A stretch of DNA of 64,000 nt from Pedobacter panaciterrae (GTDB taxonomy: Bacteria; Bacteroidota; Bacteroidia; Sphingobacteriales; Sphingobacteriaceae): contig NZ_JABMKW010000020.1 in assembly GCF_013204795.1 (NCBI RefSeq), positions 1,550,001-1,614,000 of the forward strand, given 5' to 3'. Of this stretch, positions 1-64,000 are shown in pieces (positions within the stretch are counted from its first letter, which is position 1; each line of letters begins with the position of its first letter). Position numbers and translations under genes: made by a program. Under the pieces are notes generated by a model. That model was given only the letters and a program-made list of their open reading frames with translations. It ran no database searches and was not told the origin of the DNA.

Positions 1-203
1 GGAGGATTCATATTCTGAACCCCACCTCCATCTGCCATATGGCAACTTAAACAATATTGATTGTATACTTTTTGTCCGTTAGCCAAAACTGATGCAGAAA
101 CAACGTCAGTTTGGACTGTCTTTTTGGTTTTCCCTTTTGTTTGGGCATTTAATTTTATACCCCCTATTGTTAAGATCAAAATGATCGTTAAAACCTGCTT
201 CAT
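1..203 (-). CDS. Small c-type cytochrome, 3' part outside window
   Basis: The reverse strand from an ATG at 203 encodes an N-terminal signal peptide (hydrophobic stretch VLTIILILTIGGI ending near LNA-Q) and then a haem c motif CLSCH around residues 53-57 followed by MADGGG, which is typical of small class I periplasmic cytochromes. The reading frame is still open at base 1, so the axial methionine and the C-terminus lie outside the window. It starts 8 bases after the stop of the PQQ-type sugar dehydrogenase and is surely cotranscribed with it. The obvious role, inferred from this pairing, is electron acceptor for that dehydrogenase in the periplasm. Confidence 0.85.
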   Translation of the reverse strand, partial: MKQVLTIILILTIGGIKLNAQTKGKTKKTVQTDVVSASVLANGQKVYNQYCLSCHMADGGGVQNMNP

Positions 204-211
204 CAAACTTT

Positions 212-1507
212 TTATTTTTTATTATAGACGATACGATAAATTGCTCCTTTAACATCATCCGTTACATAAAGGGAACCATCAGATCCCTGGGCCAATCCAC
301 AAGGGCGATGGTCTGCCCTTCCGGCAGCGGCTTTTTCAGGTGTACCAGCAAAATTATCTGCAAAAACTTCCCAATCGCCAGAAGGCTTCCCATCCTTAAA
401 TGGTTGAAATACTACAAAATATCCTTTTTGAGGTTCAGGAGCACGATTCCAGGATCCGTGAAAAGCGATAAAAGCACCGTTTTTATATTTTTCCGGGAAC
501 ATATTTCCGGTATAGAATAGCAAACCATTTGGTGCCATATGTCCTGGAAAGGCAACTGCGGGGTCTATGAATTTTGAATCAGCCTCTTTCTTTTTATCAC
601 CGCCGTATTCCGGAGCTACTATTTTTTTATGTTGGATCTGATCATAGTACATAAATGGCCAGCCTGCATTATCACCTTGCTTTAAAGCATATAAACATTC
701 TGCAGGAACTTCAGCGGATTCCTTTTCATTATAAAGCTCTGGCCAGGAACTATTGAGGTTATCTCTGCCATGCTGCATAACAAAAAGCTGGTTATTTTGC
801 TGATTCCAATCTAATCCAACAACATTTCTTAGTCCGGTAGCAAAACGAACACCCTGACCGTAGCTTTGATTGAGTTCTTTTGCTTTAAACTGCCATATTC
901 CGGCCATAGAATCTAACAATGGGCACCCTTCTATTCCCGGAGAACGTAACCCCCGATCTTGTTCCTGACAAGAATTTGAATTTACGCCAATATTTACATA
1001 AACATTTCCATTATTATCTAAAACAAGTGATTTGGTTTCATGCTGGCGTCCGGCCTTTAAACCTGTAATGATCTTTTCGGGTTTATTCGGGTCAATTACT
1101 TTATTTTGTGCATCGAGCTTGTACCTAAATACTTCCTGATTTGATGATGCATATAAGTATCCATCTTTCAAGTAAATTCCGGTACCTCCATAGTTGCCAA
1201 AGCCACCTGTAACCTGAGCCTTACCATCGCTGCTTTCATGAAGTACAATAATCCCCTTTTCTTCTTTGGATCTGGCGAGTTTAACATAGATGTCTCCTTG
1301 CGGGGTAACAACCAGATGTCTGGCTTTTGCCCCTAGCTCTGCCACTTTTAACGCGCCAAAACCTTCTGGCAACTTCAATCCTGCGTTATCGGCATCAGGT
1401 ATTGGCCCGTTGCCCTTTAAATGACTATTTGAAATATCTTTGAAAGAATATAATGCAATAAAAACCATTGCACTTAACAAAACCGGAATTAATACTGATT
1501 TTTTCAT
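212..1507 (-). CDS. PQQ-dependent sugar dehydrogenase (glucose/sorbosone dehydrogenase family), secreted
   Basis: A 431-residue protein with an N-terminal hydrophobic signal or anchor (residues 5-21) and a six-bladed propeller of the GSDH family. Family landmarks are GRQHETKS at 153-160, where His156 matches the general-base histidine of soluble sugar dehydrogenases, and the late blade motif MAPNGLLFY followed by GAFIAFHGSWNR. The C-terminal segment RPCGLAQGSDGSLYVTDD is also typical of the sorbosone-dehydrogenase-like subgroup. Family enzymes oxidise aldoses or sorbosone in the periplasm with PQQ. The substrate cannot be read from sequence; its position downstream of GH28 and GH105 suggests a sugar released from pectic material. 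No PQQ biosynthesis gene is in the window. Confidence 0.85.
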   Translation of the reverse strand: MKKSVLIPVLLSAMVFIALYSFKDISNSHLKGNGPIPDADNAGLKLPEGFGALKVAELGAKARHLVVTPQGDIYVKLARSKEEKGIIVLHESSDGKAQVTGGFGNYGGTGIYLKDGYLYASSNQEVFRYKLDAQNKVIDPNKPEKIITGLKAGRQHETKSLVLDNNGNVYVNIGVNSNSCQEQDRGLRSPGIEGCPLLDSMAGIWQFKAKELNQSYGQGVRFATGLRNVVGLDWNQQNNQLFVMQHGRDNLNSSWPELYNEKESAEVPAECLYALKQGDNAGWPFMYYDQIQHKKIVAPEYGGDKKKEADSKFIDPAVAFPGHMAPNGLLFYTGNMFPEKYKNGAFIAFHGSWNRAPEPQKGYFVVFQPFKDGKPSGDWEVFADNFAGTPEKAAAGRADHRPCGLAQGSDGSLYVTDDVKGAIYRIVYNKK

Positions 1508-1575
1508 CTGGTAATTTATTTGAAGAACTTTTCGCTATTTAAAGTTATCGTTTTCCGCTGCATTTTTCATCTAAA

Positions 1576-2721
1576 TTAGCGTAATAATGCAGTTGCACAC
1601 CACAGTATTGGCGCTTGCCCATGTAGGTCGCCTATATTACGTTTGCGATCTAAATAATACTGGCGGTCGTTCTTTTTATTTGTACCCTCACAAACTTCTC
1701 TTACCTCATCATTCTCATTGATGTAAGTGACTAAGCCAAGCCAGCCCTTACGGGCAGCTTTCCCATAAACTTCCTTATCCAGCCAGCCATTTTTCACACC
1801 TGTAATCATTGCAAAAGTAAACATAGCCGTTGATGAAGTTTCTTCCCATGCCTCGGGGTCATCGATTAACTGACGCCACATTCCATTGTCGGCCTGATAT
1901 TTAAGCAACGAAGCCATCATGTTTTTATAGCCTTTCATAATGCGTTCATAATTTGGATTGTTTTTAGGTATAGACCTAAGCAATTCAGCCATACCCACAG
2001 CCATCCAGCCATCTCCTCTACCCCAAAAAAAAGGAACATCGGGCGCGTGATAAAACAAGCCATTAGGCTCCTGAAGCTTATCTAAATAAAAAACCATCTC
2101 TTTAGCCGCCCTATCTATATACTTTACGTCTCCAGTGGCTCTATACGCTTGGGCTTGAACAGCGGTGATCATATACATATCATCTATCCATAAACGTGTT
2201 TGCCAGGTATAGCCCTGGTTGTAAAACTCATGCGATTCGGGTTTTACTCTTGGGCCTTCTGGCGGTGCCCATTGTTTATCAGCAATTGACAACCCGAGAT
2301 CGAGATATTTTTTATCTTTTGTTTGTATGTAAAGCTCTAATGGAACAGATCCAAATACAGTATAATCTACATGATCAGGTACAGGAATCATTTTGGCTTC
2401 TTCGCCAAAAAGGGGTTCGAACCTATCCGCCAGCTTTTTAAGCATCTCTTTATTTCCACTTTGTTTTGCAAAAGTCAAAGCACCATACCAGGCACAGGTT
2501 TCCGGATAAGTAATCACCTTTGGAGGTCCTGGTCTATTAAAATTCGTATGCGGCGTTACTATGAAATGATTTGCTACCCTTGTTCCAATTTCCTTTGGTG
2601 ATGTTCCTTTTGGCCAATTCTTTAAATTAGCTTCTTTTGATTGTGCCTTTACGTTAGGCTGTCCGACAATCATAAAACAGGACATAAAAGCTGCTATGCT
2701 TAGAATTTGGTTTTGATTCAT
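1576..2721 (-). CDS. GH105-type unsaturated rhamnogalacturonyl hydrolase
   Basis: A 381-residue protein with a signal peptide (cut near VKA-Q, residue 27) and an (alpha/alpha)6 barrel of the GH88/GH105 group. The WIDDMYM motif at 178-184 carries the Asp expected to act as general acid, and FFWGRGDGWMAVG at 231-243 and ETSSTAMF are further family blocks; the protein ends with the usual PILWCATALLR. GH105 enzymes remove the 4,5-unsaturated uronic acid left on oligosaccharides by lyases, by hydration of the double bond. The signal peptide implies a periplasmic site. It lies 10 bases after the GH28 gene, in the same operon. No pectate or rhamnogalacturonan lyase is in the window, so its substrate must be produced by enzymes encoded elsewhere. 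Confidence 0.88.
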   Translation of the reverse strand: MNQNQILSIAAFMSCFMIVGQPNVKAQSKEANLKNWPKGTSPKEIGTRVANHFIVTPHTNFNRPGPPKVITYPETCAWYGALTFAKQSGNKEMLKKLADRFEPLFGEEAKMIPVPDHVDYTVFGSVPLELYIQTKDKKYLDLGLSIADKQWAPPEGPRVKPESHEFYNQGYTWQTRLWIDDMYMITAVQAQAYRATGDVKYIDRAAKEMVFYLDKLQEPNGLFYHAPDVPFFWGRGDGWMAVGMAELLRSIPKNNPNYERIMKGYKNMMASLLKYQADNGMWRQLIDDPEAWEETSSTAMFTFAMITGVKNGWLDKEVYGKAARKGWLGLVTYINENDEVREVCEGTNKKNDRQYYLDRKRNIGDLHGQAPILWCATALLR

Positions 2722-2731
2722 GTTAGTCTAT

Positions 2732-4312
2732 TTATTTTTTGATGATTTCTAATTCTTTTGATATTCCTGACGATTTATTTCCAATCACTTTTACATTAGT
2801 GCTTGCTGTTCCTTCAACACGAACAAGTGCTTTTGCGCTCCCTTTAACAGTAACATTTTTTACCAGTGCTGTTTTTACATTTTCTAAGCGGATAATCGAC
2901 TCTCCTCCTTTAGTATCCGGAAGATTCCAATTGTTAACCTCCAAATCACTTCCATCCTCACAAACTAAGGCTGGTCTCAGGTCATTTCCAGAAAGATTAA
3001 ACTTAACATTAATAAGCTTCAATCCCTTAACATGCCTTGCCCAAATACCGTATGCGGGAACCCGCGGACCAAATGTTTTAACTTCGGGATATTGATCAAT
3101 TGCTTCGGGTACTGCTTGCCTGCCATGAGCTGCAGTTCCGCCTCCGGCCAAACTAATTTCTATATTCTCAAGCGTTAAACCAGTGATGTAATGTCCGGGA
3201 ATGCCTGTGATCAAAATACCTGTTGGAGGCATTAATTGCGCATCGGCAGATGCTTTGACTTTAACATTTTTAATTACAACATTTTCAAAAGTACCTGTTT
3301 GCTGTTTTGTATCAGCATCTTTGCGGAACACACTTAATCGCGATCCAAGACGAAATAACATTGGGGTCCTAACTTCTTCCATGGTTATATCTGATATTTC
3401 AATATTTCGTAAATGCGCACCATCAACGGTAAGCAGCTTAATGCCTCCATTTCTAGTTTCATAGATATGACAATTTGAAATTTTAATATTCTCGAAAGCT
3501 GCCATGGATTCGGTTCCCATTTTAATTCCCGCCTGATTGCTTTTAAGTCTTAAACCTGTCACCACAATATTCTTACAGGCCATTTTACTTGATGTGGTTT
3601 TAAACACCAGTGCATCATCTCCACTTACTACATCACAATCTTTAATTACAACATCCTGACAGCCATCAATACCGACACCATCATTATGGGCAACACCCAC
3701 ACTTTGGATCTTTACATTTTCAATATTTATCTGTCTGCTCTGAAAGTAGTGAGAAGTCCATGCCCCTGCATATTTTAAAGTTACGCCTTTAACATTTACG
3801 CCAGTACAACGTACAATTCGTAAAAGAAAAGGCCTCATCCCCCATCGTTGTCCTTCGGGCCGGGTATCAGTAAGTATGTGTTTTGCTTTAATCGCAGACC
3901 CCTGACCATCAATTGTCCCTTCACCTATAACTCCAATGTTTTTGGCATCAACAGCTACAAGTAAAGCCCATCCAACATCAATACCCAGTCCCTCAGTAAA
4001 AGGGTCAATATTTTTATAATCTTTAAGATCTATACTCCCTAGCAAAACAGCGTTCTTTTGAAAACTGATTGTTACATTATCCTTAATAACGATAGTTCCT
4101 GATAAGAATTTGCCTTCAGGAAAGATTACACTTCCACCACCCGATTTATAGCATTCATCAATTGCTCGTTGAATAGCATTGGTATTTAAGGTTACCCCAT
4201 CTCCAACAGCACCATATTTGATAATGTTAAAGTCGGCAGCCCTTACAAAACTTGTAAAAGCCGCCAACACACATAAACTAACCAATAATTTCACTTTAAT
4301 CATTCTAATCAT
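2732..4312 (-). CDS. GH28 family polygalacturonase-like glycoside hydrolase
   Basis: A 526-residue secreted right-handed parallel beta-helix protein. After a signal peptide (to about RAA, residue 26) it opens with the pectate-lyase-superfamily motif FNIIKYGAVGDGVTLNTNAIQRAI (residues 28-51). The catalytic region has NDGVGIDG (210-217) and SGDDALVFK (230-238), giving the three acidic residues of GH28, followed by AGIKMGTES (261-269) in place of the fungal GHG loop. The family hydrolyses galacturonan or rhamnogalacturonan backbones. The exact subtype (exo-polygalacturonase, rhamnogalacturonan hydrolase) is not decided by these motifs. It follows SusD by 36 bases and precedes GH105 by 10. Confidence 0.88.
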   Translation of the reverse strand: MIRMIKVKLLVSLCVLAAFTSFVRAADFNIIKYGAVGDGVTLNTNAIQRAIDECYKSGGGSVIFPEGKFLSGTIVIKDNVTISFQKNAVLLGSIDLKDYKNIDPFTEGLGIDVGWALLVAVDAKNIGVIGEGTIDGQGSAIKAKHILTDTRPEGQRWGMRPFLLRIVRCTGVNVKGVTLKYAGAWTSHYFQSRQINIENVKIQSVGVAHNDGVGIDGCQDVVIKDCDVVSGDDALVFKTTSSKMACKNIVVTGLRLKSNQAGIKMGTESMAAFENIKISNCHIYETRNGGIKLLTVDGAHLRNIEISDITMEEVRTPMLFRLGSRLSVFRKDADTKQQTGTFENVVIKNVKVKASADAQLMPPTGILITGIPGHYITGLTLENIEISLAGGGTAAHGRQAVPEAIDQYPEVKTFGPRVPAYGIWARHVKGLKLINVKFNLSGNDLRPALVCEDGSDLEVNNWNLPDTKGGESIIRLENVKTALVKNVTVKGSAKALVRVEGTASTNVKVIGNKSSGISKELEIIKK

Positions 4313-4348
4313 TATCTCTAATTAAATATAGCTATTAAGTATAATCTG

Positions 4349-6055
4349 CTAAAACCATCCCGGGTTTTGCGGATATTTTGGGCCTGTAGTTGTAGCATCA
4401 ATCTGATCCTGAGGAATAGGTCTAAGCACATGGAAATCCATAATATTTGCTCCTGCTTCCGGATTATAATTTTTAGTTTTCACCCTATCAATTAATTTAC
4501 CGGTTCTTACAAGATCCCACCACCTAACATTCTCTCCACATAATTCCCTCGAACGCTCATCTAAAATAAAATCAAGTGAAGGAATTGAAGCAACATCCAT
4601 TACAGAAGGATTTGGATTTGGGAACGCAGCCCGCCTTCTGATAATATTGATATGATTAACCGCTTCTGAAGCCGCTGCACCGCCCATAAATGCTGCTTCT
4701 GCTGCAATCAAATGGGTTTCGGCTAAGCGATATACAATAACAGGTCTAATCGAGGGATAGTTTAAATCTGCGCGTTTAGTGTCATTATATTTTTTCATAT
4801 AAGGCGATAAAGTATTATCATACTTACGTGGAGGTATCAGTAAATATCTGGATGCTGCTATTTTAGCATCACTAACATCATACCCAGGCATAAATATCGC
4901 AGTATCGCCTAAGGCAAACTTAGGTTGCCCTACTACAGCATTTGCAGGTGCTCCTGGCGGAAGCGGATTTTCCCACTTGGGAATGGACGCGGCATTATTA
5001 CACAGCCAAACGGTTTGAAAAGTTTTTGCATATCGGGTGTCATTTACGCGCTCTGCAAAAGCTTCATTTGTTAACCATGCTGTAGGAACACAACGAATAT
5101 ATGGCCTTCCATAAAACACATCGCGTTTCATTCCCGGACGAAGCTCATATTGTGGTACCCACATATGGTTTAGTACGTTATCTGCCCCACCACTATTATT
5201 CGGCCCATTATATGCCAAATTTGAGGTATGCTGTACTGTCCACAATACTTCATTACTATTCTCATTTCCTTCTGCATAAACACTAGCAAAATCAGGGAGC
5301 AATGTGGCCCCACTTGTATTGATTACCTGCATTGCAGAGGTATAAGCATTTGTATAATCATCTGCTTTTTTAGCAGATGAGCCAGCTCTGGTTAAATATA
5401 CTTTAGCCAATAAGTGCATAGCAGCAGCTTTATTAGCCTGTCCTGGCAAAGCCCCGCTTGACTTAGGACCGGCAAATAAAGTTGGCTCTGCAAGTACATC
5501 TTTAAGATCCTGAACAATAAAATCGTATACCTCAGCTAAAGGCTGACGGGATGCAGAAGTTGTAGGTGTACTTTGGAAATTTTTATTCAAAGTAACATCA
5601 CCCCAAAATTGCACAAGGATAAAATAGTAATTTGCCCGTAAAAACTTAGCTTCTGCCACAATTCTATTTTTAAGATCATCTGCAACCCCAGTAACCTTAA
5701 CTGCATTATCAATTACACCATTACAGGTATTAATATTAACATAACAGTCTTTCCAAATTGCGGAAACAGTTCCATTTTCAGTATTGTAATTACTATTGTA
5801 TTTATTGATGTTGTTGTTTCCATCTTTACCTGTGTAAAACTCATCCGTACCAATCACCGTCATAGTGAATAGGTTTTGGTTCCCCCAGAAAGAGCGGGTA
5901 CCTGCATAAGCCGCATCAAGTCCCTTCTGAAAACCCTGGGCCGTAGAGAAAAAATCTGGCGTTAGTGTTGAATGTGGCTCTTCTATTAAAGCTTTTTTAC
6001 ATCCGCCTGTAACTGCCAGGCAGAAACAAGCCAATATTATGTATATATTTTTCAT
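4349..6055 (-). CDS. SusD/RagB outer-membrane glycan-binding lipoprotein (pectin locus)
   Basis: A 568-residue SusD-family lipoprotein: the signal ends in a lipobox with Cys19 (VTGGC-KK), followed by the N-terminal SusD helices (EPHSTLTPDFF) and the long TPR region. The C-terminal signature RELCGENVRWWDLVRTGKL and the closing block HVLRPIPQDQID are diagnostic. It partners the SusC encoded 23 bases upstream and closes the receptor over bound oligosaccharide. Context with GH28 and GH105 suggests a pectic ligand, which is an inference. Confidence 0.95.
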   Translation of the reverse strand: MKNIYIILACFCLAVTGGCKKALIEEPHSTLTPDFFSTAQGFQKGLDAAYAGTRSFWGNQNLFTMTVIGTDEFYTGKDGNNNINKYNSNYNTENGTVSAIWKDCYVNINTCNGVIDNAVKVTGVADDLKNRIVAEAKFLRANYYFILVQFWGDVTLNKNFQSTPTTSASRQPLAEVYDFIVQDLKDVLAEPTLFAGPKSSGALPGQANKAAAMHLLAKVYLTRAGSSAKKADDYTNAYTSAMQVINTSGATLLPDFASVYAEGNENSNEVLWTVQHTSNLAYNGPNNSGGADNVLNHMWVPQYELRPGMKRDVFYGRPYIRCVPTAWLTNEAFAERVNDTRYAKTFQTVWLCNNAASIPKWENPLPPGAPANAVVGQPKFALGDTAIFMPGYDVSDAKIAASRYLLIPPRKYDNTLSPYMKKYNDTKRADLNYPSIRPVIVYRLAETHLIAAEAAFMGGAAASEAVNHINIIRRRAAFPNPNPSVMDVASIPSLDFILDERSRELCGENVRWWDLVRTGKLIDRVKTKNYNPEAGANIMDFHVLRPIPQDQIDATTTGPKYPQNPGWF

Positions 6056-6078
6056 TAGTATATAATTTATTGTAAAAA

Positions 6079-9000
6079 TTATAAGGTCATGTTTAAACCA
6101 AACACAATTGAATAAGTTGCAGGTGTATCAACACCAACTGACCCCTTATTATTTCCTCCATTAAGAGCCTCCGGATCTATGCCTTTATAAACATTCCTGT
6201 ACTTTGAAAAAAGAATAAAAGCATCATTGGCAGAAGCGTAAACCCTCAAAGTTTTACCTCCAATTTTAGCAGCAAGAGCTGTAGGCAGATTATATCCAAG
6301 CGTCATGCTTCTGATCTTAACAAACGTACCATCAAAGTACCCTAATACTCCTCTATTAGGTGTGTTTGTTGCGGCAGCATTAGGCTTGGGCCAGAAATTT
6401 TCATGGTTGGTTGGTGTCCAATAATTAACATCCAGGTTGTTATAATTTCCTTGAAAAGTATTGGCAAACCCACTATTATGAACACTGCTAATAATGGTAC
6501 TTCCAAATCTTCCAAAAGCCACTACCGTAAAATCTAAGTTTTTATACGCAAATCTGTTTGTAATACCCCCAGACCAGTCGGGCTCACTAGACCCAATAAA
6601 CGTCTTATCATCAGCATTGATTTTCCCATCACCGTTCACATCTGCAATTCTAATATTACCTATTACAGAGCTCGAACCTTGTTTGACAGTTAATCCGTAA
6701 GCCAATGCTAATGCACTATCAGCCGGTGTATTTTGCCATATTCCAACTCTTTTATCATCATAAATTACACCAATTGGCTGCCCTACAAAACGTCCATTAG
6801 CTATATCATTAATTACGCCGTCTTGTAACTGGGTAATTTTCCCTCTATTAACAAAAACATTAAAATCTGTGCTCCAGCTAAATTTATCTTTACCATCACC
6901 GTTAAAATTCACAGTGCTCACCTGAAATTCAAAGCCTTTGTTCTCGGATTTCCCTACATTGGTTACTATCGCATTTGGTATTCCGGAAGTAAATGGAAGA
7001 TCCTGAGGCAGCAACAATTTATCGGTATAAACTTTATAAGCCTCAATTGATCCTGTAATCCGATTGTTTAAAATACCAAAATCTAAACCGATGTTAGCAG
7101 TAGCGGTATTTTCCCACGTTAAATTTGGATTAGGAACGTTAGAAAGGTATAAGCCAGTTGTAGTCTTATCACCAAAATTATAAACAGCTCCAGATAAACT
7201 ACCCAGGGTTTCATAAGGATCTATGGATGTATTTCCAACAACACCGTAACTAGCTCTCAGTTTTAAATTTGTAAACACCTTTGAGTCCTTCATGAAATTT
7301 TCCTGAATGATATTCCATCCCGCAGCAGCAGATGGAAACACTTTATATTTACCTCCGGGAGCAAGTCTCGATGAACCATCCGAGCGCATAGTTAAGGTTA
7401 ATAAGTATTTATCTTTAAATCCATAGTTAATCCTTCCCATATAAGAAATGATTGACCATTTGGAGTAACTACCGCTACCAACCAGATTCGAGCCCAAAGC
7501 CGGGTTGTAATACCAAAGGTTATCGGCCAGAAGGTCATTATTACTAAATGAATTTGATTGATTCTGTGATTGCTGATAACTAAACAATCCGGTAAAATTC
7601 AACTTATGATCTTCAGCAATCACCTTATCGTAAGTTAAAATATTCTCTAAGGTATAATTAGAACGGAAGCCTGTTTTATTATTTGACTTAGACAATCCGC
7701 CCAAATTATCAGAAGTAGCACTGGCAAAGAAGTTACCGTAAACATCAGATTTCACCTCAGCGCCTGCATTAAACCTGTACTTCAAACCATCAGCTATTGC
7801 TGCTTCTAAATAAAGTGTTGTAAAAGTTCCATATCTTTTTCTGTTTTCTACTTTGGCTCCTTCAACAAAGTCTCCAAGTGGATTCCATACCTGATTGGCA
7901 CTTCCCGGCACAAATCCATATAACTTACCATCGGCATCATATGGCGTAGCCAATGGGCTTGCCCGCAGAACCTGTCCCATTGGGTTCGCTCCTTCTCCCT
8001 TGGTGGTATTAAATGAATTTAAGGAGTTTAATCCTACCTTAAAATATTTACCCAACTGCTGATCAACGCTCAATTTCACACTATATCGTTCATAAGCTTG
8101 TCCGGGATAAATGCCCGTTTCATTAAAATATCCCCCCGAAACGGAATACTGCGTTTTTTCTGTCCCGCCTGAAACACCTACCTGATGATTGGTCTTTATT
8201 CCATTTTTATATATCAGGTCCTGCCAGTCAGTGCTTCGTCCACTTGCAATGCCGTCTAGTTCCTCTGCAGAGAAAATACCACTAGTTAATATTTTTGGAT
8301 CATCAATTCCGGTAAAAATAGGCTTGTTATTCTTGTCGAAATTACCGTTAACTACAGCCCATCTTTTTAGCATTTCAAACTGCTTACCATCCATCACGTC
8401 AATCTTGCCCAAATTCTTAGTTACTCCGGCGTAACCACTGTAAGTTACTACTGGCGCCCCTTCTTTTCCTCTTTTGGTAGTTACCAGAATTACTCCGTTA
8501 GCTCCTCTTGACCCATAAATAGCGGTAGATGATGCATCTTTCAACACTTCTACAGACACTACGTCGTCTGGATTTATATCATTAATATTTCCATTATAAG
8601 GTATACCATCAACTACAAAAAGCGGGTCATTATCAGCTCCGATTGACCTGGCACCTCTTATCCTGATAACAGGTGCAGTTCCAGGTTTACTATTACCACT
8701 TCCCTTCTGGATATCTATACCGGAACCCCTGCCTTGCAGCGCTTGAGATAAATTGGCAACAGGCACCTCTCTTAATGACTTTTCATTAATAGAAACAATG
8801 GATCCTGTTATATCCGATTTCTTTTGTGTTCCATAACCTACCACAACAATTTCGCTTAATGTTTTATCTTCGGTTACAAGAGTTACATTAATTGTTGACC
8901 GATCAGCAACAGGTATTTCCTGAACTGCAAAACCCACGGAAGAAAATACCAGGGTTCCTGAGCCATTAGGAATTGTGATGGAATAGTTTCCATTTACATC

Positions 9001-9180
9001 GGTACTGGTGGTTGTTGAAGTACCTTTTAATTTAACACTTACACTAGGTAAGCCGCCGCTGGCATCCGATACTTTTCCTTTAACAATAAATTGCTGGAAG
9101 GAGGAAAAGCCATCAAAACTACAGCAGCATAACAGAAGCACCAGAAGGCACCACTGAATAGAAAATGCTCTACTAATCAT
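6079..9180 (-). CDS. SusC/RagA TonB-linked outer-membrane receptor (pectin locus)
   Basis: A 1033-residue TonB-dependent transporter. A signal peptide is followed by a carboxypeptidase-D-like regulatory domain (about 32-105), the SusC/RagA box VVVGYGTQKKSDITGS and the plug, with LFVVDGIPY, VEVLKDASSTAIYGSRGANG and VILVTTKRG. The rest is the 22-strand barrel ending in a hydrophobic-aromatic C-terminus. There is no STN (secretin/TonB short) domain, so an ECF anti-sigma regulatory loop is not expected. It is the first gene of the SusCD-GH28-GH105-dehydrogenase-cytochrome run. Confidence 0.96.
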   Translation of the reverse strand: MISRAFSIQWCLLVLLLCCCSFDGFSSFQQFIVKGKVSDASGGLPSVSVKLKGTSTTTSTDVNGNYSITIPNGSGTLVFSSVGFAVQEIPVADRSTINVTLVTEDKTLSEIVVVGYGTQKKSDITGSIVSINEKSLREVPVANLSQALQGRGSGIDIQKGSGNSKPGTAPVIRIRGARSIGADNDPLFVVDGIPYNGNINDINPDDVVSVEVLKDASSTAIYGSRGANGVILVTTKRGKEGAPVVTYSGYAGVTKNLGKIDVMDGKQFEMLKRWAVVNGNFDKNNKPIFTGIDDPKILTSGIFSAEELDGIASGRSTDWQDLIYKNGIKTNHQVGVSGGTEKTQYSVSGGYFNETGIYPGQAYERYSVKLSVDQQLGKYFKVGLNSLNSFNTTKGEGANPMGQVLRASPLATPYDADGKLYGFVPGSANQVWNPLGDFVEGAKVENRKRYGTFTTLYLEAAIADGLKYRFNAGAEVKSDVYGNFFASATSDNLGGLSKSNNKTGFRSNYTLENILTYDKVIAEDHKLNFTGLFSYQQSQNQSNSFSNNDLLADNLWYYNPALGSNLVGSGSYSKWSIISYMGRINYGFKDKYLLTLTMRSDGSSRLAPGGKYKVFPSAAAGWNIIQENFMKDSKVFTNLKLRASYGVVGNTSIDPYETLGSLSGAVYNFGDKTTTGLYLSNVPNPNLTWENTATANIGLDFGILNNRITGSIEAYKVYTDKLLLPQDLPFTSGIPNAIVTNVGKSENKGFEFQVSTVNFNGDGKDKFSWSTDFNVFVNRGKITQLQDGVINDIANGRFVGQPIGVIYDDKRVGIWQNTPADSALALAYGLTVKQGSSSVIGNIRIADVNGDGKINADDKTFIGSSEPDWSGGITNRFAYKNLDFTVVAFGRFGSTIISSVHNSGFANTFQGNYNNLDVNYWTPTNHENFWPKPNAAATNTPNRGVLGYFDGTFVKIRSMTLGYNLPTALAAKIGGKTLRVYASANDAFILFSKYRNVYKGIDPEALNGGNNKGSVGVDTPATYSIVFGLNMTL

Positions 9181-9210
9181 GGTTTAAGATTGTTTAGGTT
9201 TAAATATTTG

Positions 9211-9221
9211 ATTAGTCTAAT
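9211..9221. promoter_or_regulatory. Short palindrome upstream of susC-like gene
   Basis: ATTAGTCTAAT is a perfect 11-base palindrome with one central base, 31-41 bases upstream of the SusC start codon in the 121-base gap between the GH36 gene and SusC. It could be an operator, but palindromes this short arise by chance and no second copy was seen. Confidence 0.2.
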
Positions 9222-9301
9222 GAAGAGAAATTTGCCCGCATTTTTGTCTGTTGCGTTAGCATATTCTTCAACCAGATTGTCATTTAGATAAGCCCTGGAA
9301 G

Positions 9302-11467
9302 CTAGTTCATTGCTACAATTTCAAAAACAGAACTGCTTAATGGAGTGATCTTCCCTGGAGAAAGATTTAACCCAACCTTCATCAGATAGTCTCCACTATA
9401 AACTTTATCATTATCCGGATGTGTTGATTTTGTATCTGGCAACAGATTAATCTCCTTAATTTTATATTGTTTTAACGGATCAAGCCCTTCTAAAGTAACT
9501 CTTCCCATATACTCTTTACGTCTGAAATTGAGGAGGTAATTAAACAAAACTGCTTTATTTTTATCCTCACTCACATACATCATAACCGCTCTGTTTTCCT
9601 CATAAGGTGAAATCAGTCGATACAAATCTCCAAACCAAATTACATTGCTAATGCGTTTATAATTTTTAACCGCTTCATTGCTAAATATAATTTCTGCATC
9701 AGTCAAATTTTTCACCCGAATATCGTACCCAAGTTTGCCCATCATTGCAACATCCGTACGAAACTTAAGCGACTGTTTACCCATAGAAGTTACATGGCTT
9801 GAAACCGCTACAGATGGAAAAAAGTTAAGATAACCCCATTGAATAAAAATGCGTTCCAGCCCATCAGTATTATCGCTAGGCCAAAATTCTGTAAAATACT
9901 TTAATCCACCATAATCAACCCTACCACCTCCACCTGCACAAAGCATAATGGGCAAATGAGGATGTTTTCTTCTTATCCGCTCTAAAATATCATACAAACT
10001 TTTGGTATAATCAATAAATAAATTTCCCTGATTCTCTTTAAGATATGGCGAATATGTATTTGTCATCATTCTATTGCAATCCCATTTTATAAAAGCAATA
10101 CCAGGATTCTTTGAAACCAGGTCATCAACCATATGGAATACAAAATCCTGCACTTTAGGGTTAATCAGATCCAATACCAATTGATTACGGGAATAAGCTT
10201 CCTCTCTGTTTGGTAATTTCAAAATCCAGTCAGGATGTTTTTCATACAACTCACTTTTCGGGCTCACCATTTCCGGTTCTATCCAAATTCCAAACTTTAG
10301 CCCTTTTGCAGTTGCTTCTTTTGTAAGAAAGCCTAAACCGCCAGGCAATTTTTTCTTATCTACCTGCCAGTCTCCTAATGCAGTTTTATCAGCATCGCGC
10401 GGATATTTATTGCCAAACCACCCATCATCCAGTAAAAACAGATCCACACCTAACTTATCTGCCCCATCAAATAACTCAACCAAAATATCCTGGTTAAAAT
10501 CCATGTGAGTAGCTTCCCAATTATTCAATAATGTTAGTTTCGGCTTGTCTCCATCCAACACACCATACCTTCTTGCCCATCTATGTAAATTTCTGCTGGC
10601 CGTCCCCTTGCCTTTATTAGAATAGGTAAATATAAAAGCAGGAGTTTCGAACGTTTTACCAGGCAACAATTTATATTCTGACGCGTAAGGATTCATACCG
10701 GTAACCATACGTAATGAATTCTGCTGATCTATTTCAAAAGAGCATTGAAAATTACCCGACCATGCCAATGTCCCGGCAATCAATTCACCGCTGTTTTCGT
10801 CTGCAAGTTTATTCAATGAAAGAAAAAATGCCGGAGCACGATACATTTGAGCACGTGTCCCCAGTTTACTATCCAGAATTTTGATACCTGTTGTAAGCGG
10901 TGTTTCTTTCATTCTCATTTCGGTCATATAATCCCCATCAAATTGGCTAAGCCAATACTTAGAGGCATCAAAATGAAGCATTGAAGAAGCATAGTTTGTG
11001 AGTGTTATGGGTTTCTTCTCATTGTGTTTTATAGTTGTCCATTGCTTAATGATGTCTTCATTTTTATAAGCAGTAAAATGAAGCACTACTTCAATAGCAT
11101 ATTGCGGATCTTTAAGCGTAATTGTGGTAGCCGTTACATTATCATCCTTTTCTGTTTTATCGGTTACGTATTTTAAATCAAGTGATGGGTTTCCATCAGC
11201 ATGGACAATTCTTATAGCCGGCTCAAACAAATCACCCATTCCAGCTCCTATATAAGCTTCCCTGCGCGTAGATCTTAGCAAACCCTCATCAACTGAACTA
11301 TTTAGCTTCTGACCCAAATAACTCTGATAAAGTTTATTATTATTACCAACAGTAAAAACAAGCGACGCATTTTTAGTATCTACAATAATCTGTTTTTCGG
11401 ATTGTCCGAAAGATATTAACCTAAAAGAGACAAGCAGAATACTAAAAAACAGAATGGATTTATTCAT
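9302..11467 (-). CDS. GH36 alpha-galactosidase, secreted
   Basis: A 721-residue protein with a signal peptide (to about SFGQ, residue 21), a large N-terminal beta-supersandwich, a TIM barrel and a small C-terminal beta domain, the normal GH36 layout and length. The barrel shows LFLLDDGWFGN (343-353), FGIWIEPEMVSP (392-403), the nucleophile block FIKWDCNR with Asp463, CAGGGGRVDYG (510-520) and the acid/base block WPSDNTDGLERI (529-540). The enzyme removes terminal alpha-galactosyl residues, possibly from side chains of the pectic or galactomannan substrate handled by the neighbouring SusCD. The gene starts 20 bases after the preceding six-hairpin gene and is 121 bases ahead of SusC. Confidence 0.93.
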   Translation of the reverse strand: MNKSILFFSILLVSFRLISFGQSEKQIIVDTKNASLVFTVGNNNKLYQSYLGQKLNSSVDEGLLRSTRREAYIGAGMGDLFEPAIRIVHADGNPSLDLKYVTDKTEKDDNVTATTITLKDPQYAIEVVLHFTAYKNEDIIKQWTTIKHNEKKPITLTNYASSMLHFDASKYWLSQFDGDYMTEMRMKETPLTTGIKILDSKLGTRAQMYRAPAFFLSLNKLADENSGELIAGTLAWSGNFQCSFEIDQQNSLRMVTGMNPYASEYKLLPGKTFETPAFIFTYSNKGKGTASRNLHRWARRYGVLDGDKPKLTLLNNWEATHMDFNQDILVELFDGADKLGVDLFLLDDGWFGNKYPRDADKTALGDWQVDKKKLPGGLGFLTKEATAKGLKFGIWIEPEMVSPKSELYEKHPDWILKLPNREEAYSRNQLVLDLINPKVQDFVFHMVDDLVSKNPGIAFIKWDCNRMMTNTYSPYLKENQGNLFIDYTKSLYDILERIRRKHPHLPIMLCAGGGGRVDYGGLKYFTEFWPSDNTDGLERIFIQWGYLNFFPSVAVSSHVTSMGKQSLKFRTDVAMMGKLGYDIRVKNLTDAEIIFSNEAVKNYKRISNVIWFGDLYRLISPYEENRAVMMYVSEDKNKAVLFNYLLNFRRKEYMGRVTLEGLDPLKQYKIKEINLLPDTKSTHPDNDKVYSGDYLMKVGLNLSPGKITPLSSSVFEIVAMN

Positions 11468-11487
11468 GACGGATTAAAAGTTTATAA

Positions 11488-13548
11488 TTATAACTTGATC
11501 AATTGAGTTGCACCTACTTTTACTTGATATTTGTTTACCTTACCGGCTTTCTTGACCACAATTGCCAGTTTATCTTTTCCGGCTCTTGATATTTCCAGAT
11601 CGAATACATTTCCAAAAGAGTGGATATTTCGCAACGCAAACTTGTTCCATGCCTTTGGCATTCTTGGTGTGCAATTAAAGCTATTAAATCCAATAGGTCG
11701 TATGCCAAAAAGTCCTTCAGTAAATATTCTACAATACAAACCACTTTCTGCAGACAAATGGCGTTGGTTGCCTTCAGGATATGCCTCCACGGGATATGGA
11801 ACATGATTGCCAAGTAACCTCCTTCTCGAATAATATTTTATAAAATCCATCGCTTTTTCAGTGTCTCCGGCTTCAAGAACTCCTCTTAATGCGTAAAGTG
11901 TAGAACGATCCCAGAAGGTTTCTTTACCGGCCTGTGTGGCTAGTCCATCAGCAGTCCACAAACGTGGAGAAAACAGGGCATCGATCGTTCCCTTTTTTCT
12001 ATCAAATATTCCTACGGTAAGCGGCAAACATATCCATGCACGTAGCACATCATTCCCTTCGTAATATTTATAGGTCTCGTAACCTTCAACATTCCCACCA
12101 AAATACTTTTCAATATTGATTTTCAATGCATCTGCCTGTTTACGATACCCGTCTATTTGTGTCTTCGGCTTGCTCAGTAGCTTCCCTAGTAGCGTTGCAG
12201 ATCGCAACGCATCATAGTATAAGGTATTTGTGGCCAGATTTGCTTTCCCGGCAGGAAAACGCCCCTCAAGTTCATCTTTATCAGAATTCACCACCCCCTC
12301 ATTATTCATTTTTCTTCTGCTAAATTCCAGGCACCATTCAATCAAGGGCCACAATACGCGTGCTGAGTCTATGTTTCCATTCGCCAAAGCATAGCGTGAT
12401 GCGCCATAAGCTATCATTGCCTGATCCCCTCTATCTCCAGCGCCTTTCCATACCGCATCCCCTTCAGCAACAATAGAACTTGGAATTGGCTTATAATCCG
12501 GATTCATATATTTTGCAAACCAACGATAAGAATTCATTGCGGACTGATTGCCAACCCTGTCTCCCAAAAATGCAAAGAATGGGTTAACATATTCTGCCTG
12601 ATCATTAGCCCATATTGCAGCATAATAAGCCAAACCACCCGGTCCATGCATATAGCCGCCCTTTGTTTTATAAATACTTTCCGTAGCTCTTAGTTTAGCA
12701 AACTCAAATGCTGTATTAAGTATATCATCAGGAGTTTCTAGTTTAAGTGGCGCCTGAATCTCAGCGATCCTTTCTACCCTTTTTTGTTCTTCCAGATCAG
12801 GATTAATGGCCTCTATATTTTGTGGTGTATCTGTTGCGAGATAATAAACGGCAAAGGTTATTGATTTACCAGCTTGCAAAAGGCGGCTGCCTTCTCCTAT
12901 TGTACCCATTATTACCGAATGAGATTGTACTTTACTTTTAGAAGGATCTGTTCTTACTTCACGTCTTAAATACTCCATTGAAATGGTTTGGTCTTTATCC
13001 GATTTATTAGTAAAAACAAACTTCTCAATAGCCATAGGCCTATCCACAGAAGGAAAAAGCTCTCTTTCTATTTCCGTTAAAACAGGCATACCTGTTTCGG
13101 CAGAAACCTTCATAATCCCTTTATGATTTATCTTTTTAATACTATAACCTAATGTGCCAGATTTGCCACTTTTCTCAATATAAAAATCTAATAACCTGTT
13201 GTTTATATAAAACCTTGGCAGTTCATTATCCTGAAAAGAATAAGAAATATGTGTTCTTGTCCCATCAGGCAACATTCTAAAAGTTGGAAATACAACTGTT
13301 CTGCTAATCTTCGATTTTCTGTTGCTATCTAAACCATACTCAACCCATAGTGCTACCTTTTCTCCTGCCATCTCAATATGATCAGTATGCGGCAATTCAT
13401 TTTTAATGGACCAGCTAATACTGCCATTGTCCTCAATGCTCCAACGATCTGTTTGTTTAGGCAACGCACCCTGTTGAGCATAACTAAATGATTGAATGAT
13501 ACCCATACAAGTTGTGAGCACCATGGTATGAATAAGATTTCTCTTCAT
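11488..13548 (-). CDS. Six-hairpin glycosidase-like secreted protein
   Basis: A 686-residue protein with a signal peptide (to about SYAQQ, residue 26), a beta-rich N-terminal half (about 30-265) and a helical C-terminal half that looks like an (alpha/alpha)6 toroid. Conserved-looking acidic blocks are IWANDQAEY (312-320), GDRGDQAM (371-378) and DKDELEGRFPAG (423-434), which recall the catalytic acid sites of toroid glycosidases such as GH63, GH37 or GH78. No CAZy family was recognised with confidence. It is the promoter-proximal gene of the run that continues into GH36 and SusCD, so a role in trimming the same glycan is likely but inferred. Confidence 0.6.
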   Translation of the reverse strand: MKRNLIHTMVLTTCMGIIQSFSYAQQGALPKQTDRWSIEDNGSISWSIKNELPHTDHIEMAGEKVALWVEYGLDSNRKSKISRTVVFPTFRMLPDGTRTHISYSFQDNELPRFYINNRLLDFYIEKSGKSGTLGYSIKKINHKGIMKVSAETGMPVLTEIERELFPSVDRPMAIEKFVFTNKSDKDQTISMEYLRREVRTDPSKSKVQSHSVIMGTIGEGSRLLQAGKSITFAVYYLATDTPQNIEAINPDLEEQKRVERIAEIQAPLKLETPDDILNTAFEFAKLRATESIYKTKGGYMHGPGGLAYYAAIWANDQAEYVNPFFAFLGDRVGNQSAMNSYRWFAKYMNPDYKPIPSSIVAEGDAVWKGAGDRGDQAMIAYGASRYALANGNIDSARVLWPLIEWCLEFSRRKMNNEGVVNSDKDELEGRFPAGKANLATNTLYYDALRSATLLGKLLSKPKTQIDGYRKQADALKINIEKYFGGNVEGYETYKYYEGNDVLRAWICLPLTVGIFDRKKGTIDALFSPRLWTADGLATQAGKETFWDRSTLYALRGVLEAGDTEKAMDFIKYYSRRRLLGNHVPYPVEAYPEGNQRHLSAESGLYCRIFTEGLFGIRPIGFNSFNCTPRMPKAWNKFALRNIHSFGNVFDLEISRAGKDKLAIVVKKAGKVNKYQVKVGATQLIKL

Positions 13549-13591
13549 GGTTCTTTATTTTCTTAATCCTATTGTAAATTATTCATTCTGG

Positions 13592-13605
13592 ATTGCAAGT
13601 GCAAT
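13592..13605. promoter_or_regulatory. Palindrome in divergent intergenic region
   Basis: ATTGCAAGTGCAAT is a dyad with 6-base arms and a 2-base centre, 44-57 bases upstream of the six-hairpin gene start. Its size and TTGCA half-sites resemble operators of LacI/GntR-type regulators. Binding is inferred only from symmetry and position. Confidence 0.3.
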
Positions 13606-13620
13606 TTGAGTAATACTTAG

Positions 13621-13645
13621 AGCTAATCTATTGCCACTATTAGCT
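13621..13645. repeat. Inverted repeat in divergent intergenic region
   Basis: Perfect 7-base arms AGCTAAT (13621-13627) and ATTAGCT (13639-13645) are separated by 11 bases. It lies 16 bases from the ATTGCA palindrome in the gap ahead of the minus-strand glycosidase run. It may be a second operator half of the same control region; no clear -7/-33 promoter pair was found beside it. Confidence 0.3.
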
Positions 13646-13664
13646 AAGTAATCAACCGTATTAG

Positions 13665-13823
13665 CATATTCAGGTACGCAGGGTTTTTCATCTTGAAAAA
13701 TGTTTATCTTTCCGTGCACCGCATACACATATTCACTTCGCTGGCGAACACTTGCCTGAAAATTGGCAGGAATTTATGGAAGGTTCACCGGAAACCGGAA
13801 AAGGGACCGTGGATAAAATATAA
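13665..13823 (+). pseudogene. 3' stub of an unidentified protein gene
   Basis: A plus-strand frame is open from the TAG at 13662 to a TAA at 13821-13823 with no start codon in a sensible place (the only in-frame ATG is at 13776). The last 28 codons use normal codons for this genome and read like a protein tail: FAGEHLPENWQEFM, then EGSPETGKG and TVDKI. The stub ends 20 bases before the start of the GATase-fold gene, the spacing expected of an upstream operon partner. I read it as the C-terminus of a gene whose 5' part was deleted when the divergent locus came to lie here. The family was not recognised. Alternative: a chance open frame. Confidence 0.4.
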
Positions 13824-13843
13824 CAAGAACAAATAATATAAAA

Positions 13844-14641
13844 ATGAGATTAAAGAATTTTGGTTTTAGTTTGATGATACTTTTCAGCTCCGTATCTATT
13901 TCAAATGCACAACGGGATAAGGTAGTTACGCTTGATAATTTTTTCAATCATGAAACAAAAAAGAACAAAGATGGAAATGAAATCAGGTTTCATTACACTT
14001 GGGAGGACCAAACACTAAATGGCTATTCTATACTTGGAGATATTTTTAAAAAGAATGGATTTCAGATCAAAAATCTTGACAACGGGCCAACCCTTAAATC
14101 CTTAAAGGGCAACGATGTATATATCATTGTAGATCCGGATAATACTAAGGAAAACCCTAACCCAAATTACATTAACAAAGATCATATAAAAGCAATTACC
14201 AAATGGGTAAAAGCCGGAGGAGTACTGGTCTTATTAGCCAACGATAGTGCCAACACTAACCTTACGCAGTTAAATATCCTCGCAGAAAATTTCGGCATTA
14301 ACTTTTCCAATAAAAGCCGAAACATGGTGAAAGGAAAAAATTATGAAACAGGAACCGTAAATATTCCGTTCGGAAATGAGGTGTTTACTGCCTCCAAAAA
14401 ATTCTACATAAAAGAACTTTCAATTCTTCAATTGAACCCACCTGCCCAGGCTTTAATAACAGAACAGAACGATGTTATCATGGCTACTGCAAAATACGGT
14501 AAGGGTACTGTTTTTGCCCTTGGCGACCCATGGATTTATAATGAATATGTTGATGGAACCCGCATTCCCTCAACATACGAAAACTACAATGGTGCAGTTG
14601 AACTGGTAAAATGGCTTAGTTCAAGAATACCTCATCAATAA
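13844..14641 (+). CDS. Secreted GATase-fold (DUF4350-like) protein
   Basis: A 265-residue protein with a signal peptide (cut near SNAQ, residue 23). The body has the alternating strand-helix pattern of a flavodoxin/class-I glutamine-amidotransferase-like fold, with VYIIVDPDN, KAGGVLVLLAND and the terminal GKGTVFALGDPWIYNEY. No Cys-His-Glu amidotransferase triad is visible. Such domains occur in Bacteroidota as C-terminal parts of, or neighbours to, GH105 rhamnogalacturonyl hydrolases, which fits the pectin locus beside it; this link is from memory and is moderate evidence. Its last 26 bases overlap the convergent gene that ends at 14616. Confidence 0.6.
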   Translation: MRLKNFGFSLMILFSSVSISNAQRDKVVTLDNFFNHETKKNKDGNEIRFHYTWEDQTLNGYSILGDIFKKNGFQIKNLDNGPTLKSLKGNDVYIIVDPDNTKENPNPNYINKDHIKAITKWVKAGGVLVLLANDSANTNLTQLNILAENFGINFSNKSRNMVKGKNYETGTVNIPFGNEVFTASKKFYIKELSILQLNPPAQALITEQNDVIMATAKYGKGTVFALGDPWIYNEYVDGTRIPSTYENYNGAVELVKWLSSRIPHQ

Positions 14642-16772
14642 ATATCCATGCTGGCTCGCCCTTTCCTGGATGCCACTGAGGTAGTTTCTTAAAGTTTTTG
14701 CCCACTATCTTTAAACATGAGACACTTCGTGGTTCAAATTTTGCATCTAACTTTACAAGTGCATTCCCTTCATCTTTAAGCGGCATTTGATTTTTTATTA
14801 CCTTTAATAAGCGAAGACTTTTCTTATCTGCACCACCCCAAATCTCAACCTCCTGTGGAAGTAAAATATATGCAGAGATTTGTCTCATTACATTTAGTGT
14901 TACCGATTTTAAAGAAATAGCCTGCTTAAAAAACATGATGGTCTCCATGTTATTTTCTCTAAAACCAATCCATTTACCTGTATTAATATCAAAATCACCC
15001 AGCTGATTGTCGACCAATATCTTTGTTCCATCAGACCTGTACTTTTCATTTGGCTGCATTAAAAAAGCAATACTATCAGGCTTATAATTGCTTTGGTAAA
15101 AGTTAAAAACTATTGCGTCGCTGCTATACCAACCAGCTTTATATGCTTTTGCTTTTAGCGTAGTGGTTTCCTTAATAACAATTTCTTTATCATATAAAGG
15201 TGACTTAAGACTATCAGGTTCCGAACCATCTGTGGTGTACCTGATTTGCACTCCGTTTACAGGGTGTTTTACCTGAAGGGTCAACGAATTTTTAAAAATA
15301 GAAATGTCTGTACTCAACCGGGGCTGATTTAATTTAACCGGACTCTTGCCATCATCTTTAAAACCGCCTATTATAGCCAGCTCCTTATTCATTTTTTGTA
15401 ATTGGCCTATCTCGCCTTCATTTAAACCCGTGTTCCACAAGGTCAGCTCTTTAAGGCTTTTCATACTCACAAGCTGCTTAACAAAGTTAAAATTAACCTT
15501 TGTTCCTGATAAGGATAATGCATTTAAATGATTTAAGGATTTTAAGTACTTAAGCCCATCACCCTTAATATCCGTAAAATTTAAATTTATCTTCCGCAGA
15601 TTTTCAAACGCCCCAATTGTCTTTAATTCCTCATCTTTAATGGGTAAATTATTCAAATTTAAGGATACAATCTGCTTTTTAACAGGCATCAGTTCTTTTA
15701 TAGCTTCAGGCTTATAAATACTTCTATTATAAACATTTACTTCTAAGGCTGGCGATATTTTATCGAGCGCGTAAATCACTCTGTAATTGTTATTTAGCTT
15801 CTTTACCGTTGCCTCATCTGCTGCTCCAAAATCATAATTTTCTTCGACAGATGTTACAGGCCCCAACAATGACGCGGACAGTACTCTCAAAGAATCGTTT
15901 TTTGGCAGATCTAAAACTTTCTTCTTTAAATCAGCATTACCCTTTATCCATAAAGCTAAAATGGCAATTTCTTCACTCGTTAACTGAGATTTACTCTTAG
16001 GGGGCATGTGCTTTTTATCATCTACAGGCAGATGTATTCGTTCCAGCAGCAAACTTATTTCAGGTTTCCCAGGCACAAATAATTTACCGTTCTTTCCGCC
16101 CTTAAACATAGATTTAGCATCTGCCAAGATTAAACTGCCCTTTGCTTTTTCTAAATTATGGCAACTCAAACACTTTTCATTAAATATGGGCATGATCACA
16201 TCATCAAATATGACTGCCTTATCTACTGGAACCTTTTCTTTTTCTGGCATTACGGCTGCCAGAACAAAATTATCTCCATGAGTTAATGTAGCTCCATAAT
16301 GGCCGGTAACAATTAAACATAAAATGGTAATAACAGCACCTGCTTTTGCTACGGGTGCTTTATACCAGGAAGAGTTTCTGGACCAATATATAATTGAAGA
16401 AATAAAAACAATGCTTACTCCTGTCCACTTGTGCCATTGCAAAGTATCACCGCTATAGCCTTCTTCTTTTGACAGGAATAATCCCATAACAACAGTTACT
16501 GCAGACAATAAAACTCCGGTTAACAATAACCCGGTAGTGAAATTCTGATATAACTTTTCTCCGGTGTATGCCTCCTTAAAGCGAAAGAATTCCAGAAGCA
16601 TCGCTAACAGCAAAAGTACTATAGGAAAATGCAGAATCATAGGATGCAGCCTACCTAATGGCTGTAACCAATACGGCACAGAAATCTTATCTCCAAATAC
16701 CAGTAAAAAGACAATAAAGATGTTTAACGCAAATAATGCATTTTCAGTAAAACCTTTAAGCGTAATTCTCAT
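14616..16772 (-). CDS. Membrane-anchored cytochrome c with LRR and chitobiase-C-like domains
   Basis: A 718-residue protein with a modular layout. Residues 11-170 hold about five membrane segments (DUF2231-like, with RLHPMILHFPIVLLLL at 41-56). A PSCyt1-type haem domain follows, with CLSCH at 201-205 and HMPPKSKSQLTSEEI downstream supplying the likely axial Met region. Residues about 355-470 are leucine-rich repeats (LKSLNHLNALSLSGTKV). About 500-560 resembles the chitobiase C-terminal domain (IRYTTDGSEPDS), and the tail looks like a discoidin-type beta sandwich. It is the last gene of the four-gene operon, 6 bases after the NHL gene. It probably tethers electron transfer to the inner membrane, by inference. 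Confidence 0.75.
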   Translation of the reverse strand: MRITLKGFTENALFALNIFIVFLLVFGDKISVPYWLQPLGRLHPMILHFPIVLLLLAMLLEFFRFKEAYTGEKLYQNFTTGLLLTGVLLSAVTVVMGLFLSKEEGYSGDTLQWHKWTGVSIVFISSIIYWSRNSSWYKAPVAKAGAVITILCLIVTGHYGATLTHGDNFVLAAVMPEKEKVPVDKAVIFDDVIMPIFNEKCLSCHNLEKAKGSLILADAKSMFKGGKNGKLFVPGKPEISLLLERIHLPVDDKKHMPPKSKSQLTSEEIAILALWIKGNADLKKKVLDLPKNDSLRVLSASLLGPVTSVEENYDFGAADEATVKKLNNNYRVIYALDKISPALEVNVYNRSIYKPEAIKELMPVKKQIVSLNLNNLPIKDEELKTIGAFENLRKINLNFTDIKGDGLKYLKSLNHLNALSLSGTKVNFNFVKQLVSMKSLKELTLWNTGLNEGEIGQLQKMNKELAIIGGFKDDGKSPVKLNQPRLSTDISIFKNSLTLQVKHPVNGVQIRYTTDGSEPDSLKSPLYDKEIVIKETTTLKAKAYKAGWYSSDAIVFNFYQSNYKPDSIAFLMQPNEKYRSDGTKILVDNQLGDFDINTGKWIGFRENNMETIMFFKQAISLKSVTLNVMRQISAYILLPQEVEIWGGADKKSLRLLKVIKNQMPLKDEGNALVKLDAKFEPRSVSCLKIVGKNFKKLPQWHPGKGEPAWIFIDEVFLN

Positions 16773-16778
16773 AAAAAA

Positions 16779-17804
16779 TTATGCACGGGTAAATTTATAT
16801 GGATATACTTTGCCCGATGCCCACTGGGCTACATAAAGGTTGTCGTCGTCATCTACACATACATCATGTGGATTCAGAAAAATCTTCTCTGCCTGCGACA
16901 TTGGTTGCAATATACCATCCGTATAAGTCGGTGCTGAACCACCAATATTTGACACTACCTTATTATCCTTATCCAAAATAGTAACAAAGCCACTATTCTC
17001 CTTATTCAGATCCGGTGATCTTAGCACCGCAGCATACAAATAATCATTTTTAATAACCGGCCTGCAAACACAAGCACCAGGAAGCGCAATTATCTCTTTT
17101 AAATTCCCTGCCATATCAAAGCGTTTAAAGCAATTGCGTGTACGATCTGTAACCAGCAATGATGCTTCACCCTGTCTTTTATCAATACAAACCCCATGCG
17201 CATTATCCAGATGTTTGGTTTCGGCACCTTTTCCGCCAAAATAACTCAACAATTTACCCTCAGCATTATAATGCAGAACATACTGCAATCCATAACCATC
17301 TGCAATAAAGAAATCACCATTGTCTGCAACTGCTACTTCGGTTGGTACATATTCTTCATTTTTTTTGTACAGCCCTGTTTCCATCGGACAATCAAGTGTC
17401 ATCAGTATTTTTCCATCCAAGGTAGTCTTATATACCTGATGTCTGTTTGTATCGGTAATAAAAAGAAATTCTTTACTGCCCTCTCTGGTGAGTGTTAATC
17501 CATGTGCCCCAGGAAATTCATGACCCCAGGAATCTAACAGTTTGCCCGATTTATTATAGATCAGTACATTATTTTTGGTCTCATTTGTCAATAAAATAAT
17601 CCGGCCTTTTTTATCCTGCACCATTTCATGACAATCATTTACCGGATTCTTTGCAGGGTTTAATTGCCCCCACTTTGCATCCATCGTATAGCGCATGTTG
17701 TTGTGACCATACACAGGTTCTTTTGATTTTGCTAATGTATCTTTCATAATAAAAAATCCGGCAGAAACTGCGGTTGTATGTTTTAAAAATTCTCTTCTTT
17801 TCAT
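16779..17804 (-). CDS. Tat-exported NHL-repeat beta-propeller protein
   Basis: A 341-residue protein starting MKRREFLKHTTAVSAGFF, a Tat-type leader with RREFLK. The remainder consists of NHL-like blades: WGHEFPGAHGLTLTREG, EVAVADNGDFFIADGYG, LDNAHGVCID and FLNPHDVCVDDDDNLYVAQW. It resembles the propeller of peptidyl-alpha-hydroxyglycine lyases and 6-bladed propeller proteins; whether it is an enzyme or a binding platform is not decided. It sits between the DUF1501 gene (10 bases) and the cytochrome/LRR gene (6 bases). Confidence 0.8.
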   Translation of the reverse strand: MKRREFLKHTTAVSAGFFIMKDTLAKSKEPVYGHNNMRYTMDAKWGQLNPAKNPVNDCHEMVQDKKGRIILLTNETKNNVLIYNKSGKLLDSWGHEFPGAHGLTLTREGSKEFLFITDTNRHQVYKTTLDGKILMTLDCPMETGLYKKNEEYVPTEVAVADNGDFFIADGYGLQYVLHYNAEGKLLSYFGGKGAETKHLDNAHGVCIDKRQGEASLLVTDRTRNCFKRFDMAGNLKEIIALPGACVCRPVIKNDYLYAAVLRSPDLNKENSGFVTILDKDNKVVSNIGGSAPTYTDGILQPMSQAEKIFLNPHDVCVDDDDNLYVAQWASGKVYPYKFTRA

Positions 17805-17814
17805 AAAATATTCT

Positions 17815-19266
17815 TTATACTATAATGTCATTAATTACTTTGCCGGCTACATCTGTTAATCTGTAGCGACGACCTAAATGTTTAAACGTAAGTTTTTCGT
17901 GGTTTAGCCCAAGCTGATGAAGAACTGTTGCATGAAAATCGTTCACATGAACAGGATCTTTTACAATGTTGTATCCAAACTCGTCAGATTCACCATATAC
18001 TATACCCGGCTTAATTCCACCCCCAGCCATCCAAATGCTAAAACAGCGTGGATGATGATCGCGACCATAGTTATCCTTGGTCATTGCGCCCTGACTATAA
18101 TTAGTGCGGCCAAATTCACCTCCCCATATCACCAATGTTTCATCAAGTAATCCTCTCTGTTTCAAATCAGTTATTAATGCTGCCGATGCCTGGTCTACGT
18201 CTTTAGCTTGCCCTGCCATCTCATTTGGCAGATTGCCATGCTGATCCCATCCCTGATGATACAATTGCACAAAACGCACCCCGTTTTCACTTAGCTTACG
18301 TGCCAGCAAACAATTCGCAGCAAAAGTTCCCGGAACCAAACAATCAGGTCCGTAAAGTTTTATAATATCGTCTGGTTCTTTAGAAAGATCGGTGATTTCA
18401 GGTACAGCAGTCTGCATTCGATAGGCCATTTCGTATTGTTGTACCTTGGCATTTATCTCCGGGTCACCAAATTCCTGGTACGACATCTCATTCAGCTCAG
18501 CCAATTTATCGAGCATCTTTCTTCTCTCAAATCTGTTCAATCCTTCCGGGTCTTTTAAATAAAGTACCGGATCTTCGCCACTGCTAAATTGAACACCCTG
18601 GTGCGTGGAATCCAGAAATCCATTAGTCCACAGTTTTGAGTATACCCCCTGCCCATTACCTTTACCCCGCGACAACAATACAGTAAATGCTGGCAGATTT
18701 TTATTTTCGCTACCTAAGCCATAACTAAGCCATGCACCCATACTTGGTCTGTTTCCCTGTTGCGCCCCGGTTTGAAAAAAAGTTAATGCCGGATCATGAT
18801 TTATCGCTTCGGTAAACATAGATCTGATGATACAAATATCATCGACAACCTTTGCAGTATGAGGGAACAAGTCACTAATCCATGCTCTCGACTCACCGTA
18901 TTGCTTAAAATCATAATATGAACCTACCAAAGGGAAAGAAGATTGATTAGCCGTCATACCTGTAAGGCGTTGACCTGCTCTAATGGATGCCGGAAGCTCC
19001 TGCCCCATCATTTCTCTAAGCTTAGGCTTATAATCAAAAGACTCCAATTGTGAAGGAGCACCGTTCTGAAACAGATAAATTACTCTTTTAGCTTTAGGAG
19101 CAAAATCAGGAATACCGGGAGGAAGTCCTGCCTCTTCAAAACTGCCGGTAAACAGATCCGGAATTAGTAACGATCCCAGTGCAACACTCCCTAAACCCAA
19201 ACTTAATTTTGAAAGGAAACGACGTCTGTTAAAATTAAGTCCATGCTCCAAAATATTCTTTTCCAT
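17815..19266 (-). CDS. Tat-exported DUF1501 family protein (alkaline-phosphatase/sulfatase-like fold)
   Basis: A 483-residue protein with a Tat leader (RRRFLSKLSLGLGSVALG, residues 14-31) and the DUF1501 block structure: KRVIYLFQNGAPSQLESFD, FTEAINHDPALTFFQTGAQQG, GVRFVQLYHQGWDQHG, TLVIWGGEFGRT and GRDHHPRCFSIWMAGGG. DUF1501 proteins are distant members of the alkaline-phosphatase superfamily; the His/Asp-rich motifs suggest a metal site. They are almost always encoded next to a DUF1549/DUF1553 cytochrome, as here (3-base gap). The reaction is unknown. Confidence 0.9.
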   Translation of the reverse strand: MEKNILEHGLNFNRRRFLSKLSLGLGSVALGSLLIPDLFTGSFEEAGLPPGIPDFAPKAKRVIYLFQNGAPSQLESFDYKPKLREMMGQELPASIRAGQRLTGMTANQSSFPLVGSYYDFKQYGESRAWISDLFPHTAKVVDDICIIRSMFTEAINHDPALTFFQTGAQQGNRPSMGAWLSYGLGSENKNLPAFTVLLSRGKGNGQGVYSKLWTNGFLDSTHQGVQFSSGEDPVLYLKDPEGLNRFERRKMLDKLAELNEMSYQEFGDPEINAKVQQYEMAYRMQTAVPEITDLSKEPDDIIKLYGPDCLVPGTFAANCLLARKLSENGVRFVQLYHQGWDQHGNLPNEMAGQAKDVDQASAALITDLKQRGLLDETLVIWGGEFGRTNYSQGAMTKDNYGRDHHPRCFSIWMAGGGIKPGIVYGESDEFGYNIVKDPVHVNDFHATVLHQLGLNHEKLTFKHLGRRYRLTDVAGKVINDIIV

Positions 19267-19269
19267 AAA

Positions 19270-21591
19270 TCAGGATTTTGTAATGGTTTCTTCTAAATTA
19301 TATATTGCTGCTATTACTTCCATCATTGCGGCAAGTTCAGTTTTATTGGTTTTCTGAGAGAGAGGGTACTCGCCTACTGCCAAAACTTTCTCCGCATTTG
19401 ATTTTTGTTTAAATACCTTCAATTGATCGGCGTAATAGGAGGCCAACAGCTTTATTTCTTTATCCTTAGGTTTTCTACAAACTATCCTTCTAAATGCCTT
19501 GCTGATCCTTGCTTCTGATGTTCCTTTATCTTGTAATAACTTATCGGCCAAAACACGCGAAGCCTCTAATACTGTGGGGTCATTCATCATCGCCAATGCC
19601 TGAAGCGGGGTATTCGTTTTTAATCTTTTAACTTCACACTGGTCTCTGTTACTGGCATCAAAAATTCCCATTACAGGAGGTGGAACAGTTCTTTTAATGA
19701 AAGTATACATACCTCTCCGATACAAACTCTCGTTATGATCTTGTCTGTATGTAGCCAATAAACCTCTACCTGATGTAGCTCCTTCCCAAAGGCCTGGTGG
19801 CTGGTAAGGCTTAACACTTGGCCCTCCTATTGTATTCACTAACAACCCACTACTGGAAAGCACCACATCTCTGACAAGTTCAGCAGGGATACGATAACGC
19901 GGCGCTCTTGCCAAAAGAATGTTATCCGGATCGGTCTTCAGTTTTTCCGGAGAGACTACAGCAGATTGTCTATAGGTTGCAGACAATGCTATTTGCCTAA
20001 CAAGGCGTTTGATGTTCCACCCATGGTTCATAAAATCAACCGCAAGCCAGTCGAGTAATTCGGGGTGCGAAGGTAACTCTCCCTGCATCCCAAAATCTCC
20101 CGAAGTTTTAACAATACCTCGTCCAAAAAACTCTTGCCATACCTGATTTACAAATACTCTTGAAGTAAGCGGATTTTTCTTATCGAATAACCATTGCGTT
20201 AACCCAAGTCTGTTTTTAGGGTATTTATCACTAAATGAAAGTAATGATTTAGGCGTTCCGGCTTCCACCACCTCACCATGCGCATCATATACACCCCTTT
20301 TTAGTAAATAGGTTTTTCTAACTGTATCCTGATCACCCATTACTGATACGATTAATTTATTCGTATCCTGCTTATTTACAAACTTCAATATTTCTTTAAC
20401 ATCAGCATTGCTAATTTCCATCAGCGGTTTTTTTGCATAAGTCTCCGGGCCGCCAACAACAGACTCAATTCCTACTTCTTTTACATTATTAAAAAAAGCA
20501 AATACCTGGTAGTATTCCTTTTGCGAAAATGGATCGTACTTATGATCATGACAATGAGCACATTCCAGCGTAACACCTATTATGGCTTTCCCAAAAGTAT
20601 TGGTGCGGTCAGTAACATACTCAACCCTATATTCTTCATCAATTACACCACCTTCTTCTGTTATTTTATGATTCCTGTTAAAACCTGTTGCCAAAAGCTG
20701 TTCTTTCGAGGCATTTGGCATCAAATCTCCGGCAAGCTGCCAGGTCACAAATTGATTATAGGGCATATTTTCATTAAAAGCATGAATAACCCAATCTCTC
20801 CAAGGCCACTGACTACGGTAATTATCATCCTGATACCCGTGAGAATCAGCATATCTGGCAACATCTAACCAGTGCAATGCCATCCTTTCCCCATAAGCTG
20901 GACTTGATAGTAGCGACTCCACAACCTTCTCATATGCGTTACCACTGGAATCAGCAAGAAATTTATCCATCATCTCAATAGAGGGTGGCAAACCGGTAAT
21001 GTCAAGACTAGCACGCTTTAATAACCTTTCCTTATCCGCTTCGGGGTTAGGTACTACTCCTTTATGTTCCAGTTTATCAAGCACAAAATAATCTATCTCA
21101 TTTTTCACCCATTTAGCATCCTTAACCTTAGGCATTTGGGGAGCTTTAGGAGGAGTAAAAGCCCAATGCTTTTCGTATTTAGCTCCTTGCTTAATCCATT
21201 TCTCTATTATAGAAATCTCATTAGCAGTCAATTTTAGATTTGAGGACTTCGGAGGCATCATATATGCCGTATCCTTTGTGGAAATCCTTAAAAACACTTC
21301 AGATGCATTAGGTTTAAAAGGTACAAGGGCATGCGCTGATGGATTTTCTTTTAACGCCTTATAGGCTTCCTCAGCAATATCTAATCTTAAATCTGCTTGT
21401 CGTTTATTCGCATCGGGGCCGTGACAGATAAAGCACTTATCAGAAAGAATTGGCCTGACATTGAAATTGTAACTGATACTATCAGGCAACTGTTCTTCGG
21501 CTACCTGATTTGAAGATGAGCTGTTACATGCCTGTATAATATACACAATAGCAAAAAACGTCAGCAGTAAATAAAAAAGCCTACGGTACAT
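19270..21591 (-). CDS. PSCyt1/DUF1549/DUF1553 multidomain haem lipoprotein
   Basis: A 773-residue protein. I place the start at the ATG at 21591 because it gives a clean lipoprotein signal ([10 protein letters not shown] to IIQAC, Cys22); an in-frame TTG 33 bases upstream would hide it. Domains in order: PSCyt1 with haem motif CFICH (53-57) and axial-Met region [15 protein letters not shown]1549 (about 155-360) with [17 protein letters not shown] and a second haem-like motif CAHCH (344-348), then DUF1553 with [20 protein letters not shown] and [16 protein letters not shown]. This is the Planctomycetes-type architecture. It is first in the four-gene operon. Role unknown; electron transfer at the cell surface or periplasm is inferred. 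Confidence 0.9.
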
Positions 21592-21617
21592 ACAATATCT
21601 ATTTGGTTTCAATTGTA

Positions 21618-21639
21618 CAGACAAGCTTTCACTTGTCTG
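21618..21639. repeat. Perfect hairpin/dyad in leader of DUF1553 operon
   Basis: Arms CAGACAAG (21618-21625) and CTTGTCTG (21632-21639) are perfectly complementary with a 6-base loop, 27-48 bases before the ATG at 21591. It lies just downstream of the candidate -7 element at 21646-21653, so it would be at the transcription start or in the 5' leader. It could be an operator or an mRNA hairpin. Confidence 0.45.
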
Positions 21640-21645
21640 CTTCTA

Positions 21646-21653
21646 TAAATTTA
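21646..21653 (-). promoter_or_regulatory. Candidate -7 element for DUF1553 operon
   Basis: On the minus strand TAAATTTA matches the Bacteroidota TAnnTTTG element in all but the last base, with a TTGG 18 bases further upstream in place of the -33 TTTG. It is 55 bases from the start codon. Because the octamer is palindromic and AT-rich this is a weak call. Confidence 0.25.
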
Positions 21654-21757
21654 GAATAAATACTTTAAATACCAATTATTATTTTCTTAAAAAGCAGAAT
21701 ATGAAATTTTTATTGATTAAATTGTTGTAGAATATATCACTCTAAATACAACAAAAA

Positions 21758-22066
21758 ATGAATGCAGAATTTAACGATGTACCGCTGATAAAAAATTCAG
21801 AAAAAAATAGATTTGAGCTCAAAACAGATAATTATCTGACTTTTATAGATTACAAGGAGCATGGTAAAAAGATATGGCTGATCCATACTGAAGCACCCGA
21901 AGAACTTAAAGGAAGAGGAACTGCAACTGCAATAGTTGAGAAAACATTAGCTTACCTGGAAGACAACGACTATAAACTCATCCCTCTATGTCCATTTGTA
22001 GTAACATACCTAAAAAGACACACCGAATGGAACAGAATTTTAGATGAGGGTGTACCCCCTTTTTAA
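21758..22066 (+). CDS. GNAT-fold N-acetyltransferase of the small YjdJ type
   Basis: A 102-residue single-domain protein with LTFIDYKEHGKKIWLIHTEAP, then the acetyl-CoA loop ELKGRGTATAIVEKTL (about 48-63) and CPFVVTYLKRHTEW near the C-terminus. This is the compact GCN5-related family of about 90-100 residues found in many bacteria; targets are unknown. It is a lone plus-strand gene, convergent with the GH95 gene whose stop is only 2 bases away. Confidence 0.85.
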   Translation: MNAEFNDVPLIKNSEKNRFELKTDNYLTFIDYKEHGKKIWLIHTEAPEELKGRGTATAIVEKTLAYLEDNDYKLIPLCPFVVTYLKRHTEWNRILDEGVPPF

Positions 22067-22068
22067 GC

Positions 22069-24522
22069 CTATTTTATAACGTATTTACTTCCTTTAACAG
22101 TGTTAAAGCTAACCAGATTATCCACTTTAGTATTTAATGCTATCTTTTTCCCTGCGCTACTGTAAACCGAAGTACCGGCAGGTAATTGAATATAACATTC
22201 AGCTCCGCTTAGGGAAAAGATTTCGGCTTTGGTGAGTTTGCTGCTCTTCCAGCTAAAACTAAGCTCGAAGCCATTCCTTGCACGCATTCCTTTTATATTA
22301 CCACAGCTCCAATCAGTATCTGTTGGCAATGCAGGTAATAAGCGGATCACAGAGTTAATGCCATTACTTTGGAGCAACATTTCAGCAATGGCTGCCGTAC
22401 CGCCAAAATTTCCATCAATCTGAAATGGCGGGTGCGCACAAAACAGATTTGCATAAGTTCCTGCTCCACTGGTCATCGAAATCTCACTTCCCGCAACAGC
22501 AGGCGCCAGCAGTGCTTTAAACACCTTCCAAGCATGGTCACCATCACCTAGTCTGGCCCAGAAATTCACCTTCCATGCTCTCGACCAACCTGTACCTCCA
22601 TCCCCTCTTCTCTCCAAAGTTTTTCTTGCTGCAGTCATCAATAAGGGTGTTTCAAGTTGAGTAATTTCATCGTAGGGATACAAACCATACAAATGCGAAA
22701 CATGGCGATGTGTTACCTCAGGATCTTCATAATCTCTGATCCACTCTTGTATCCCGCCTGTTTTTTTACTGATCTGATTAGGAGCTAACCGGCCTTTTAG
22801 CTGCTGCAAACTATCTGTCCAACTCTTATCTATACCTAATAACTTAGCCGCAGCAATAGTATTGTTCATCATTTCTCTCCCAATCTGCATATCCATAGTT
22901 GGACCCATCGTGGTTTGCCCTTCAAAACCTTCCTCGGTTTTATAAGAATTTTCTGGAGAGTTGGAAGGCGCTGTTACCAGCCACTTTGTTAGCGGATCTT
23001 CAATTAAAATATCGGTATAAAATTTTGTTGCCCCTTTTAGTACCGGATAAATCTCAGCTAAAGTCTTTTTGTTTGGGTTATATAAATAATGTTGCCACAA
23101 ATGACTGCTTAACCATGCTCCACCCGAAAGTACCGAACCCCATGAGGCATGCTCGCCTGGAGCAGTAAAACCCCAGGGGTTTGCAATTACGTGTGCCACC
23201 CATCCCGTGCTGTTATAATATGCTTTTGCAGTTTTTTGTCCAGGCGCCACCAAAAATTTTGTAAACTCAATCAGGGGTTTATGTATATCTCCCAAATTAG
23301 TATTCTCCGCCAACCAGTAATTCATTTGCACATTGATATCCAGGTGATAATCTCCGTTCCACGGGGTTTGATACTCTTCAGCCCAAATCCCTTGCAGATT
23401 AGCTGGTAAGCCACCTGGGCGAGAACTTGAAATTAAAAGGTACCGTCCAAAATTAAAATACAGAGCTGGTAGCGTTACATCACTCCCTCCGTTAGCAAAA
23501 CGCACCAGTCGTTCTGCTGTAGAAAGCGCTGCAATACCGGCATTCTCTTTTTCACCAAGTTGGATTTTACAGCGATTGTAGTAGGCTTGAAAATCTTCGC
23601 GCTGCTTTGTTTTCAATGTTAGCCACGGAAGTTTACCCGCAGCATCAACATGTTTTTTAGCTACCGGCAAAGGTATCGCACCGCGGTGTGTTACATCTGG
23701 CCAGTTCATATCTGTTGCAGCACTAATTACAATAAGGCATTCGGTTGCTCCATCAACCGTAAGTACACTATTTTTTGCCGTTATTTTTCCTGTGGATGAA
23801 ATGGCTTTCGCAAAGGCTGCAAAAAGAATTCCTTTATCTCCATTACCACCTGGCAATTGTCCTGTCATGCTAAGCCCATTTCCCTCGGCTGAAAAAGATG
23901 CATGCTCTTTTCTACTTAGCGACAGATCAAAATTTAATGCTTTTGCTTTACTCGAAGTTAAACGAACAATAATGGCTTGTTGAGGGGTGCTTACAATCAC
24001 CTCTTCTTTAAAGTTTACACCTGACCTGCTCCACTCAGTAACTGAAATGGCTTTATCTATACTTAAAATCCTTTTATAATCCGTTACTTTTGAGGTGGTG
24101 TCTCTCCAATTAATAAACATATCTGAAAGGATTTGATAGCATCCAAACTTTTCGTTTGCACCATTTCCAAAACCAGACCCAGCTCCGGCACTTGTAAAAT
24201 ATTTTTGTAATAGTTCTTGCGCCTCCTTATTTTTTCCATCCTTTAGCAATTGCTGAATAACAGGTAAATGAGCGGCAGCATCATTTCTATTGGGATTTTC
24301 TACACCACCAGACCACATAGAAATTTCGTTTAAAACAATCCTTTCTCTGTTTGGATTGCCAAATACCATTGCTCCTAATCGGCCGTTGCCAACAGGAACA
24401 GATTCAGTAAAATGGTTCGCCGGTGAATTAAATCTCACTTGCTGATCTGTCTGCGCAAATAATGACAAGCCACTTAAGGTAAAACAAAAAAAGAAAAGTA
24501 TTTTTTTTTGTGCCAAATTCAT
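22069..24522 (-). CDS. GH95 alpha-L-fucosidase or alpha-L-galactosidase, secreted
   Basis: An 817-residue protein with a signal peptide (to about LFAQ, residue 24) and the GH95 layout: N-terminal beta sandwich starting [22 protein letters not shown] (written in two parts: FNSPANHF and [10 protein letters not shown]), an (alpha/alpha)6 barrel and a C-terminal beta domain. Catalytic blocks are [13 protein letters not shown] (391-403) with Asn397, APSNSPEN (518-525) with general acid Glu524, and QIDGNFGG (701-708) with Asp703. The first Asn of the AfcA NxN pair is Asp395 here, a change also seen in other Bacteroidota members as far as I recall. Family activity is inverting removal of alpha-1,2-linked L-fucose, or L-galactose in some pectin/xyloglucan enzymes; which one cannot be told. 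Confidence 0.92.
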
Positions 24523-24562
24523 CTTTAGTTATGTTTTATTTAATAATCAAAGAAAGGAAATT

Positions 24563-24583
24563 ACAGCTTTAGAAATTAGCTGT
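24563..24583. repeat. Short inverted repeat between the two GH95-type genes
   Basis: ACAGCT (24563-24568) and AGCTGT (24578-24583) form a dyad with a 9-base spacer, about 40-60 bases ahead of the GH95 start at 24522 in a 105-base gap. It may be an operator or weak attenuator; there is no T-run on the minus strand to make it a standard terminator. Confidence 0.2.
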
Positions 24584-24627
24584 TATTGTCAAACCATTAA
24601 GCGATATTGGCATGCTAAAGAGAAAAC

Positions 24628-26913
24628 CTATTCATACCCGTTTTTCAACAACAACACAGCACCTGGTTTGGCCGTTAACTCCAAAAACCCGCTTTCAGCG
24701 GATTTTATTTTAAAACCTGCGTTTGAAGCAATAAAATGAGTTTTAAACGGCAGTTTTAATTTAGTTACTCCTCCTTTTTCTGAAACGATCTTGACTTCAT
24801 CTACCTGTCCTCCAGCTTTTTTTGCACTTACAAGAAAAGCTCCTTCTGTACGCAAATTTTCAAATGAAGCGTCTTTCCATTCGGGTGGAACAGCAGGCAT
24901 AATTTCAATAAACCCTGCATAACTCTGCAATAGCATTTCTTGCAAGCCCGCTGCAAATGCAAAGTTACCTTCCAGAGTAAAGGGTCTGTATTGAAATTTC
25001 GATAGTCCTGATTTTGTTTGATCTCCGTTTAAATGGAAGCTATTTATAGAGCAAAAAGCCCTGGCAAATGTCTGTAGATCTCTTGCTGCACCGGCTCCAT
25101 CTTTTGCCCTTGCCTTAATGTTTGCAAGCCAGGAATAAGAGTACCCACACCAGTAATCTGGCCCTACCTTATCCAATAGCTGTATCGTATTCTTTATAAT
25201 GGCTTGAGCTTTCGGTCCGTCCTCCCATTTTATTAGCCCTAATGGATGGATAGCCATCATATGAGAGAAATGTCTGTGCGATTCTTTATAATCCAGACCT
25301 GGGGCAAATCTAAGTTCATCCTTATCTGTTATCGCGAAATCATCAAACTCATTTAAGAGTTTATTCCACCGCAAGGCTTCGGCTTTCAATCCAAGTTCAG
25401 TAGCAAGTTCCTCCGCAGCTTTAAACGTGAATTTCATTAAAGCCAGATCATAGTTTGTATTTCCCAAAAACCAGGCACTAAGGTCATTGTCGTTTATCTC
25501 CGGACTTGAACTAATTTTCAATTTCCTGTGTCCGTTTCCGTCTTTAACCGTTATGTTTTCAAGAAACAGGGCTGCTCCTTTGATCCATGGATAAGCTTTA
25601 TTTTTAAGAAAAACCTTATCCATACTGTAGCGCCATTGCAGGTAATAATGTTGTCCAAGCCATGAAGAAACTGTTGGTGATAAAGAGTATTGAATCCATC
25701 CGCCCATTTCTGTACCATCCAGGGTTGTTACTCCAGGCACAGCAATACCGTCTGCACCAAAATAAAGCTTAGTATAGCGCTTATAGTTTGCCTTATTTTG
25801 CTCGAGATGATTAATATAGCCCATTGCTTCACCAAGGTGATTGCCACTATATGCCGGCCAATAGCTAAGCTGAGTATTTAAGTCATGATGATAATCCCCT
25901 TTCCATGGTGGTATCCTTCCGTTATCGGCAGTCCACACCGCCTGCAACGAAATTGGAGGTGCATCTGATCTTGCTACAGAGCCGAATTTATATTGCTCTA
26001 AATACCATTGTTTCTCAATCAACGTATCGGGTACATGAATTGCCGACTTGCTCCAGAAATTACTCCACCACCCCACATGTGCAGTAAACTCTTTGTTAAA
26101 ACTAGTGGAAATGGCATTTTGAGTAACAACAGCAGCTTTTCTATTAGCAATCTTATTCGGATACTGAGATGAAATACTCCAAACTCCTTCAACAGTTTTA
26201 CTGTCAATTCTTTTCCATCTCACGTTGATATCGTAACTAAATCCACCCCAGCCTTCCTGATGATAAGTTATGCTATTTCCATTTTGCTGAATTGTTCCCT
26301 GTTTGTATCCCAATCTCGATAGGTCATCACCGCCTACCGGATCGCCAGAAACTTTAACCTCTCCCTGATATTTTGGTGCAATCAAATGTGGTTTAAAATC
26401 GTTGCTTATATTTTCAAATCTAAACCAACCCAATGGCTTTACGGCATCAACAAAAGTTTTTAGCACAATGCCATTTGTCCAGCGCACCTTACAAACTGCA
26501 TCTTTTAAAGATAAATGAACATCTTCGGCCTGCCCCCAGTCCTTGGTTTCAAATTCAAGAGCGCCCCCAGGTATTTTCGAAGGTGCAGGTTCCCTATCAT
26601 AAGGCGCATCAAAATAGTCTTGTACAGGCTTATAATCCTTTTTATTCACCTGATCTATTACCCATTTATAACTAAACTCTTTCCGATGCAAGCCCTTCAT
26701 AGGTCGCATGTCCCAAACATCTACCCTATCCAGAGAGAACCTTAGCCGTTCTCCCTTTTGCCAAATCAAAGCACCTAAAGTCCCATTGCCCAGAGGTATA
26801 GCTTCGTCCCATTGGGATGCCAGCTTATTGAAATGCAGATCGTGTTTCGGAGACTGCGCTATTGCAGTAATCGATGTAAAAATAAAAAGGAGTAATGCAA
26901 TTGTTCTGTTCAT
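24628..26913 (-). CDS. GH95-like protein with divergent catalytic residues
   Basis: A 761-residue secreted protein (signal to about AIAQ, residue 20) built like GH95: LHFNKLASQWDEAIPLGNG at 26-44, LGALIWQKGERL, and the barrel motif WKGDYHHDLNTQLSYW (337-352). The general acid equivalent is in SSSPEIND, Glu472. The Asp that activates water in AfcA-type enzymes (IDGNFGG) is replaced by Glu648 in TLEGNFAF, and the block DINVQMNYW of its neighbour reads DLNTQLSYW, with Ser for the second Asn. It may have a shifted specificity or altered mechanism. It is 105 bases upstream of the canonical GH95 gene and shares its strand, so the two are likely cotranscribed. Confidence 0.8.
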   Translation of the reverse strand: MNRTIALLLFIFTSITAIAQSPKHDLHFNKLASQWDEAIPLGNGTLGALIWQKGERLRFSLDRVDVWDMRPMKGLHRKEFSYKWVIDQVNKKDYKPVQDYFDAPYDREPAPSKIPGGALEFETKDWGQAEDVHLSLKDAVCKVRWTNGIVLKTFVDAVKPLGWFRFENISNDFKPHLIAPKYQGEVKVSGDPVGGDDLSRLGYKQGTIQQNGNSITYHQEGWGGFSYDINVRWKRIDSKTVEGVWSISSQYPNKIANRKAAVVTQNAISTSFNKEFTAHVGWWSNFWSKSAIHVPDTLIEKQWYLEQYKFGSVARSDAPPISLQAVWTADNGRIPPWKGDYHHDLNTQLSYWPAYSGNHLGEAMGYINHLEQNKANYKRYTKLYFGADGIAVPGVTTLDGTEMGGWIQYSLSPTVSSWLGQHYYLQWRYSMDKVFLKNKAYPWIKGAALFLENITVKDGNGHRKLKISSSPEINDNDLSAWFLGNTNYDLALMKFTFKAAEELATELGLKAEALRWNKLLNEFDDFAITDKDELRFAPGLDYKESHRHFSHMMAIHPLGLIKWEDGPKAQAIIKNTIQLLDKVGPDYWCGYSYSWLANIKARAKDGAGAARDLQTFARAFCSINSFHLNGDQTKSGLSKFQYRPFTLEGNFAFAAGLQEMLLQSYAGFIEIMPAVPPEWKDASFENLRTEGAFLVSAKKAGGQVDEVKIVSEKGGVTKLKLPFKTHFIASNAGFKIKSAESGFLELTAKPGAVLLLKNGYE

Positions 26914-26947
26914 AAGATTTCCTAACCTGGTTTAAAAATAGGTTATT

Positions 26948-27133
26948 TTATTTTAAGTTTTGCATCTCCTCCTCCACATTCTCCTCTTCTCTGGCTTCTA
27001 TAAATTCAGTTCCATGTTTGGTACGGATAACCGGCAATACAGGTGGTGTACCGCCCAATCCGATCCCAAAACAAGCTAATATTATCATTACAATGAGTCC
27101 AAAAAGACGCATTGTTTTCTTAAAGCGTTTCAT
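26948..27133 (-). CDS. Small single-span membrane protein
   Basis: I chose the ATG at 27133 (61 residues, MKRFKKTMRLFG) over the frame's earlier start at 27166, because it gives a basic N-terminus directly before one membrane span (LFGLIVMIILACFGIGLGG, residues 10-28). The tail after PPVLP is charged and ends in a very acidic stretch (EAREEENVEEEMQNLK). Similar short proteins of the form basic-span-acidic tail are common as unannotated genes in Sphingobacteriaceae. It lies 34 bases before the GH95-like gene and after two other small genes. Function unknown. Confidence 0.6.
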   Translation of the reverse strand: MKRFKKTMRLFGLIVMIILACFGIGLGGTPPVLPVIRTKHGTEFIEAREEENVEEEMQNLK

Positions 27134-27210
27134 AAAAAAAATTATAGGAAAAAGCCTTTCGGCCAATAAACCTCTCGTGAAAAAACAATAAATAGTCTTA
27201 GAAAATTAAA

Positions 27211-27615
27211 CTACGCCGGGAGGCTTGTTTTTGGAGATGTGGGATAAAAAAGGAATCTCAAAGCACATAATGTGCCCATTAGAAAATTAATAAATAAAAC
27301 TAGAACTGCATTAGCATTGAACTGAACATGAACAATGCTATTTTTCACCATCAGGAGATTCCTGAAAACATATTTGGAGGAAGAAATTTTGGAATAAATC
27401 CAATTGACCTTACCAACAAAACTCTTGTAGAATATTTTATGCCTCTTTGTTCCATTCTGACTAACGATCCTTTCCTCAGTTGGATACGCCGTCGAATTAA
27501 CAGAGGAAATAACATTGGCTGCGCCGGATAATGTAAATAAGTTTAAGAACATAAAAAACCCAACTACCCAGCGGAGTAGCAGTTCTTTATAATTCACAGA
27601 CTTCATTTTCATCAT
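27211..27615 (-). CDS. Hypothetical protein with N-terminal and C-terminal hydrophobic segments
   Basis: A 134-residue protein not recognised. It has a hydrophobic segment at about 12-33 (LLRWVVGFFMFLNLFTLSG, possibly a signal peptide cleaved after SGA-A) and a second one at about 102-123 (AVLVLFINFLMGTLCALRFL), with a hydrophilic, basic middle. That topology suggests a small membrane protein. It is 22 bases after the ferredoxin-fold gene and 77 bases before the 61-residue membrane protein, so the three look like an operon. Confidence 0.55.
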   Translation of the reverse strand: MMKMKSVNYKELLLRWVVGFFMFLNLFTLSGAANVISSVNSTAYPTEERIVSQNGTKRHKIFYKSFVGKVNWIYSKISSSKYVFRNLLMVKNSIVHVQFNANAVLVLFINFLMGTLCALRFLFYPTSPKTSLPA

Positions 27616-27637
27616 ATTAAATCAAAGATAGTCAATT

Positions 27638-27865
27638 TCAAAAACTTAACGCTGGTGTTAATTCTTCGCAATGAAAGCCCTTATCTTTTAAGATATAATT
27701 AACCATAGGTGCACAAGGAACAGAGCTTACTACACTTAGTATTCTATCAATTCCCTCGGTCCTGAATGACCAATTGTTCTCTCCAAATATGATATCCAAT
27801 ATAGGTCTGATAGAAATCAACTCATATTTATCTTTTACCGAAGTTTTAAAACTAATTGTGTTCAT
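27638..27865 (-). CDS. Small HMA-like (ferredoxin-fold) protein without CxxC
   Basis: A 75-residue soluble protein whose pattern beta (TISFKTSV), helix (ELISIRPILDIIFG), two strands (WSFRTEG, RILSVVSS), helix (CAPMVNYILKDKGF), strand (HCEEL) matches the heavy-metal-associated ferredoxin-like fold. The metal-binding CxxC between strand 1 and helix 1 is missing (VKDKYE instead), so copper transfer is unlikely. Genes of this kind are frequent and poorly studied in Pedobacter-like genomes. Function unknown; first of a three-gene small-protein run. Confidence 0.5.
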   Translation of the reverse strand: MNTISFKTSVKDKYELISIRPILDIIFGENNWSFRTEGIDRILSVVSSVPCAPMVNYILKDKGFHCEELTPALSF

Positions 27866-28008
27866 CGCTTTATGATCTATCTAATGAATAACTTACCATA
27901 AAGATGAGGGTTATTACTAAATCATGCCAGTTCTATCCGGCTAAAGCAGACAAAAAACTCGACGAGTGGCCATAAAACATCGGTGAAAATTTCCAAACAG
28001 CAATGTGA

Positions 28009-30207
28009 TTATTCAATTTGCACCCAGGTATAGCTCTCAGGCTTAAGCGTACAGGTATACGATATCTCATAATCTCTGTTTAATGTGTACTTTTTAGCCA
28101 CTCCCTCCTTCTCTTTCAAAGTGGCAGTGCCGGTTAAACCTGTATAATATAATGGAACCTTTATGGTACGGGTAATTTCCTTTTTCGATGGATTGTACAA
28201 CATCATTAAACCTTTGGTTTTTAGACTAGGGTTTACATGTAATATTCCATCCCAATCTCTCCCATCAGCTCTTCTCAAATGGATAATTTCCGAGTTCAAT
28301 ATATCTCTGTATTTCTTATACCAATCAATCACCTTAATTACAGTTTGCTTGGTAGCATCCGTATCATATAAGCGTGGGCCCCGATAACAAGCTTGCACAC
28401 CTGCTCCATAATACTGCATCATTAACTGTTCATAGTCTTTTAGATGGTCATTCAAAGGTTCCAGAACTGCTTCGGCTCCTCCTCCCTGATAAACTGTTAA
28501 AGGAACAAATCCCCAACTCATAGACGAAGTTTTTTCCCATGTCCCATCAAATATATTCTGGCGGTTAAGGATCATCTGATTTGCTCTTGGCAATGAAAAA
28601 TTCACCTCCCTGTATCCTATCGCTATTTTGTGTGTTCCATCCAGAAAATACCAATCGGGCGCATTTATATAAACGCCCTTTTCATTTAATGAACGATACA
28701 GGTCCTTCTGAATTTCCATTTGTCTCCATTGCGAATCCTCAAGACCTTTATGTCCGGGGTGTGCGGTTGAAGCACATACATCACCTGGATATGGGCCATC
28801 ATTTTCCCAAATATCAAAGCCGGTATGAGCATAAAAATTCTTTATTTTATCACGATAGCTCAACCCCCATTTACTACCAAAGCATGGTGCATTCCCAAAG
28901 AAAGCACCACCTGGTTTACCGGTTTTAGGACTTATTACGTCGTCCTCGTCACTTATTTTTCTGGAGCTAAACAAAGAATAACTTCCAATAAATACTTTTT
29001 TACTATGTGCATAATCTGCCAGTTCCTTCCACTTTTTAATATTAGCTGCAGAGGTGTCTTCCATATTACAATGACTGCCGAAACTTAATATTAATGCTTC
29101 ATAACCCGTTGCGGCACATTGATCTATCGCTGTGCGCACCTGTTCATCATTTTTGCTAACCAAATGCATAAAAATTGGATTAGCGGTAGTCCATGGTGCT
29201 ATTGTATTGTACATTTTACGTATAGCCAAACCTCTTCTCTCCCTATCATAGCTATCCATTAATAATTCAAGTGTACGCACAGACTTAAAAACACCGCCTT
29301 TCTCCAGTTCAATGCCGGGAGCTTTATCGGGATATACTTCTAATAAACAAGGTGTTTGATAATCGTAATTAACCTGCGAGGTATATGTCGAGTCAACCTT
29401 CCAATGTGTGGTTTGATCGCTTAAATCATATCGCATTGCATTATTAAAGGCATAGTTTGTTTCCAGGTAAATACCTTGTGGTTTAGCCATTTTTTCTGGC
29501 GATCCAACTACAGCGCTTTGCTCTTCAACCATTCCCAAAACTTCGCTAACTACACGGTCAATCTTAGACACTTTATCCGATTGATTCTGAACTGTTAACG
29601 ATTTTACAATTAAAGGCAAACCATCATACAATTCGTAGTTTACATTTACCGTTAAGCCCTTCAGTTCATCTGCTCCTGCCTTATAAAGAAAAGACACCAT
29701 CTTACCGGTAGGCTGCTGATTATTGCTTGCCCAAAATTTACTTTTCCATTTAATATATGGTGAAATTGGTTTTATATCGAAAGAAACAAATTGGAAAGCA
29801 TTCTTATCAGCAGTAAAACGGTCAAGCCATTCAGGCAAAAGGTAAGCATTTTCCTTTTGACCCTTTAAACCTCCAACTTCATAGTCTTTTCCGTTAATGG
29901 TCAAACGGGCTTCTGCCTTTACAGACCTTAATAACTGCCTGCCATTTATAAGGTTAACATAATCTACACAGGCCACATTAGGTGTGATCCTAAAAACCCT
30001 TTTGGTCAATCCGTTTTCAAGAATTACGTCCTTATCTGATTTGTAAATAGCAGCTTTATATGATGCCGAATTTAATAACCAATCTGGTTTCGATGTGTCT
30101 TTAACAGATTGATTGTTCTGTGCGTTGACATTACTTAATTGACCCGCTAAGATCAGTGATATGCACGCCAAAGCATACCTCAAATTCGGAATATTCAATC
30201 GTTTCAT
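28009..30207 (-). CDS. Putative clan GH-D-like alpha-glycosidase
   Basis: A 732-residue secreted protein (signal to about NVNAQ, residue 30) with a beta-supersandwich N-terminal part (about 55-330), a TIM-barrel-like centre and a C-terminal beta domain, the layout of GH27/GH36/GH31-related enzymes. Barrel-like strands include YEALILSFG (369-377), KVFIGSYSLF (404-413), FDIWENDGPYPGD (464-476) and VYINAPDWYFLDG. Asp465 or Asp470 is the best candidate for the nucleophile by analogy with KWD in GH36. No exact family was recognised. It begins 1 base after the GH20 gene ends and is certainly cotranscribed with it, suggesting removal of an alpha-linked sugar next to N-acetylhexosamine. Confidence 0.65.
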   Translation of the reverse strand: MKRLNIPNLRYALACISLILAGQLSNVNAQNNQSVKDTSKPDWLLNSASYKAAIYKSDKDVILENGLTKRVFRITPNVACVDYVNLINGRQLLRSVKAEARLTINGKDYEVGGLKGQKENAYLLPEWLDRFTADKNAFQFVSFDIKPISPYIKWKSKFWASNNQQPTGKMVSFLYKAGADELKGLTVNVNYELYDGLPLIVKSLTVQNQSDKVSKIDRVVSEVLGMVEEQSAVVGSPEKMAKPQGIYLETNYAFNNAMRYDLSDQTTHWKVDSTYTSQVNYDYQTPCLLEVYPDKAPGIELEKGGVFKSVRTLELLMDSYDRERRGLAIRKMYNTIAPWTTANPIFMHLVSKNDEQVRTAIDQCAATGYEALILSFGSHCNMEDTSAANIKKWKELADYAHSKKVFIGSYSLFSSRKISDEDDVISPKTGKPGGAFFGNAPCFGSKWGLSYRDKIKNFYAHTGFDIWENDGPYPGDVCASTAHPGHKGLEDSQWRQMEIQKDLYRSLNEKGVYINAPDWYFLDGTHKIAIGYREVNFSLPRANQMILNRQNIFDGTWEKTSSMSWGFVPLTVYQGGGAEAVLEPLNDHLKDYEQLMMQYYGAGVQACYRGPRLYDTDATKQTVIKVIDWYKKYRDILNSEIIHLRRADGRDWDGILHVNPSLKTKGLMMLYNPSKKEITRTIKVPLYYTGLTGTATLKEKEGVAKKYTLNRDYEISYTCTLKPESYTWVQIE

Positions 30208-30208
30208 G

Positions 30209-32044
30209 CTATTTTGCTTGTTTAACAGGTTTAGGAAAATAGTCTGTAGAACTTTTACGTTGGTTGTTAAAAAACAATGCGTAGCGGATTACCTCTCCTT
30301 TTTTCAACACCACTGGTTGTTTATAAACAGACGATTGCTCATTAACATCAGATCCGTCGGTTGTATATCTGATAGTACTTGCTTTAGTGGGATCATTAAG
30401 CGTTACTTTAACCGTGCTATCCTTGTTCACAACTGTTTCTATTACAGCAACCGGAATTCTAAACTGAATTCCCTGTTTATCATATCGTTGATATTGAGTG
30501 CTCAACCTGCCCTTAAAATCCTCAAAATTCTTCAACGCTTTTGGTGTCCAGTCAATTTCTGCCAATGCCGCAATGCGAGGATAAACCATATATTCAAAAT
30601 AATCTTCTGTTCCAATAAACTCAGTCCACAAGTTCCCTTGCGCACCTAAAATGTGCTTTGCTTCAGTTTCGGTTAACGCTGGGTGTACTGGTTCAAAAGC
30701 GTATACACTATCAATTGGCACCCAATAACCAATAGCCATAGGTTCGATTTTAGGATCAGCCTGATAGCCATCAATATACAAATGCGAGTATGGCGACATA
30801 ATTACATCGTGGCCACTTTTAGCAGCTTTCAAACCACTTTCAACTCCTAACCACGAATGTACAGTCGCATTATCTGCAAGACCTCCCTGCATAATTTCTT
30901 CCCAGCCAATTATCTTTTTCCCTTTACTATTGATGAATTTTTCCATTCGCTGTATAAACCAGCTTTGTAATGCCGCCTCATCTTTCAAGCCTTCCTTTTT
31001 TATACGTGCCTGACATTTAGGGCAGGTATGCCATGCATCATGCGGAGCTTCATCGCCGCCTATATGAATATATTGAGATGGAAACAATGGCATCACTTCA
31101 TTTAAAACATCCTCCAAAAATTTAAATACGGTATCATTACCTGCGCAGTAAAGATCTTTAGAAACTCCCCATACTTTTCTTACCTCAAATGGCTTTCCAT
31201 TCTCAAAACTAACATCTCCACAAGCCAGATAAGGATAGGCTGTAATGGCCGCTACCGAGTGTCCTGGCATTTCAATTTCAGGAATCACTTCAACAAATCT
31301 CGATGTTGCATAAGCTACAACTTCCTTAATCTGTTCCTGAGTATAATAGCCGCCATATTTAATACTGTCAACATCTTTCTTCCTGTTCGGACCAATCTGT
31401 GTCCCATTTCTGTAAGCTGCAATTTCCTGCAGTTTCGGATATTTTTTTATTTCTATTCTCCAACCCTGATCTTCTGTTAAATGCCAATGAAACTTGTTTA
31501 ATTTATGTTTAGCCAACTGATCTATAAATTTCTTTATATACTCTACAGAAAACATATGGCGACAATTGTCCATGAGCATTCCTCTCCAGCTAAAGCGGGG
31601 TTCATCTTCTATATAAACACAAGGCAACTTCTTAACTCCATTAACTGGCACCAGTTGTAATAATGTTTGTATACCATAAAAAAGACCATTTTCGGTTCCT
31701 GCTTTTATAGCAACGCCATTTGCATTTACCTCCAGCACATATCCCTCTTTTGAGGTAACTTTTGAATCAATATTAAGACTAATGGTTTTTGCTTTTCTCT
31801 GCATCCACATGCCTGTACGCAGCTCGGGTTTAATTCCAGCAGTTTCCTCTATTGAAGATTGGGCAAACATTGCCAGGTCTTTTAAATTAGCTGAAGGATA
31901 ACTGATGTATACATTTTTGTCTAGCGTAAGACTTCCTTTTCGCTCTTCCAATTTCGCCGGTAAAGGAATTAAAGAAATTTTGGATTGTGCAGACAATTTG
32001 AGGGTGCAAATCATCAACAGAGCTATTGATAACAGTCGGTTCAT
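30209..32044 (-). CDS. GH20 beta-N-acetylhexosaminidase, secreted
   Basis: I place the start at 32044 (611 residues) because it gives MNRLLSIALLMICTLKLSAQ, a normal signal peptide; another ATG 18 bases upstream would add MTKHPH. The GH20b N-terminal domain (about 22-145) leads into the barrel with FSWRGMLMDNCRHMF (151-165), NKFHWHLTEDQGWRIE (183-198), VIPEIEMPGHS and the catalytic pair in HIGGDEAPHDAWH: Asp331 and Glu332. A CPKC pair (341-344) follows. The C-terminus has a chitobiase-type beta domain (IRYTTDGSDVNE). The enzyme removes terminal beta-GlcNAc/GalNAc by substrate-assisted catalysis in the periplasm or at the surface. Confidence 0.94.
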   Translation of the reverse strand: MNRLLSIALLMICTLKLSAQSKISLIPLPAKLEERKGSLTLDKNVYISYPSANLKDLAMFAQSSIEETAGIKPELRTGMWMQRKAKTISLNIDSKVTSKEGYVLEVNANGVAIKAGTENGLFYGIQTLLQLVPVNGVKKLPCVYIEDEPRFSWRGMLMDNCRHMFSVEYIKKFIDQLAKHKLNKFHWHLTEDQGWRIEIKKYPKLQEIAAYRNGTQIGPNRKKDVDSIKYGGYYTQEQIKEVVAYATSRFVEVIPEIEMPGHSVAAITAYPYLACGDVSFENGKPFEVRKVWGVSKDLYCAGNDTVFKFLEDVLNEVMPLFPSQYIHIGGDEAPHDAWHTCPKCQARIKKEGLKDEAALQSWFIQRMEKFINSKGKKIIGWEEIMQGGLADNATVHSWLGVESGLKAAKSGHDVIMSPYSHLYIDGYQADPKIEPMAIGYWVPIDSVYAFEPVHPALTETEAKHILGAQGNLWTEFIGTEDYFEYMVYPRIAALAEIDWTPKALKNFEDFKGRLSTQYQRYDKQGIQFRIPVAVIETVVNKDSTVKVTLNDPTKASTIRYTTDGSDVNEQSSVYKQPVVLKKGEVIRYALFFNNQRKSSTDYFPKPVKQAK

Positions 32045-32061
32045 GTGTGGGTGTTTGGTCA

Positions 32062-32125
32062 TTTAAAATAAAACAGTTATTGTTTAGTCTTGTAAACTAA
32101 TGCTAGTTAACTGTTTTATTTTAAA
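32062..32125. repeat. 18-bp perfect inverted repeat upstream of GH20
   Basis: The arms at 32062-32079 and 32108-32125 are perfect reverse complements over 18 bases (left arm TTTAAAATAAAACAGTTA), with a 28-base loop that itself holds two small dyads, GTTTA/TAAAC and ACTA/TAGT. The repeat sits immediately before the GH20 start codon at 32044 and about 140 bases after the end of the upstream desaturase gene. It could be an AT-rich terminator for the latter, an operator, or a leader hairpin. No long T-run follows it. Confidence 0.6.
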
Positions 32126-32141
32126 ATATCAATCACATACG

Positions 32142-32161
32142 TTGCGCAAACCTTTGCGTAA
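32142..32161. promoter_or_regulatory. Candidate operator and -33 region for GH20 operon
   Basis: CGCAAACCTTTGCG (32145-32158) is a perfect dyad with 6-base arms, extending imperfectly to TTG...TAA on the flanks. On the minus strand its TTTG could serve as a -33 element, with TATTTTAA 18 bases downstream as a poor -7. Symmetry and position suggest a LacI- or GntR-type operator; this is inferred. Confidence 0.35.
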
Positions 32162-32266
32162 TTTTACTAAAACTCTATTCTGTAATTTATAGTTGGTATA
32201 ATACCTCCGACACCCCTCTTCTATTTTGCTTCTACGCGGAAAAAAAAATAAAGCATTAGCGGTTTC

Positions 32267-32872
32267 CTATCTGGTACCAAAAACTTTATCCCAAATATCA
32301 GATGTCACCCCATATTTTGTTGTAGAGTCATCATAATGGTGCAACATGTGCTGTTGCTTAAGTTTTTTCCAGAAAGCATTTTTGAATTGTGCATGATGCA
32401 ACATGTAATGCGTCATGTCGTAGCATAAGTAACCAAAAATAAATCCGGCAAAAAAGCCTTCAAGCATGGCCGGAGCAAGTAACCATTTAAAAAGAAAGAA
32501 AAATGCCAGTGCCAGTGGTATGCTTGCAGAAGGCGGCATCACCAGTCGCTGTGCGTCGTTTGGATAATCATGATGAACACCATGAAAAATAAAGTGAATT
32601 CTTTTACCCCATTCAGACTTTGGATAAAAATGAAAAACAAAGCGATGAAGCACATATTCAGTTAAGGTCCAGATAAATAATCCTAACAGAAAATATCCAA
32701 GAAAACCTAAGATTCCATTTGTGCTGAATGAGACCCAGGAGAAATACCCTACAACCGGAACATACACAATAAGCGGTACAAAATATGGGACTTTAGATAA
32801 ACCCTCAAAAAGTGGGTTTTTAAACATTCTAATCGATTCTCTAGAATTAGATACAAAATTCTTCTTCATCAC
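32267..32872 (-). CDS. Fatty acid hydroxylase superfamily membrane protein
   Basis: A 201-residue integral membrane protein with four hydrophobic segments and the di-iron histidine clusters of the fatty-acid 2-hydroxylase/sterol desaturase superfamily: HRFVFH (76-81), HGVHH (97-101), HYMLHH (155-160) and HMLHH (175-179). Length and the short N-terminus match bacterial fatty-acid 2-hydroxylases. In Sphingobacteria such enzymes could make 2-hydroxy fatty acids of sphingolipids or ornithine lipids; that assignment is inferred. It is a single gene, about 100 bases from the outer-membrane barrel gene. Confidence 0.85.
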   Translation of the reverse strand: MMKKNFVSNSRESIRMFKNPLFEGLSKVPYFVPLIVYVPVVGYFSWVSFSTNGILGFLGYFLLGLFIWTLTEYVLHRFVFHFYPKSEWGKRIHFIFHGVHHDYPNDAQRLVMPPSASIPLALAFFFLFKWLLAPAMLEGFFAGFIFGYLCYDMTHYMLHHAQFKNAFWKKLKQQHMLHHYDDSTTKYGVTSDIWDKVFGTR

Positions 32873-32971
32873 AACTAATTTTTGATGGTTTTCAAACGAG
32901 AGTTCTAAATTACGGCTTTTCTTACACTTCCCATTACCTAAAATAAGTAATTTACCAAATTTTGATACTTC

Positions 32972-35506
32972 TTAATATCTGAATTTCATGGCTACATAAG
33001 GATACCAACCCTCATTTGAATGGCCCATTACAAAACGAAACACGGTTAAGGATGCCGGAGCAAAATATAAACCCGCTCCGTACCCCTGATGCCACACATC
33101 AGAATTTTCTCCTTTTCTCCATACCCTGCCCACATCATGAAAACCCAATAGTCCAAATTGACCAGGTAGTATATAATTCATAAAATTCGCTACTTTTACA
33201 CGCAATTCTAAATTATTATACAAGCTATGTTGGCCACCAAATCTAAATTCTCTATATCCAAGTAAATTACCCTGCCCTCCCAGAAAACTGGATTGATAAA
33301 ATGCCTGTTTACCAACCGTAACACCACCCCCAATTCTATCCGTTAATACAAACCGGCTTCCTTTATCTATCTTTTGATAAACGGAGAATGAACCACTCAG
33401 CTGTGCCATAGAATTCGATTCGCCATTTATACCCTTATAAGCCTGTAATTTACTTTCTAAGAATGTGCCCGAAGTAGGTAAAATATCACTATTACGATTG
33501 TTGTTTGTAAAATTTGCCACTACTCCTGCATACAACTTATCTTTTGTTATGGTTGCACTATCCGGCGAATGCAACTCTGAGGTATTGTTAATGAAACGAC
33601 CTTCATTATCATCTTTACTATATCGGTAATACTGCAGTGACGGGCCTATGCTAAAGGTAGATTTTGACAGTCTCCATCTTATGGATGGATCTATCTGAAA
33701 CAGGCTAAATCTTGCACGATAATATCTTACAAAATCTCCGGTTTTATTAAAAGTTGTTTCGTTACCTAAGCCATAAAAATTCTGTGAATTCTCTGGAGCA
33801 AAGGCATCCGCTTGCAATACAATATCCGCATTACCTAAAACTTTAAACATTTCTCCTCTATAATTGAATCTAAAACCCGATGTTGCAAAAGAGTGCAAAA
33901 ATGAAAATGAATGTGTACTTCCATAAGGCAGTTTCCTAAAACCGGGTTGGGTAATTTTATATGATAAACCAAGCAAAACCCTGTCATCTATATTGTAACT
34001 GGCATTTAAAAGCAGCATCTTTCTTTTATAAAGATCTGTGTACACGAAGTGTGTATTAGAGGTGTCGTTATCCAATCTCTTAAGAAACTTGCTTGCATTC
34101 CCCGTAAAAGCTATGTTGTCATCTTTACCATAAACACGGATTTTACGAGGTGAGTTTTCTACATGAAATATTTTCTTACCCTCAACACTAATTATCCTTA
34201 ATTTAATAGTTGAGGTTTTATTATCTAGTATCAAACTGTCGTTACCATCTTTCACATATAACCTAATTTCCCTGGTTACTTTTGGATTAAAAGTTCTGTT
34301 AAAAATAACATCCTTAATGTGTCCTTCCTTAGATATTTTATGGATCGTTACATTTAAAGCCTTATCCGGCCCATCTGTTATATTGATCAGCTCATTCTTA
34401 TTACTTGCCTGTATATCAACTATACTATTTATAAAATGATAGTATTTATTCATCAATTCAGGAAGGTTCTTTCTTCTCTCTTTAAGCTGGGCCAGTATGC
34501 GACCATGGCGAAGAGAATATCCGGGTTCAGGTAGTTTTTTAAGGGCCTTTTCAAACACCTCGTCGGTTAAAGAAGCACAAAAATCCTTTACTACCTCGTT
34601 CCATTCCTTTTCATCTATCCCAGAAAACCATCTTCCATAAATAGCTCTTCCTTCCCAAAAGAACCAGTTAATATCAGGCAGGCTTCTTTCGTACCCCTGT
34701 ATCATTGGCAATAGCCACGATGACTGCGCATATCTTGGCACAAGGCCTTCCGACAAATAAAAGACCTGATCTCTGTCTCTCGGAATTGGAAGATATTTCA
34801 TAGTTCCATCAACATTCTTCTCAGGCTTCCATCTCCATTGATCTTCATGTCTATCCCAATCTCCCAGCAAAGCATCCAATGCTTTTGCTCTTAGTAATGC
34901 CCGGCCATCATAAATGTTATCATTATCATCTGTTAACTTGCGCATCATCTTTTCCGAATTATCAGTATCCCCAACAGGTTCTCTTTCCTCCAGTAAACAA
35001 AGCGTATTCTGGAACACCTTGGCAAATTCACCTAATCCGGTATCCGGCAATACCCACCCAATCATGGGATCGCTGTGTGGCACATTTACAGCATCTGCAA
35101 TATCAGGGACTGCTAAGGCCGAGAATGGGTTCTGGGCCGACATATTATCTTTTACTACCGTACCCGCAAATGTTTTTCTGAATATTTCGGGCAACAATAT
35201 TTCCGGAAACTTTTCTACACTTCTAAGTACCCACTCTTTGCCCTGTTTATCTACCAATCTTAACGAATGCGATTGATTGCCTCCACCCTTTTTGACCGGC
35301 GTTAACCCACCTTTAATTTCCGAAATTTTAATAATGGGTACTTTGGTACTCATCGCATACTCCTTACGGTAATTTTCTCCAAACAAAAAGCGATGAAACT
35401 TACTTACACTATCGTACTTAGGGTAGATTTTAATACTTATGGAGTCTTGCGCACTTGATACCAAGCTAGCCGACAATAAAACAACGGAGAGGATGAATCT
35501 AATCAT
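32972..35506 (-). CDS. Outer-membrane surface-antigen barrel with N-terminal kinase-like domain
   Basis: The ATG at 35506 (844 residues, MIRFILSVVLL) is preferred because it gives a direct signal peptide. The C-terminal half (about 480-844) is a 16-strand BamA/TamA/D15-type barrel with LGGQGNLLGYREFRFGG, LRVKVANF and a final MGHSNEGWYPYVAMKFRY. The N-terminal part (about 50-390) looks like an atypical kinase fold of the HipA/Fam20 kind: a glycine-rich GGGNQSHSLRL loop near 74-84, a strand WVLRSVEK, then ALLGDWDRHEDQW (212-224) resembling the catalytic GNxDRHxxN motif, and PRDRDQVF (242-249) as the metal-binding Asp. Outer-membrane location is certain by motif, kinase activity is inference. 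Confidence 0.75.
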   Translation of the reverse strand: MIRFILSVVLLSASLVSSAQDSISIKIYPKYDSVSKFHRFLFGENYRKEYAMSTKVPIIKISEIKGGLTPVKKGGGNQSHSLRLVDKQGKEWVLRSVEKFPEILLPEIFRKTFAGTVVKDNMSAQNPFSALAVPDIADAVNVPHSDPMIGWVLPDTGLGEFAKVFQNTLCLLEEREPVGDTDNSEKMMRKLTDDNDNIYDGRALLRAKALDALLGDWDRHEDQWRWKPEKNVDGTMKYLPIPRDRDQVFYLSEGLVPRYAQSSWLLPMIQGYERSLPDINWFFWEGRAIYGRWFSGIDEKEWNEVVKDFCASLTDEVFEKALKKLPEPGYSLRHGRILAQLKERRKNLPELMNKYYHFINSIVDIQASNKNELINITDGPDKALNVTIHKISKEGHIKDVIFNRTFNPKVTREIRLYVKDGNDSLILDNKTSTIKLRIISVEGKKIFHVENSPRKIRVYGKDDNIAFTGNASKFLKRLDNDTSNTHFVYTDLYKRKMLLLNASYNIDDRVLLGLSYKITQPGFRKLPYGSTHSFSFLHSFATSGFRFNYRGEMFKVLGNADIVLQADAFAPENSQNFYGLGNETTFNKTGDFVRYYRARFSLFQIDPSIRWRLSKSTFSIGPSLQYYRYSKDDNEGRFINNTSELHSPDSATITKDKLYAGVVANFTNNNRNSDILPTSGTFLESKLQAYKGINGESNSMAQLSGSFSVYQKIDKGSRFVLTDRIGGGVTVGKQAFYQSSFLGGQGNLLGYREFRFGGQHSLYNNLELRVKVANFMNYILPGQFGLLGFHDVGRVWRKGENSDVWHQGYGAGLYFAPASLTVFRFVMGHSNEGWYPYVAMKFRY

Positions 35507-35575
35507 ACTTAAATATCTAAATATAAAGCTACGCATTTCTTAATCTATGGTAAGATTTAAAATAAAAGTTCCCCC

Positions 35576-35583
35576 TAAATTTG
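35576..35583 (+). promoter_or_regulatory. Bacteroidota -7 promoter element
   Basis: TAAATTTG is an exact match to TAnnTTTG, 47 bases before the ATG of the dioxygenase gene. The -33 region is AT-rich without a clear TTTG. It probably drives the four-gene plus-strand operon to 38241. Confidence 0.55.
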
Positions 35584-35630
35584 TAGTGTTATTTAAGAAT
35601 TAAGTAATTAAACCACTAAAATAGGTAGCC

Positions 35631-36566
35631 ATGAACAACAGAATTTTAGGCCTGCACCACATTACTGCAATTGCAGGAAACGCAAAAAAGAACTATGATT
35701 TTTATACCCGCATACTAGGTTTACGATTGATTAAAAAAACAGTAAACTTTGATGACCCACATACCTATCACTTTTATTACGGTGATGAACAAGGAACACC
35801 AGGAAGTATTTTGACATTTTTTCCATGGGAAGGAATTATGACCGGTCGACGAGGTTCAAGACAGGTAACCGAAATTGGGTACAGTGTTCCGGCCGGGAGT
35901 TTAGAATTTTGGCAAAACAGGTTTGAAGAAAACAATGTAATCTACAACAAACCTGCTGAAAAATTTGGAGAACGGTATCTGACTTTTCTTGATCCTGATG
36001 GATTAAAATTTGAACTGACTGAAGTTAAAACTCCTGATGCAAGGGCACAGTGGACCACGCCTGAAATAGGCAAAGAAAATGCAACCCATGGCTTTCATCA
36101 TGTAACCGTAACAACCAATAAAATGGATGGTACTGCTAAAGTTTTAACAGACATTTTTGGATATAAATTGGAAAAAACTGAAGTGAACCGGTCACGTTTT
36201 GTTACAGATGCAGTAACCTATGCAGCCATTGTTGACCTTGTAGAGGCCCCTGGTGAAGCTGTTGGTCATGTTGCAAGCGGATCTGTGCACCACGTTGCCT
36301 TCAGGGTTAAAGATGAGGCTACTTTAATGTACTTTAGAGATAAGGTTGTGGCAATGGGTTTGAACATTACAGAAAAGATTGACCGTAACTATTTCTATTC
36401 TTTGTATTTCCGCGAACCAGGTGGTGTACTTTTTGAAATTGCTACCGATAATCCTGGTTTTACCGTTGATGAATCTTTAGAAGAATTAGGATCAAACCTT
36501 AAACTTCCTGCTCAATATGAAAACATGAGGTCAGAAATTGAAGGCATTTTACCTAAAATAAACTAA
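35631..36566 (+). CDS. Ring-cleaving dioxygenase / VOC family protein (MhqO-like)
   Basis: A 311-residue protein with two tandem vicinal-oxygen-chelate modules: ILGLHHITAIAG (4-15) opens the first, HGFHHVTVTTN the second, with SVHHVAFRV and GVLFEIATDNPGF near the end supplying a likely His/His/Glu metal site. This is the length and layout of Bacillus MhqO and related hydroquinone-type dioxygenases. Together with the next two genes it reproduces a quinone/electrophile detoxification set. The stop is followed after 1 base by the esterase start, so translation is probably coupled. Confidence 0.88.
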   Translation: MNNRILGLHHITAIAGNAKKNYDFYTRILGLRLIKKTVNFDDPHTYHFYYGDEQGTPGSILTFFPWEGIMTGRRGSRQVTEIGYSVPAGSLEFWQNRFEENNVIYNKPAEKFGERYLTFLDPDGLKFELTEVKTPDARAQWTTPEIGKENATHGFHHVTVTTNKMDGTAKVLTDIFGYKLEKTEVNRSRFVTDAVTYAAIVDLVEAPGEAVGHVASGSVHHVAFRVKDEATLMYFRDKVVAMGLNITEKIDRNYFYSLYFREPGGVLFEIATDNPGFTVDESLEELGSNLKLPAQYENMRSEIEGILPKIN

Positions 36567-36567
36567 T

Positions 36568-37197
36568 ATGTACACACACAATAAAAATATTATAACTGCA
36601 GGTGTTCCTGTTGCTGAGGCTAAAAGAGCTATTGTTTTTTTGCATGGCCGCGGATCTACAGCTGAGGATATCATTTCTTTAAACAATCATTTAAAGGTGG
36701 ATGATGCAGCTTTATTTGCTCCGCAAGCTACCAATAACAGTTGGTATCCATATAGCTTTATTGCTCCTGTTGAACAAAACCAACCAGCTTTAGATTCCGC
36801 ACTTACAGTGATTAAAGACCTTGTCGGCGAAATTATCTCTTCAGGAATTCCTCAGGACAAAATTTATTTTGTTGGATTTTCGCAGGGTGCATGTTTAACG
36901 CTTGAATATATTACCCGAAATGCTGCCAGATATGGTGGTGCGGTTGCCTTTACCGGTGGATTAATTGGTAAAGAAATAAACATGAGGAACTATAAAGGCG
37001 ATTTTCAACAAACGCCAATATTGATAACAACAGGCGATCCTGATCCTCATGTTCCGGTAAGGAGAGTTGAGGTAAGCGAGGGTATCATTAAAAAAATGAA
37101 TGCAAAAATTTCTATGAAGATTTATGCAGGAAGAGTTCACACAATTAGTCAGAAAGAAATCGAATTGGCCAGACAACTCATCTTTGACGAAGTCTGA
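36568..37197 (+). CDS. Phospholipase/carboxylesterase alpha/beta hydrolase (MhqD-like)
   Basis: A 209-residue alpha/beta hydrolase. AIVFLHGRGS (21-30) forms the oxyanion region, GFSQGAC (103-109) carries the nucleophile Ser105, GDPDPHVP contributes Asp159 and GRVHTIS contributes His191. It matches the small carboxylesterases that accompany MhqO-type dioxygenases. Cytoplasmic, as no signal peptide is present. The pirin gene begins 25 bases downstream. Confidence 0.88.
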   Translation: MYTHNKNIITAGVPVAEAKRAIVFLHGRGSTAEDIISLNNHLKVDDAALFAPQATNNSWYPYSFIAPVEQNQPALDSALTVIKDLVGEIISSGIPQDKIYFVGFSQGACLTLEYITRNAARYGGAVAFTGGLIGKEINMRNYKGDFQQTPILITTGDPDPHVPVRRVEVSEGIIKKMNAKISMKIYAGRVHTISQKEIELARQLIFDEV

Positions 37198-37222
37198 TCA
37201 GAATTTGCTTAATAAAATCAAA

Positions 37223-37939
37223 ATGGCACAAACAATATTACATACCGCTGCAACGCGTACAATTGCAGATCATGGCTGGCTTAAAAGCTATCAGACTTTT
37301 AGTTTTGGCATGCAGTATAATCCTGAAAGAATCCAATTTGGCGCCTTAAGGGTACTTAACGACGACTGGGTTAATGGAGGAAAAGGATTTGGTGAACATC
37401 CTCATGACAATATGGAGATTATTTCCATTCCTCTTGAGGGGGCCTTACAACACGAAGACAGCCTTGAAAACATAGCGGTTATTGAAGCAGGAGAAATTCA
37501 GGTAATGAGTGCAGGCACCGGAATTTACCATAAGGAGTTTAATAAAAACAGAAATGAACCTGTAAAGTTTCTTCAGATCTGGTTGTTTCCAAATCAACGT
37601 AATGTAACACCAAGGTATCATCAGGAAAGATATGATACTTTGATGAAGCCAAATCAGCTCACCCAAATCTTATCACCAGATAAAGATGACCAAGGTGTTT
37701 GGATCTATCAGAATGCATGGTTTAATATTGGTAAATTTGATAAGGGGATCAAAACAGATTACCATTTTAAAAACAAAGACAATGGCTTATATGTATTTGT
37801 AATTAGGGGCGATGTAAAAATTAACGATCAAATCTTGAATGAACGAGACGGATTCGGCATCTGGGAAACTGAACATGTAACCATTGAAGCAATTAACAAT
37901 ATGGAAGTCCTTTTAATGGAGGTTCCAATGAATTATTAA
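37223..37939 (+). CDS. Pirin family protein (possible quercetinase)
   Basis: I start it at the ATG at 37223 (238 residues), since the open frame's upstream extension overlaps the esterase and is not pirin-like. The N-terminal cupin carries GEHPHDNMEI with His59 and His61, and GIYHKEFN with His103 and Glu105, the usual pirin metal ligands; LQIWLFPN follows. The C-terminal cupin half (about 150-238) is degenerate. Pirins of this kind can be quercetin 2,3-dioxygenases or redox sensors. Third gene of the operon, 2 bases from the next start. Confidence 0.9.
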   Translation: MAQTILHTAATRTIADHGWLKSYQTFSFGMQYNPERIQFGALRVLNDDWVNGGKGFGEHPHDNMEIISIPLEGALQHEDSLENIAVIEAGEIQVMSAGTGIYHKEFNKNRNEPVKFLQIWLFPNQRNVTPRYHQERYDTLMKPNQLTQILSPDKDDQGVWIYQNAWFNIGKFDKGIKTDYHFKNKDNGLYVFVIRGDVKINDQILNERDGFGIWETEHVTIEAINNMEVLLMEVPMNY

Positions 37940-37941
37940 TT

Positions 37942-38241
37942 ATGAAAAAGACCGAGGTTTTGGTGGTTTGTACCCATCAGGAAATTCTAAATACAGTTCT
38001 GAGGCTTGTAAATTCCAATACTGAAATGAGTGCAATAGGTGCAAATACACTGGAACAGGCAATTACAACATTTAGATCAGCAAACTTTGATCTGGTTTTG
38101 GTGGGGGCAGGATTAGAAAAGGCTGAAGAAACAGAGCTAGAGCATGTGATCAGAAAAGTAAATCGTAAAATCCCTATTGTATTTCATTACGGTGGCGGAA
38201 GCGGTTTGTTGTTTACCGAAATCTATGAGGCTTTAAAATAA
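37942..38241 (+). CDS. Degenerate receiver-like small protein
   Basis: A 99-residue protein with the alternating pattern of a CheY-like receiver: EVLVVCTHQEILNTVLRLV, then FDLVLVGAGLEKAE and IPIVFHYGGGSG. The acidic pocket of strand 1 is replaced (CTHQE) and the phospho-acceptor position after LVLV is Gly rather than Asp, so phosphotransfer is unlikely. It is the last gene of the dioxygenase-esterase-pirin operon and could act as a phosphorylation-independent partner. Function unknown. Confidence 0.6.
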   Translation: MKKTEVLVVCTHQEILNTVLRLVNSNTEMSAIGANTLEQAITTFRSANFDLVLVGAGLEKAEETELEHVIRKVNRKIPIVFHYGGGSGLLFTEIYEALK

Positions 38242-38275
38242 AAAGAGCCGTTACAAAATATTGTAACAGCTCTTT
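38242..38275. terminator. Bidirectional terminator between convergent operons
   Basis: Two nested stems, AAAGAGC/GCTCTTT (38242-38248 and 38269-38275) and GTTACAA/TTGTAAC (38250-38256 and 38261-38267), enclose an AATA loop. It follows the receiver-like gene stop directly and is 16 bases from the stop of the convergent PKD lipoprotein gene, so it can serve both. Confidence 0.85.
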
Positions 38276-38291
38276 GTTTAATTTGTGTATT

Positions 38292-39401
38292 TTATTTATC
38301 TAATTGGTAAAGCTTTATAGATCTGAGTCTGAAATACTGATCGTTATCTATAAATGTCGCTACGAAACCTACAGTAACAGGAGACTCAGTAGGTACAGCA
38401 AATGCTGTAGTGAACTTTCTTGGTGCTCCGGAATCTGGATTTCCGCTTGATTTTGTATAGCCCAAAACAATAGGATTATTTTCAACTTTATCAACATCAG
38501 GTATTTCTCCTCCCTTTGCAATTACAGTATAAAACAAATTCTTCCATTGGTATCCTACAAAATCCAGCGTATAATAATATTGGCCTGCCGGAAGTGGTTT
38601 TAGCGTTGTCTGCTGAATTTTTCCGTTAATGATATCTGGTTCACCACCCCATGACTCCATCGACATACTATTTCCATCCCATTCGTCCCAGCCACCCATA
38701 CCACCATCGCGTTGTAATACCGCAGCATTCACTCTCCAATCCGCTACAATACCCCATCTACTTCCAAACCTGGCCGATGGAACAAATTTAGGACCAACAT
38801 TCAGCAAATAATCTAAAGTGATATCTTTTACTGTTCCATTACCTGTTACCAATTTAGAAACAGTAAATACAGATCCTTTTTCAGTCGTCACCTTTAACTT
38901 GGCGGTATATAAATTACCGGCCCCATACTCTTTAATTGGAGTTGCCTCTTCAGAAACAGCTGATCCATCTCCGAAATCCCACGAGAAACTCTTCACGGTA
39001 ACTTTCGAAGACTTAACACTAAATTTCACCTTGTTACTACCCTGACTTGCAGCAATAAAATTTACAGCACTGTCCGGTATAATTTTAATAAGGACCACTT
39101 TTTTTGCAGTAGACCCATCCTCAGCTATTGCTGTTAAGTTGACTTCAAAGGTACCAGCACTAGCAAATATATGTTTTGGAGTAGTTTCATAGGAAACACT
39201 ATCGTCACCAAAACGCCATTCAAGTTTTTTATATTCCTTGGAATTATTCTTAAAGTCAAAGGTAAACGGATCATCTCCCGGAACAGCCTCAAAATCCACA
39301 AATGGTCTTTTCTGTTCAGCTGGTTCAACTTCAATGTCCTTACTTTTAGAACAGGAAGCGAAAATAACTATGCTTAATAGCAAAATAAAAAGTTTGTTCA
39401 T
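38292..39401 (-). CDS. PKD-domain surface lipoprotein
   Basis: A 369-residue lipoprotein (SPII signal ending IVIFASC, Cys17). Residues about 30-110 and 112-195 form two PKD domains, seen from KLEWRFGDDSVSYETTPKHIF and SFSWDFGDGSAVSEE. The C-terminal half (WRVNAAVLQRDGG, AGQYYYTLDFVGYQWKNLFY) resembles the DUF5013-type ligand-binding domains of SusE/SGBP-like proteins. Last gene of the eleven-gene lipoprotein cluster. Likely a surface glycan-binding protein, by context. Confidence 0.8.
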   Translation of the reverse strand: MNKLFILLLSIVIFASCSKSKDIEVEPAEQKRPFVDFEAVPGDDPFTFDFKNNSKEYKKLEWRFGDDSVSYETTPKHIFASAGTFEVNLTAIAEDGSTAKKVVLIKIIPDSAVNFIAASQGSNKVKFSVKSSKVTVKSFSWDFGDGSAVSEEATPIKEYGAGNLYTAKLKVTTEKGSVFTVSKLVTGNGTVKDITLDYLLNVGPKFVPSARFGSRWGIVADWRVNAAVLQRDGGMGGWDEWDGNSMSMESWGGEPDIINGKIQQTTLKPLPAGQYYYTLDFVGYQWKNLFYTVIAKGGEIPDVDKVENNPIVLGYTKSSGNPDSGAPRKFTTAFAVPTESPVTVGFVATFIDNDQYFRLRSIKLYQLDK

Positions 39402-39499
39402 ACTATTTAAAGTTTGGTATATTTTTTAAACAACAGCGATGATTAAATTTTAGCCACCGCTGCTGTTGATTGGTTTATTTTTATGTATTTACAAAATAA

Positions 39500-40948
39500 T
39501 TATTTCTTTCTGGTAAATATCCATCCCCTCACATCATAAGCACCCACATTCATATAGAATTTCATGATATGTCTTCCTTTCGTAAGCTGAACTGTTGTTC
39601 TATTTGGTTGCTGATCTCCGTAACTACCAGGTGTTTTGGCAGATGCTAGTATCCCTGTAATATTTACATCATCAAAGAATACACTGTACCTTCCATTATC
39701 TCCTGGCGCACCGATTAGGGAGTTCAACTCATACTCTCCGGTTTCCTCCACATTAACAGTATAGGTCAACCATTCACCATCAGAAGTCCATCCTACTACA
39801 CTACGTGGAGTATAGTCACCCACATCAACATTATCATTTGGTCGGTAATCACCAACACCATCTTTACCGCCCGTATCGTGGAATGCAATTCCTTCACCGC
39901 CAAAATCGTACTGTGCAGCAGGAATCATATCAGAAACAGCACCAATAGCTCCTTTAATAAGGAAAGGGGTCCCATTATAAGGCCTAAAATGATCCGGATC
40001 AATAACTACCACTATGCTTTTTTTCGTTTCATCAAGTTGGAATTTAGATGGGTTTCTAAGTAATAGTCCTATTGCAACTTTTTTCTTGGTGTTCTTCAAC
40101 AATTCTGAAATTCTGGCAGTGAGTTCAAGTTTTGCGCTGTTCTCATTAGGAGCAAACTTAACTTTTGGATTAGTAAGTGCATAGCTACCTGAACTTAATA
40201 CAACTGTATTTTTAAGCGTTCCGTTATTTATGAGTGCAGTTACTAATGCATCATTAGGTACCACATCCACTGTAAAATCGGAACCTGCAAGTCCTGCAAG
40301 AGCAAGATTTAGAGGTATCGTCAAATCTTGTGTGCCAATTTCATAATTTGTTCCATTTGGCACCAGATAAGGAGAGCCAGCCGATGCAAATGAGATATAG
40401 TGTACATCTTCAGCGGCAATCGCTTCTGCAGCATTAATAACAACTATAACGGCATTCTTATTGGCCTCAATTGCATTTCCTTTAGATGGAGCTGAAATTT
40501 TTATCGCCAGAGCCAATAACTTGCTATGGTTTCTCTCAACAAAACTTCTGCTTACCGCCAGATTAAAAGTTGTACTCTTTATCCCATATGCAAAATCAAT
40601 CACCGGAGGAAAATTAAACGTTTGTTCGGCCAACGCTATAGTTCCAGCAGGTAATGTCCCACTACCAACCAGTGTAGCAATAGTATCTAAATTAGATGTA
40701 ACCTGCACATTGAAAGCCGTTCCAGATGCACCGGATAAATTGATCGTTACTGGAATAATTAATTCATCGTTGTTTAATGTAAAATTTTCGCCACTTCCAA
40801 TATCAATTCTATTTTCCACACTAAGCTTGACATTAGCAACAGTCTCCTTAGCGAGCACTCCTGATAGCTTTTCCTTTTCACATGACATCATCAGCATAGC
40901 TGTAATTGCCAAAAGGCATAAATGTACAGTAGTAAATATTCTTTTCAT
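39500..40948 (-). CDS. Lipoprotein with two DUF1735-like domains and a CBM6-like domain
   Basis: Start placed at 40948 (482 residues) so that the lipoprotein signal MKRIFTTVHLC to LMMSC (Cys23) is N-terminal; the longer frame upstream overlaps the neighbouring gene. Two successive DUF1735-like beta domains are visible (about 30-165 and 170-325), the second marked by DLTIPLNLALAGLAGSDF. The C-terminal 150 residues look like CBM6: YDFGGEGIAFHDTGG, VVGWTSDGEWLTYTVNV and GRHIMKFYMNVGAYD. Surface sugar binding is the expected role; no catalytic domain is present. Confidence 0.82.
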   Translation of the reverse strand: MKRIFTTVHLCLLAITAMLMMSCEKEKLSGVLAKETVANVKLSVENRIDIGSGENFTLNNDELIIPVTINLSGASGTAFNVQVTSNLDTIATLVGSGTLPAGTIALAEQTFNFPPVIDFAYGIKSTTFNLAVSRSFVERNHSKLLALAIKISAPSKGNAIEANKNAVIVVINAAEAIAAEDVHYISFASAGSPYLVPNGTNYEIGTQDLTIPLNLALAGLAGSDFTVDVVPNDALVTALINNGTLKNTVVLSSGSYALTNPKVKFAPNENSAKLELTARISELLKNTKKKVAIGLLLRNPSKFQLDETKKSIVVVIDPDHFRPYNGTPFLIKGAIGAVSDMIPAAQYDFGGEGIAFHDTGGKDGVGDYRPNDNVDVGDYTPRSVVGWTSDGEWLTYTVNVEETGEYELNSLIGAPGDNGRYSVFFDDVNITGILASAKTPGSYGDQQPNRTTVQLTKGRHIMKFYMNVGAYDVRGWIFTRKK

Positions 40949-41018
40949 ATCCTTAAATATATAATCATCTTTAAATAGGTTTTCAGGACTTACGTTATAA
41001 AGTCCTGAAAACCTTAAA

Positions 41019-42800
41019 TTAATTTGCAATCCAAACTCTACCGTCCAATGCCCAATTTTCTTGCCTTGGAATATTAAACCAACTTAATATTTGCGTCGGA
41101 ATGTCAGAGTTTTTTGGAACTAATACACCTAAGTTTGTGTTACTCGGAGAACACATTAAATCTGTGAATTTTTCCCAGCTATAAGCCCCTTCTAATATAA
41201 AATTAGCCTGAAAGGGTCCAATATCTTTAAGTGTTCCTCCCGTTCCATCAACCATAGGCCAGTAACCCACTAAATAATCGTACGTGGGATGACTGTCATC
41301 CATAGTAGGGTCACAAGAATATTGCTTTATCACTGTTTCTGATAGTGCCGTCTTCCATATTTTCAATTCAGCCAACTGTACATTAATTACTCCTCTATCG
41401 CCATTAACATCTCCTCCAACATAACCAACTGTTAAAGGGTCATTGTTATTATAGTTTGGAAATCCGGATAATCTAAAGTCATTTAAAGTAGGTTTTGCGG
41501 CACTTGCACCATCTTTATTCGTAATACCTTTAACCCCATCGGTATACAATCTGATATATCTTCTGCCATCTGCTTTTTTCTCTATAACAAATGTCAAGTC
41601 GTGCCAGGTATCACCACTAAAGTCTAATCCGCCAACCTCATCACCATTTGAGTTGTCCTGACCACCAGCTCCAAAGAAGCGCCATCCATTGTAAAACAAA
41701 CAAATATTCCAGCCTGCCTGTCCCCAACTGCTATTATTTCTTTTACCTAATACCGATGGCCACTCATACCAGTAGTCGCCTTTTGAAGTATTCTTGGTTT
41801 TGCCTTTTTTGATTTTCACAGAAACGGTAAAATCTGCATCAGCGCCAAAGTTAAACTCACTATTAGCAGATCCTTGAACTACCCCCTTAATCCTTTCTGG
41901 ATCACCTTTAAATCTGATTGCTGAACCGGAATAGGTATTTCCCAAAAATGGTCTCGCAATGAAAGTAGGGTTATACTTATTGTTATAAATTATAGTAAAG
42001 GTGTTGATATTCGTGTTACTAAAAAGAGTTTTATCATCTTGTTCTACAGGGAGTGTAAATTGTCCCCCCTTATTAGAAGTTACAATAACTAACCAGTTCT
42101 CCTTGTAGTAAGTAGGTCTTGATTTTAATGAAGCTAAAATTTCACCAACCTGACTATCAAACTTATTAATAGCCGCTTTATATGGCGCAAAAGAATTGTC
42201 AAATCCAGAAGCTTTTCCTGCCTTCTCAACACCGCCAAACTGTCCAACAATCAGAGATGCCGTATCAGTTTTCACAAATTCTACCAATCTTGAAGTTACA
42301 GCATCGTCGTTTCCACCAAATGACTCTGTAACGTCTGCCCCTTCGGTTAACTTACCCTTAAACACATCAGATGAAGCAAAAGATGCTATACGAAAACCTG
42401 GCCTCAACGATTTAATACGTTCAAATATAACCGGATAATTTTCGAGTTTATTACCAGCAAAATCCTCCGATAAAACGTTGTGTTTCTCCTTTTTTACTCC
42501 CGTCAGCATATCTGTCCAATTTGTTGCGTCGGTATAATTAGTATTATCACTTAATCCGGTCCAGGTATAAACTGCACTATCAATAAGGGTTCTTAATGTT
42601 GGAGTTCCAGCATCTCTAACTGACGTACCGCGTGCACCATCTACAATAAGGTAAAGAACCTTAGGAACTTTATAGGTAACGCTGCCATCATTATCAGGCG
42701 CATCTGGTATTACTTTATCAAAATCCTTATTACAGGATGTTGCAAACACCAGCAAGCATAGTGTTAGACTAACAAAATATTTGAATTGATGTTTTTTCAT
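41019..42800 (-). CDS. Alkaline-phosphatase-fold lipoprotein with lost metal ligands, fused to LamG-like domain
   Basis: Start set at 42800 (594 residues), giving a lipoprotein signal (FATSC, Cys23). Residues 43-320 follow the phosphodiesterase/nucleotide-pyrophosphatase pattern: VLYLIVDGARG with Asp54, and DATNWTDMLTGV with Thr93 in the nucleophile position. However, the canonical D..GH motif reads GQFGGVEKAG (186-195) and the SDHG motif reads TSNKGG (241-246), so most zinc ligands seem gone. Residues about 330-590 are a concanavalin-like LamG/DUF4983-type domain (GWNICLFYNGWRFFG, LAELKIWKTALSE). Probably a binding protein rather than an enzyme. Confidence 0.75.
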   Translation of the reverse strand: MKKHQFKYFVSLTLCLLVFATSCNKDFDKVIPDAPDNDGSVTYKVPKVLYLIVDGARGTSVRDAGTPTLRTLIDSAVYTWTGLSDNTNYTDATNWTDMLTGVKKEKHNVLSEDFAGNKLENYPVIFERIKSLRPGFRIASFASSDVFKGKLTEGADVTESFGGNDDAVTSRLVEFVKTDTASLIVGQFGGVEKAGKASGFDNSFAPYKAAINKFDSQVGEILASLKSRPTYYKENWLVIVTSNKGGQFTLPVEQDDKTLFSNTNINTFTIIYNNKYNPTFIARPFLGNTYSGSAIRFKGDPERIKGVVQGSANSEFNFGADADFTVSVKIKKGKTKNTSKGDYWYEWPSVLGKRNNSSWGQAGWNICLFYNGWRFFGAGGQDNSNGDEVGGLDFSGDTWHDLTFVIEKKADGRRYIRLYTDGVKGITNKDGASAAKPTLNDFRLSGFPNYNNNDPLTVGYVGGDVNGDRGVINVQLAELKIWKTALSETVIKQYSCDPTMDDSHPTYDYLVGYWPMVDGTGGTLKDIGPFQANFILEGAYSWEKFTDLMCSPSNTNLGVLVPKNSDIPTQILSWFNIPRQENWALDGRVWIAN

Positions 42801-42855
42801 ATTCTTTAATTTATAATTCATTTGGTTCATGTCTGGATTATATGTATTAATATAA

Positions 42856-44463
42856 TCAATTTTCTAGTGTTACCCTAATAATATTATTCGTCTCTATGTT
42901 ATCAAAAACAAAGAATGAACCCCCAATTAATAACGCTCTCTTATTATCTGCAGATTTCGTTTCAAAGACATTATTTATCCTACCTAACAGGTTACCTACG
43001 TTATTATATCCTTCTGCAATTTCCCCCTTGTCAGTTGTAATAAGAAAGCCTTGTCTGTTCACCCCATCGTAAGTTTTAAAATACCCCCCTATTAAGCATA
43101 AACCATCACTAAGCTGTTTGGTGAAATTAGGATACCCCCCAACAAACTTTTTAGGAACAAACGATTGATCAACCGAACCGTCATAATTCAGCATAACCAA
43201 ACTTTCTGATGCAACCCCATTAAATTTCTTAAATGTTCCGCATAACAGATACTTCTTGGTCGTCTCATTATAACTTGCATAGTTTACGATAAAATCCGCT
43301 CCTGCTCCTCCTGGATTGAATGTTGCATCTATTGTTCCGTCTGCGTTTAAACGGGTAACGTATCCAGCCGAAGCATCATCAAATTTGGTGAAATTGCCAT
43401 AAACCAAAATCTTCCCGTCGGTGTGCATCAATGTACTGATATACCCATTAGATCCCGGTAAACTCTTACCTTTAGCACCCCCATAACCGGTCGCGTTAGG
43501 ATCGAATCTCCATGTTTTATCTAAAGTTCCATTTGGGTTAAAACGTACCAGTTGGCGCACGTCAACTGTATCAATAACTGTACTATCTTTTAACTGTCTG
43601 CTTGGTTGATCATAGCGGCGAGACAGATAATACTTGAAGTTTCCCGATGCTATAATCTTATTATTAAATGCATATATTTCTGTAATAGCTGCGTCCGTTC
43701 CACCATTAAATGTTGGAACATATATCAGTTTTTTTGTATAAGTCTCAACCAACATGGTGTCAACAGTTCCCTGGTTACTTACCCTGGTTATATTATTAAT
43801 GCCCCCTCTCTGTGCATAGCCGCTAAAAGCACCCCCAAGATACCATTGGCTATTTACAACGGCCATCCCGTAAAGGTCGCCATTTGCAGCGTCTCCGCTC
43901 AGCAATGAACGGTCCCAGGTTCCATCCGGAAAAGTCCTTACAATACGGTTAATTCGCTTCACTATCCCCTTATTATCATAGTTCGTAAAACCGCCCAATA
44001 ACAATAAGTTACCTCCAGCTACCTGATAAAACTTACTAATAAAACCATTTGTACCGGCTACTACTTTAAAGGTAGGGTCCTTTTTAACAAATCCGGTAAC
44101 TGTAAAGTTCGGTCCAAAAACCAGCTGTCCATCAATAACAAAAGACGTAACTCCCGAACTGGCTCTTCCTGGCACTTTCGCTTTGATTCCGGTTTCAGTA
44201 ATCTCCGTAATCTCTGCCTTTTCACCATTAAACAGAAACTGAATCTTATCTTTATGAGGTACTAATCCTGTCGCTTTAAAGGTAATTACAGTTCCTGCCA
44301 TTCCAACTGCGGGAACAGGTATTTGCTGGCGATCAATCTTAATTCCCAAAGGTGCTATACCACCCTGATATGGATCTTCAAATGAAGTTTCCTTTTCTTT
44401 ACAGCCACTAAACAATGCTGTTACAAGGATCATTGACAGACTTATATATTTAAAAAATTTCAT
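42856..44463 (-). CDS. Lipoprotein with TIG/IPT domain and delta-60-type propeller repeats (DUF5008-like)
   Basis: A 535-residue lipoprotein (signal to LFSGC, Cys21). Residues about 40-125 form an IPT/TIG immunoglobulin-like domain (IDRQQIPVPAVGMAGTVITF). The rest consists of repeated blades with the delta-60 pattern, such as RFNPNGTLDKTWRFDP, RLNADGTIDATFNPGG and MLNYDGSVDQSFVP, each followed by a GGxF-type strand. It is likely a rigid surface-exposed propeller. It resembles DUF5008 proteins of Bacteroidota that accompany SusCD pairs. Function unknown. Confidence 0.75.
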   Translation of the reverse strand: MKFFKYISLSMILVTALFSGCKEKETSFEDPYQGGIAPLGIKIDRQQIPVPAVGMAGTVITFKATGLVPHKDKIQFLFNGEKAEITEITETGIKAKVPGRASSGVTSFVIDGQLVFGPNFTVTGFVKKDPTFKVVAGTNGFISKFYQVAGGNLLLLGGFTNYDNKGIVKRINRIVRTFPDGTWDRSLLSGDAANGDLYGMAVVNSQWYLGGAFSGYAQRGGINNITRVSNQGTVDTMLVETYTKKLIYVPTFNGGTDAAITEIYAFNNKIIASGNFKYYLSRRYDQPSRQLKDSTVIDTVDVRQLVRFNPNGTLDKTWRFDPNATGYGGAKGKSLPGSNGYISTLMHTDGKILVYGNFTKFDDASAGYVTRLNADGTIDATFNPGGAGADFIVNYASYNETTKKYLLCGTFKKFNGVASESLVMLNYDGSVDQSFVPKKFVGGYPNFTKQLSDGLCLIGGYFKTYDGVNRQGFLITTDKGEIAEGYNNVGNLLGRINNVFETKSADNKRALLIGGSFFVFDNIETNNIIRVTLEN

Positions 44464-44509
44464 ATGCTTATCTTAAATTATTTCTATTAATATTTTAACT
44501 ATTATAAAT

Positions 44510-45286
44510 CTATCTGCTAAACATTACGTCATTATAAAAGTCAGCATTAAACCCAAATACATTTGCAGAAAAGTCATTCGGAGCTTCTCCTATTGGAGTA
44601 CCTACACTAACAGCCAGTACATGTACAACACCATTACTTGGTTGTATATCCGATGATGCAACCGCCGCAGTCGCAAAATTACTAGGGTTTGATGGATCCC
44701 ATAAATAAGAAATAGTTAATTGGCGGTATCCAACATACTTAACTCCATTTACGGAATTATATACAACACCGATGTTTGCAATATCCCTATCGTATGTGTA
44801 ATAGTATGATCCCGGAAACAATTCCCTCAAATTAAAATCAACCTGAGGATAATCTTTTAACCTATATGAACCTTTAAAAATGTATCTTCCTAAAAATTTC
44901 CTCCATATTTCAGGCTGTACATCCGAAAGGGTTTTCAAAGTATCTCTTCCCGTGTCGAACAACAATTGATTTAATCCACCCTGCAATTCGCGAATGGGGG
45001 TATTTACCAAACCAATAGTGCGTCTGATCACCTCATCTGTTGGAGCAAAGAAAGTGATGTTTTCATTTTTGAAAACATCTTCCATACCTGCCAGCTTAAC
45101 AATTTGAGCAATAGTGTCAAATTTGCTATTCGACTCCAAATACTGCATTATATTCCCATTAAAAACCGGATTGGCTTTACCACCATCATTATAATAGTCG
45201 TCTTTTTTACAGGAACTTATTACCATTGCCAGCAAAATCAATAATATTGCCGTCGGTTTAAAGTATCGTTTAATAATATTTTTCAT
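44510..45286 (-). CDS. Fasciclin (FAS1) domain lipoprotein
   Basis: A 258-residue lipoprotein (MVISSC, Cys26) with one FAS1-like domain: IMQYLESNSKFDTIAQIVKLAGM, NENITFFAPTDEVI, then a divergent H-box and a C-terminal SNGVVHVLAVSV, which matches the family's final strand. FAS1 domains usually mediate adhesion or ligand binding. It follows SusD by 21 bases. A second FAS1 lipoprotein is encoded at 51321-52520 in the same relative place behind the other SusD. Confidence 0.85.
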   Translation of the reverse strand: MKNIIKRYFKPTAILLILLAMVISSCKKDDYYNDGGKANPVFNGNIMQYLESNSKFDTIAQIVKLAGMEDVFKNENITFFAPTDEVIRRTIGLVNTPIRELQGGLNQLLFDTGRDTLKTLSDVQPEIWRKFLGRYIFKGSYRLKDYPQVDFNLRELFPGSYYYTYDRDIANIGVVYNSVNGVKYVGYRQLTISYLWDPSNPSNFATAAVASSDIQPSNGVVHVLAVSVGTPIGEAPNDFSANVFGFNADFYNDVMFSR

Positions 45287-45307
45287 GTATTTATCTATTA
45301 TTTAAAA

Positions 45308-46930
45308 TTAAAGACCTGAACCAATCCAATAGTTATTTAAACTCATCTTAGGATTATTGAACAATGCGTTTGGATGAATTGGCCAGGTCCAACCACCCCT
45401 GTTAAACTTATCTGAAGTCAATGGATTATCTGTCCACTCTTTACTTAATACTCTTTTAGTTCTTACCAGGTCAAAATAACGACTTCCTTCTCCCATCAGT
45501 TCTTTAGATCTTTCCAGAAAAATTGCATCTTTCAAATTTGTATCTTTACTTCCGGTTGGGTACGACGGAGCCAAAGCCCTTCCCCTTACAATATTTAAAC
45601 ACTCTATTGCTATCGGATCTTCAGGATTAAGATTAGCCAATGCCTCTGCACGTAACAAAATAGCATCACTATAGCGCATAATTAAATATGTATTGTCTGG
45701 ATTCAAATCCAAATTAGGATTGTTTGCATCTGCGAATGTATTTAATGCAAATTTCCTTAACTGAAAGGTTGACGCATTTTGATCAAATGGAGCAACAAAC
45801 CAGATCGTTAATCTTAAATCTGATTCATCCGGATAAAGTTTTCTCATATATTCTGTTGAAAATACAGAGTAGCTATATCTGTGAGTATACTCAGGTTGCT
45901 TGTATGGGAAATGGATAAATGCATCTCCAAAGGGCGAATATGCATTAGCCTGCGCAAATGGGTCATTCAAATCCTGATTGTAATTCAGTGTTCTGAACAA
46001 TTCAAAAAGACTTTCCTCAGAACGGCCCTTTACAACTTTAGCCCATTCACCTAGAGGAAGCAGACGAAAAGCTTTACTGTCCATAATCTCTTTTCCCAAT
46101 GCAGCTGTTTCCTGATAATATGAAGTTTTATTAGCAATATCAAACCCTGCATTCCACATATTCATATTCATCAATAAACCTATTGCTGCACCTCTGCTGG
46201 CCCTCACACCCCTCAAAGATGGATCAGTAAAAGTTAACGGTAAATCATTTCTAAAATCTTTAAGATCAGCAATGCAATTATTTATAACAGTTACCATATT
46301 TTCTCTTGGCAGAGGATCTTTTTGAAAGGCATCAGTATAATAAACTACATCCCCAAATAAGCGAACCATCTGAAAATAACAAAAACAACGAATAAATTTG
46401 GCTTCAGCTTTATAGCGCTTAGACTCTTCAGGAGTAAGGGCCTCAATACCATCATCAATTTTGCTGATCATAAGGTTGGCGGATTGTATAACTTTATAAT
46501 ACTCGTCCCATCTGGTTAAATTGCCAAAGTTATAGCCAGACCAAGGCTGCCCATCGAGAATCGCGGCCAACAGGAGTCTGTCGTTAACAGTTGTTAAAGG
46601 AACATTCTGCTTATCGGTACTTCCCTGAGGGTTTGGCGTTTGCCTGGTATGGCCACCGATTAGTCCTGAGGCGGAACGACCGGCGCCACCTTCTGCCGCA
46701 GGGATTACCTCTCCCGAGCGAAATTCTCCTGTTGCTCCAGCAAAAGCTGTTCGTGTATATTTATCAAATAACTCACCATACATATCGGTGATATTTGCTT
46801 CCATATCCTCCCTGGTCTTGTAAAAATTATTTCCTGTAAGTTTATCTATGGGAGTAATATCCAAAAATTTCTTACAGCCATATTGTGAAGCGCTTACAAC
46901 AATAAATAAGCAAATAATATATTTTTTCAT
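45308..46930 (-). CDS. SusD/RagB family lipoprotein (second pair of the cluster)
   Basis: A 540-residue SusD-family lipoprotein (Cys19 in SQYGCKK). It shows DITPIDKLTGNNFYKTREDME at the N-terminus, the TPR-containing core AEAKFIRCFCYFQMVRLFGDV, and the C-terminal signature RSKELMGEGSRYFDLVRTKR. It is 24 bases after its SusC partner. The ligand is not known; the operon has no glycoside hydrolase to hint at it. Confidence 0.93.
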   Translation of the reverse strand: MKKYIICLFIVVSASQYGCKKFLDITPIDKLTGNNFYKTREDMEANITDMYGELFDKYTRTAFAGATGEFRSGEVIPAAEGGAGRSASGLIGGHTRQTPNPQGSTDKQNVPLTTVNDRLLLAAILDGQPWSGYNFGNLTRWDEYYKVIQSANLMISKIDDGIEALTPEESKRYKAEAKFIRCFCYFQMVRLFGDVVYYTDAFQKDPLPRENMVTVINNCIADLKDFRNDLPLTFTDPSLRGVRASRGAAIGLLMNMNMWNAGFDIANKTSYYQETAALGKEIMDSKAFRLLPLGEWAKVVKGRSEESLFELFRTLNYNQDLNDPFAQANAYSPFGDAFIHFPYKQPEYTHRYSYSVFSTEYMRKLYPDESDLRLTIWFVAPFDQNASTFQLRKFALNTFADANNPNLDLNPDNTYLIMRYSDAILLRAEALANLNPEDPIAIECLNIVRGRALAPSYPTGSKDTNLKDAIFLERSKELMGEGSRYFDLVRTKRVLSKEWTDNPLTSDKFNRGGWTWPIHPNALFNNPKMSLNNYWIGSGL

Positions 46931-46954
46931 GTCTTATTAGTTTTGTGACTTCAA

Positions 46955-49900
46955 TTAAAATTCTACGTTAAAACCAAGATTATATACTCGGGGAACCGGG
47001 TAACCATTTGAACCATCTCTACCAATTGCAGTAACCCCCTCCGGATTTGGACCGGTGTAAGGAGAAAAAGTAACAATATTACTTGCCGAAAGGAAGGTAC
47101 GTATATTGTTCAAACCTATACGTCTGGCCATTTTTTTAGCAAATGAATACGAAAGTGTGATCTGGTTAATTTTGAAGTAACTTCCGGTTTCCATCCAAAG
47201 CGTTTGTTCATATCTGTAATTATTCGCAAAAGCGTTGTGTGCATAGTCGTAAGCATTGGCAAATCTGGCGTTGGTAGAACCAGGGCCTGTCCACATATTT
47301 AAGTCATTAACAGGAACAACAGTAAGTGGATTTTTGCCATAAACACCATCTTTGATACCAAACGGATTGTTCAGCAACCTTAACCTGTCTGCAAGGGCAT
47401 TATTCAAAATAGAACGTTTTGCAGTATAAGTAGCATAAATATTAAGGGAAAGGGTAGAACCCGATGGCATAGTATAACTCAAAGTATTAGACATACCACC
47501 TGTTAACACCGGCTGTGTATTACCAACAACTTGTAAATCTCTTGAATCCAATACATAATCACCATTGGCATCATAGAAACGTGCATCGCCACCCTGGAAG
47601 GAATTAAGAAAATCTCCGGAATCATTATTCCTGTATCTTAAACCTGTAACAGGATCAATTGGTACATCGTTTGTTGAATCGTATACACCTTGATTTACAT
47701 ATAAGTAGTTAGCCAATGAATTTCTTCCAATTCTTTTTGCTAAATGCTGTGAATAACCAGAATTAAAATCAAACTCAATAAACTGTCCGTTATACTCTTC
47801 AGGAAGTTTTGTTAAAACGTCATTATTCCAGGCTCCGTTTACGGATATAGTCCAGTTAAATTTGCTGTCTTTAGCTAAAGGCCTGCTTGTAAACGATAGC
47901 TCATATCCATAATTTGCAAGTGCTGCATCATTACTTGTATATTTACTAAAAGCAAGGGTATTAGATAATTGACTAACAAACAGTTCATTATCAACCTTTT
48001 TATAATAAGTATCAAAAATAACATCAAGTTTTCCGTTGAATAGACCTAAGTCAAAACCAAGGTTAAATTGGGTTACTTTTTTTGGCCTAAGCAAAGGGTT
48101 AGGTACATATTCATAATCTATTCCTACCCGTGGATTATTGTTATAGAAACCACGTGGGATGTACTTTCCATAAATATCGATCAAATTTCCAACCGGAAAA
48201 ATGTTTCTACCCGCCGTTACCCGAATATCTCCATAATTTAGCCATTTAAGATCTTTAAGCCAATTTTCTTTATTAAAGTTCCATTTCAAACCCACTGAAG
48301 GATTCTTAGAATATGGTTCTTTATTTCCGTTATTGGAAGTACCGTCAATACGATAAGTTAAATCAAAAATGTATTTCTTCTCAAAATCATAAGTAAAAGC
48401 CGCCGCAAATGAAATTTGATTCTGATCATAAAAAGAAGTTAAAATACCACCGCCCCTAGAGTAATAACCATCATATCCTAATGGTCCTTGAAATTGATCA
48501 TTTGGCGATCTTTCTAATCTTGTAATACTTGATTGTCCCTTTTTAATATACATCTCACTAAAAAGGTTAAGAAAAAAGTTATGCTTCTCATTTAAAGATC
48601 TGGTATAAGAAACGTTATTTCTATTATATAGCTGCGAGGTATATCCATAGAAAGAGTATATCTTAGCAAATTGATCGTTAGCAGCAGCAGGTGTAAAAGT
48701 ATCTTCAGTATCTACATTATAATCATAACTAGCCGCAGAAGTTAAATTTAATCCCGGGATTAGCTCATAACGTCCCTCAATATAAGTATTTAGGTTCTTA
48801 GGTCCTGCATCTGTATTTGTTTGCAGGGCTGATAATACACTACTGGTTGCCTGAAAGAATGAAGGCCCGGGCAGTAATGACGATTTTTGTCCGTCGGCTG
48901 CAACACCCGTTTGTAATAACCCTACTCCATTTGCCTTTTTGATCTTACCTACGTTACCTCTTATTGATCCAAAAAAACTAATTCTTTCAGTAGGTTTATA
49001 GTCCATATTCATATTCAAACTGTACCTGTCAAAACCAGTATTTTTGATAATACCCTTATCAGAAAAGTAACTCAGGTTCGTCTTATAACTAAACTTGGTA
49101 TCACCACCATCAAGCTGAACGTTATGTGTTTGATTATAGGTGTTTTGATAGAAAACGCCCTGCCAATCGGTTGAATTGTTGTAATAAGGATTCAAACTAT
49201 CAGCTAAGAAAGGTGTATTTGAAACCATATACTGATCTCTGAATCTACCATAGGTATTGATCTGATATAATTTTAACTCACGTTCAGCATTCCCACCCAA
49301 AATACTGCGGAGTTTAGGAATTGCATTCATGTAAAAGTTGCCGGTATAACGGATACGCGGAACAGCCGAATTTCCTCGTACAGTTTGTATTAAAATTACA
49401 CCATATGCACCCCTTGAACCGTACAATGCCGTAGCTGTTGCATCTTTCAATACCTCAATACTTGCAATATCTTCCTGAGGGATCAATGAGATTGGACTCA
49501 CCCCAGGGCCTTGTTGTTGAAATCCATACTCAGAAGCTTTATCTGCATCCATAGGAACGCCGTCAATAACATATAGTGGCGAAGTAGGTTGAAGAAATGT
49601 TTCATTTCCCGATCCAGTTGTACTGATAGTTGATAAACCGCGAATGTTAATTGTACCACGTAAACCAGGAGCACCAGTATTTAACTGGATATTTAAACCC
49701 GCCACTTTACCTTGTAACAATTGCTCCACATTGGATACCGGAACATCCTGAACTTCTTTACCGGAAACGATAAAAGATGAACCGGTTGTTACCTCTCTTG
49801 TTCTTTTTTGGTAACCACGAATTACTACCTCCTCCATCGTTTTATTATCCTCTTTAAGAGTTACGTTCAATGTGGTTTGCCCGGCATTTAATTTTATAGT

Positions 49901-50158
49901 TTTTGTTCCATAACTTACATATGTAAATACTAAAGTTGCACCATCATCAACACTTACTGAATAATGGCCTTTGCTGTCAGTTTGAGTAAGTACTTTAAGT
50001 GGCTTACCGGTGGCAACACTAACACCTACCATTGTATCGTTAGATCCGCCATCTTTTACTGTACCACTAACAGTTACCTTCTTTGTTTGCGCCACCAAAT
50101 CCTTGCATAGAAAAATGCAGCTGAAAAAAATCGATAGCAGAATTACTTGTTTTCTCAT
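46955..50158 (-). CDS. SusC/RagA TonB-linked receptor (second pair of the cluster)
   Basis: Start taken at 50158 (1067 residues, MRKQVILLSIFFSCIF) for a proper signal peptide; the frame opens 24 bases earlier. A carboxypeptidase-D regulatory domain (VTVSGTVKDGGSNDTMVGVS, then SKGHYSVSVDDGATLVFTYV) precedes the RagA box EEVVIRGYQKRTREVTTGS and the plug (LYVIDGVPMDADK, IEVLKDATATALYGSRGAYG). The barrel ends in VYNLGFNVEF. No STN domain. Note the box reads VIRGYQ instead of VVVGYG. Confidence 0.94.
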   Translation of the reverse strand: MRKQVILLSIFFSCIFLCKDLVAQTKKVTVSGTVKDGGSNDTMVGVSVATGKPLKVLTQTDSKGHYSVSVDDGATLVFTYVSYGTKTIKLNAGQTTLNVTLKEDNKTMEEVVIRGYQKRTREVTTGSSFIVSGKEVQDVPVSNVEQLLQGKVAGLNIQLNTGAPGLRGTINIRGLSTISTTGSGNETFLQPTSPLYVIDGVPMDADKASEYGFQQQGPGVSPISLIPQEDIASIEVLKDATATALYGSRGAYGVILIQTVRGNSAVPRIRYTGNFYMNAIPKLRSILGGNAERELKLYQINTYGRFRDQYMVSNTPFLADSLNPYYNNSTDWQGVFYQNTYNQTHNVQLDGGDTKFSYKTNLSYFSDKGIIKNTGFDRYSLNMNMDYKPTERISFFGSIRGNVGKIKKANGVGLLQTGVAADGQKSSLLPGPSFFQATSSVLSALQTNTDAGPKNLNTYIEGRYELIPGLNLTSAASYDYNVDTEDTFTPAAANDQFAKIYSFYGYTSQLYNRNNVSYTRSLNEKHNFFLNLFSEMYIKKGQSSITRLERSPNDQFQGPLGYDGYYSRGGGILTSFYDQNQISFAAAFTYDFEKKYIFDLTYRIDGTSNNGNKEPYSKNPSVGLKWNFNKENWLKDLKWLNYGDIRVTAGRNIFPVGNLIDIYGKYIPRGFYNNNPRVGIDYEYVPNPLLRPKKVTQFNLGFDLGLFNGKLDVIFDTYYKKVDNELFVSQLSNTLAFSKYTSNDAALANYGYELSFTSRPLAKDSKFNWTISVNGAWNNDVLTKLPEEYNGQFIEFDFNSGYSQHLAKRIGRNSLANYLYVNQGVYDSTNDVPIDPVTGLRYRNNDSGDFLNSFQGGDARFYDANGDYVLDSRDLQVVGNTQPVLTGGMSNTLSYTMPSGSTLSLNIYATYTAKRSILNNALADRLRLLNNPFGIKDGVYGKNPLTVVPVNDLNMWTGPGSTNARFANAYDYAHNAFANNYRYEQTLWMETGSYFKINQITLSYSFAKKMARRIGLNNIRTFLSASNIVTFSPYTGPNPEGVTAIGRDGSNGYPVPRVYNLGFNVEF

Positions 50159-50184
50159 TGTATTAATTTTTATCATTAACATTT

Positions 50185-51288
50185 CTATTCGTCTTCAAAT
50201 TTTGGATTCACAGTTTTAAAGTGAAATACAATTTCCCAATCACCTTTTTCATAAATGGCAAACTGCTGTGAAATCACACCTTGCTCTCTGGCACCGCCAA
50301 ATCCTCTTCGCGAATAAACAAACTCAACATATGCTGTAGATCCGCCCAATGTGTTTGTTATGCCACCCGCTGTAAACCTTGTCGGAATTCTGGCAACAGG
50401 GATTGGGTATGCAACATCAAACTTTACGTATTCGCTTGTTCTTTCCATATTAAAACCATGCACCAGTTGATCCCATTTAGTTTCATTAAACTTGGCCGGA
50501 TTTATCGCTACTGAATCTTTATTCAAAAACTTAAATCTTAATGAATTGCCAGTTCCACCGGGTACTTTTCTGATATATGTATATACAACTCCTTTTAACC
50601 CGCCTCCATTCGCAAACAAATCATCATTGGTTCCCTCACCTTTCATCCCGGAAATATTGGGATAATTGTGTTGTAAAGCAGTTCCATTTGGTGTGGTGGT
50701 ATTAGGCTTACCGGTAAATTTGTTAATATCTTCTGCAGGGAAATATGGTATCTCTCTATATGGAATTACAGAAAGGTTTTTAATAATTCTCGTTCCCCCT
50801 GAATTCTTAACCTTCACATCGAAATATCTGATATCCTGAGGATAAGTTACAGAATCCCGGGGCTTAAAGACTTCACTTGTAGCAGAAGGCCAAAGAATAA
50901 TATCACCAGAAGGTCTTACCTCAAGCATCGGGCGTTCTTCAATTTTCCTTTTTGCGTCAATTTCGGCTACACTCTTTTCATTTCCTGTATACTCCTGGGT
51001 CCACACCAATACCGGTTTTTTGGCCAGCATATCTTCCGCCGACCTTCCATCTCCAAACCTTGCATTTACAATTTCAAAGGTCATAGGGGCTGAGGAATTA
51101 TCGGGATTAAAAATGCCCTGATATAAATTTAGCCTACCCAAAGTCGGAGAAAATTCTGTCATGGCATAAGTCATTTTAGTGCTTAAATAATCCTTTTCTT
51201 CAGGCAGATCAAAAATCTTCCTGCATCCCGAAAAAGCAATTATCATGGCCAAAAATAGAACTACTCTATATTTTAATATGTTGTACAT
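50185..51288 (-). CDS. DUF5007-like lipoprotein
   Basis: Start placed at 51288 (367 residues) so that MYNILKYRVVLFLAMIIAFSGC is an SPII signal with Cys22; the frame also has an ATG at 51324 overlapping the upstream stop as ATGA, so coupled translation from there is possible. The mature protein opens KIFDLPEEKDYLSTKMTYA and is beta-rich with no enzyme motifs. It resembles DUF5007 proteins found behind SusD and fasciclin genes in Sphingobacteria, from memory. Probably a surface accessory protein. Confidence 0.7.
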   Translation of the reverse strand: MYNILKYRVVLFLAMIIAFSGCRKIFDLPEEKDYLSTKMTYAMTEFSPTLGRLNLYQGIFNPDNSSAPMTFEIVNARFGDGRSAEDMLAKKPVLVWTQEYTGNEKSVAEIDAKRKIEERPMLEVRPSGDIILWPSATSEVFKPRDSVTYPQDIRYFDVKVKNSGGTRIIKNLSVIPYREIPYFPAEDINKFTGKPNTTTPNGTALQHNYPNISGMKGEGTNDDLFANGGGLKGVVYTYIRKVPGGTGNSLRFKFLNKDSVAINPAKFNETKWDQLVHGFNMERTSEYVKFDVAYPIPVARIPTRFTAGGITNTLGGSTAYVEFVYSRRGFGGAREQGVISQQFAIYEKGDWEIVFHFKTVNPKFEDE

Positions 51289-51320
51289 AACATTTATTAA
51301 TTTAAATTTATCTGTCCTCA

Positions 51321-52520
51321 TCATTTGTAAATTGTCCTAAAGTTCATAGTCCATTCAGACAACTGGAATAAATCATCACCGGTATTGCTCAAGAATACAA
51401 TACGGTAGTGTTGCCAGGCAATCTCATTATTAAAATCATAAACCTTATTCTGGAAGTTAGATTCAAATACCATATCCTGTCTGGTATCTAATACTGTCCA
51501 GTCTGTTCCATTTTGAGATCCTTCAACTCTCCAGCTCTTCGGATTACGAGAATATTCTTTCGAGTCATTTGCAGATGTCAATGTGTAAACATTGGATACT
51601 ACAGGTAAACTAGGGTGCCAAATGAAGTAAACTGGTTTAACATTCTGAACATTAAAGTGACAGATGAACTTAGTTAACACATTATCATCAAACAACTTAA
51701 TGAATTTCTCTCCCGGATTTACCGTTCCATCCTTGTAGTCAGGGTTATTAAATTTAACCTCCATTGTACCAGTAACCGTTTTAAATAAGTTTGTTGGCGG
51801 TGGAATAAACGTAAGTCGTCTTGCAAATTCATCGTATCCAAACACATGATCTGGCTGTATTAAATGTACAATTCCATTTTTCGCCTGAATGTTAACTGAA
51901 CTTGTATAAGCAAATGCCCAGTTCGGAGTAAATACACTTCTTTTAGTATTGGCAAACTCAATCACTTCGGGACCGCCATTTTGCATACCTTGAGCATCAG
52001 CGTATTGGCGTTTTCCATGCATTGGATAATTTCCACGTACACTAAAAAGCTCACGGCCATCTCCCAAAGAAAAATCTGTCGATTTAAAAAGTCCCTTTAC
52101 AATATATCTGGATACCATCGTATCCAAATGAGCACTATCATTTTTTGCTTTTTCCAGATCAGCCAAAGCAGGTGCAAACCCAGACGCTAATTCGGTTAAA
52201 AAGATAGCCCTTTTGCCGTTAGCCCTTCTTGCATCATTTAAATTTCTAATTGCCAGCTGAAAACTTGGGTTAGAAACCGCAAATACAGACACGCTACTAT
52301 CGGTAAGAATACTTTTCATTTTAAGTTTATCAATTACCAGCAACAATGAATCATAAACTCCCGGTTTACTTTTCAGGTAATCATAAATATTTAAGGAAGT
52401 ACCTGGATTGATATCCTGAGTAGAATAATAGCCTTTTTCTTTCTTACAGGCCACTTGAAATATTATGGCACTAAACAAGAATGCTATTAAATATCTACTA
52501 TATAAATTTGATTTTTTCAT
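51321..52520 (-). CDS. Fasciclin lipoprotein with C-terminal discoidin-like domain
   Basis: A 399-residue lipoprotein (IIFQVAC, Cys25). Residues about 40-235 form a FAS1-like domain (SLNIYDYLKSKPGVYDSLLL, SVFAVSNPSFQLAI, NIQAKNGIVHLIQPDHV). The last 150 residues look like an F5/8C-type beta sandwich: GEKFIKLFDDNVLTKFICHF, YSRNPKSWRVEGSQNGTDW and WQHYRIVFLSNTGDD. Discoidin domains often bind galactose-type sugars, so this may be the glycan-contacting subunit of its half-cluster. It starts 16 bases after SusD ends. Confidence 0.8.
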   Translation of the reverse strand: MKKSNLYSRYLIAFLFSAIIFQVACKKEKGYYSTQDINPGTSLNIYDYLKSKPGVYDSLLLVIDKLKMKSILTDSSVSVFAVSNPSFQLAIRNLNDARRANGKRAIFLTELASGFAPALADLEKAKNDSAHLDTMVSRYIVKGLFKSTDFSLGDGRELFSVRGNYPMHGKRQYADAQGMQNGGPEVIEFANTKRSVFTPNWAFAYTSSVNIQAKNGIVHLIQPDHVFGYDEFARRLTFIPPPTNLFKTVTGTMEVKFNNPDYKDGTVNPGEKFIKLFDDNVLTKFICHFNVQNVKPVYFIWHPSLPVVSNVYTLTSANDSKEYSRNPKSWRVEGSQNGTDWTVLDTRQDMVFESNFQNKVYDFNNEIAWQHYRIVFLSNTGDDLFQLSEWTMNFRTIYK

Positions 52521-52536
52521 ATCTATTAATGTTTAG

Positions 52537-54078
52537 TTATTTCCAATAAGAGTTTTGTACCAACTCAGGATTTTGATCAATAAGAGATTGAGCAATAGGC
52601 CAGTAAATACCACCAGAATTAATTAAAGCAATAAACTTCGGATCTCTTTGCACAATTTTATGATACCTAACCAAATCGAACCATCTGTAACCTTCACCCA
52701 TAAATTCCTTATTACGCTCATTAAAAATCGCATCAATAAGATTCCCACTGCGCTCGGGCGAGTACGGCACATAACTACTATTGGTAGCTCCCACATTATC
52801 AACGTTATACCTAAATGCTCTTACTATATTAAGCGCATCAATCGCCCCTTGTCTTTCCCCTAATACAGCCAAAGCCTCAGCTCTCAACAGTGTAACATCT
52901 TCCAGCCTTGTAAAGAGTATAGCACTTGAAAATATTCTGAAAGTTGGGTCTGATGATCCATCCTGCATACATTTTATCTTACTAAAAATTGGATACTTAC
53001 CTAGGAAATTTGTAAAATAAAGCTGAGAGTGAGTAACACCATTACTATCGATATTAAACCTGCCATCATTAGCTTCTTTAAATATGGATAAGATTGAATC
53101 CTTTGGTACAAAAATATCCGGTAGATTTTTATTTACAATTGGCTCTGCAAGTGTAAGTGATTCAATATTACCTACGAATGTGGCATCCTGATGTCCAAAG
53201 ATAAAACCAAATCCCAACAGCTGATTATTATTCTTATCAAAGAAAAGTCCTCTGCGACCTGTAAGATAATCGGTTGGATTATAAGCCATTGCCGCTTTAC
53301 CAAAATTATCAAGCACAATTTTGGTATAAACAGTTACGTCAGCATATTTCCCTTGCCATGCAGCCGCCTGAGCAGCAACAGCATAGGCACTTAATTTTCT
53401 AACCAGGGTTCCATTCCATCTTCCTTCTCCTTCATTATAGTACATCCCCGGTTGCTGAATATCGTTTACACTGTATCTATATGGTAACTGTTCAGCAGCT
53501 GCCACCATTTCGGCCTGAACAAACTCCATAATCGCGTTACGATCTGATCTTTTAACATTTTCAAATTGTCCGTCACGAGATGAGGTAATAAAAGGTACAT
53601 CACCCCATATTCTCACCATGTAGAAGTAAGCAAATGCGCGCAAAAATCTTATTTGCGCTATATCTACAGTCATATTGTTATCCGTATACCTGGCATCTTT
53701 CGCTTTAACTTCTTGGATACGCTCAAGGAAAATATTTGCAGCATTTACAATTGCATAAAATCTTCTCCAATTAGAAAGTTCTTGAACCACTGGATAAGCA
53801 GCCTTCAGGTCATTTCTTATAATGGCTTTCAGATCCTGACGTAAAGGGCTATCAAAATTTCCCATACGCACATCACCATAAATCCAATGGCCATTGTTAT
53901 CTGCTAATGCTGCCCTGGTTAACCCATATACCCCAAGCAGTTTAGCTCTGGAATCTTCCATATTGTTCCAGGAGTTCTGTTCATTTACCACACGGGTTGA
54001 GTTTATATCTAATGCTTTTTTACAGCCACCTGCTACCAGAGCAAAAAAGATAAGACTCAGCAAAACTATTTTTTTCAT
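52537..54078 (-). CDS. SusD/RagB family lipoprotein (first pair of the cluster)
   Basis: A 513-residue SusD-family lipoprotein (LVAGGC, Cys19, followed by KKALDIN). The core motif AQIRFLRAFAYFYMVRIWGDV and the C-terminal signature NKEFMGEGYRWFDLVRYHK are clear. It is 51 bases downstream of its SusC. It is shorter than the other two SusD proteins in the window. Confidence 0.94.
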   Translation of the reverse strand: MKKIVLLSLIFFALVAGGCKKALDINSTRVVNEQNSWNNMEDSRAKLLGVYGLTRAALADNNGHWIYGDVRMGNFDSPLRQDLKAIIRNDLKAAYPVVQELSNWRRFYAIVNAANIFLERIQEVKAKDARYTDNNMTVDIAQIRFLRAFAYFYMVRIWGDVPFITSSRDGQFENVKRSDRNAIMEFVQAEMVAAAEQLPYRYSVNDIQQPGMYYNEGEGRWNGTLVRKLSAYAVAAQAAAWQGKYADVTVYTKIVLDNFGKAAMAYNPTDYLTGRRGLFFDKNNNQLLGFGFIFGHQDATFVGNIESLTLAEPIVNKNLPDIFVPKDSILSIFKEANDGRFNIDSNGVTHSQLYFTNFLGKYPIFSKIKCMQDGSSDPTFRIFSSAILFTRLEDVTLLRAEALAVLGERQGAIDALNIVRAFRYNVDNVGATNSSYVPYSPERSGNLIDAIFNERNKEFMGEGYRWFDLVRYHKIVQRDPKFIALINSGGIYWPIAQSLIDQNPELVQNSYWK

Positions 54079-54129
54079 TTCGTCTATTTTAAATGGTACT
54101 TAATGTTATTTGTCTATGTGTGATATTAA

Positions 54130-57100
54130 TTAAAAATCCATTTTTACACCTAGCATATACGTTCTAGGAATTTGCATTCCGTAACCTGTATCGTAACCAG
54201 TATAGTTTACGAGCTCTGGATCTTGTCCTGTATATTTAGTAAGGGTGAAAATATTATGCACACTACCATAAACATAAAATCTTTCAAGTCTTGGCATTTT
54301 CTTTTTCATCAATTTCGTTAAATCATAACCTAACGACACAGTTCTCAATTTTAAGAATGAAGCATCTTCAAGGAATAAATCCTGATTGGCCTGATAAGGA
54401 GCCGACGAACTCCATGGGTTATACAAAGGGTATTTTGAATAATCTCCCCTTTTTTCCCAGTAGGTAACCTCTCTAACAGAGTTGATGTTATTTAACCCTT
54501 CGCGATTAACAAAATCAAAACGGTTTGCCATTTCCTGATTTATTAGATCTCGTCCTAAATTGAAATACATATTTACACTGAGGGTCCAGTTTTTATATCC
54601 GAAATCGTTATTAAAGCCTCCGGAAACAAGCGGAAGGGCATGTCCGGTCAAGGTTCTGTCGCTATTATTGATAGTATTATCTCCGTTAAGGTCTTTCCAA
54701 ATCGGATCTCCTGCCTTTAATGTAATTGCATTATAGCTCATTTTTTGACCATTTGCTCCCACCGGAACTTCCGCATCGGTATTAAAAATACCTTCATTCT
54801 TTAATAACCAATAGCTGTCTACAGATTCGCCGACTTTTAAAAGTCTGTCACCAACAATCAATTCAGATAAACCACCCGGCAAAGCTTTCAATTTATTTTT
54901 ATTGAAATTTAAGTTAAGTGAAGAAGTCCATGAAACCTTATTTGTTGACGGTAAGATATCAGCACTAATTGCAGCATCAATACCAGTATTTGCAATAGAC
55001 ATACCGTTTCTAATAACGGTAGTGTATCCGTATTCAGCAGCGCCAGGTACACCTAGCAATTGATTTTTATCTTCTTTAGTATATACATCAACTGAAGCTC
55101 TGATCCTGTTTTTTAAGAAAGCAACGTCAACTCCAACATTTAACTGATCCTGATAAGCCCATTCCAGGCCATAAGGAATAGCACCGGCATTATATGGTCT
55201 GGTTAGCGTTCCGAAACCGTTATATCCAGGTGCAATTAAATTACCGGTAAAACCAATAAAGGCGGTATACTGAGGGCCCTGAGCATAATTATCAAATAGC
55301 TCGGCCCTACCCATACGACCTACGCTGGCACGTAAATTCAAATCTGAAACAAAATCGTTCGTTCCAAGAAAATCTTTCTTCATATTCCAGCTTCCAGAAA
55401 AGATCGGTGAATAGAACCATCTATTAGTAGGTTGCTGATTCGAAGATGCATCAGCACGCAACATAGCAGAAAAAGTATAAATTTCTTTATAATTGTAGCT
55501 TGCTTTTCCAGTAAATGAAACCTGATTGTTTCTGGTTTTATCTAAAAATTTCCAAACAAGTTCTCTCCTGAATACAAATGGCTCTAAATAATCACCTCTA
55601 TTCGGATCAGATTGCAACAAATTAAGTTTTACGAAATCGTTAGCTCCTTTATAAGCATATGCATAATTGTATTTATAAGTATCATACTGAAATGAAGAAC
55701 CTACAACGAAGTTAAATGTATGTACATCATTAATCTTCAGATCATACGTTGCCGTATTATCAAAAAACACTCTTCTACTGTACCCATAATAATTTGAGGC
55801 ATAGTTTGTTGTTTGCAGCAACGTTCTTGGATAGAATATATCTCTGTAGCCCTCATTATGATCCAATCCAAAAGTAGAATTGAATTTAAATCTGCCCAGA
55901 TCTATACCCAGACTAACCAATCCTTCAACAATATTAGACCTGTTGTCATCAAATCCTTTGTCAAATTGATCCAGATATTCACCATATTTTAACTTATTAG
56001 GGGCAATTGGTGAACTTAAATCAGGTATGTAGTTCACTTGTGATAACCTATCTCTAACATTCTTATTTCGTTGACGGTCAACACGGTTCGCGTTAATAAT
56101 CGCCGTAAACGCCATCCATTCGGTTGGCCTCATGTTAATCTGAAAGCGAGTATTATAGCGATCTGCACCAGTATTGTCTGCAACGCCACCGCTGGTAGTT
56201 GTACCCACCCCAAAACGGAAGTTAGCTCTATCACTACCACCCGAAATTCCCGCATTTACAGAATAAGCAAGTGCATTACCATAATACCTATCAGTCCAGT
56301 TAGATGGCCCATAAAAGTCATTGTTTAACGAGTCACTTAAATAAAGAGGATAAGAGTCGTTATCAGAGTAACTACCATTGGCAGTATACTTATTGTAAAA
56401 TTGTCTTCTAAAGTCGTTCTCGAACTTACCATTTATAGTAGTTACCGCACTAGGCTGTGCTAAACCTATATATGACTCGAAGTTAATTTTTCTAATTGTC
56501 GAGTTCTTTTTGCTCGTAAGCAAAATTACTCCGTTAACTCCTTTTGGTCCGTAAACAGATGTAGCACCAAGATCCTTCAATATCTGCACAGATTCTATAT
56601 TATCCATGTTGATATTGGCAAGTGTATTTGTTGCCGGACCTATTCTGTCAAATTTAAATTGTTGGATATCGTAAGCAAAAGGATGCTCACCAACTAACGG
56701 TATCCCATCAAGAACAACTAGCGGTTGTGTAGCAAATTGTTCACGTGGCGATACAAGCGGTTGTGATGTTCCGCGGATAAACATGTTCTGAACGGTACCT
56801 GGCTCACCAGATGATTCCTGAACATAAAGGCCAGCAGCCTCACCTTTTAAATACTGCTGTAATGTAATCGCAGGAAAAATAGCGAGCTTTTTAGGATCGA
56901 CATCATTTCCTTTAGATTCTAAAGCCGAAAAAACGGTCCTCTTGGACTTAGGCTGGAAGCGTGTAGTGTCTACTTTAAGTTTGGCAGAATCCTCTTCAGC
57001 AGAATCAGTCTGTTGTTGGAAGCTCATCTTAAAAGAAGAAATATCCGACACACAGGCAGACCTAGCGGCATTGCCAAAAGAACATGTTGATGAACACAAC

Positions 57101-57135
57101 AAACCCAGGAAAGTTATATTTGCAATAAAGCGCAT
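54130..57135 (-). CDS. SusC-like TonB-dependent receptor lacking the CarboxypepD domain
   Basis: A 1001-residue receptor. After a signal region (MRFIANITFLGLLCSSTCSFG) there is only a 60-residue polar linker (TDSAEEDSAKLKVDTTRFQ), with no carboxypeptidase-D or STN domain, before a plug that starts AIFPAITLQQYLKGEAAGLYV. The plug keeps PLVVLDGIPL and VQILKDLGATSVYGPKGVNG and the barrel ends MLGVKMDF. The usual VVVGYG RagA box is absent, which is unusual. First gene of the eleven-gene cluster; about 690 bases of non-coding DNA lie upstream. Confidence 0.88.
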   Translation of the reverse strand: MRFIANITFLGLLCSSTCSFGNAARSACVSDISSFKMSFQQQTDSAEEDSAKLKVDTTRFQPKSKRTVFSALESKGNDVDPKKLAIFPAITLQQYLKGEAAGLYVQESSGEPGTVQNMFIRGTSQPLVSPREQFATQPLVVLDGIPLVGEHPFAYDIQQFKFDRIGPATNTLANINMDNIESVQILKDLGATSVYGPKGVNGVILLTSKKNSTIRKINFESYIGLAQPSAVTTINGKFENDFRRQFYNKYTANGSYSDNDSYPLYLSDSLNNDFYGPSNWTDRYYGNALAYSVNAGISGGSDRANFRFGVGTTTSGGVADNTGADRYNTRFQINMRPTEWMAFTAIINANRVDRQRNKNVRDRLSQVNYIPDLSSPIAPNKLKYGEYLDQFDKGFDDNRSNIVEGLVSLGIDLGRFKFNSTFGLDHNEGYRDIFYPRTLLQTTNYASNYYGYSRRVFFDNTATYDLKINDVHTFNFVVGSSFQYDTYKYNYAYAYKGANDFVKLNLLQSDPNRGDYLEPFVFRRELVWKFLDKTRNNQVSFTGKASYNYKEIYTFSAMLRADASSNQQPTNRWFYSPIFSGSWNMKKDFLGTNDFVSDLNLRASVGRMGRAELFDNYAQGPQYTAFIGFTGNLIAPGYNGFGTLTRPYNAGAIPYGLEWAYQDQLNVGVDVAFLKNRIRASVDVYTKEDKNQLLGVPGAAEYGYTTVIRNGMSIANTGIDAAISADILPSTNKVSWTSSLNLNFNKNKLKALPGGLSELIVGDRLLKVGESVDSYWLLKNEGIFNTDAEVPVGANGQKMSYNAITLKAGDPIWKDLNGDNTINNSDRTLTGHALPLVSGGFNNDFGYKNWTLSVNMYFNLGRDLINQEMANRFDFVNREGLNNINSVREVTYWEKRGDYSKYPLYNPWSSSAPYQANQDLFLEDASFLKLRTVSLGYDLTKLMKKKMPRLERFYVYGSVHNIFTLTKYTGQDPELVNYTGYDTGYGMQIPRTYMLGVKMDF

Positions 57136-57829
57136 AACAGATAATTAAGTATTAACTGATTGAAAACCTTTTTTAATTTGATTTTATAGAAACTAATAGA
57201 TTAAATTTTAGATACACCTATGCCAGATCGCCTGCCAATCGAGCAGATTGAACAGCAACAAGTAAAAAAATTTAAAATATTTTTAAAACGATTTAGCTAG
57301 GTATCTCCGCAACCAACAGATTGCACAGCCTAGCTTCAGCATTTAAAATTGGCATGTTATGCCCAGGAAAAAATTTGTGATTATGTCGTGAGGATTCACT
57401 ACATAGCTTTTTAGTAAAAGTTTGATTCATAGTTTGGCTTATTAGGTTAGTATTTGGTTTCCCGACAATGACTTATGGTGCTAAATCGATTATCTATAAC
57501 AATAATACGAAAGAAAATTTAAATTCCAAATCTTTTACATCATTTTTTTTACACAAAATCACATAAGTGCATTCGATTGCCAAATAAGCCCTATTTAGCC
57601 CATACGCCCATACTATAACGTTATCGTAACAATCGTTTACGTAACAGCATATAGCCATCATCCTCAGGCATATGAAACCGCAAACTTTATACATATATAT
57701 TACATGTATGCTGCAATTATCACGTTGTAGTAATTATTAAAATATAAATACATAAACATGTCCTTTTTAATGAATGAAAATTTGTTATTTTGAATTATAT
57801 TAAAAACAGGCCCCTTACACAAAACAGAT
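57136..57829. other. Divergent intergenic region, 694 bases
   Basis: No convincing gene was found. A 66-codon minus-strand frame at 57494-57694 has poor composition and no family resemblance. The region must contain the promoters of the eleven-gene cluster (minus) and of the pentose-phosphate operon (plus), but no perfect TAnnTTTG element was seen; TTATTTTG about 40 bases before the glucokinase gene is one mismatch away. A tandem dyad lies at 57618-57645. Confidence 0.6.
57618..57645. promoter_or_regulatory. Twin dyad site
   Basis: Two related near-palindromes, GTTATCGTAAC (57620-57630) and GTTTACGTAAC (57635-57645), repeat with a 15-base period; the second contains the perfect palindrome TTACGTAA. 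AACGTT overlaps the first. It lies about 185 bases upstream of the glucokinase start in the divergent region and looks like a cooperative regulator site. Inferred from symmetry only. Confidence 0.3.
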
Positions 57830-58594
57830 ATGCCAGTTAAGCAAAAAAAAGAAAGCGGAAACAACATTTTATCGATAGATATAGGTGGCACCAGCATTAA
57901 AGCCTGTATATTAAGTTCAAAAGGAGATCTGCTCTCTGAATTTAAAAAACTTCCTACCCCAAAAAACTCAACACCGGAAGAAGTTATTAAAACCATTAAA
58001 GAATTGGTATCATCGCTCGAAGACACCTTCGACAGGATATCAATCGGCTTTCCCGGATATGTTAAATGCGGTAAAGTAGAAACAGCTCCAAACCTGGCCA
58101 AAAACAAATGGACCAATGTTAATCTTGCCCAACAGGTAAGTAATTTATTTAACAGACCTGTAAGGCTTATTAATGATGCCGACCAACAAGCACTTGGAAT
58201 TGTAAGTGGCATAGGCTTCGAAATCGTATTTACAGTAGGTACCGGTTTTGGTACTGCGCTGGTATTTGACGGCGAACTACTCCCCCATTTTGAGCTTGCT
58301 CATTTACCGGTAACAAAAACAAAGGACTATGATGATTACATAGGAACCAAAGCTTTTGAAAAAATTGGAAAAAAAGACTGGAACGAACGTTTAGAACGTA
58401 TCATACAGATCTATAAAACAGTATTCAATTACGACACATTATATATAGGTGGTGGAAATTCAAAGCACATTACCTTTGAGCTTGATCATAACATTCATCT
58501 GGTAACTAATAAAGATGGCATCAAAGGCGGTGCTAAACTTTGGGAAGTTGCCGAAAAATATCACGTATACACAACTCGTCCTAACGACAAATAA
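57830..58594 (+). CDS. ppgK: ROK-type glucokinase, probably polyphosphate glucokinase
   Basis: A 254-residue cytoplasmic sugar kinase with phosphate-1 motif SIDIGGTSIKAC (15-26), a sugar-binding and catalytic segment RLINDADQQALG with Asp116, and phosphate-2 motif FTVGTGFGTALV (134-145). The size and the segment LPHFELAHLPV, together with the lack of the ROK zinc cysteines, fit polyphosphate-glucose phosphotransferases better than classical ROK kinases. It makes glucose 6-phosphate for the next genes. Only 4 bases separate its stop from the gnd start. Polyphosphate use is inferred, ATP use is possible. Confidence 0.8.
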   Translation: MPVKQKKESGNNILSIDIGGTSIKACILSSKGDLLSEFKKLPTPKNSTPEEVIKTIKELVSSLEDTFDRISIGFPGYVKCGKVETAPNLAKNKWTNVNLAQQVSNLFNRPVRLINDADQQALGIVSGIGFEIVFTVGTGFGTALVFDGELLPHFELAHLPVTKTKDYDDYIGTKAFEKIGKKDWNERLERIIQIYKTVFNYDTLYIGGGNSKHITFELDHNIHLVTNKDGIKGGAKLWEVAEKYHVYTTRPNDK

Positions 58595-58598
58595 AATA

Positions 58599-60011
58599 AT
58601 GAAGAATAAATACACTTTAGGAATGATCGGTCTTGGAACCATGGGCCGAAATTTATTGCTTAATATGGCCGATAATGGCTTTCAGGTTACAGGTTATGAT
58701 AAGGATGCCCGCATGCTTAAAAAGCTTGAAGAAGATGGTAAAGCCCATAACTTAAAAGGATTTGAATCATTAGAGGATTTTATACAAAGCCTTGAACTTC
58801 CAAGAAGGATTATGCTTTTAGTACCTGCTGGTAAAATTGTTGACAGCGTAATTCAGGAACTTGTTCCTTTACTTGATAAAGGCGATATGATCATCGACAG
58901 TGGAAACTCTCACTTTACTGACACAAGCAGAAGAGCGATTGAGCTTTCAGACCAGGGCATCCACTTCTTTGGAATGGGTATATCTGGTGGCGAAGAAGGT
59001 GCCCGTTTCGGACCAAGTATGATGCCGGGCGGAGATAAAGCTGCTTACAACGCAGTAAAACCTATTCTAGAGGCCGTTTCTGCAAAAGTTAACGGCGATC
59101 CTTGCGTTGCATACATCGGCCCCGGTGCTTCTGGTCACTTTGTGAAAATGGTTCACAATGGTATTGAATATTCAATGATGCAAATTCTTGCCGAAACTTA
59201 CGACCTTTTAAAGAACGTACTTGGCTATAACAATGAGCAGATATACAACACATTTGAAAAATGGAACAATGGCAGGTTAAAATCTTTCCTACTGGAAGTA
59301 ACCCGCGATATTTTTAAAGTTAAAGATAAAAAAACCGGAGGCTACCTGATTGATGTCATCAAAGATCAGGCGAAATCTAAAGGCACAGGAAAATGGACTT
59401 CGCAAGTTTCTATGGACTTGCAATTACCTATTCCAACTATAAATGAATCGGTAAGCGCACGCGATCTGTCAAAATTCAAAGAACTCCGTGTTGCACTGTC
59501 ACAAGCATTACCGCATCAGCAAATTAAAGTTGAAGATGCAGCAGCGTTTGAAGTACAGTTAGAGCAAGCGCTTTATTTTGCTATGATAACCTCTTATGCT
59601 CAGGGACTTCATTTATTGGAACAGGCCTCAGCAGAATTCAAATATGAGCTTAACCTGAAAGAAATTTCTCAAATCTGGCGTGGCGGATGTATTATCCGTG
59701 CGGTGCTACTTGAAGATATTTATCAGGCCTACAAAAAACAACCGGAGTTACCACATCTATATTCAGATGAGAGCATCCAAAATCAGTTAAAAGAAATTAT
59801 TCCGGGCACAAGAAATGTTGTGATCACAGCATTAAAAAATGGCATTGCAATTCCTTGCTTCGCTTCTGCACTTACCTATTACGATTCCCTTAGAACTGAT
59901 AAATCACCATTAAATCTAACCCAGGCACAGAGAGATTTCTTTGGCGCACACACTTTTGAGCGCATTGATGAAGAAGGTATTTTCCATGCCGATTGGAACG
60001 AGAACAATTAA
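58599..60011 (+). CDS. gnd: 6-phosphogluconate dehydrogenase (decarboxylating)
   Basis: The ATG at 58599 (470 residues, MKNKYTLGMIGLGTMG) is the true start; an upstream in-frame extension lies inside the glucokinase gene. The Rossmann motif GLGTMG (11-16), the substrate loop GISGGEEGARFGPSMMPGG (128-146 region) and the catalytic KMVHN with Lys183 and Asn187 are intact, and the length matches the dimeric enzyme of about 470 residues. It oxidises 6-phosphogluconate to ribulose 5-phosphate and CO2 with NAD(P)+. Second gene of the oxidative pentose-phosphate operon. Confidence 0.97.
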   Translation: MKNKYTLGMIGLGTMGRNLLLNMADNGFQVTGYDKDARMLKKLEEDGKAHNLKGFESLEDFIQSLELPRRIMLLVPAGKIVDSVIQELVPLLDKGDMIIDSGNSHFTDTSRRAIELSDQGIHFFGMGISGGEEGARFGPSMMPGGDKAAYNAVKPILEAVSAKVNGDPCVAYIGPGASGHFVKMVHNGIEYSMMQILAETYDLLKNVLGYNNEQIYNTFEKWNNGRLKSFLLEVTRDIFKVKDKKTGGYLIDVIKDQAKSKGTGKWTSQVSMDLQLPIPTINESVSARDLSKFKELRVALSQALPHQQIKVEDAAAFEVQLEQALYFAMITSYAQGLHLLEQASAEFKYELNLKEISQIWRGGCIIRAVLLEDIYQAYKKQPELPHLYSDESIQNQLKEIIPGTRNVVITALKNGIAIPCFASALTYYDSLRTDKSPLNLTQAQRDFFGAHTFERIDEEGIFHADWNENN

Positions 60012-60048
60012 CTAAATCACAACCCACACTGCATATAATAACATTCTA

Positions 60049-61560
60049 ATGAAAACTAGCCTCAACGTTAACCCAACCATAGTAGTAATTTTTGGCGGTA
60101 CCGGTGACTTAAATTTGCGCAAACTTGCGCCCGCTCTTTACAACTTATACACAGACGGTTACATGCCTGAAAAGTATGCCATCATTGGAACTGCCCGCAG
60201 GCCGCTTACTGATGACAAATTCAGAGAGAACCTAATGGACGGGGTAAACAAATTCTCAAGATCAGGAAAAGTAAAGCAGGAAAAGTGGAACAAATTTGCA
60301 GAAAATGTTATTTATAATTCTGTTGATGTAGAGACTCCTGAAAGCTTTGGTTTACTTAAAAAGAGCATAGAGAAACTTCAGAAAGAATTTGGTCCTAAAA
60401 CACAGGTTATCTATTACCTTGCTGTAGCACCAAACCTGTTCCCTCTTATCGCTAAGTGCCTGTCAGATTATGGATTAGCAGGAACTGAAGACAACTGCCG
60501 TATTGTAATCGAAAAACCTTTTGGAAGAGATCTTGAAACAGCTAAAGAACTAAATTGTATTCTTACCGGCATATTTACCGAGAAACAGATCTATCGTATA
60601 GATCACTATTTGGGTAAAGAAACCGTACAGAACATAATGGCTTTCCGTTTTGCAAACTCATTCTTGGAGCCGCTTTGGAACCGCACTTATATAGATCATA
60701 TTCAAATCTCAGTAACAGAGCAACTTGGTGTTGGCGATAGAGGCGGTTATTACGAAGGTGCTGGTGCGTTAAGAGACATGATTCAGAACCACTTGCTTCA
60801 ATTACTTTGTTTAATTGGTATGGAAACACCGGTAAACTTTGATGCAGATGAGATCAGAAACAAAAAGGTGGATGTATTAAAAGCAATGCGTCCGTTTAGT
60901 CCCGAAGACATTCGTTTCAGCACAGTTAGAGGTCAATATACCAAAGGTTGGGTAGAAGGTAAAGAAGTACCAGGATACAGACACGAAACTGGCGTAGATG
61001 CCAATTCAAATACTGAAACTTTTGCTGCAATTAAGTTTTTTGTAGACAACTGGAGATGGCAGGGCATTCCTTTTTACGTACGTACCGGAAAACGTCTATT
61101 CCAGACCTCTTCATTAATTACCATTCAGTTTAAAGATGTACCTCATCATATTTTCCCTTCCGGAGTAACCGAGCACTGGCAACAAAACAGGTTGATCATC
61201 AGTATTCAGCCTGAGATGAGTATCCGTTTACAGGTACAAGGTAAAAGACCAGGATTAGACATGGTATTGAATCCAGTTGACATGGTATTTGACTACAAAG
61301 GAACCTATAGCTCAGAAACACCCGAGGCTTATGAAACCCTTTTATTAGATGTTATGACAGGCGATCAGACCCAGTTTATGCGTGCCGATCAGGTAGAAGC
61401 TGCATGGGAGTTGTTAATGCCGGTTGTTAACGCATGGGAAAGCAAAAAATCTTTAAGCTTCCCTAATTACACTGCAGATTCATGGGGACCAGAAGACGCC
61501 GAAGCGCTGATTGCCAGAGACGGTTTCCACTGGTTTGCATTACCACTAAATAAAGAATAA
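60049..61560 (+). CDS. zwf: Glucose-6-phosphate 1-dehydrogenase
   Basis: A 503-residue cytoplasmic enzyme with the cofactor fingerprint IFGGTGDLNLRKLAPAL (14-30), EKPFGRD (155-161) and the active-site block RIDHYLGKE (183-191) with the catalytic His; all family blocks and length are normal. It oxidises glucose 6-phosphate to 6-phosphogluconolactone with NADP+. The stop overlaps the pgl start by one base (TAATG), so the two are translationally coupled. Confidence 0.98.
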   Translation: MKTSLNVNPTIVVIFGGTGDLNLRKLAPALYNLYTDGYMPEKYAIIGTARRPLTDDKFRENLMDGVNKFSRSGKVKQEKWNKFAENVIYNSVDVETPESFGLLKKSIEKLQKEFGPKTQVIYYLAVAPNLFPLIAKCLSDYGLAGTEDNCRIVIEKPFGRDLETAKELNCILTGIFTEKQIYRIDHYLGKETVQNIMAFRFANSFLEPLWNRTYIDHIQISVTEQLGVGDRGGYYEGAGALRDMIQNHLLQLLCLIGMETPVNFDADEIRNKKVDVLKAMRPFSPEDIRFSTVRGQYTKGWVEGKEVPGYRHETGVDANSNTETFAAIKFFVDNWRWQGIPFYVRTGKRLFQTSSLITIQFKDVPHHIFPSGVTEHWQQNRLIISIQPEMSIRLQVQGKRPGLDMVLNPVDMVFDYKGTYSSETPEAYETLLLDVMTGDQTQFMRADQVEAAWELLMPVVNAWESKKSLSFPNYTADSWGPEDAEALIARDGFHWFALPLNKE

Positions 61561-62285
61561 TGAATTTATTAATTTATAAAACTCAAAGCGAATTATTTGA
61601 GGATCTGATAGACTATATAGTAACTATTGCCAATCAGTCAATTGCAGAAAACGATTGCTTTAATTTTGTACTTACAGGTGGTAACTCACCTAAAGCCTTA
61701 TATGAATTACTAGCTACCACATACCGCGATAAAATTGACTGGTCTAAAGTATATTTCTTCTTTGGCGATGAGCGCAATGTATTGCCAAATCACGAAAGTT
61801 ATAACGGTTTAATGGCTAAAAGAGCAATACTAGATCCTTTAAATATTGCCGCTGATCATATATTTTATGTAGATACCACCCTTGCTCCCGAAAAGGCCGC
61901 AATTGAGTATAACAAAGCTATATCTGCACATTTTAATGGTGCTGACATTATTTTTGACCTGATCCTGCTAGGAATGGGCGATGATGCACATACTGCTTCG
62001 TTATTCCCTGGAACATCTATTCTTGATAACAAGGAAGTAGAGGTAGATTCAGTATTCGTAGAAAAACTTTCTACCTACAGAATCAGTTTTACTGCACCGC
62101 TAATTAACAAAGCTAAAAACATTGCTTTCCTTGTTTTTGGTGAGACCAAAGCACAAGCTGTAAAACACGTTATCGAAGCGCCAAAAAAGAATACAAAATT
62201 GTATCCTTCACAATTAGTCAATCCTGTTGATGGTAGTGTAACCTGGTTTCTTGATGATGCTGCAGCAAGCCTGTTAGATAGTTAA
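61560..62285 (+). CDS. pgl: 6-phosphogluconolactonase
   Basis: A 241-residue protein of the NagB/devB-type lactonase family, with LTGGNSPKALYELL (38-51), FFGDERNVLPNHESYNG (67-83) and LLGMGDDAHTASLFPG (about 135-150). It hydrolyses the lactone made by Zwf, linking it to Gnd. Last gene of the operon; a strong terminator starts 22 bases after the stop. Confidence 0.96.
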   Translation: MNLLIYKTQSELFEDLIDYIVTIANQSIAENDCFNFVLTGGNSPKALYELLATTYRDKIDWSKVYFFFGDERNVLPNHESYNGLMAKRAILDPLNIAADHIFYVDTTLAPEKAAIEYNKAISAHFNGADIIFDLILLGMGDDAHTASLFPGTSILDNKEVEVDSVFVEKLSTYRISFTAPLINKAKNIAFLVFGETKAQAVKHVIEAPKKNTKLYPSQLVNPVDGSVTWFLDDAAASLLDS

Positions 62286-62306
62286 TAAGATTCTAAGCAA
62301 AAAAAA

Positions 62307-62339
62307 GGTGTATCATGATTTATGATACACCTTTTTTTT
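62307..62339 (+). terminator. Intrinsic terminator after pgl
   Basis: A perfect 10-base-pair stem (GGTGTATCAT at 62307-62316 with ATGATACACC at 62322-62331) with a GATTT loop is followed by eight Ts, and preceded by a run of As, so it could also stop transcription from the right. Confidence 0.93.
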
Positions 62340-62414
62340 GTAAAAAATACAAGTATGTTACAAAACAGAAATACTCCAATTTAGTATCTTGCCATCAAAT
62401 ACTCCCTATTTGTT

Positions 62415-63647
62415 ATGGAAAAAGAAATCAATGCATTACCCCGTCGTCAGTTTCTGGGCAGTGTATCAAAAGCAGGAATACTAGGATCATTAGCTGCCTT
62501 TTTACCAGGCAGCAGTTCTGCCGAAGTACTTAAATCCTTTACCGCCATCCCAGAAGACGGGCATGTCTTTTTAACAAAACCCTATCTGCAATTACCTTCG
62601 GCAGACGGCATGACCATAAGGTGGGTTACCAATAAACTTTGCTACAGCTGGATTGAATATGGCGAAGGGAACAATCTAAACCTAAAAGCCCACAATGTAA
62701 CCGACGGTCTGGTTGACGCCCACAACAGAATAAACTTTGTTAAATTAAAAGACCTTAAACCAGGCACAAAATACAGCTACCGTGTATTATCTAAAGAAAT
62801 CACAGACTTTCAGCCCTATTCCTTAAAATATGGAGAAACCATCTCTAGTGAAACCTATTCCTTTAGCACACCAAAAGCAAATCCTGAGGCAGTTTCATGG
62901 CTTATACTAAACGATATTCATGATCGCCCGGCATCAATCCCGCATCTGCTAAAATTAAACAACGAGGATTACGATTACGTATTTTTCAACGGCGATATTT
63001 TTGATTTTCAGAAAGACGAACAGCAGATCATAGACCACATGCTTAATCCATCTACAGATGTATTTGCAAGCACAAAACCTTTTATGTTCGTCCGCGGCAA
63101 TCACGAAACCAGAGGCAAGTTTTCTCGTGAACTGAAAGATTATTTTTCTACTAAAAACGACAAAGGATATTTCGCTTACCAATGGGGCCCGGTTTTCAAT
63201 ATCGTATTAGATACTGGCGAAGACAAGCCTGATGATCACCCCGTTTATGCCGGAATAGTAGACTTTGATGGCTACCGCAAAGAACAGGCGAAATGGCTGG
63301 AAGAAATCATGAAATCAAGCGCTTACAAGAAGGCAAAATTCCGTGTGGTTATGATGCATATTCCGCTATATCATTCCGGCGATTGGCATGGACCAATGCA
63401 TTGCAGAGAACTCTTTGCGCCGCTGTTTAAAAAGTATAAGGCAGACATTGTAATTTCCGGACATACACATACCTACGGCGTTTGGCCACCATCTGCAGAA
63501 CACCCCTACCCTGTTATCATAGGCGGCGGGCCACAGGAAGGAAAGCGTACGCTTATTAAAGTAAAAGCCGACAGTAAAACACTGGATTTAGTAATGCTTA
63601 AAGACGATGGATCGGAAGTAGGAAAGTACAGTTTAAAGAGCAGCTAA
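62415..63647 (+). CDS. Purple-acid-phosphatase-like metallophosphoesterase, exported
   Basis: A 410-residue protein with a Tat-like leader (RRQFLGSVSKAGILGSLAAFLPG, in two parts RRQFLGS and LGSLAAFLPG). An N-terminal fibronectin-like PAP domain (about 45-155) precedes a calcineurin-type core: NDIHD with Asp167 and His169, NGDIFD with Asp194, RGNHETRG with Asn229 and His230, MMHIPLYHS with His315, and SGHTHTYG with His350 and His352. All metal ligands are present, so it should be an active phosphoesterase; the substrate is unknown. It is a single gene behind the pgl terminator, overlapping the convergent last gene by 4 bases. Confidence 0.9.
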   Translation: MEKEINALPRRQFLGSVSKAGILGSLAAFLPGSSSAEVLKSFTAIPEDGHVFLTKPYLQLPSADGMTIRWVTNKLCYSWIEYGEGNNLNLKAHNVTDGLVDAHNRINFVKLKDLKPGTKYSYRVLSKEITDFQPYSLKYGETISSETYSFSTPKANPEAVSWLILNDIHDRPASIPHLLKLNNEDYDYVFFNGDIFDFQKDEQQIIDHMLNPSTDVFASTKPFMFVRGNHETRGKFSRELKDYFSTKNDKGYFAYQWGPVFNIVLDTGEDKPDDHPVYAGIVDFDGYRKEQAKWLEEIMKSSAYKKAKFRVVMMHIPLYHSGDWHGPMHCRELFAPLFKKYKADIVISGHTHTYGVWPPSAEHPYPVIIGGGPQEGKRTLIKVKADSKTLDLVMLKDDGSEVGKYSLKSS

Positions 63648-64000
63648 ACTTTAATTCTTTCTAAAACCGCAGCATTATTTTCTGTATTTATGCCTTTTAA
63701 TTCCACATATTTAACATTTGGCAACCAAAAAGAACCACCTTCAATCCTCACAAAAATCCTGTCGAGCTGAATCTTTTTGTTATTAACCGTTACATAAACG
63801 TGGAACTTCTTGTCGTTCTCAGATTTAAGCAAATACATCGGCAGTTTTTTATGCGAAACAAACCTTAGTTCATAGTGGTCTTTACCTATCTCTTTGGCCT
63901 GAATACCATATGCAAATTTCTTTTGGATGTAGCTTAAATCCTTTTTCTCGCCCTCATCCCCATAACGAATCCAGTACACTAGAATAGGTTCTTTTCTGTC
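63644..64000 (-). CDS. DUF4833-like protein, 5' part outside window
   Basis: The frame is open to the right edge (it reads RKEPILVYWIRYGDEGEK from the edge), so the apparent GTG start at 63979 is not the real one. The 118 visible residues match the DUF4833 pattern, with YWIRY, a SYIQKKFAYGIQ block and FHVYVTVNNKKIQLDRIFV. Function unknown; members are often secreted. Its last codons overlap the metallophosphoesterase stop by 4 bases. Confidence 0.65.
   Translation of the reverse strand, partial: DRKEPILVYWIRYGDEGEKKDLSYIQKKFAYGIQAKEIGKDHYELRFVSHKKLPMYLLKSENDKKFHVYVTVNNKKIQLDRIFVRIEGGSFWLPNVKYVELKGINTENNAAVLERIKV

Follow-up and report, generated by a model that had tools for sequence, protein, structure and literature searches.

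A predicted capture-and-import operon with two SusC/SusD pairs and no recognizable degradative enzyme, related to the arabinogalactan locus of Bacteroides

We find that eleven genes in the window (the whole 64,000-nucleotide stretch of Pedobacter panaciterrae DNA that was analysed) form a widespread, strictly ordered cassette, the first nine of which, judged by homology and gene order, correspond one to one to the transport and binding part of the Bacteroides arabinogalactan PUL. We read the eleven as a single operon whose products would capture a pre-digested glycan or glycopeptide at the outer membrane and import it through two SusCD transporters, and give this joint reading a probability of about 70%. 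The CBM32-like, CBM6, LamG, PKD/DUF5013, FAS1, and propeller lipoproteins would retain this ligand on the cell surface and deliver oligomers to the lids, SusD1 and SusD2; SusC1 and SusC2 would carry out TonB-dependent import of two related products, and the cleaving enzymes would be encoded elsewhere or come from other organisms. Surface lipoproteins assemble with SusCD in known systems (PMC7618045), and an M60-containing PUL has been proposed to import glycopeptides (PMC11992087).

The eleven open reading frames described in the initial annotation were all found at their coordinates on the minus strand between 38292 and 57135 (Table 1), separated, as it had stated, by short gaps (51, 16, -4, 2, 24, 21, 46, 25, -11, and 98 nt; range -11 to 98 nt). 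Both flanks are on the plus strand, with a pirin-like ORF ending at 37939 and a ROK kinase starting at 57830. The expected two importers and many surface binders are present as two SusC, two SusD, and seven further lipoproteins, and direct inspection of the N termini revealed a lipoprotein signal in nine of the eleven products, the minimum that had been claimed. Gene 10 probably starts at the ATG at 40948, which is followed by a lipoprotein signal, rather than at the TTG at 41029. Domain and profile searches of the eleven products gave no GH, PL, sulfatase, or peptidase family, in line with the proposed lack of a degradative enzyme. The operon thus has what defines a SusCD nutrient-uptake locus (adjacent susC with a TonB plug and SusC/RagA barrel, plus susD) and lacks the carbohydrate-active or other degradative enzyme, at least one of which is found in a classical PUL.

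Table 1. Features of the operon, with coordinates in the window and the evidence for each assignment
Feature	Coordinates	Strand	Evidence
SusC1, TonB-dependent outer-membrane transporter without N-terminal CarboxypepD_reg domain	54130..57135	-	Pfam Plug 2.8e-12, only domain found; 36% identity to Bacteroides SusC1 (L093:6923-9856)
SusD1, surface lid lipoprotein	52537..54078	-	SusD_RagB 5.2e-22; PDB 3HDX, full length, 5.2e-134
FAS1 + F5/8 type C (CBM32-like) lipoprotein, gene 3	51321..52520	-	F5_F8 0.0013 alone; family alignment; model
DUF5007 lipoprotein, gene 4	50185..51324	-	DUF5007 1.2e-58
SusC2, SusC/RagA family TonB-linked transporter with CarboxypepD_reg_2	46955..50182	-	TIGR04056 1.1e-182; Plug 1.6e-18
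SusD2, surface lid lipoprotein	45308..46930	-	SusD_RagB 1.5e-23
FAS1 lipoprotein, gene 7	44510..45286	-	Fasciclin 6.5e-07; TGFBIp FAS1 matches in PDB
DUF5008 (IPT/TIG-like) + DUF5122 beta-propeller lipoprotein, gene 8	42856..44463	-	DUF5122 5.2e-24; DUF5008 1e-13
Predicted phosphatase-fold pseudoenzyme + LamG-like + DUF4983 lipoprotein, gene 9	41019..42830	-	DUF4983 1.8e-10; homology to Bacteroides protein with Phosphodiest 4.1e-07
BT_3987-like_N (DUF1735) + CBM6-type lipoprotein, gene 10	39500..40948	-	BT_3987-like_N 1.9e-08; CBM_6 3.7e-05
PKD x2 + DUF5013 lipoprotein, gene 11	38292..39401	-	PKD_4 6.6e-20; DUF5013 4e-22
Operon 5' leader (conserved), with a 45-codon ORF at 57296-57430	57136..57430	-	tblastn and DNA alignment with loci L054, L130, L151, L168, L171

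A comparison of gene neighborhoods, which the initial annotation had proposed as a check, found the order SusC1-SusD1-FAS1-DUF5007-SusC2-SusD2-FAS1-DUF5008 kept in 112 of 115 related loci, with both SusC/SusD pairs retained in every locus with enough sequence. The SusCD/FAS1/DUF5007 core is present in all 20 loci of the window's type, most of which fill all eleven positions. Of 301 genomes sampled from the family, 127 have DUF5007 above the cut-off, and all full-scoring loci that were examined hold it within the cassette. The earlier view of the cluster as falling outside the usual PUL model holds for the missing enzyme and is incomplete insofar as it implied an isolated oddity.

Bacteroides genomes carrying the cassette were reached through the sequence of PDB entry 3HDX, a search of the SusD family not having reached them; 3HDX matches a Bacteroides contig at 100% identity, and we take it to be BT0269. 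All nine genes of the window's order recur in that order in Bacteroides loci L093 and L173/L176 (25-44% identity), behind a gene of 1372 aa, the size of an HTCS; the GH43 of the Bacteroides locus matches galactan 1,3-beta-galactosidases, and a GH35 lies nearby. The nine-gene order, including the phosphatase-fold gene, agrees with the annotated B. theta genes BT0268-BT0276, and the annotation of BT0269-BT0279 fits the cassette (PMC10434189), a comparison that draws on close Bacteroides genomes and published annotation rather than the VPI-5482 sequence, with identities measured against L093/L176. BT0262-90 is an arabinogalactan PUL (PMC3243724), and BT0268 is arabinogalactan-inducible through BT0267 (PMC6874557). 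The window and BT0268-BT0278 of this PUL (BT0262-BT0290) share two SusCD pairs, two FAS1 lipoproteins, DUF5007, a DUF5008 propeller, and a LamG-bearing phosphatase fold without catalytic residues, whereas the M60-like gene 10 and second phosphatase-fold protein of Bacteroides are replaced in the window by DUF1735-CBM6 and PKD-DUF5013 lipoproteins, and the linked HTCS, GH43 (GH43_24), and GH35 of an arabinogalactan PUL are missing from its flanks. The initial annotation had regarded an already characterized homologous locus as grounds for abandoning its interpretation; this applies only by half, since what is known of the relative concerns the locus as a whole (the papers searched are silent on the single proteins BT0270-BT0278) and the operon's branch has no linked enzymes or regulator.

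The variable part of the cassette lies at its distal end. In sister cassettes gene 10 encodes an M60-like protein (glycopeptidase); 11 of 15 keep an intact HExxH, and an example with the motif is L078:17256-19184. The clade of window-type cassettes branches within these M60-type cassettes, and in place of M60 it has lipoproteins whose binding domains are interchangeable (CBM6, F5/8, PA14, PKD-DUF5013). The C-terminal domain of gene 10 relatives is F5/8 or PA14 elsewhere and CBM6 in the window copy, and all 19 members of the gene 11 family contain PKD, combined with F5/8 in 17 and with DUF5013 in 2. The product of gene 9 lacks the nucleophile (Thr/Ser) and the metal ligands (Asp/His) of the alkaline-phosphatase superfamily; because these are absent in all 24 aligned homologues, which keep only the first Asp, we consider it, on alignment grounds, a family-wide pseudoenzyme, and we rejected phosphatase or sulfatase activity of 41019-42830 on motif alignment. 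We tentatively suggest, as a possibility short of probable, that the cassette is an enzyme-free two-channel receptor-importer that takes up pieces of glycan or glycopeptide set free by other organisms. On a conserved chassis of nine genes, binding modules would have taken the place of catalytic ones (M60 peptidase, phosphatase fold) or arisen from them, and the last two lipoproteins would swap ligand-binding domains between lineages.

Both domains of gene 3 are weak in the window copy and clear in the family alignment (Fasciclin in 16/18 members, F5/8 in 15/18), and its structural model resembles the FAS1 fold of TGFBIp (Z 15.0) and domains of the CBM32 type (Z 14-18). For DUF5007, the AF2 model has a pLDDT of 77, and residues 43-190 best match, weakly, a cadherin/Ig-like beta-sandwich (Z 7.5); all VIA structural matches had Z <=7.5, Foldseek matches to P2X receptors (TM about 0.1) were dismissed as meaningless, and we assigned it no fold on these grounds. 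The same genome has a DUF5007-like protein at locus L088; searched by sequence for a relative of solved structure, for which the BT2261-BT2264 complex was suspected, it gave no match.

As to the ligand, the class put forward initially, that of a ligand which others have processed, of a glycopeptide, or of another macromolecule, is still the best explanation. Homology to the Bacteroides PUL suggests arabinogalactan, a case weakened because neither an M60 peptidase nor a relative of the PUL GH43 was detected anywhere in the window's genome (positive controls were detected). For the window's branch, uptake of an O-glycoprotein fragment that is rich in galactose and resembles arabinogalactan protein is the most speculative part of our reading, possible but doubtful. 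GH43 occurred in 7/26 genomes with only window-type cassettes, 3/15 with only M60-type cassettes, and 0/20 without the cassette (p 0.014 and 0.07), at a threshold chosen afterwards and with no difference at looser ones; we rejected this association as too weak to prove an arabinogalactan ligand. The same machine could instead bind a mannose-rich glycoprotein or fungal mannoprotein, its specificity having changed when the M60 module was exchanged for CBM modules. Same-strand GH92 alpha-mannosidase genes adjoin 2 of 11 surveyed window-type loci (Desertivirga arenae L195; L200), glutaminase-A-like genes adjoin 2 of 11, and the gene 3 F5/8 domain is closest in structure to a GH92 accessory domain (7nsn, Z 18.5, 30% identity). 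GH92 genes are, however, common in these genomes and missing from most flanks, the window's included, so that we judge this ligand unlikely. Single window-type loci adjoin GH92, GH78, or glutaminase-like genes, and no enzyme neighbor is conserved in three or more genomes.

An ordinary PUL with unlinked enzymes, in which the strain itself degrades the polymer, overlaps with our main explanation, which leaves the enzyme source open, and is a serious contender at somewhat under even odds: the genome has 75 SusD genes, and GH20, GH36-like, GH95, GH28, and GH88 genes lie in the left part of the window, but oppositely oriented genes separate these from the operon, and the hallmark GH43 is undetected. 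Far less probable is a surface adhesion or matrix-binding system with import secondary. Adhesion proteins often contain FAS1, PKD, discoidin, and LamG domains, and the best DUF5007 matches, though weak, are cadherin-like; adhesion as the sole function, which had been raised at the outset, is unlikely because of the two SusC/SusD pairs with TonB plugs, kept as they are across loci. Organic-phosphorus scavenging, with the phosphatase-fold protein as a receptor for phosphodiester polymers, seems to us very improbable. Phosphate-responsive SusCD clusters are known in plant-associated Bacteroidota, yet those PusCD loci co-localize with phosphatases and phosphodiesterases (PMC8115612), none of which is in the operon; a phosphodiesterase-fold protein is present in every cassette where that position was covered, but its catalytic and metal residues are missing throughout the family, and the Bacteroides relative responds to arabinogalactan (PMC6874557).

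Our finding connects a group of uncharacterized lipoproteins of the cell surface with a PUL whose inducer is known and offers a testable role for DUF5007, DUF5008, DUF4983, and DUF5013. Since enzymes are the usual mark by which PULs are recognized, an enzyme-free SusCD cassette can easily be missed or remain unassigned to any substrate; cassettes with M60 intact, with M60 lacking its motif, and with no M60 form a natural series for studying how degradation and import uncouple. Among known systems, PusCD phosphate-utilization loci also combine SusCD without CAZymes and a phosphatase-fold protein, which in the window lacks nucleophile and metal-binding residues. The M60 mucin glycopeptide PUL BT4240-50 likewise has SusCD and a DUF1735/CBM surface binder, but with one SusCD pair and active glycosidases, and an M60-like peptidase accompanies only the sister cassettes of the window's. 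Utilisomes (the levan and dextran SusCD complexes) are similar in drawing a SusCD core and extra surface lipoproteins from one locus; they consist of four components, including an active endo-glycanase, whereas the window encodes, with no enzyme, two SusCD pairs and seven further lipoproteins.

The puzzle posed by the operon is largely resolved by reading it as an enzyme-free form of a conserved double-SusCD cassette, which in Bacteroides is part of an arabinogalactan polysaccharide utilization locus (PUL). The eleven ORFs of the operon are separated by intergenic gaps of only -11 to 98 nt, and Pfam and NCBIfam searches assign their products to SusC/SusD (twice), FAS1, F5/8 type C, DUF5007, a DUF5008 plus DUF5122 propeller, DUF4983, a BT_3987-like N-terminal domain with CBM6, and PKD with DUF5013. 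Nine products carry an N-terminal lipoprotein signal, and no degradative family was found in any of the eleven; ORFs and domain searches thus bear out the initial annotation of an eleven-gene double SusC/SusD cluster without an enzyme. The FAS1-discoidin call is weak in the window copy, but two further lines secure it: among its relatives, Fasciclin is detected in 16/18 and F5/8 in 15/18, and its predicted model (mean pLDDT 67.6) aligns with FAS1 domain 4 of TGFBIp at Z 15.0 and with CBM32-type domains at Z 14-18.5.

Features of the window and of related loci
Feature	Location	Strand	Remark
Eleven-ORF operon	38292-57135	-	
FAS1-discoidin gene	51321-52520		
Glyoxalase-like, esterase-like, pirin-like ORFs	ending at 37939	+	read from translations; one border of operon
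ROK kinase, then oxidative pentose-phosphate genes	from 57830 (57830-62285)	+	other border of operon; apparent 6-phosphogluconate dehydrogenase, glucose-6-phosphate dehydrogenase, 6-phosphogluconolactonase
45-codon ORF	57296-57430	-	160 nt upstream of SusC1
Conserved stretch before SusC1 ATG	within 57136-57180		about 35 nt
Planctomycete-type cytochrome (PSCyt1/PSCyt2/PSD1), DUF1501, NHL-repeat protein	14616-21624	-	within GH-rich region
SusC-SusD-FAS1-like-DUF5007-like modules, own genome	L088:10278-16711 (C7); L089:2680-9134 (C19)		two four-gene modules
GH92 alpha-mannosidase genes	L195:15178-17532; L200:1015-3432		adjoining window-type cassettes, two genera
M60-like proteins without HExxH	L173:16785-18902; L187:3130-5253; L177:16153-18174; L074:16849-18906		cassettes otherwise intact

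The cassette arrangement is kept in all 20 fetched loci, spanning ten genus codes within the family, with small variation at the last positions. In a second set of loci, where DUF5007 is shorter, genes one to nine are the same, and after them come a protein of 480-710 aa and another phosphatase-fold gene. Among solved structures, PDB 3HDX is the best relative of SusD1 (5e-134), and a scan with its sequence reached Bacteroides, a Dysgonomonadaceae MAG, Sphingobacterium, Mucilaginibacter, Pedobacter, Chitinophaga, Niabella, and others. The order SusC1-SusD1-FAS1-DUF5007-SusC2-SusD2-FAS1-DUF5008 was found in 112 of 115 loci, the exceptions being two contig ends and one case of interrupted ORFs. 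The two modules elsewhere in the genome (6.2 Mb, 75 SusD matches) share 23-30% identity with the cassette and, with one importer each, look related to half of it.

In the cassette tree, the nearest named relatives of the window copy are Pedobacter and other Sphingobacteriaceae, and operon G+C (37.4%) is close to that of the remaining window (38.5%). Because the same genes flank the cluster in a sister species (G284; loci L190 and L191), including the ROK kinase/pentose-phosphate stretch, it is a stable chromosomal unit in that lineage. The cassette has no linked regulator; the 45-codon ORF, of which the start and stop blocks, but not the middle, are shared with Pedobacter relatives and in part with a Mucilaginibacter, and the similarly conserved stretch before SusC1 are candidates for a leader peptide or regulatory leader.

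The phosphatase-fold protein itself matches DUF4983 alone, but Phosphodiest and Laminin_G_3 are hit by its homologues in Bacteroides. In 24 aligned homologues covering both types of cassette, the metal site retains its first Asp alone, the nucleophile position and later Asp/His ligands being gone, and the protein is thus a conserved pseudoenzyme rather than a case of local decay. Gene 10 of the sister cassettes encodes an M60-like peptidase (PF13402, E down to 8.9e-47); the characterized M60-like protein BT4244 is an O-glycopeptidase (PMC11992087). HExxH is intact in 11/15 of these proteins and lost in Bacteroides, where the protein occupies the position of BT0277, Sphingobacterium FBM7-1, Mucilaginibacter SMC90, and genome G224, making these four likely pseudopeptidases.

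Window-type cassettes form one clade of the DUF5007 tree (SH-aLRT 97), nested among M60-bearing ones and next to Chitinophaga and a further M60 cassette; loss of M60 rather than gain is the simpler history, unproven since the tree is rooted by midpoint only. The M60 and second-phosphatase positions are here occupied by a DUF1735 protein, whose C terminus varies by lineage (F5/8, PA14, or CBM6), and a PKD protein that carries F5/8 at its end in 17/19 cases and DUF5013 in 2/19, the window among them. The chassis is fixed, with the outer binding domains exchanged between lineages.

What the branch binds can be committed to only as a class, pre-digested glycan or glycopeptide. Arabinogalactan-protein-like material is the leading guess, at a probability of about 0.3: searches of the window's genome found neither M60 (control positive) nor, with positive controls at E = 0 to 7e-198, any relative of the GH43 upstream of the Bacteroides cassette, a protein with galactan 1,3-beta-galactosidases among its solved relatives, and co-occurrence is weak. 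A survey of 61 genomes from the family gives strong GH43 matches for 7/26 with the window type only, 3/15 with the M60 type only, and 0/20 without a cassette, at a threshold picked after the fact, looser ones giving no difference between groups. A mannose-rich glycoprotein is a still less likely ligand, to which GH92 neighbors are a possible clue: among the 95 nearest neighbors in 11 genomes, GH92 lies on the same strand beside two loci (Desertivirga arenae and genome G019). The same neighbors include glutaminase-A-like genes at two loci and GH78, GH2, GH1, and GH39 once each elsewhere, so "enzyme-free" holds for the operon and mostly, not always, for its neighborhood. Across about 14 genomes, no gene family adjoins window-type cassettes in as many as three, and the window's nearest GH genes (GH20, GH36-like, two GH95) lie at 22-32 kb, with oppositely oriented genes intervening.

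Surface lipoproteins are known to perch on the SusC lip and hand oligomers to the SusCD transporter (PMC7618045), and DUF1735 has been proposed as a membrane-bound spacer (PMC11216935). Extended to this operon, the picture is that lipoproteins bearing CBM, FAS1, or propeller domains would capture the ligand, two related products would be enclosed by the pair of SusD lids, and import would be driven by TonB.

In Bacteroides (loci L093, L173, L174, and L176), the nine cassette genes are preceded by a 1372-aa gene and followed by the M60-like gene 10 and a second phosphatase-fold protein as gene 11, with GH35 downstream. Compared through published annotation and other Bacteroides genomes, this order agrees with BT0269-BT0278 of B. 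theta, annotated as SusD, hypothetical, DUF5007, SusD, and DUF5124 within BT0269-75, with BT0277 as carbohydrate-binding and BT0278 as alkaline phosphatase family (PMC10434189); DUF5124 is likewise found in the Bacteroides propeller protein. BT0262-90 is reported to be an arabinogalactan PUL (PMC3243724), and its susC BT0268 to respond to arabinogalactan via the HTCS BT0267 (PMC6874557; PMC5061871); the transport and binding part of the window operon therefore has a relative whose inducer is known.
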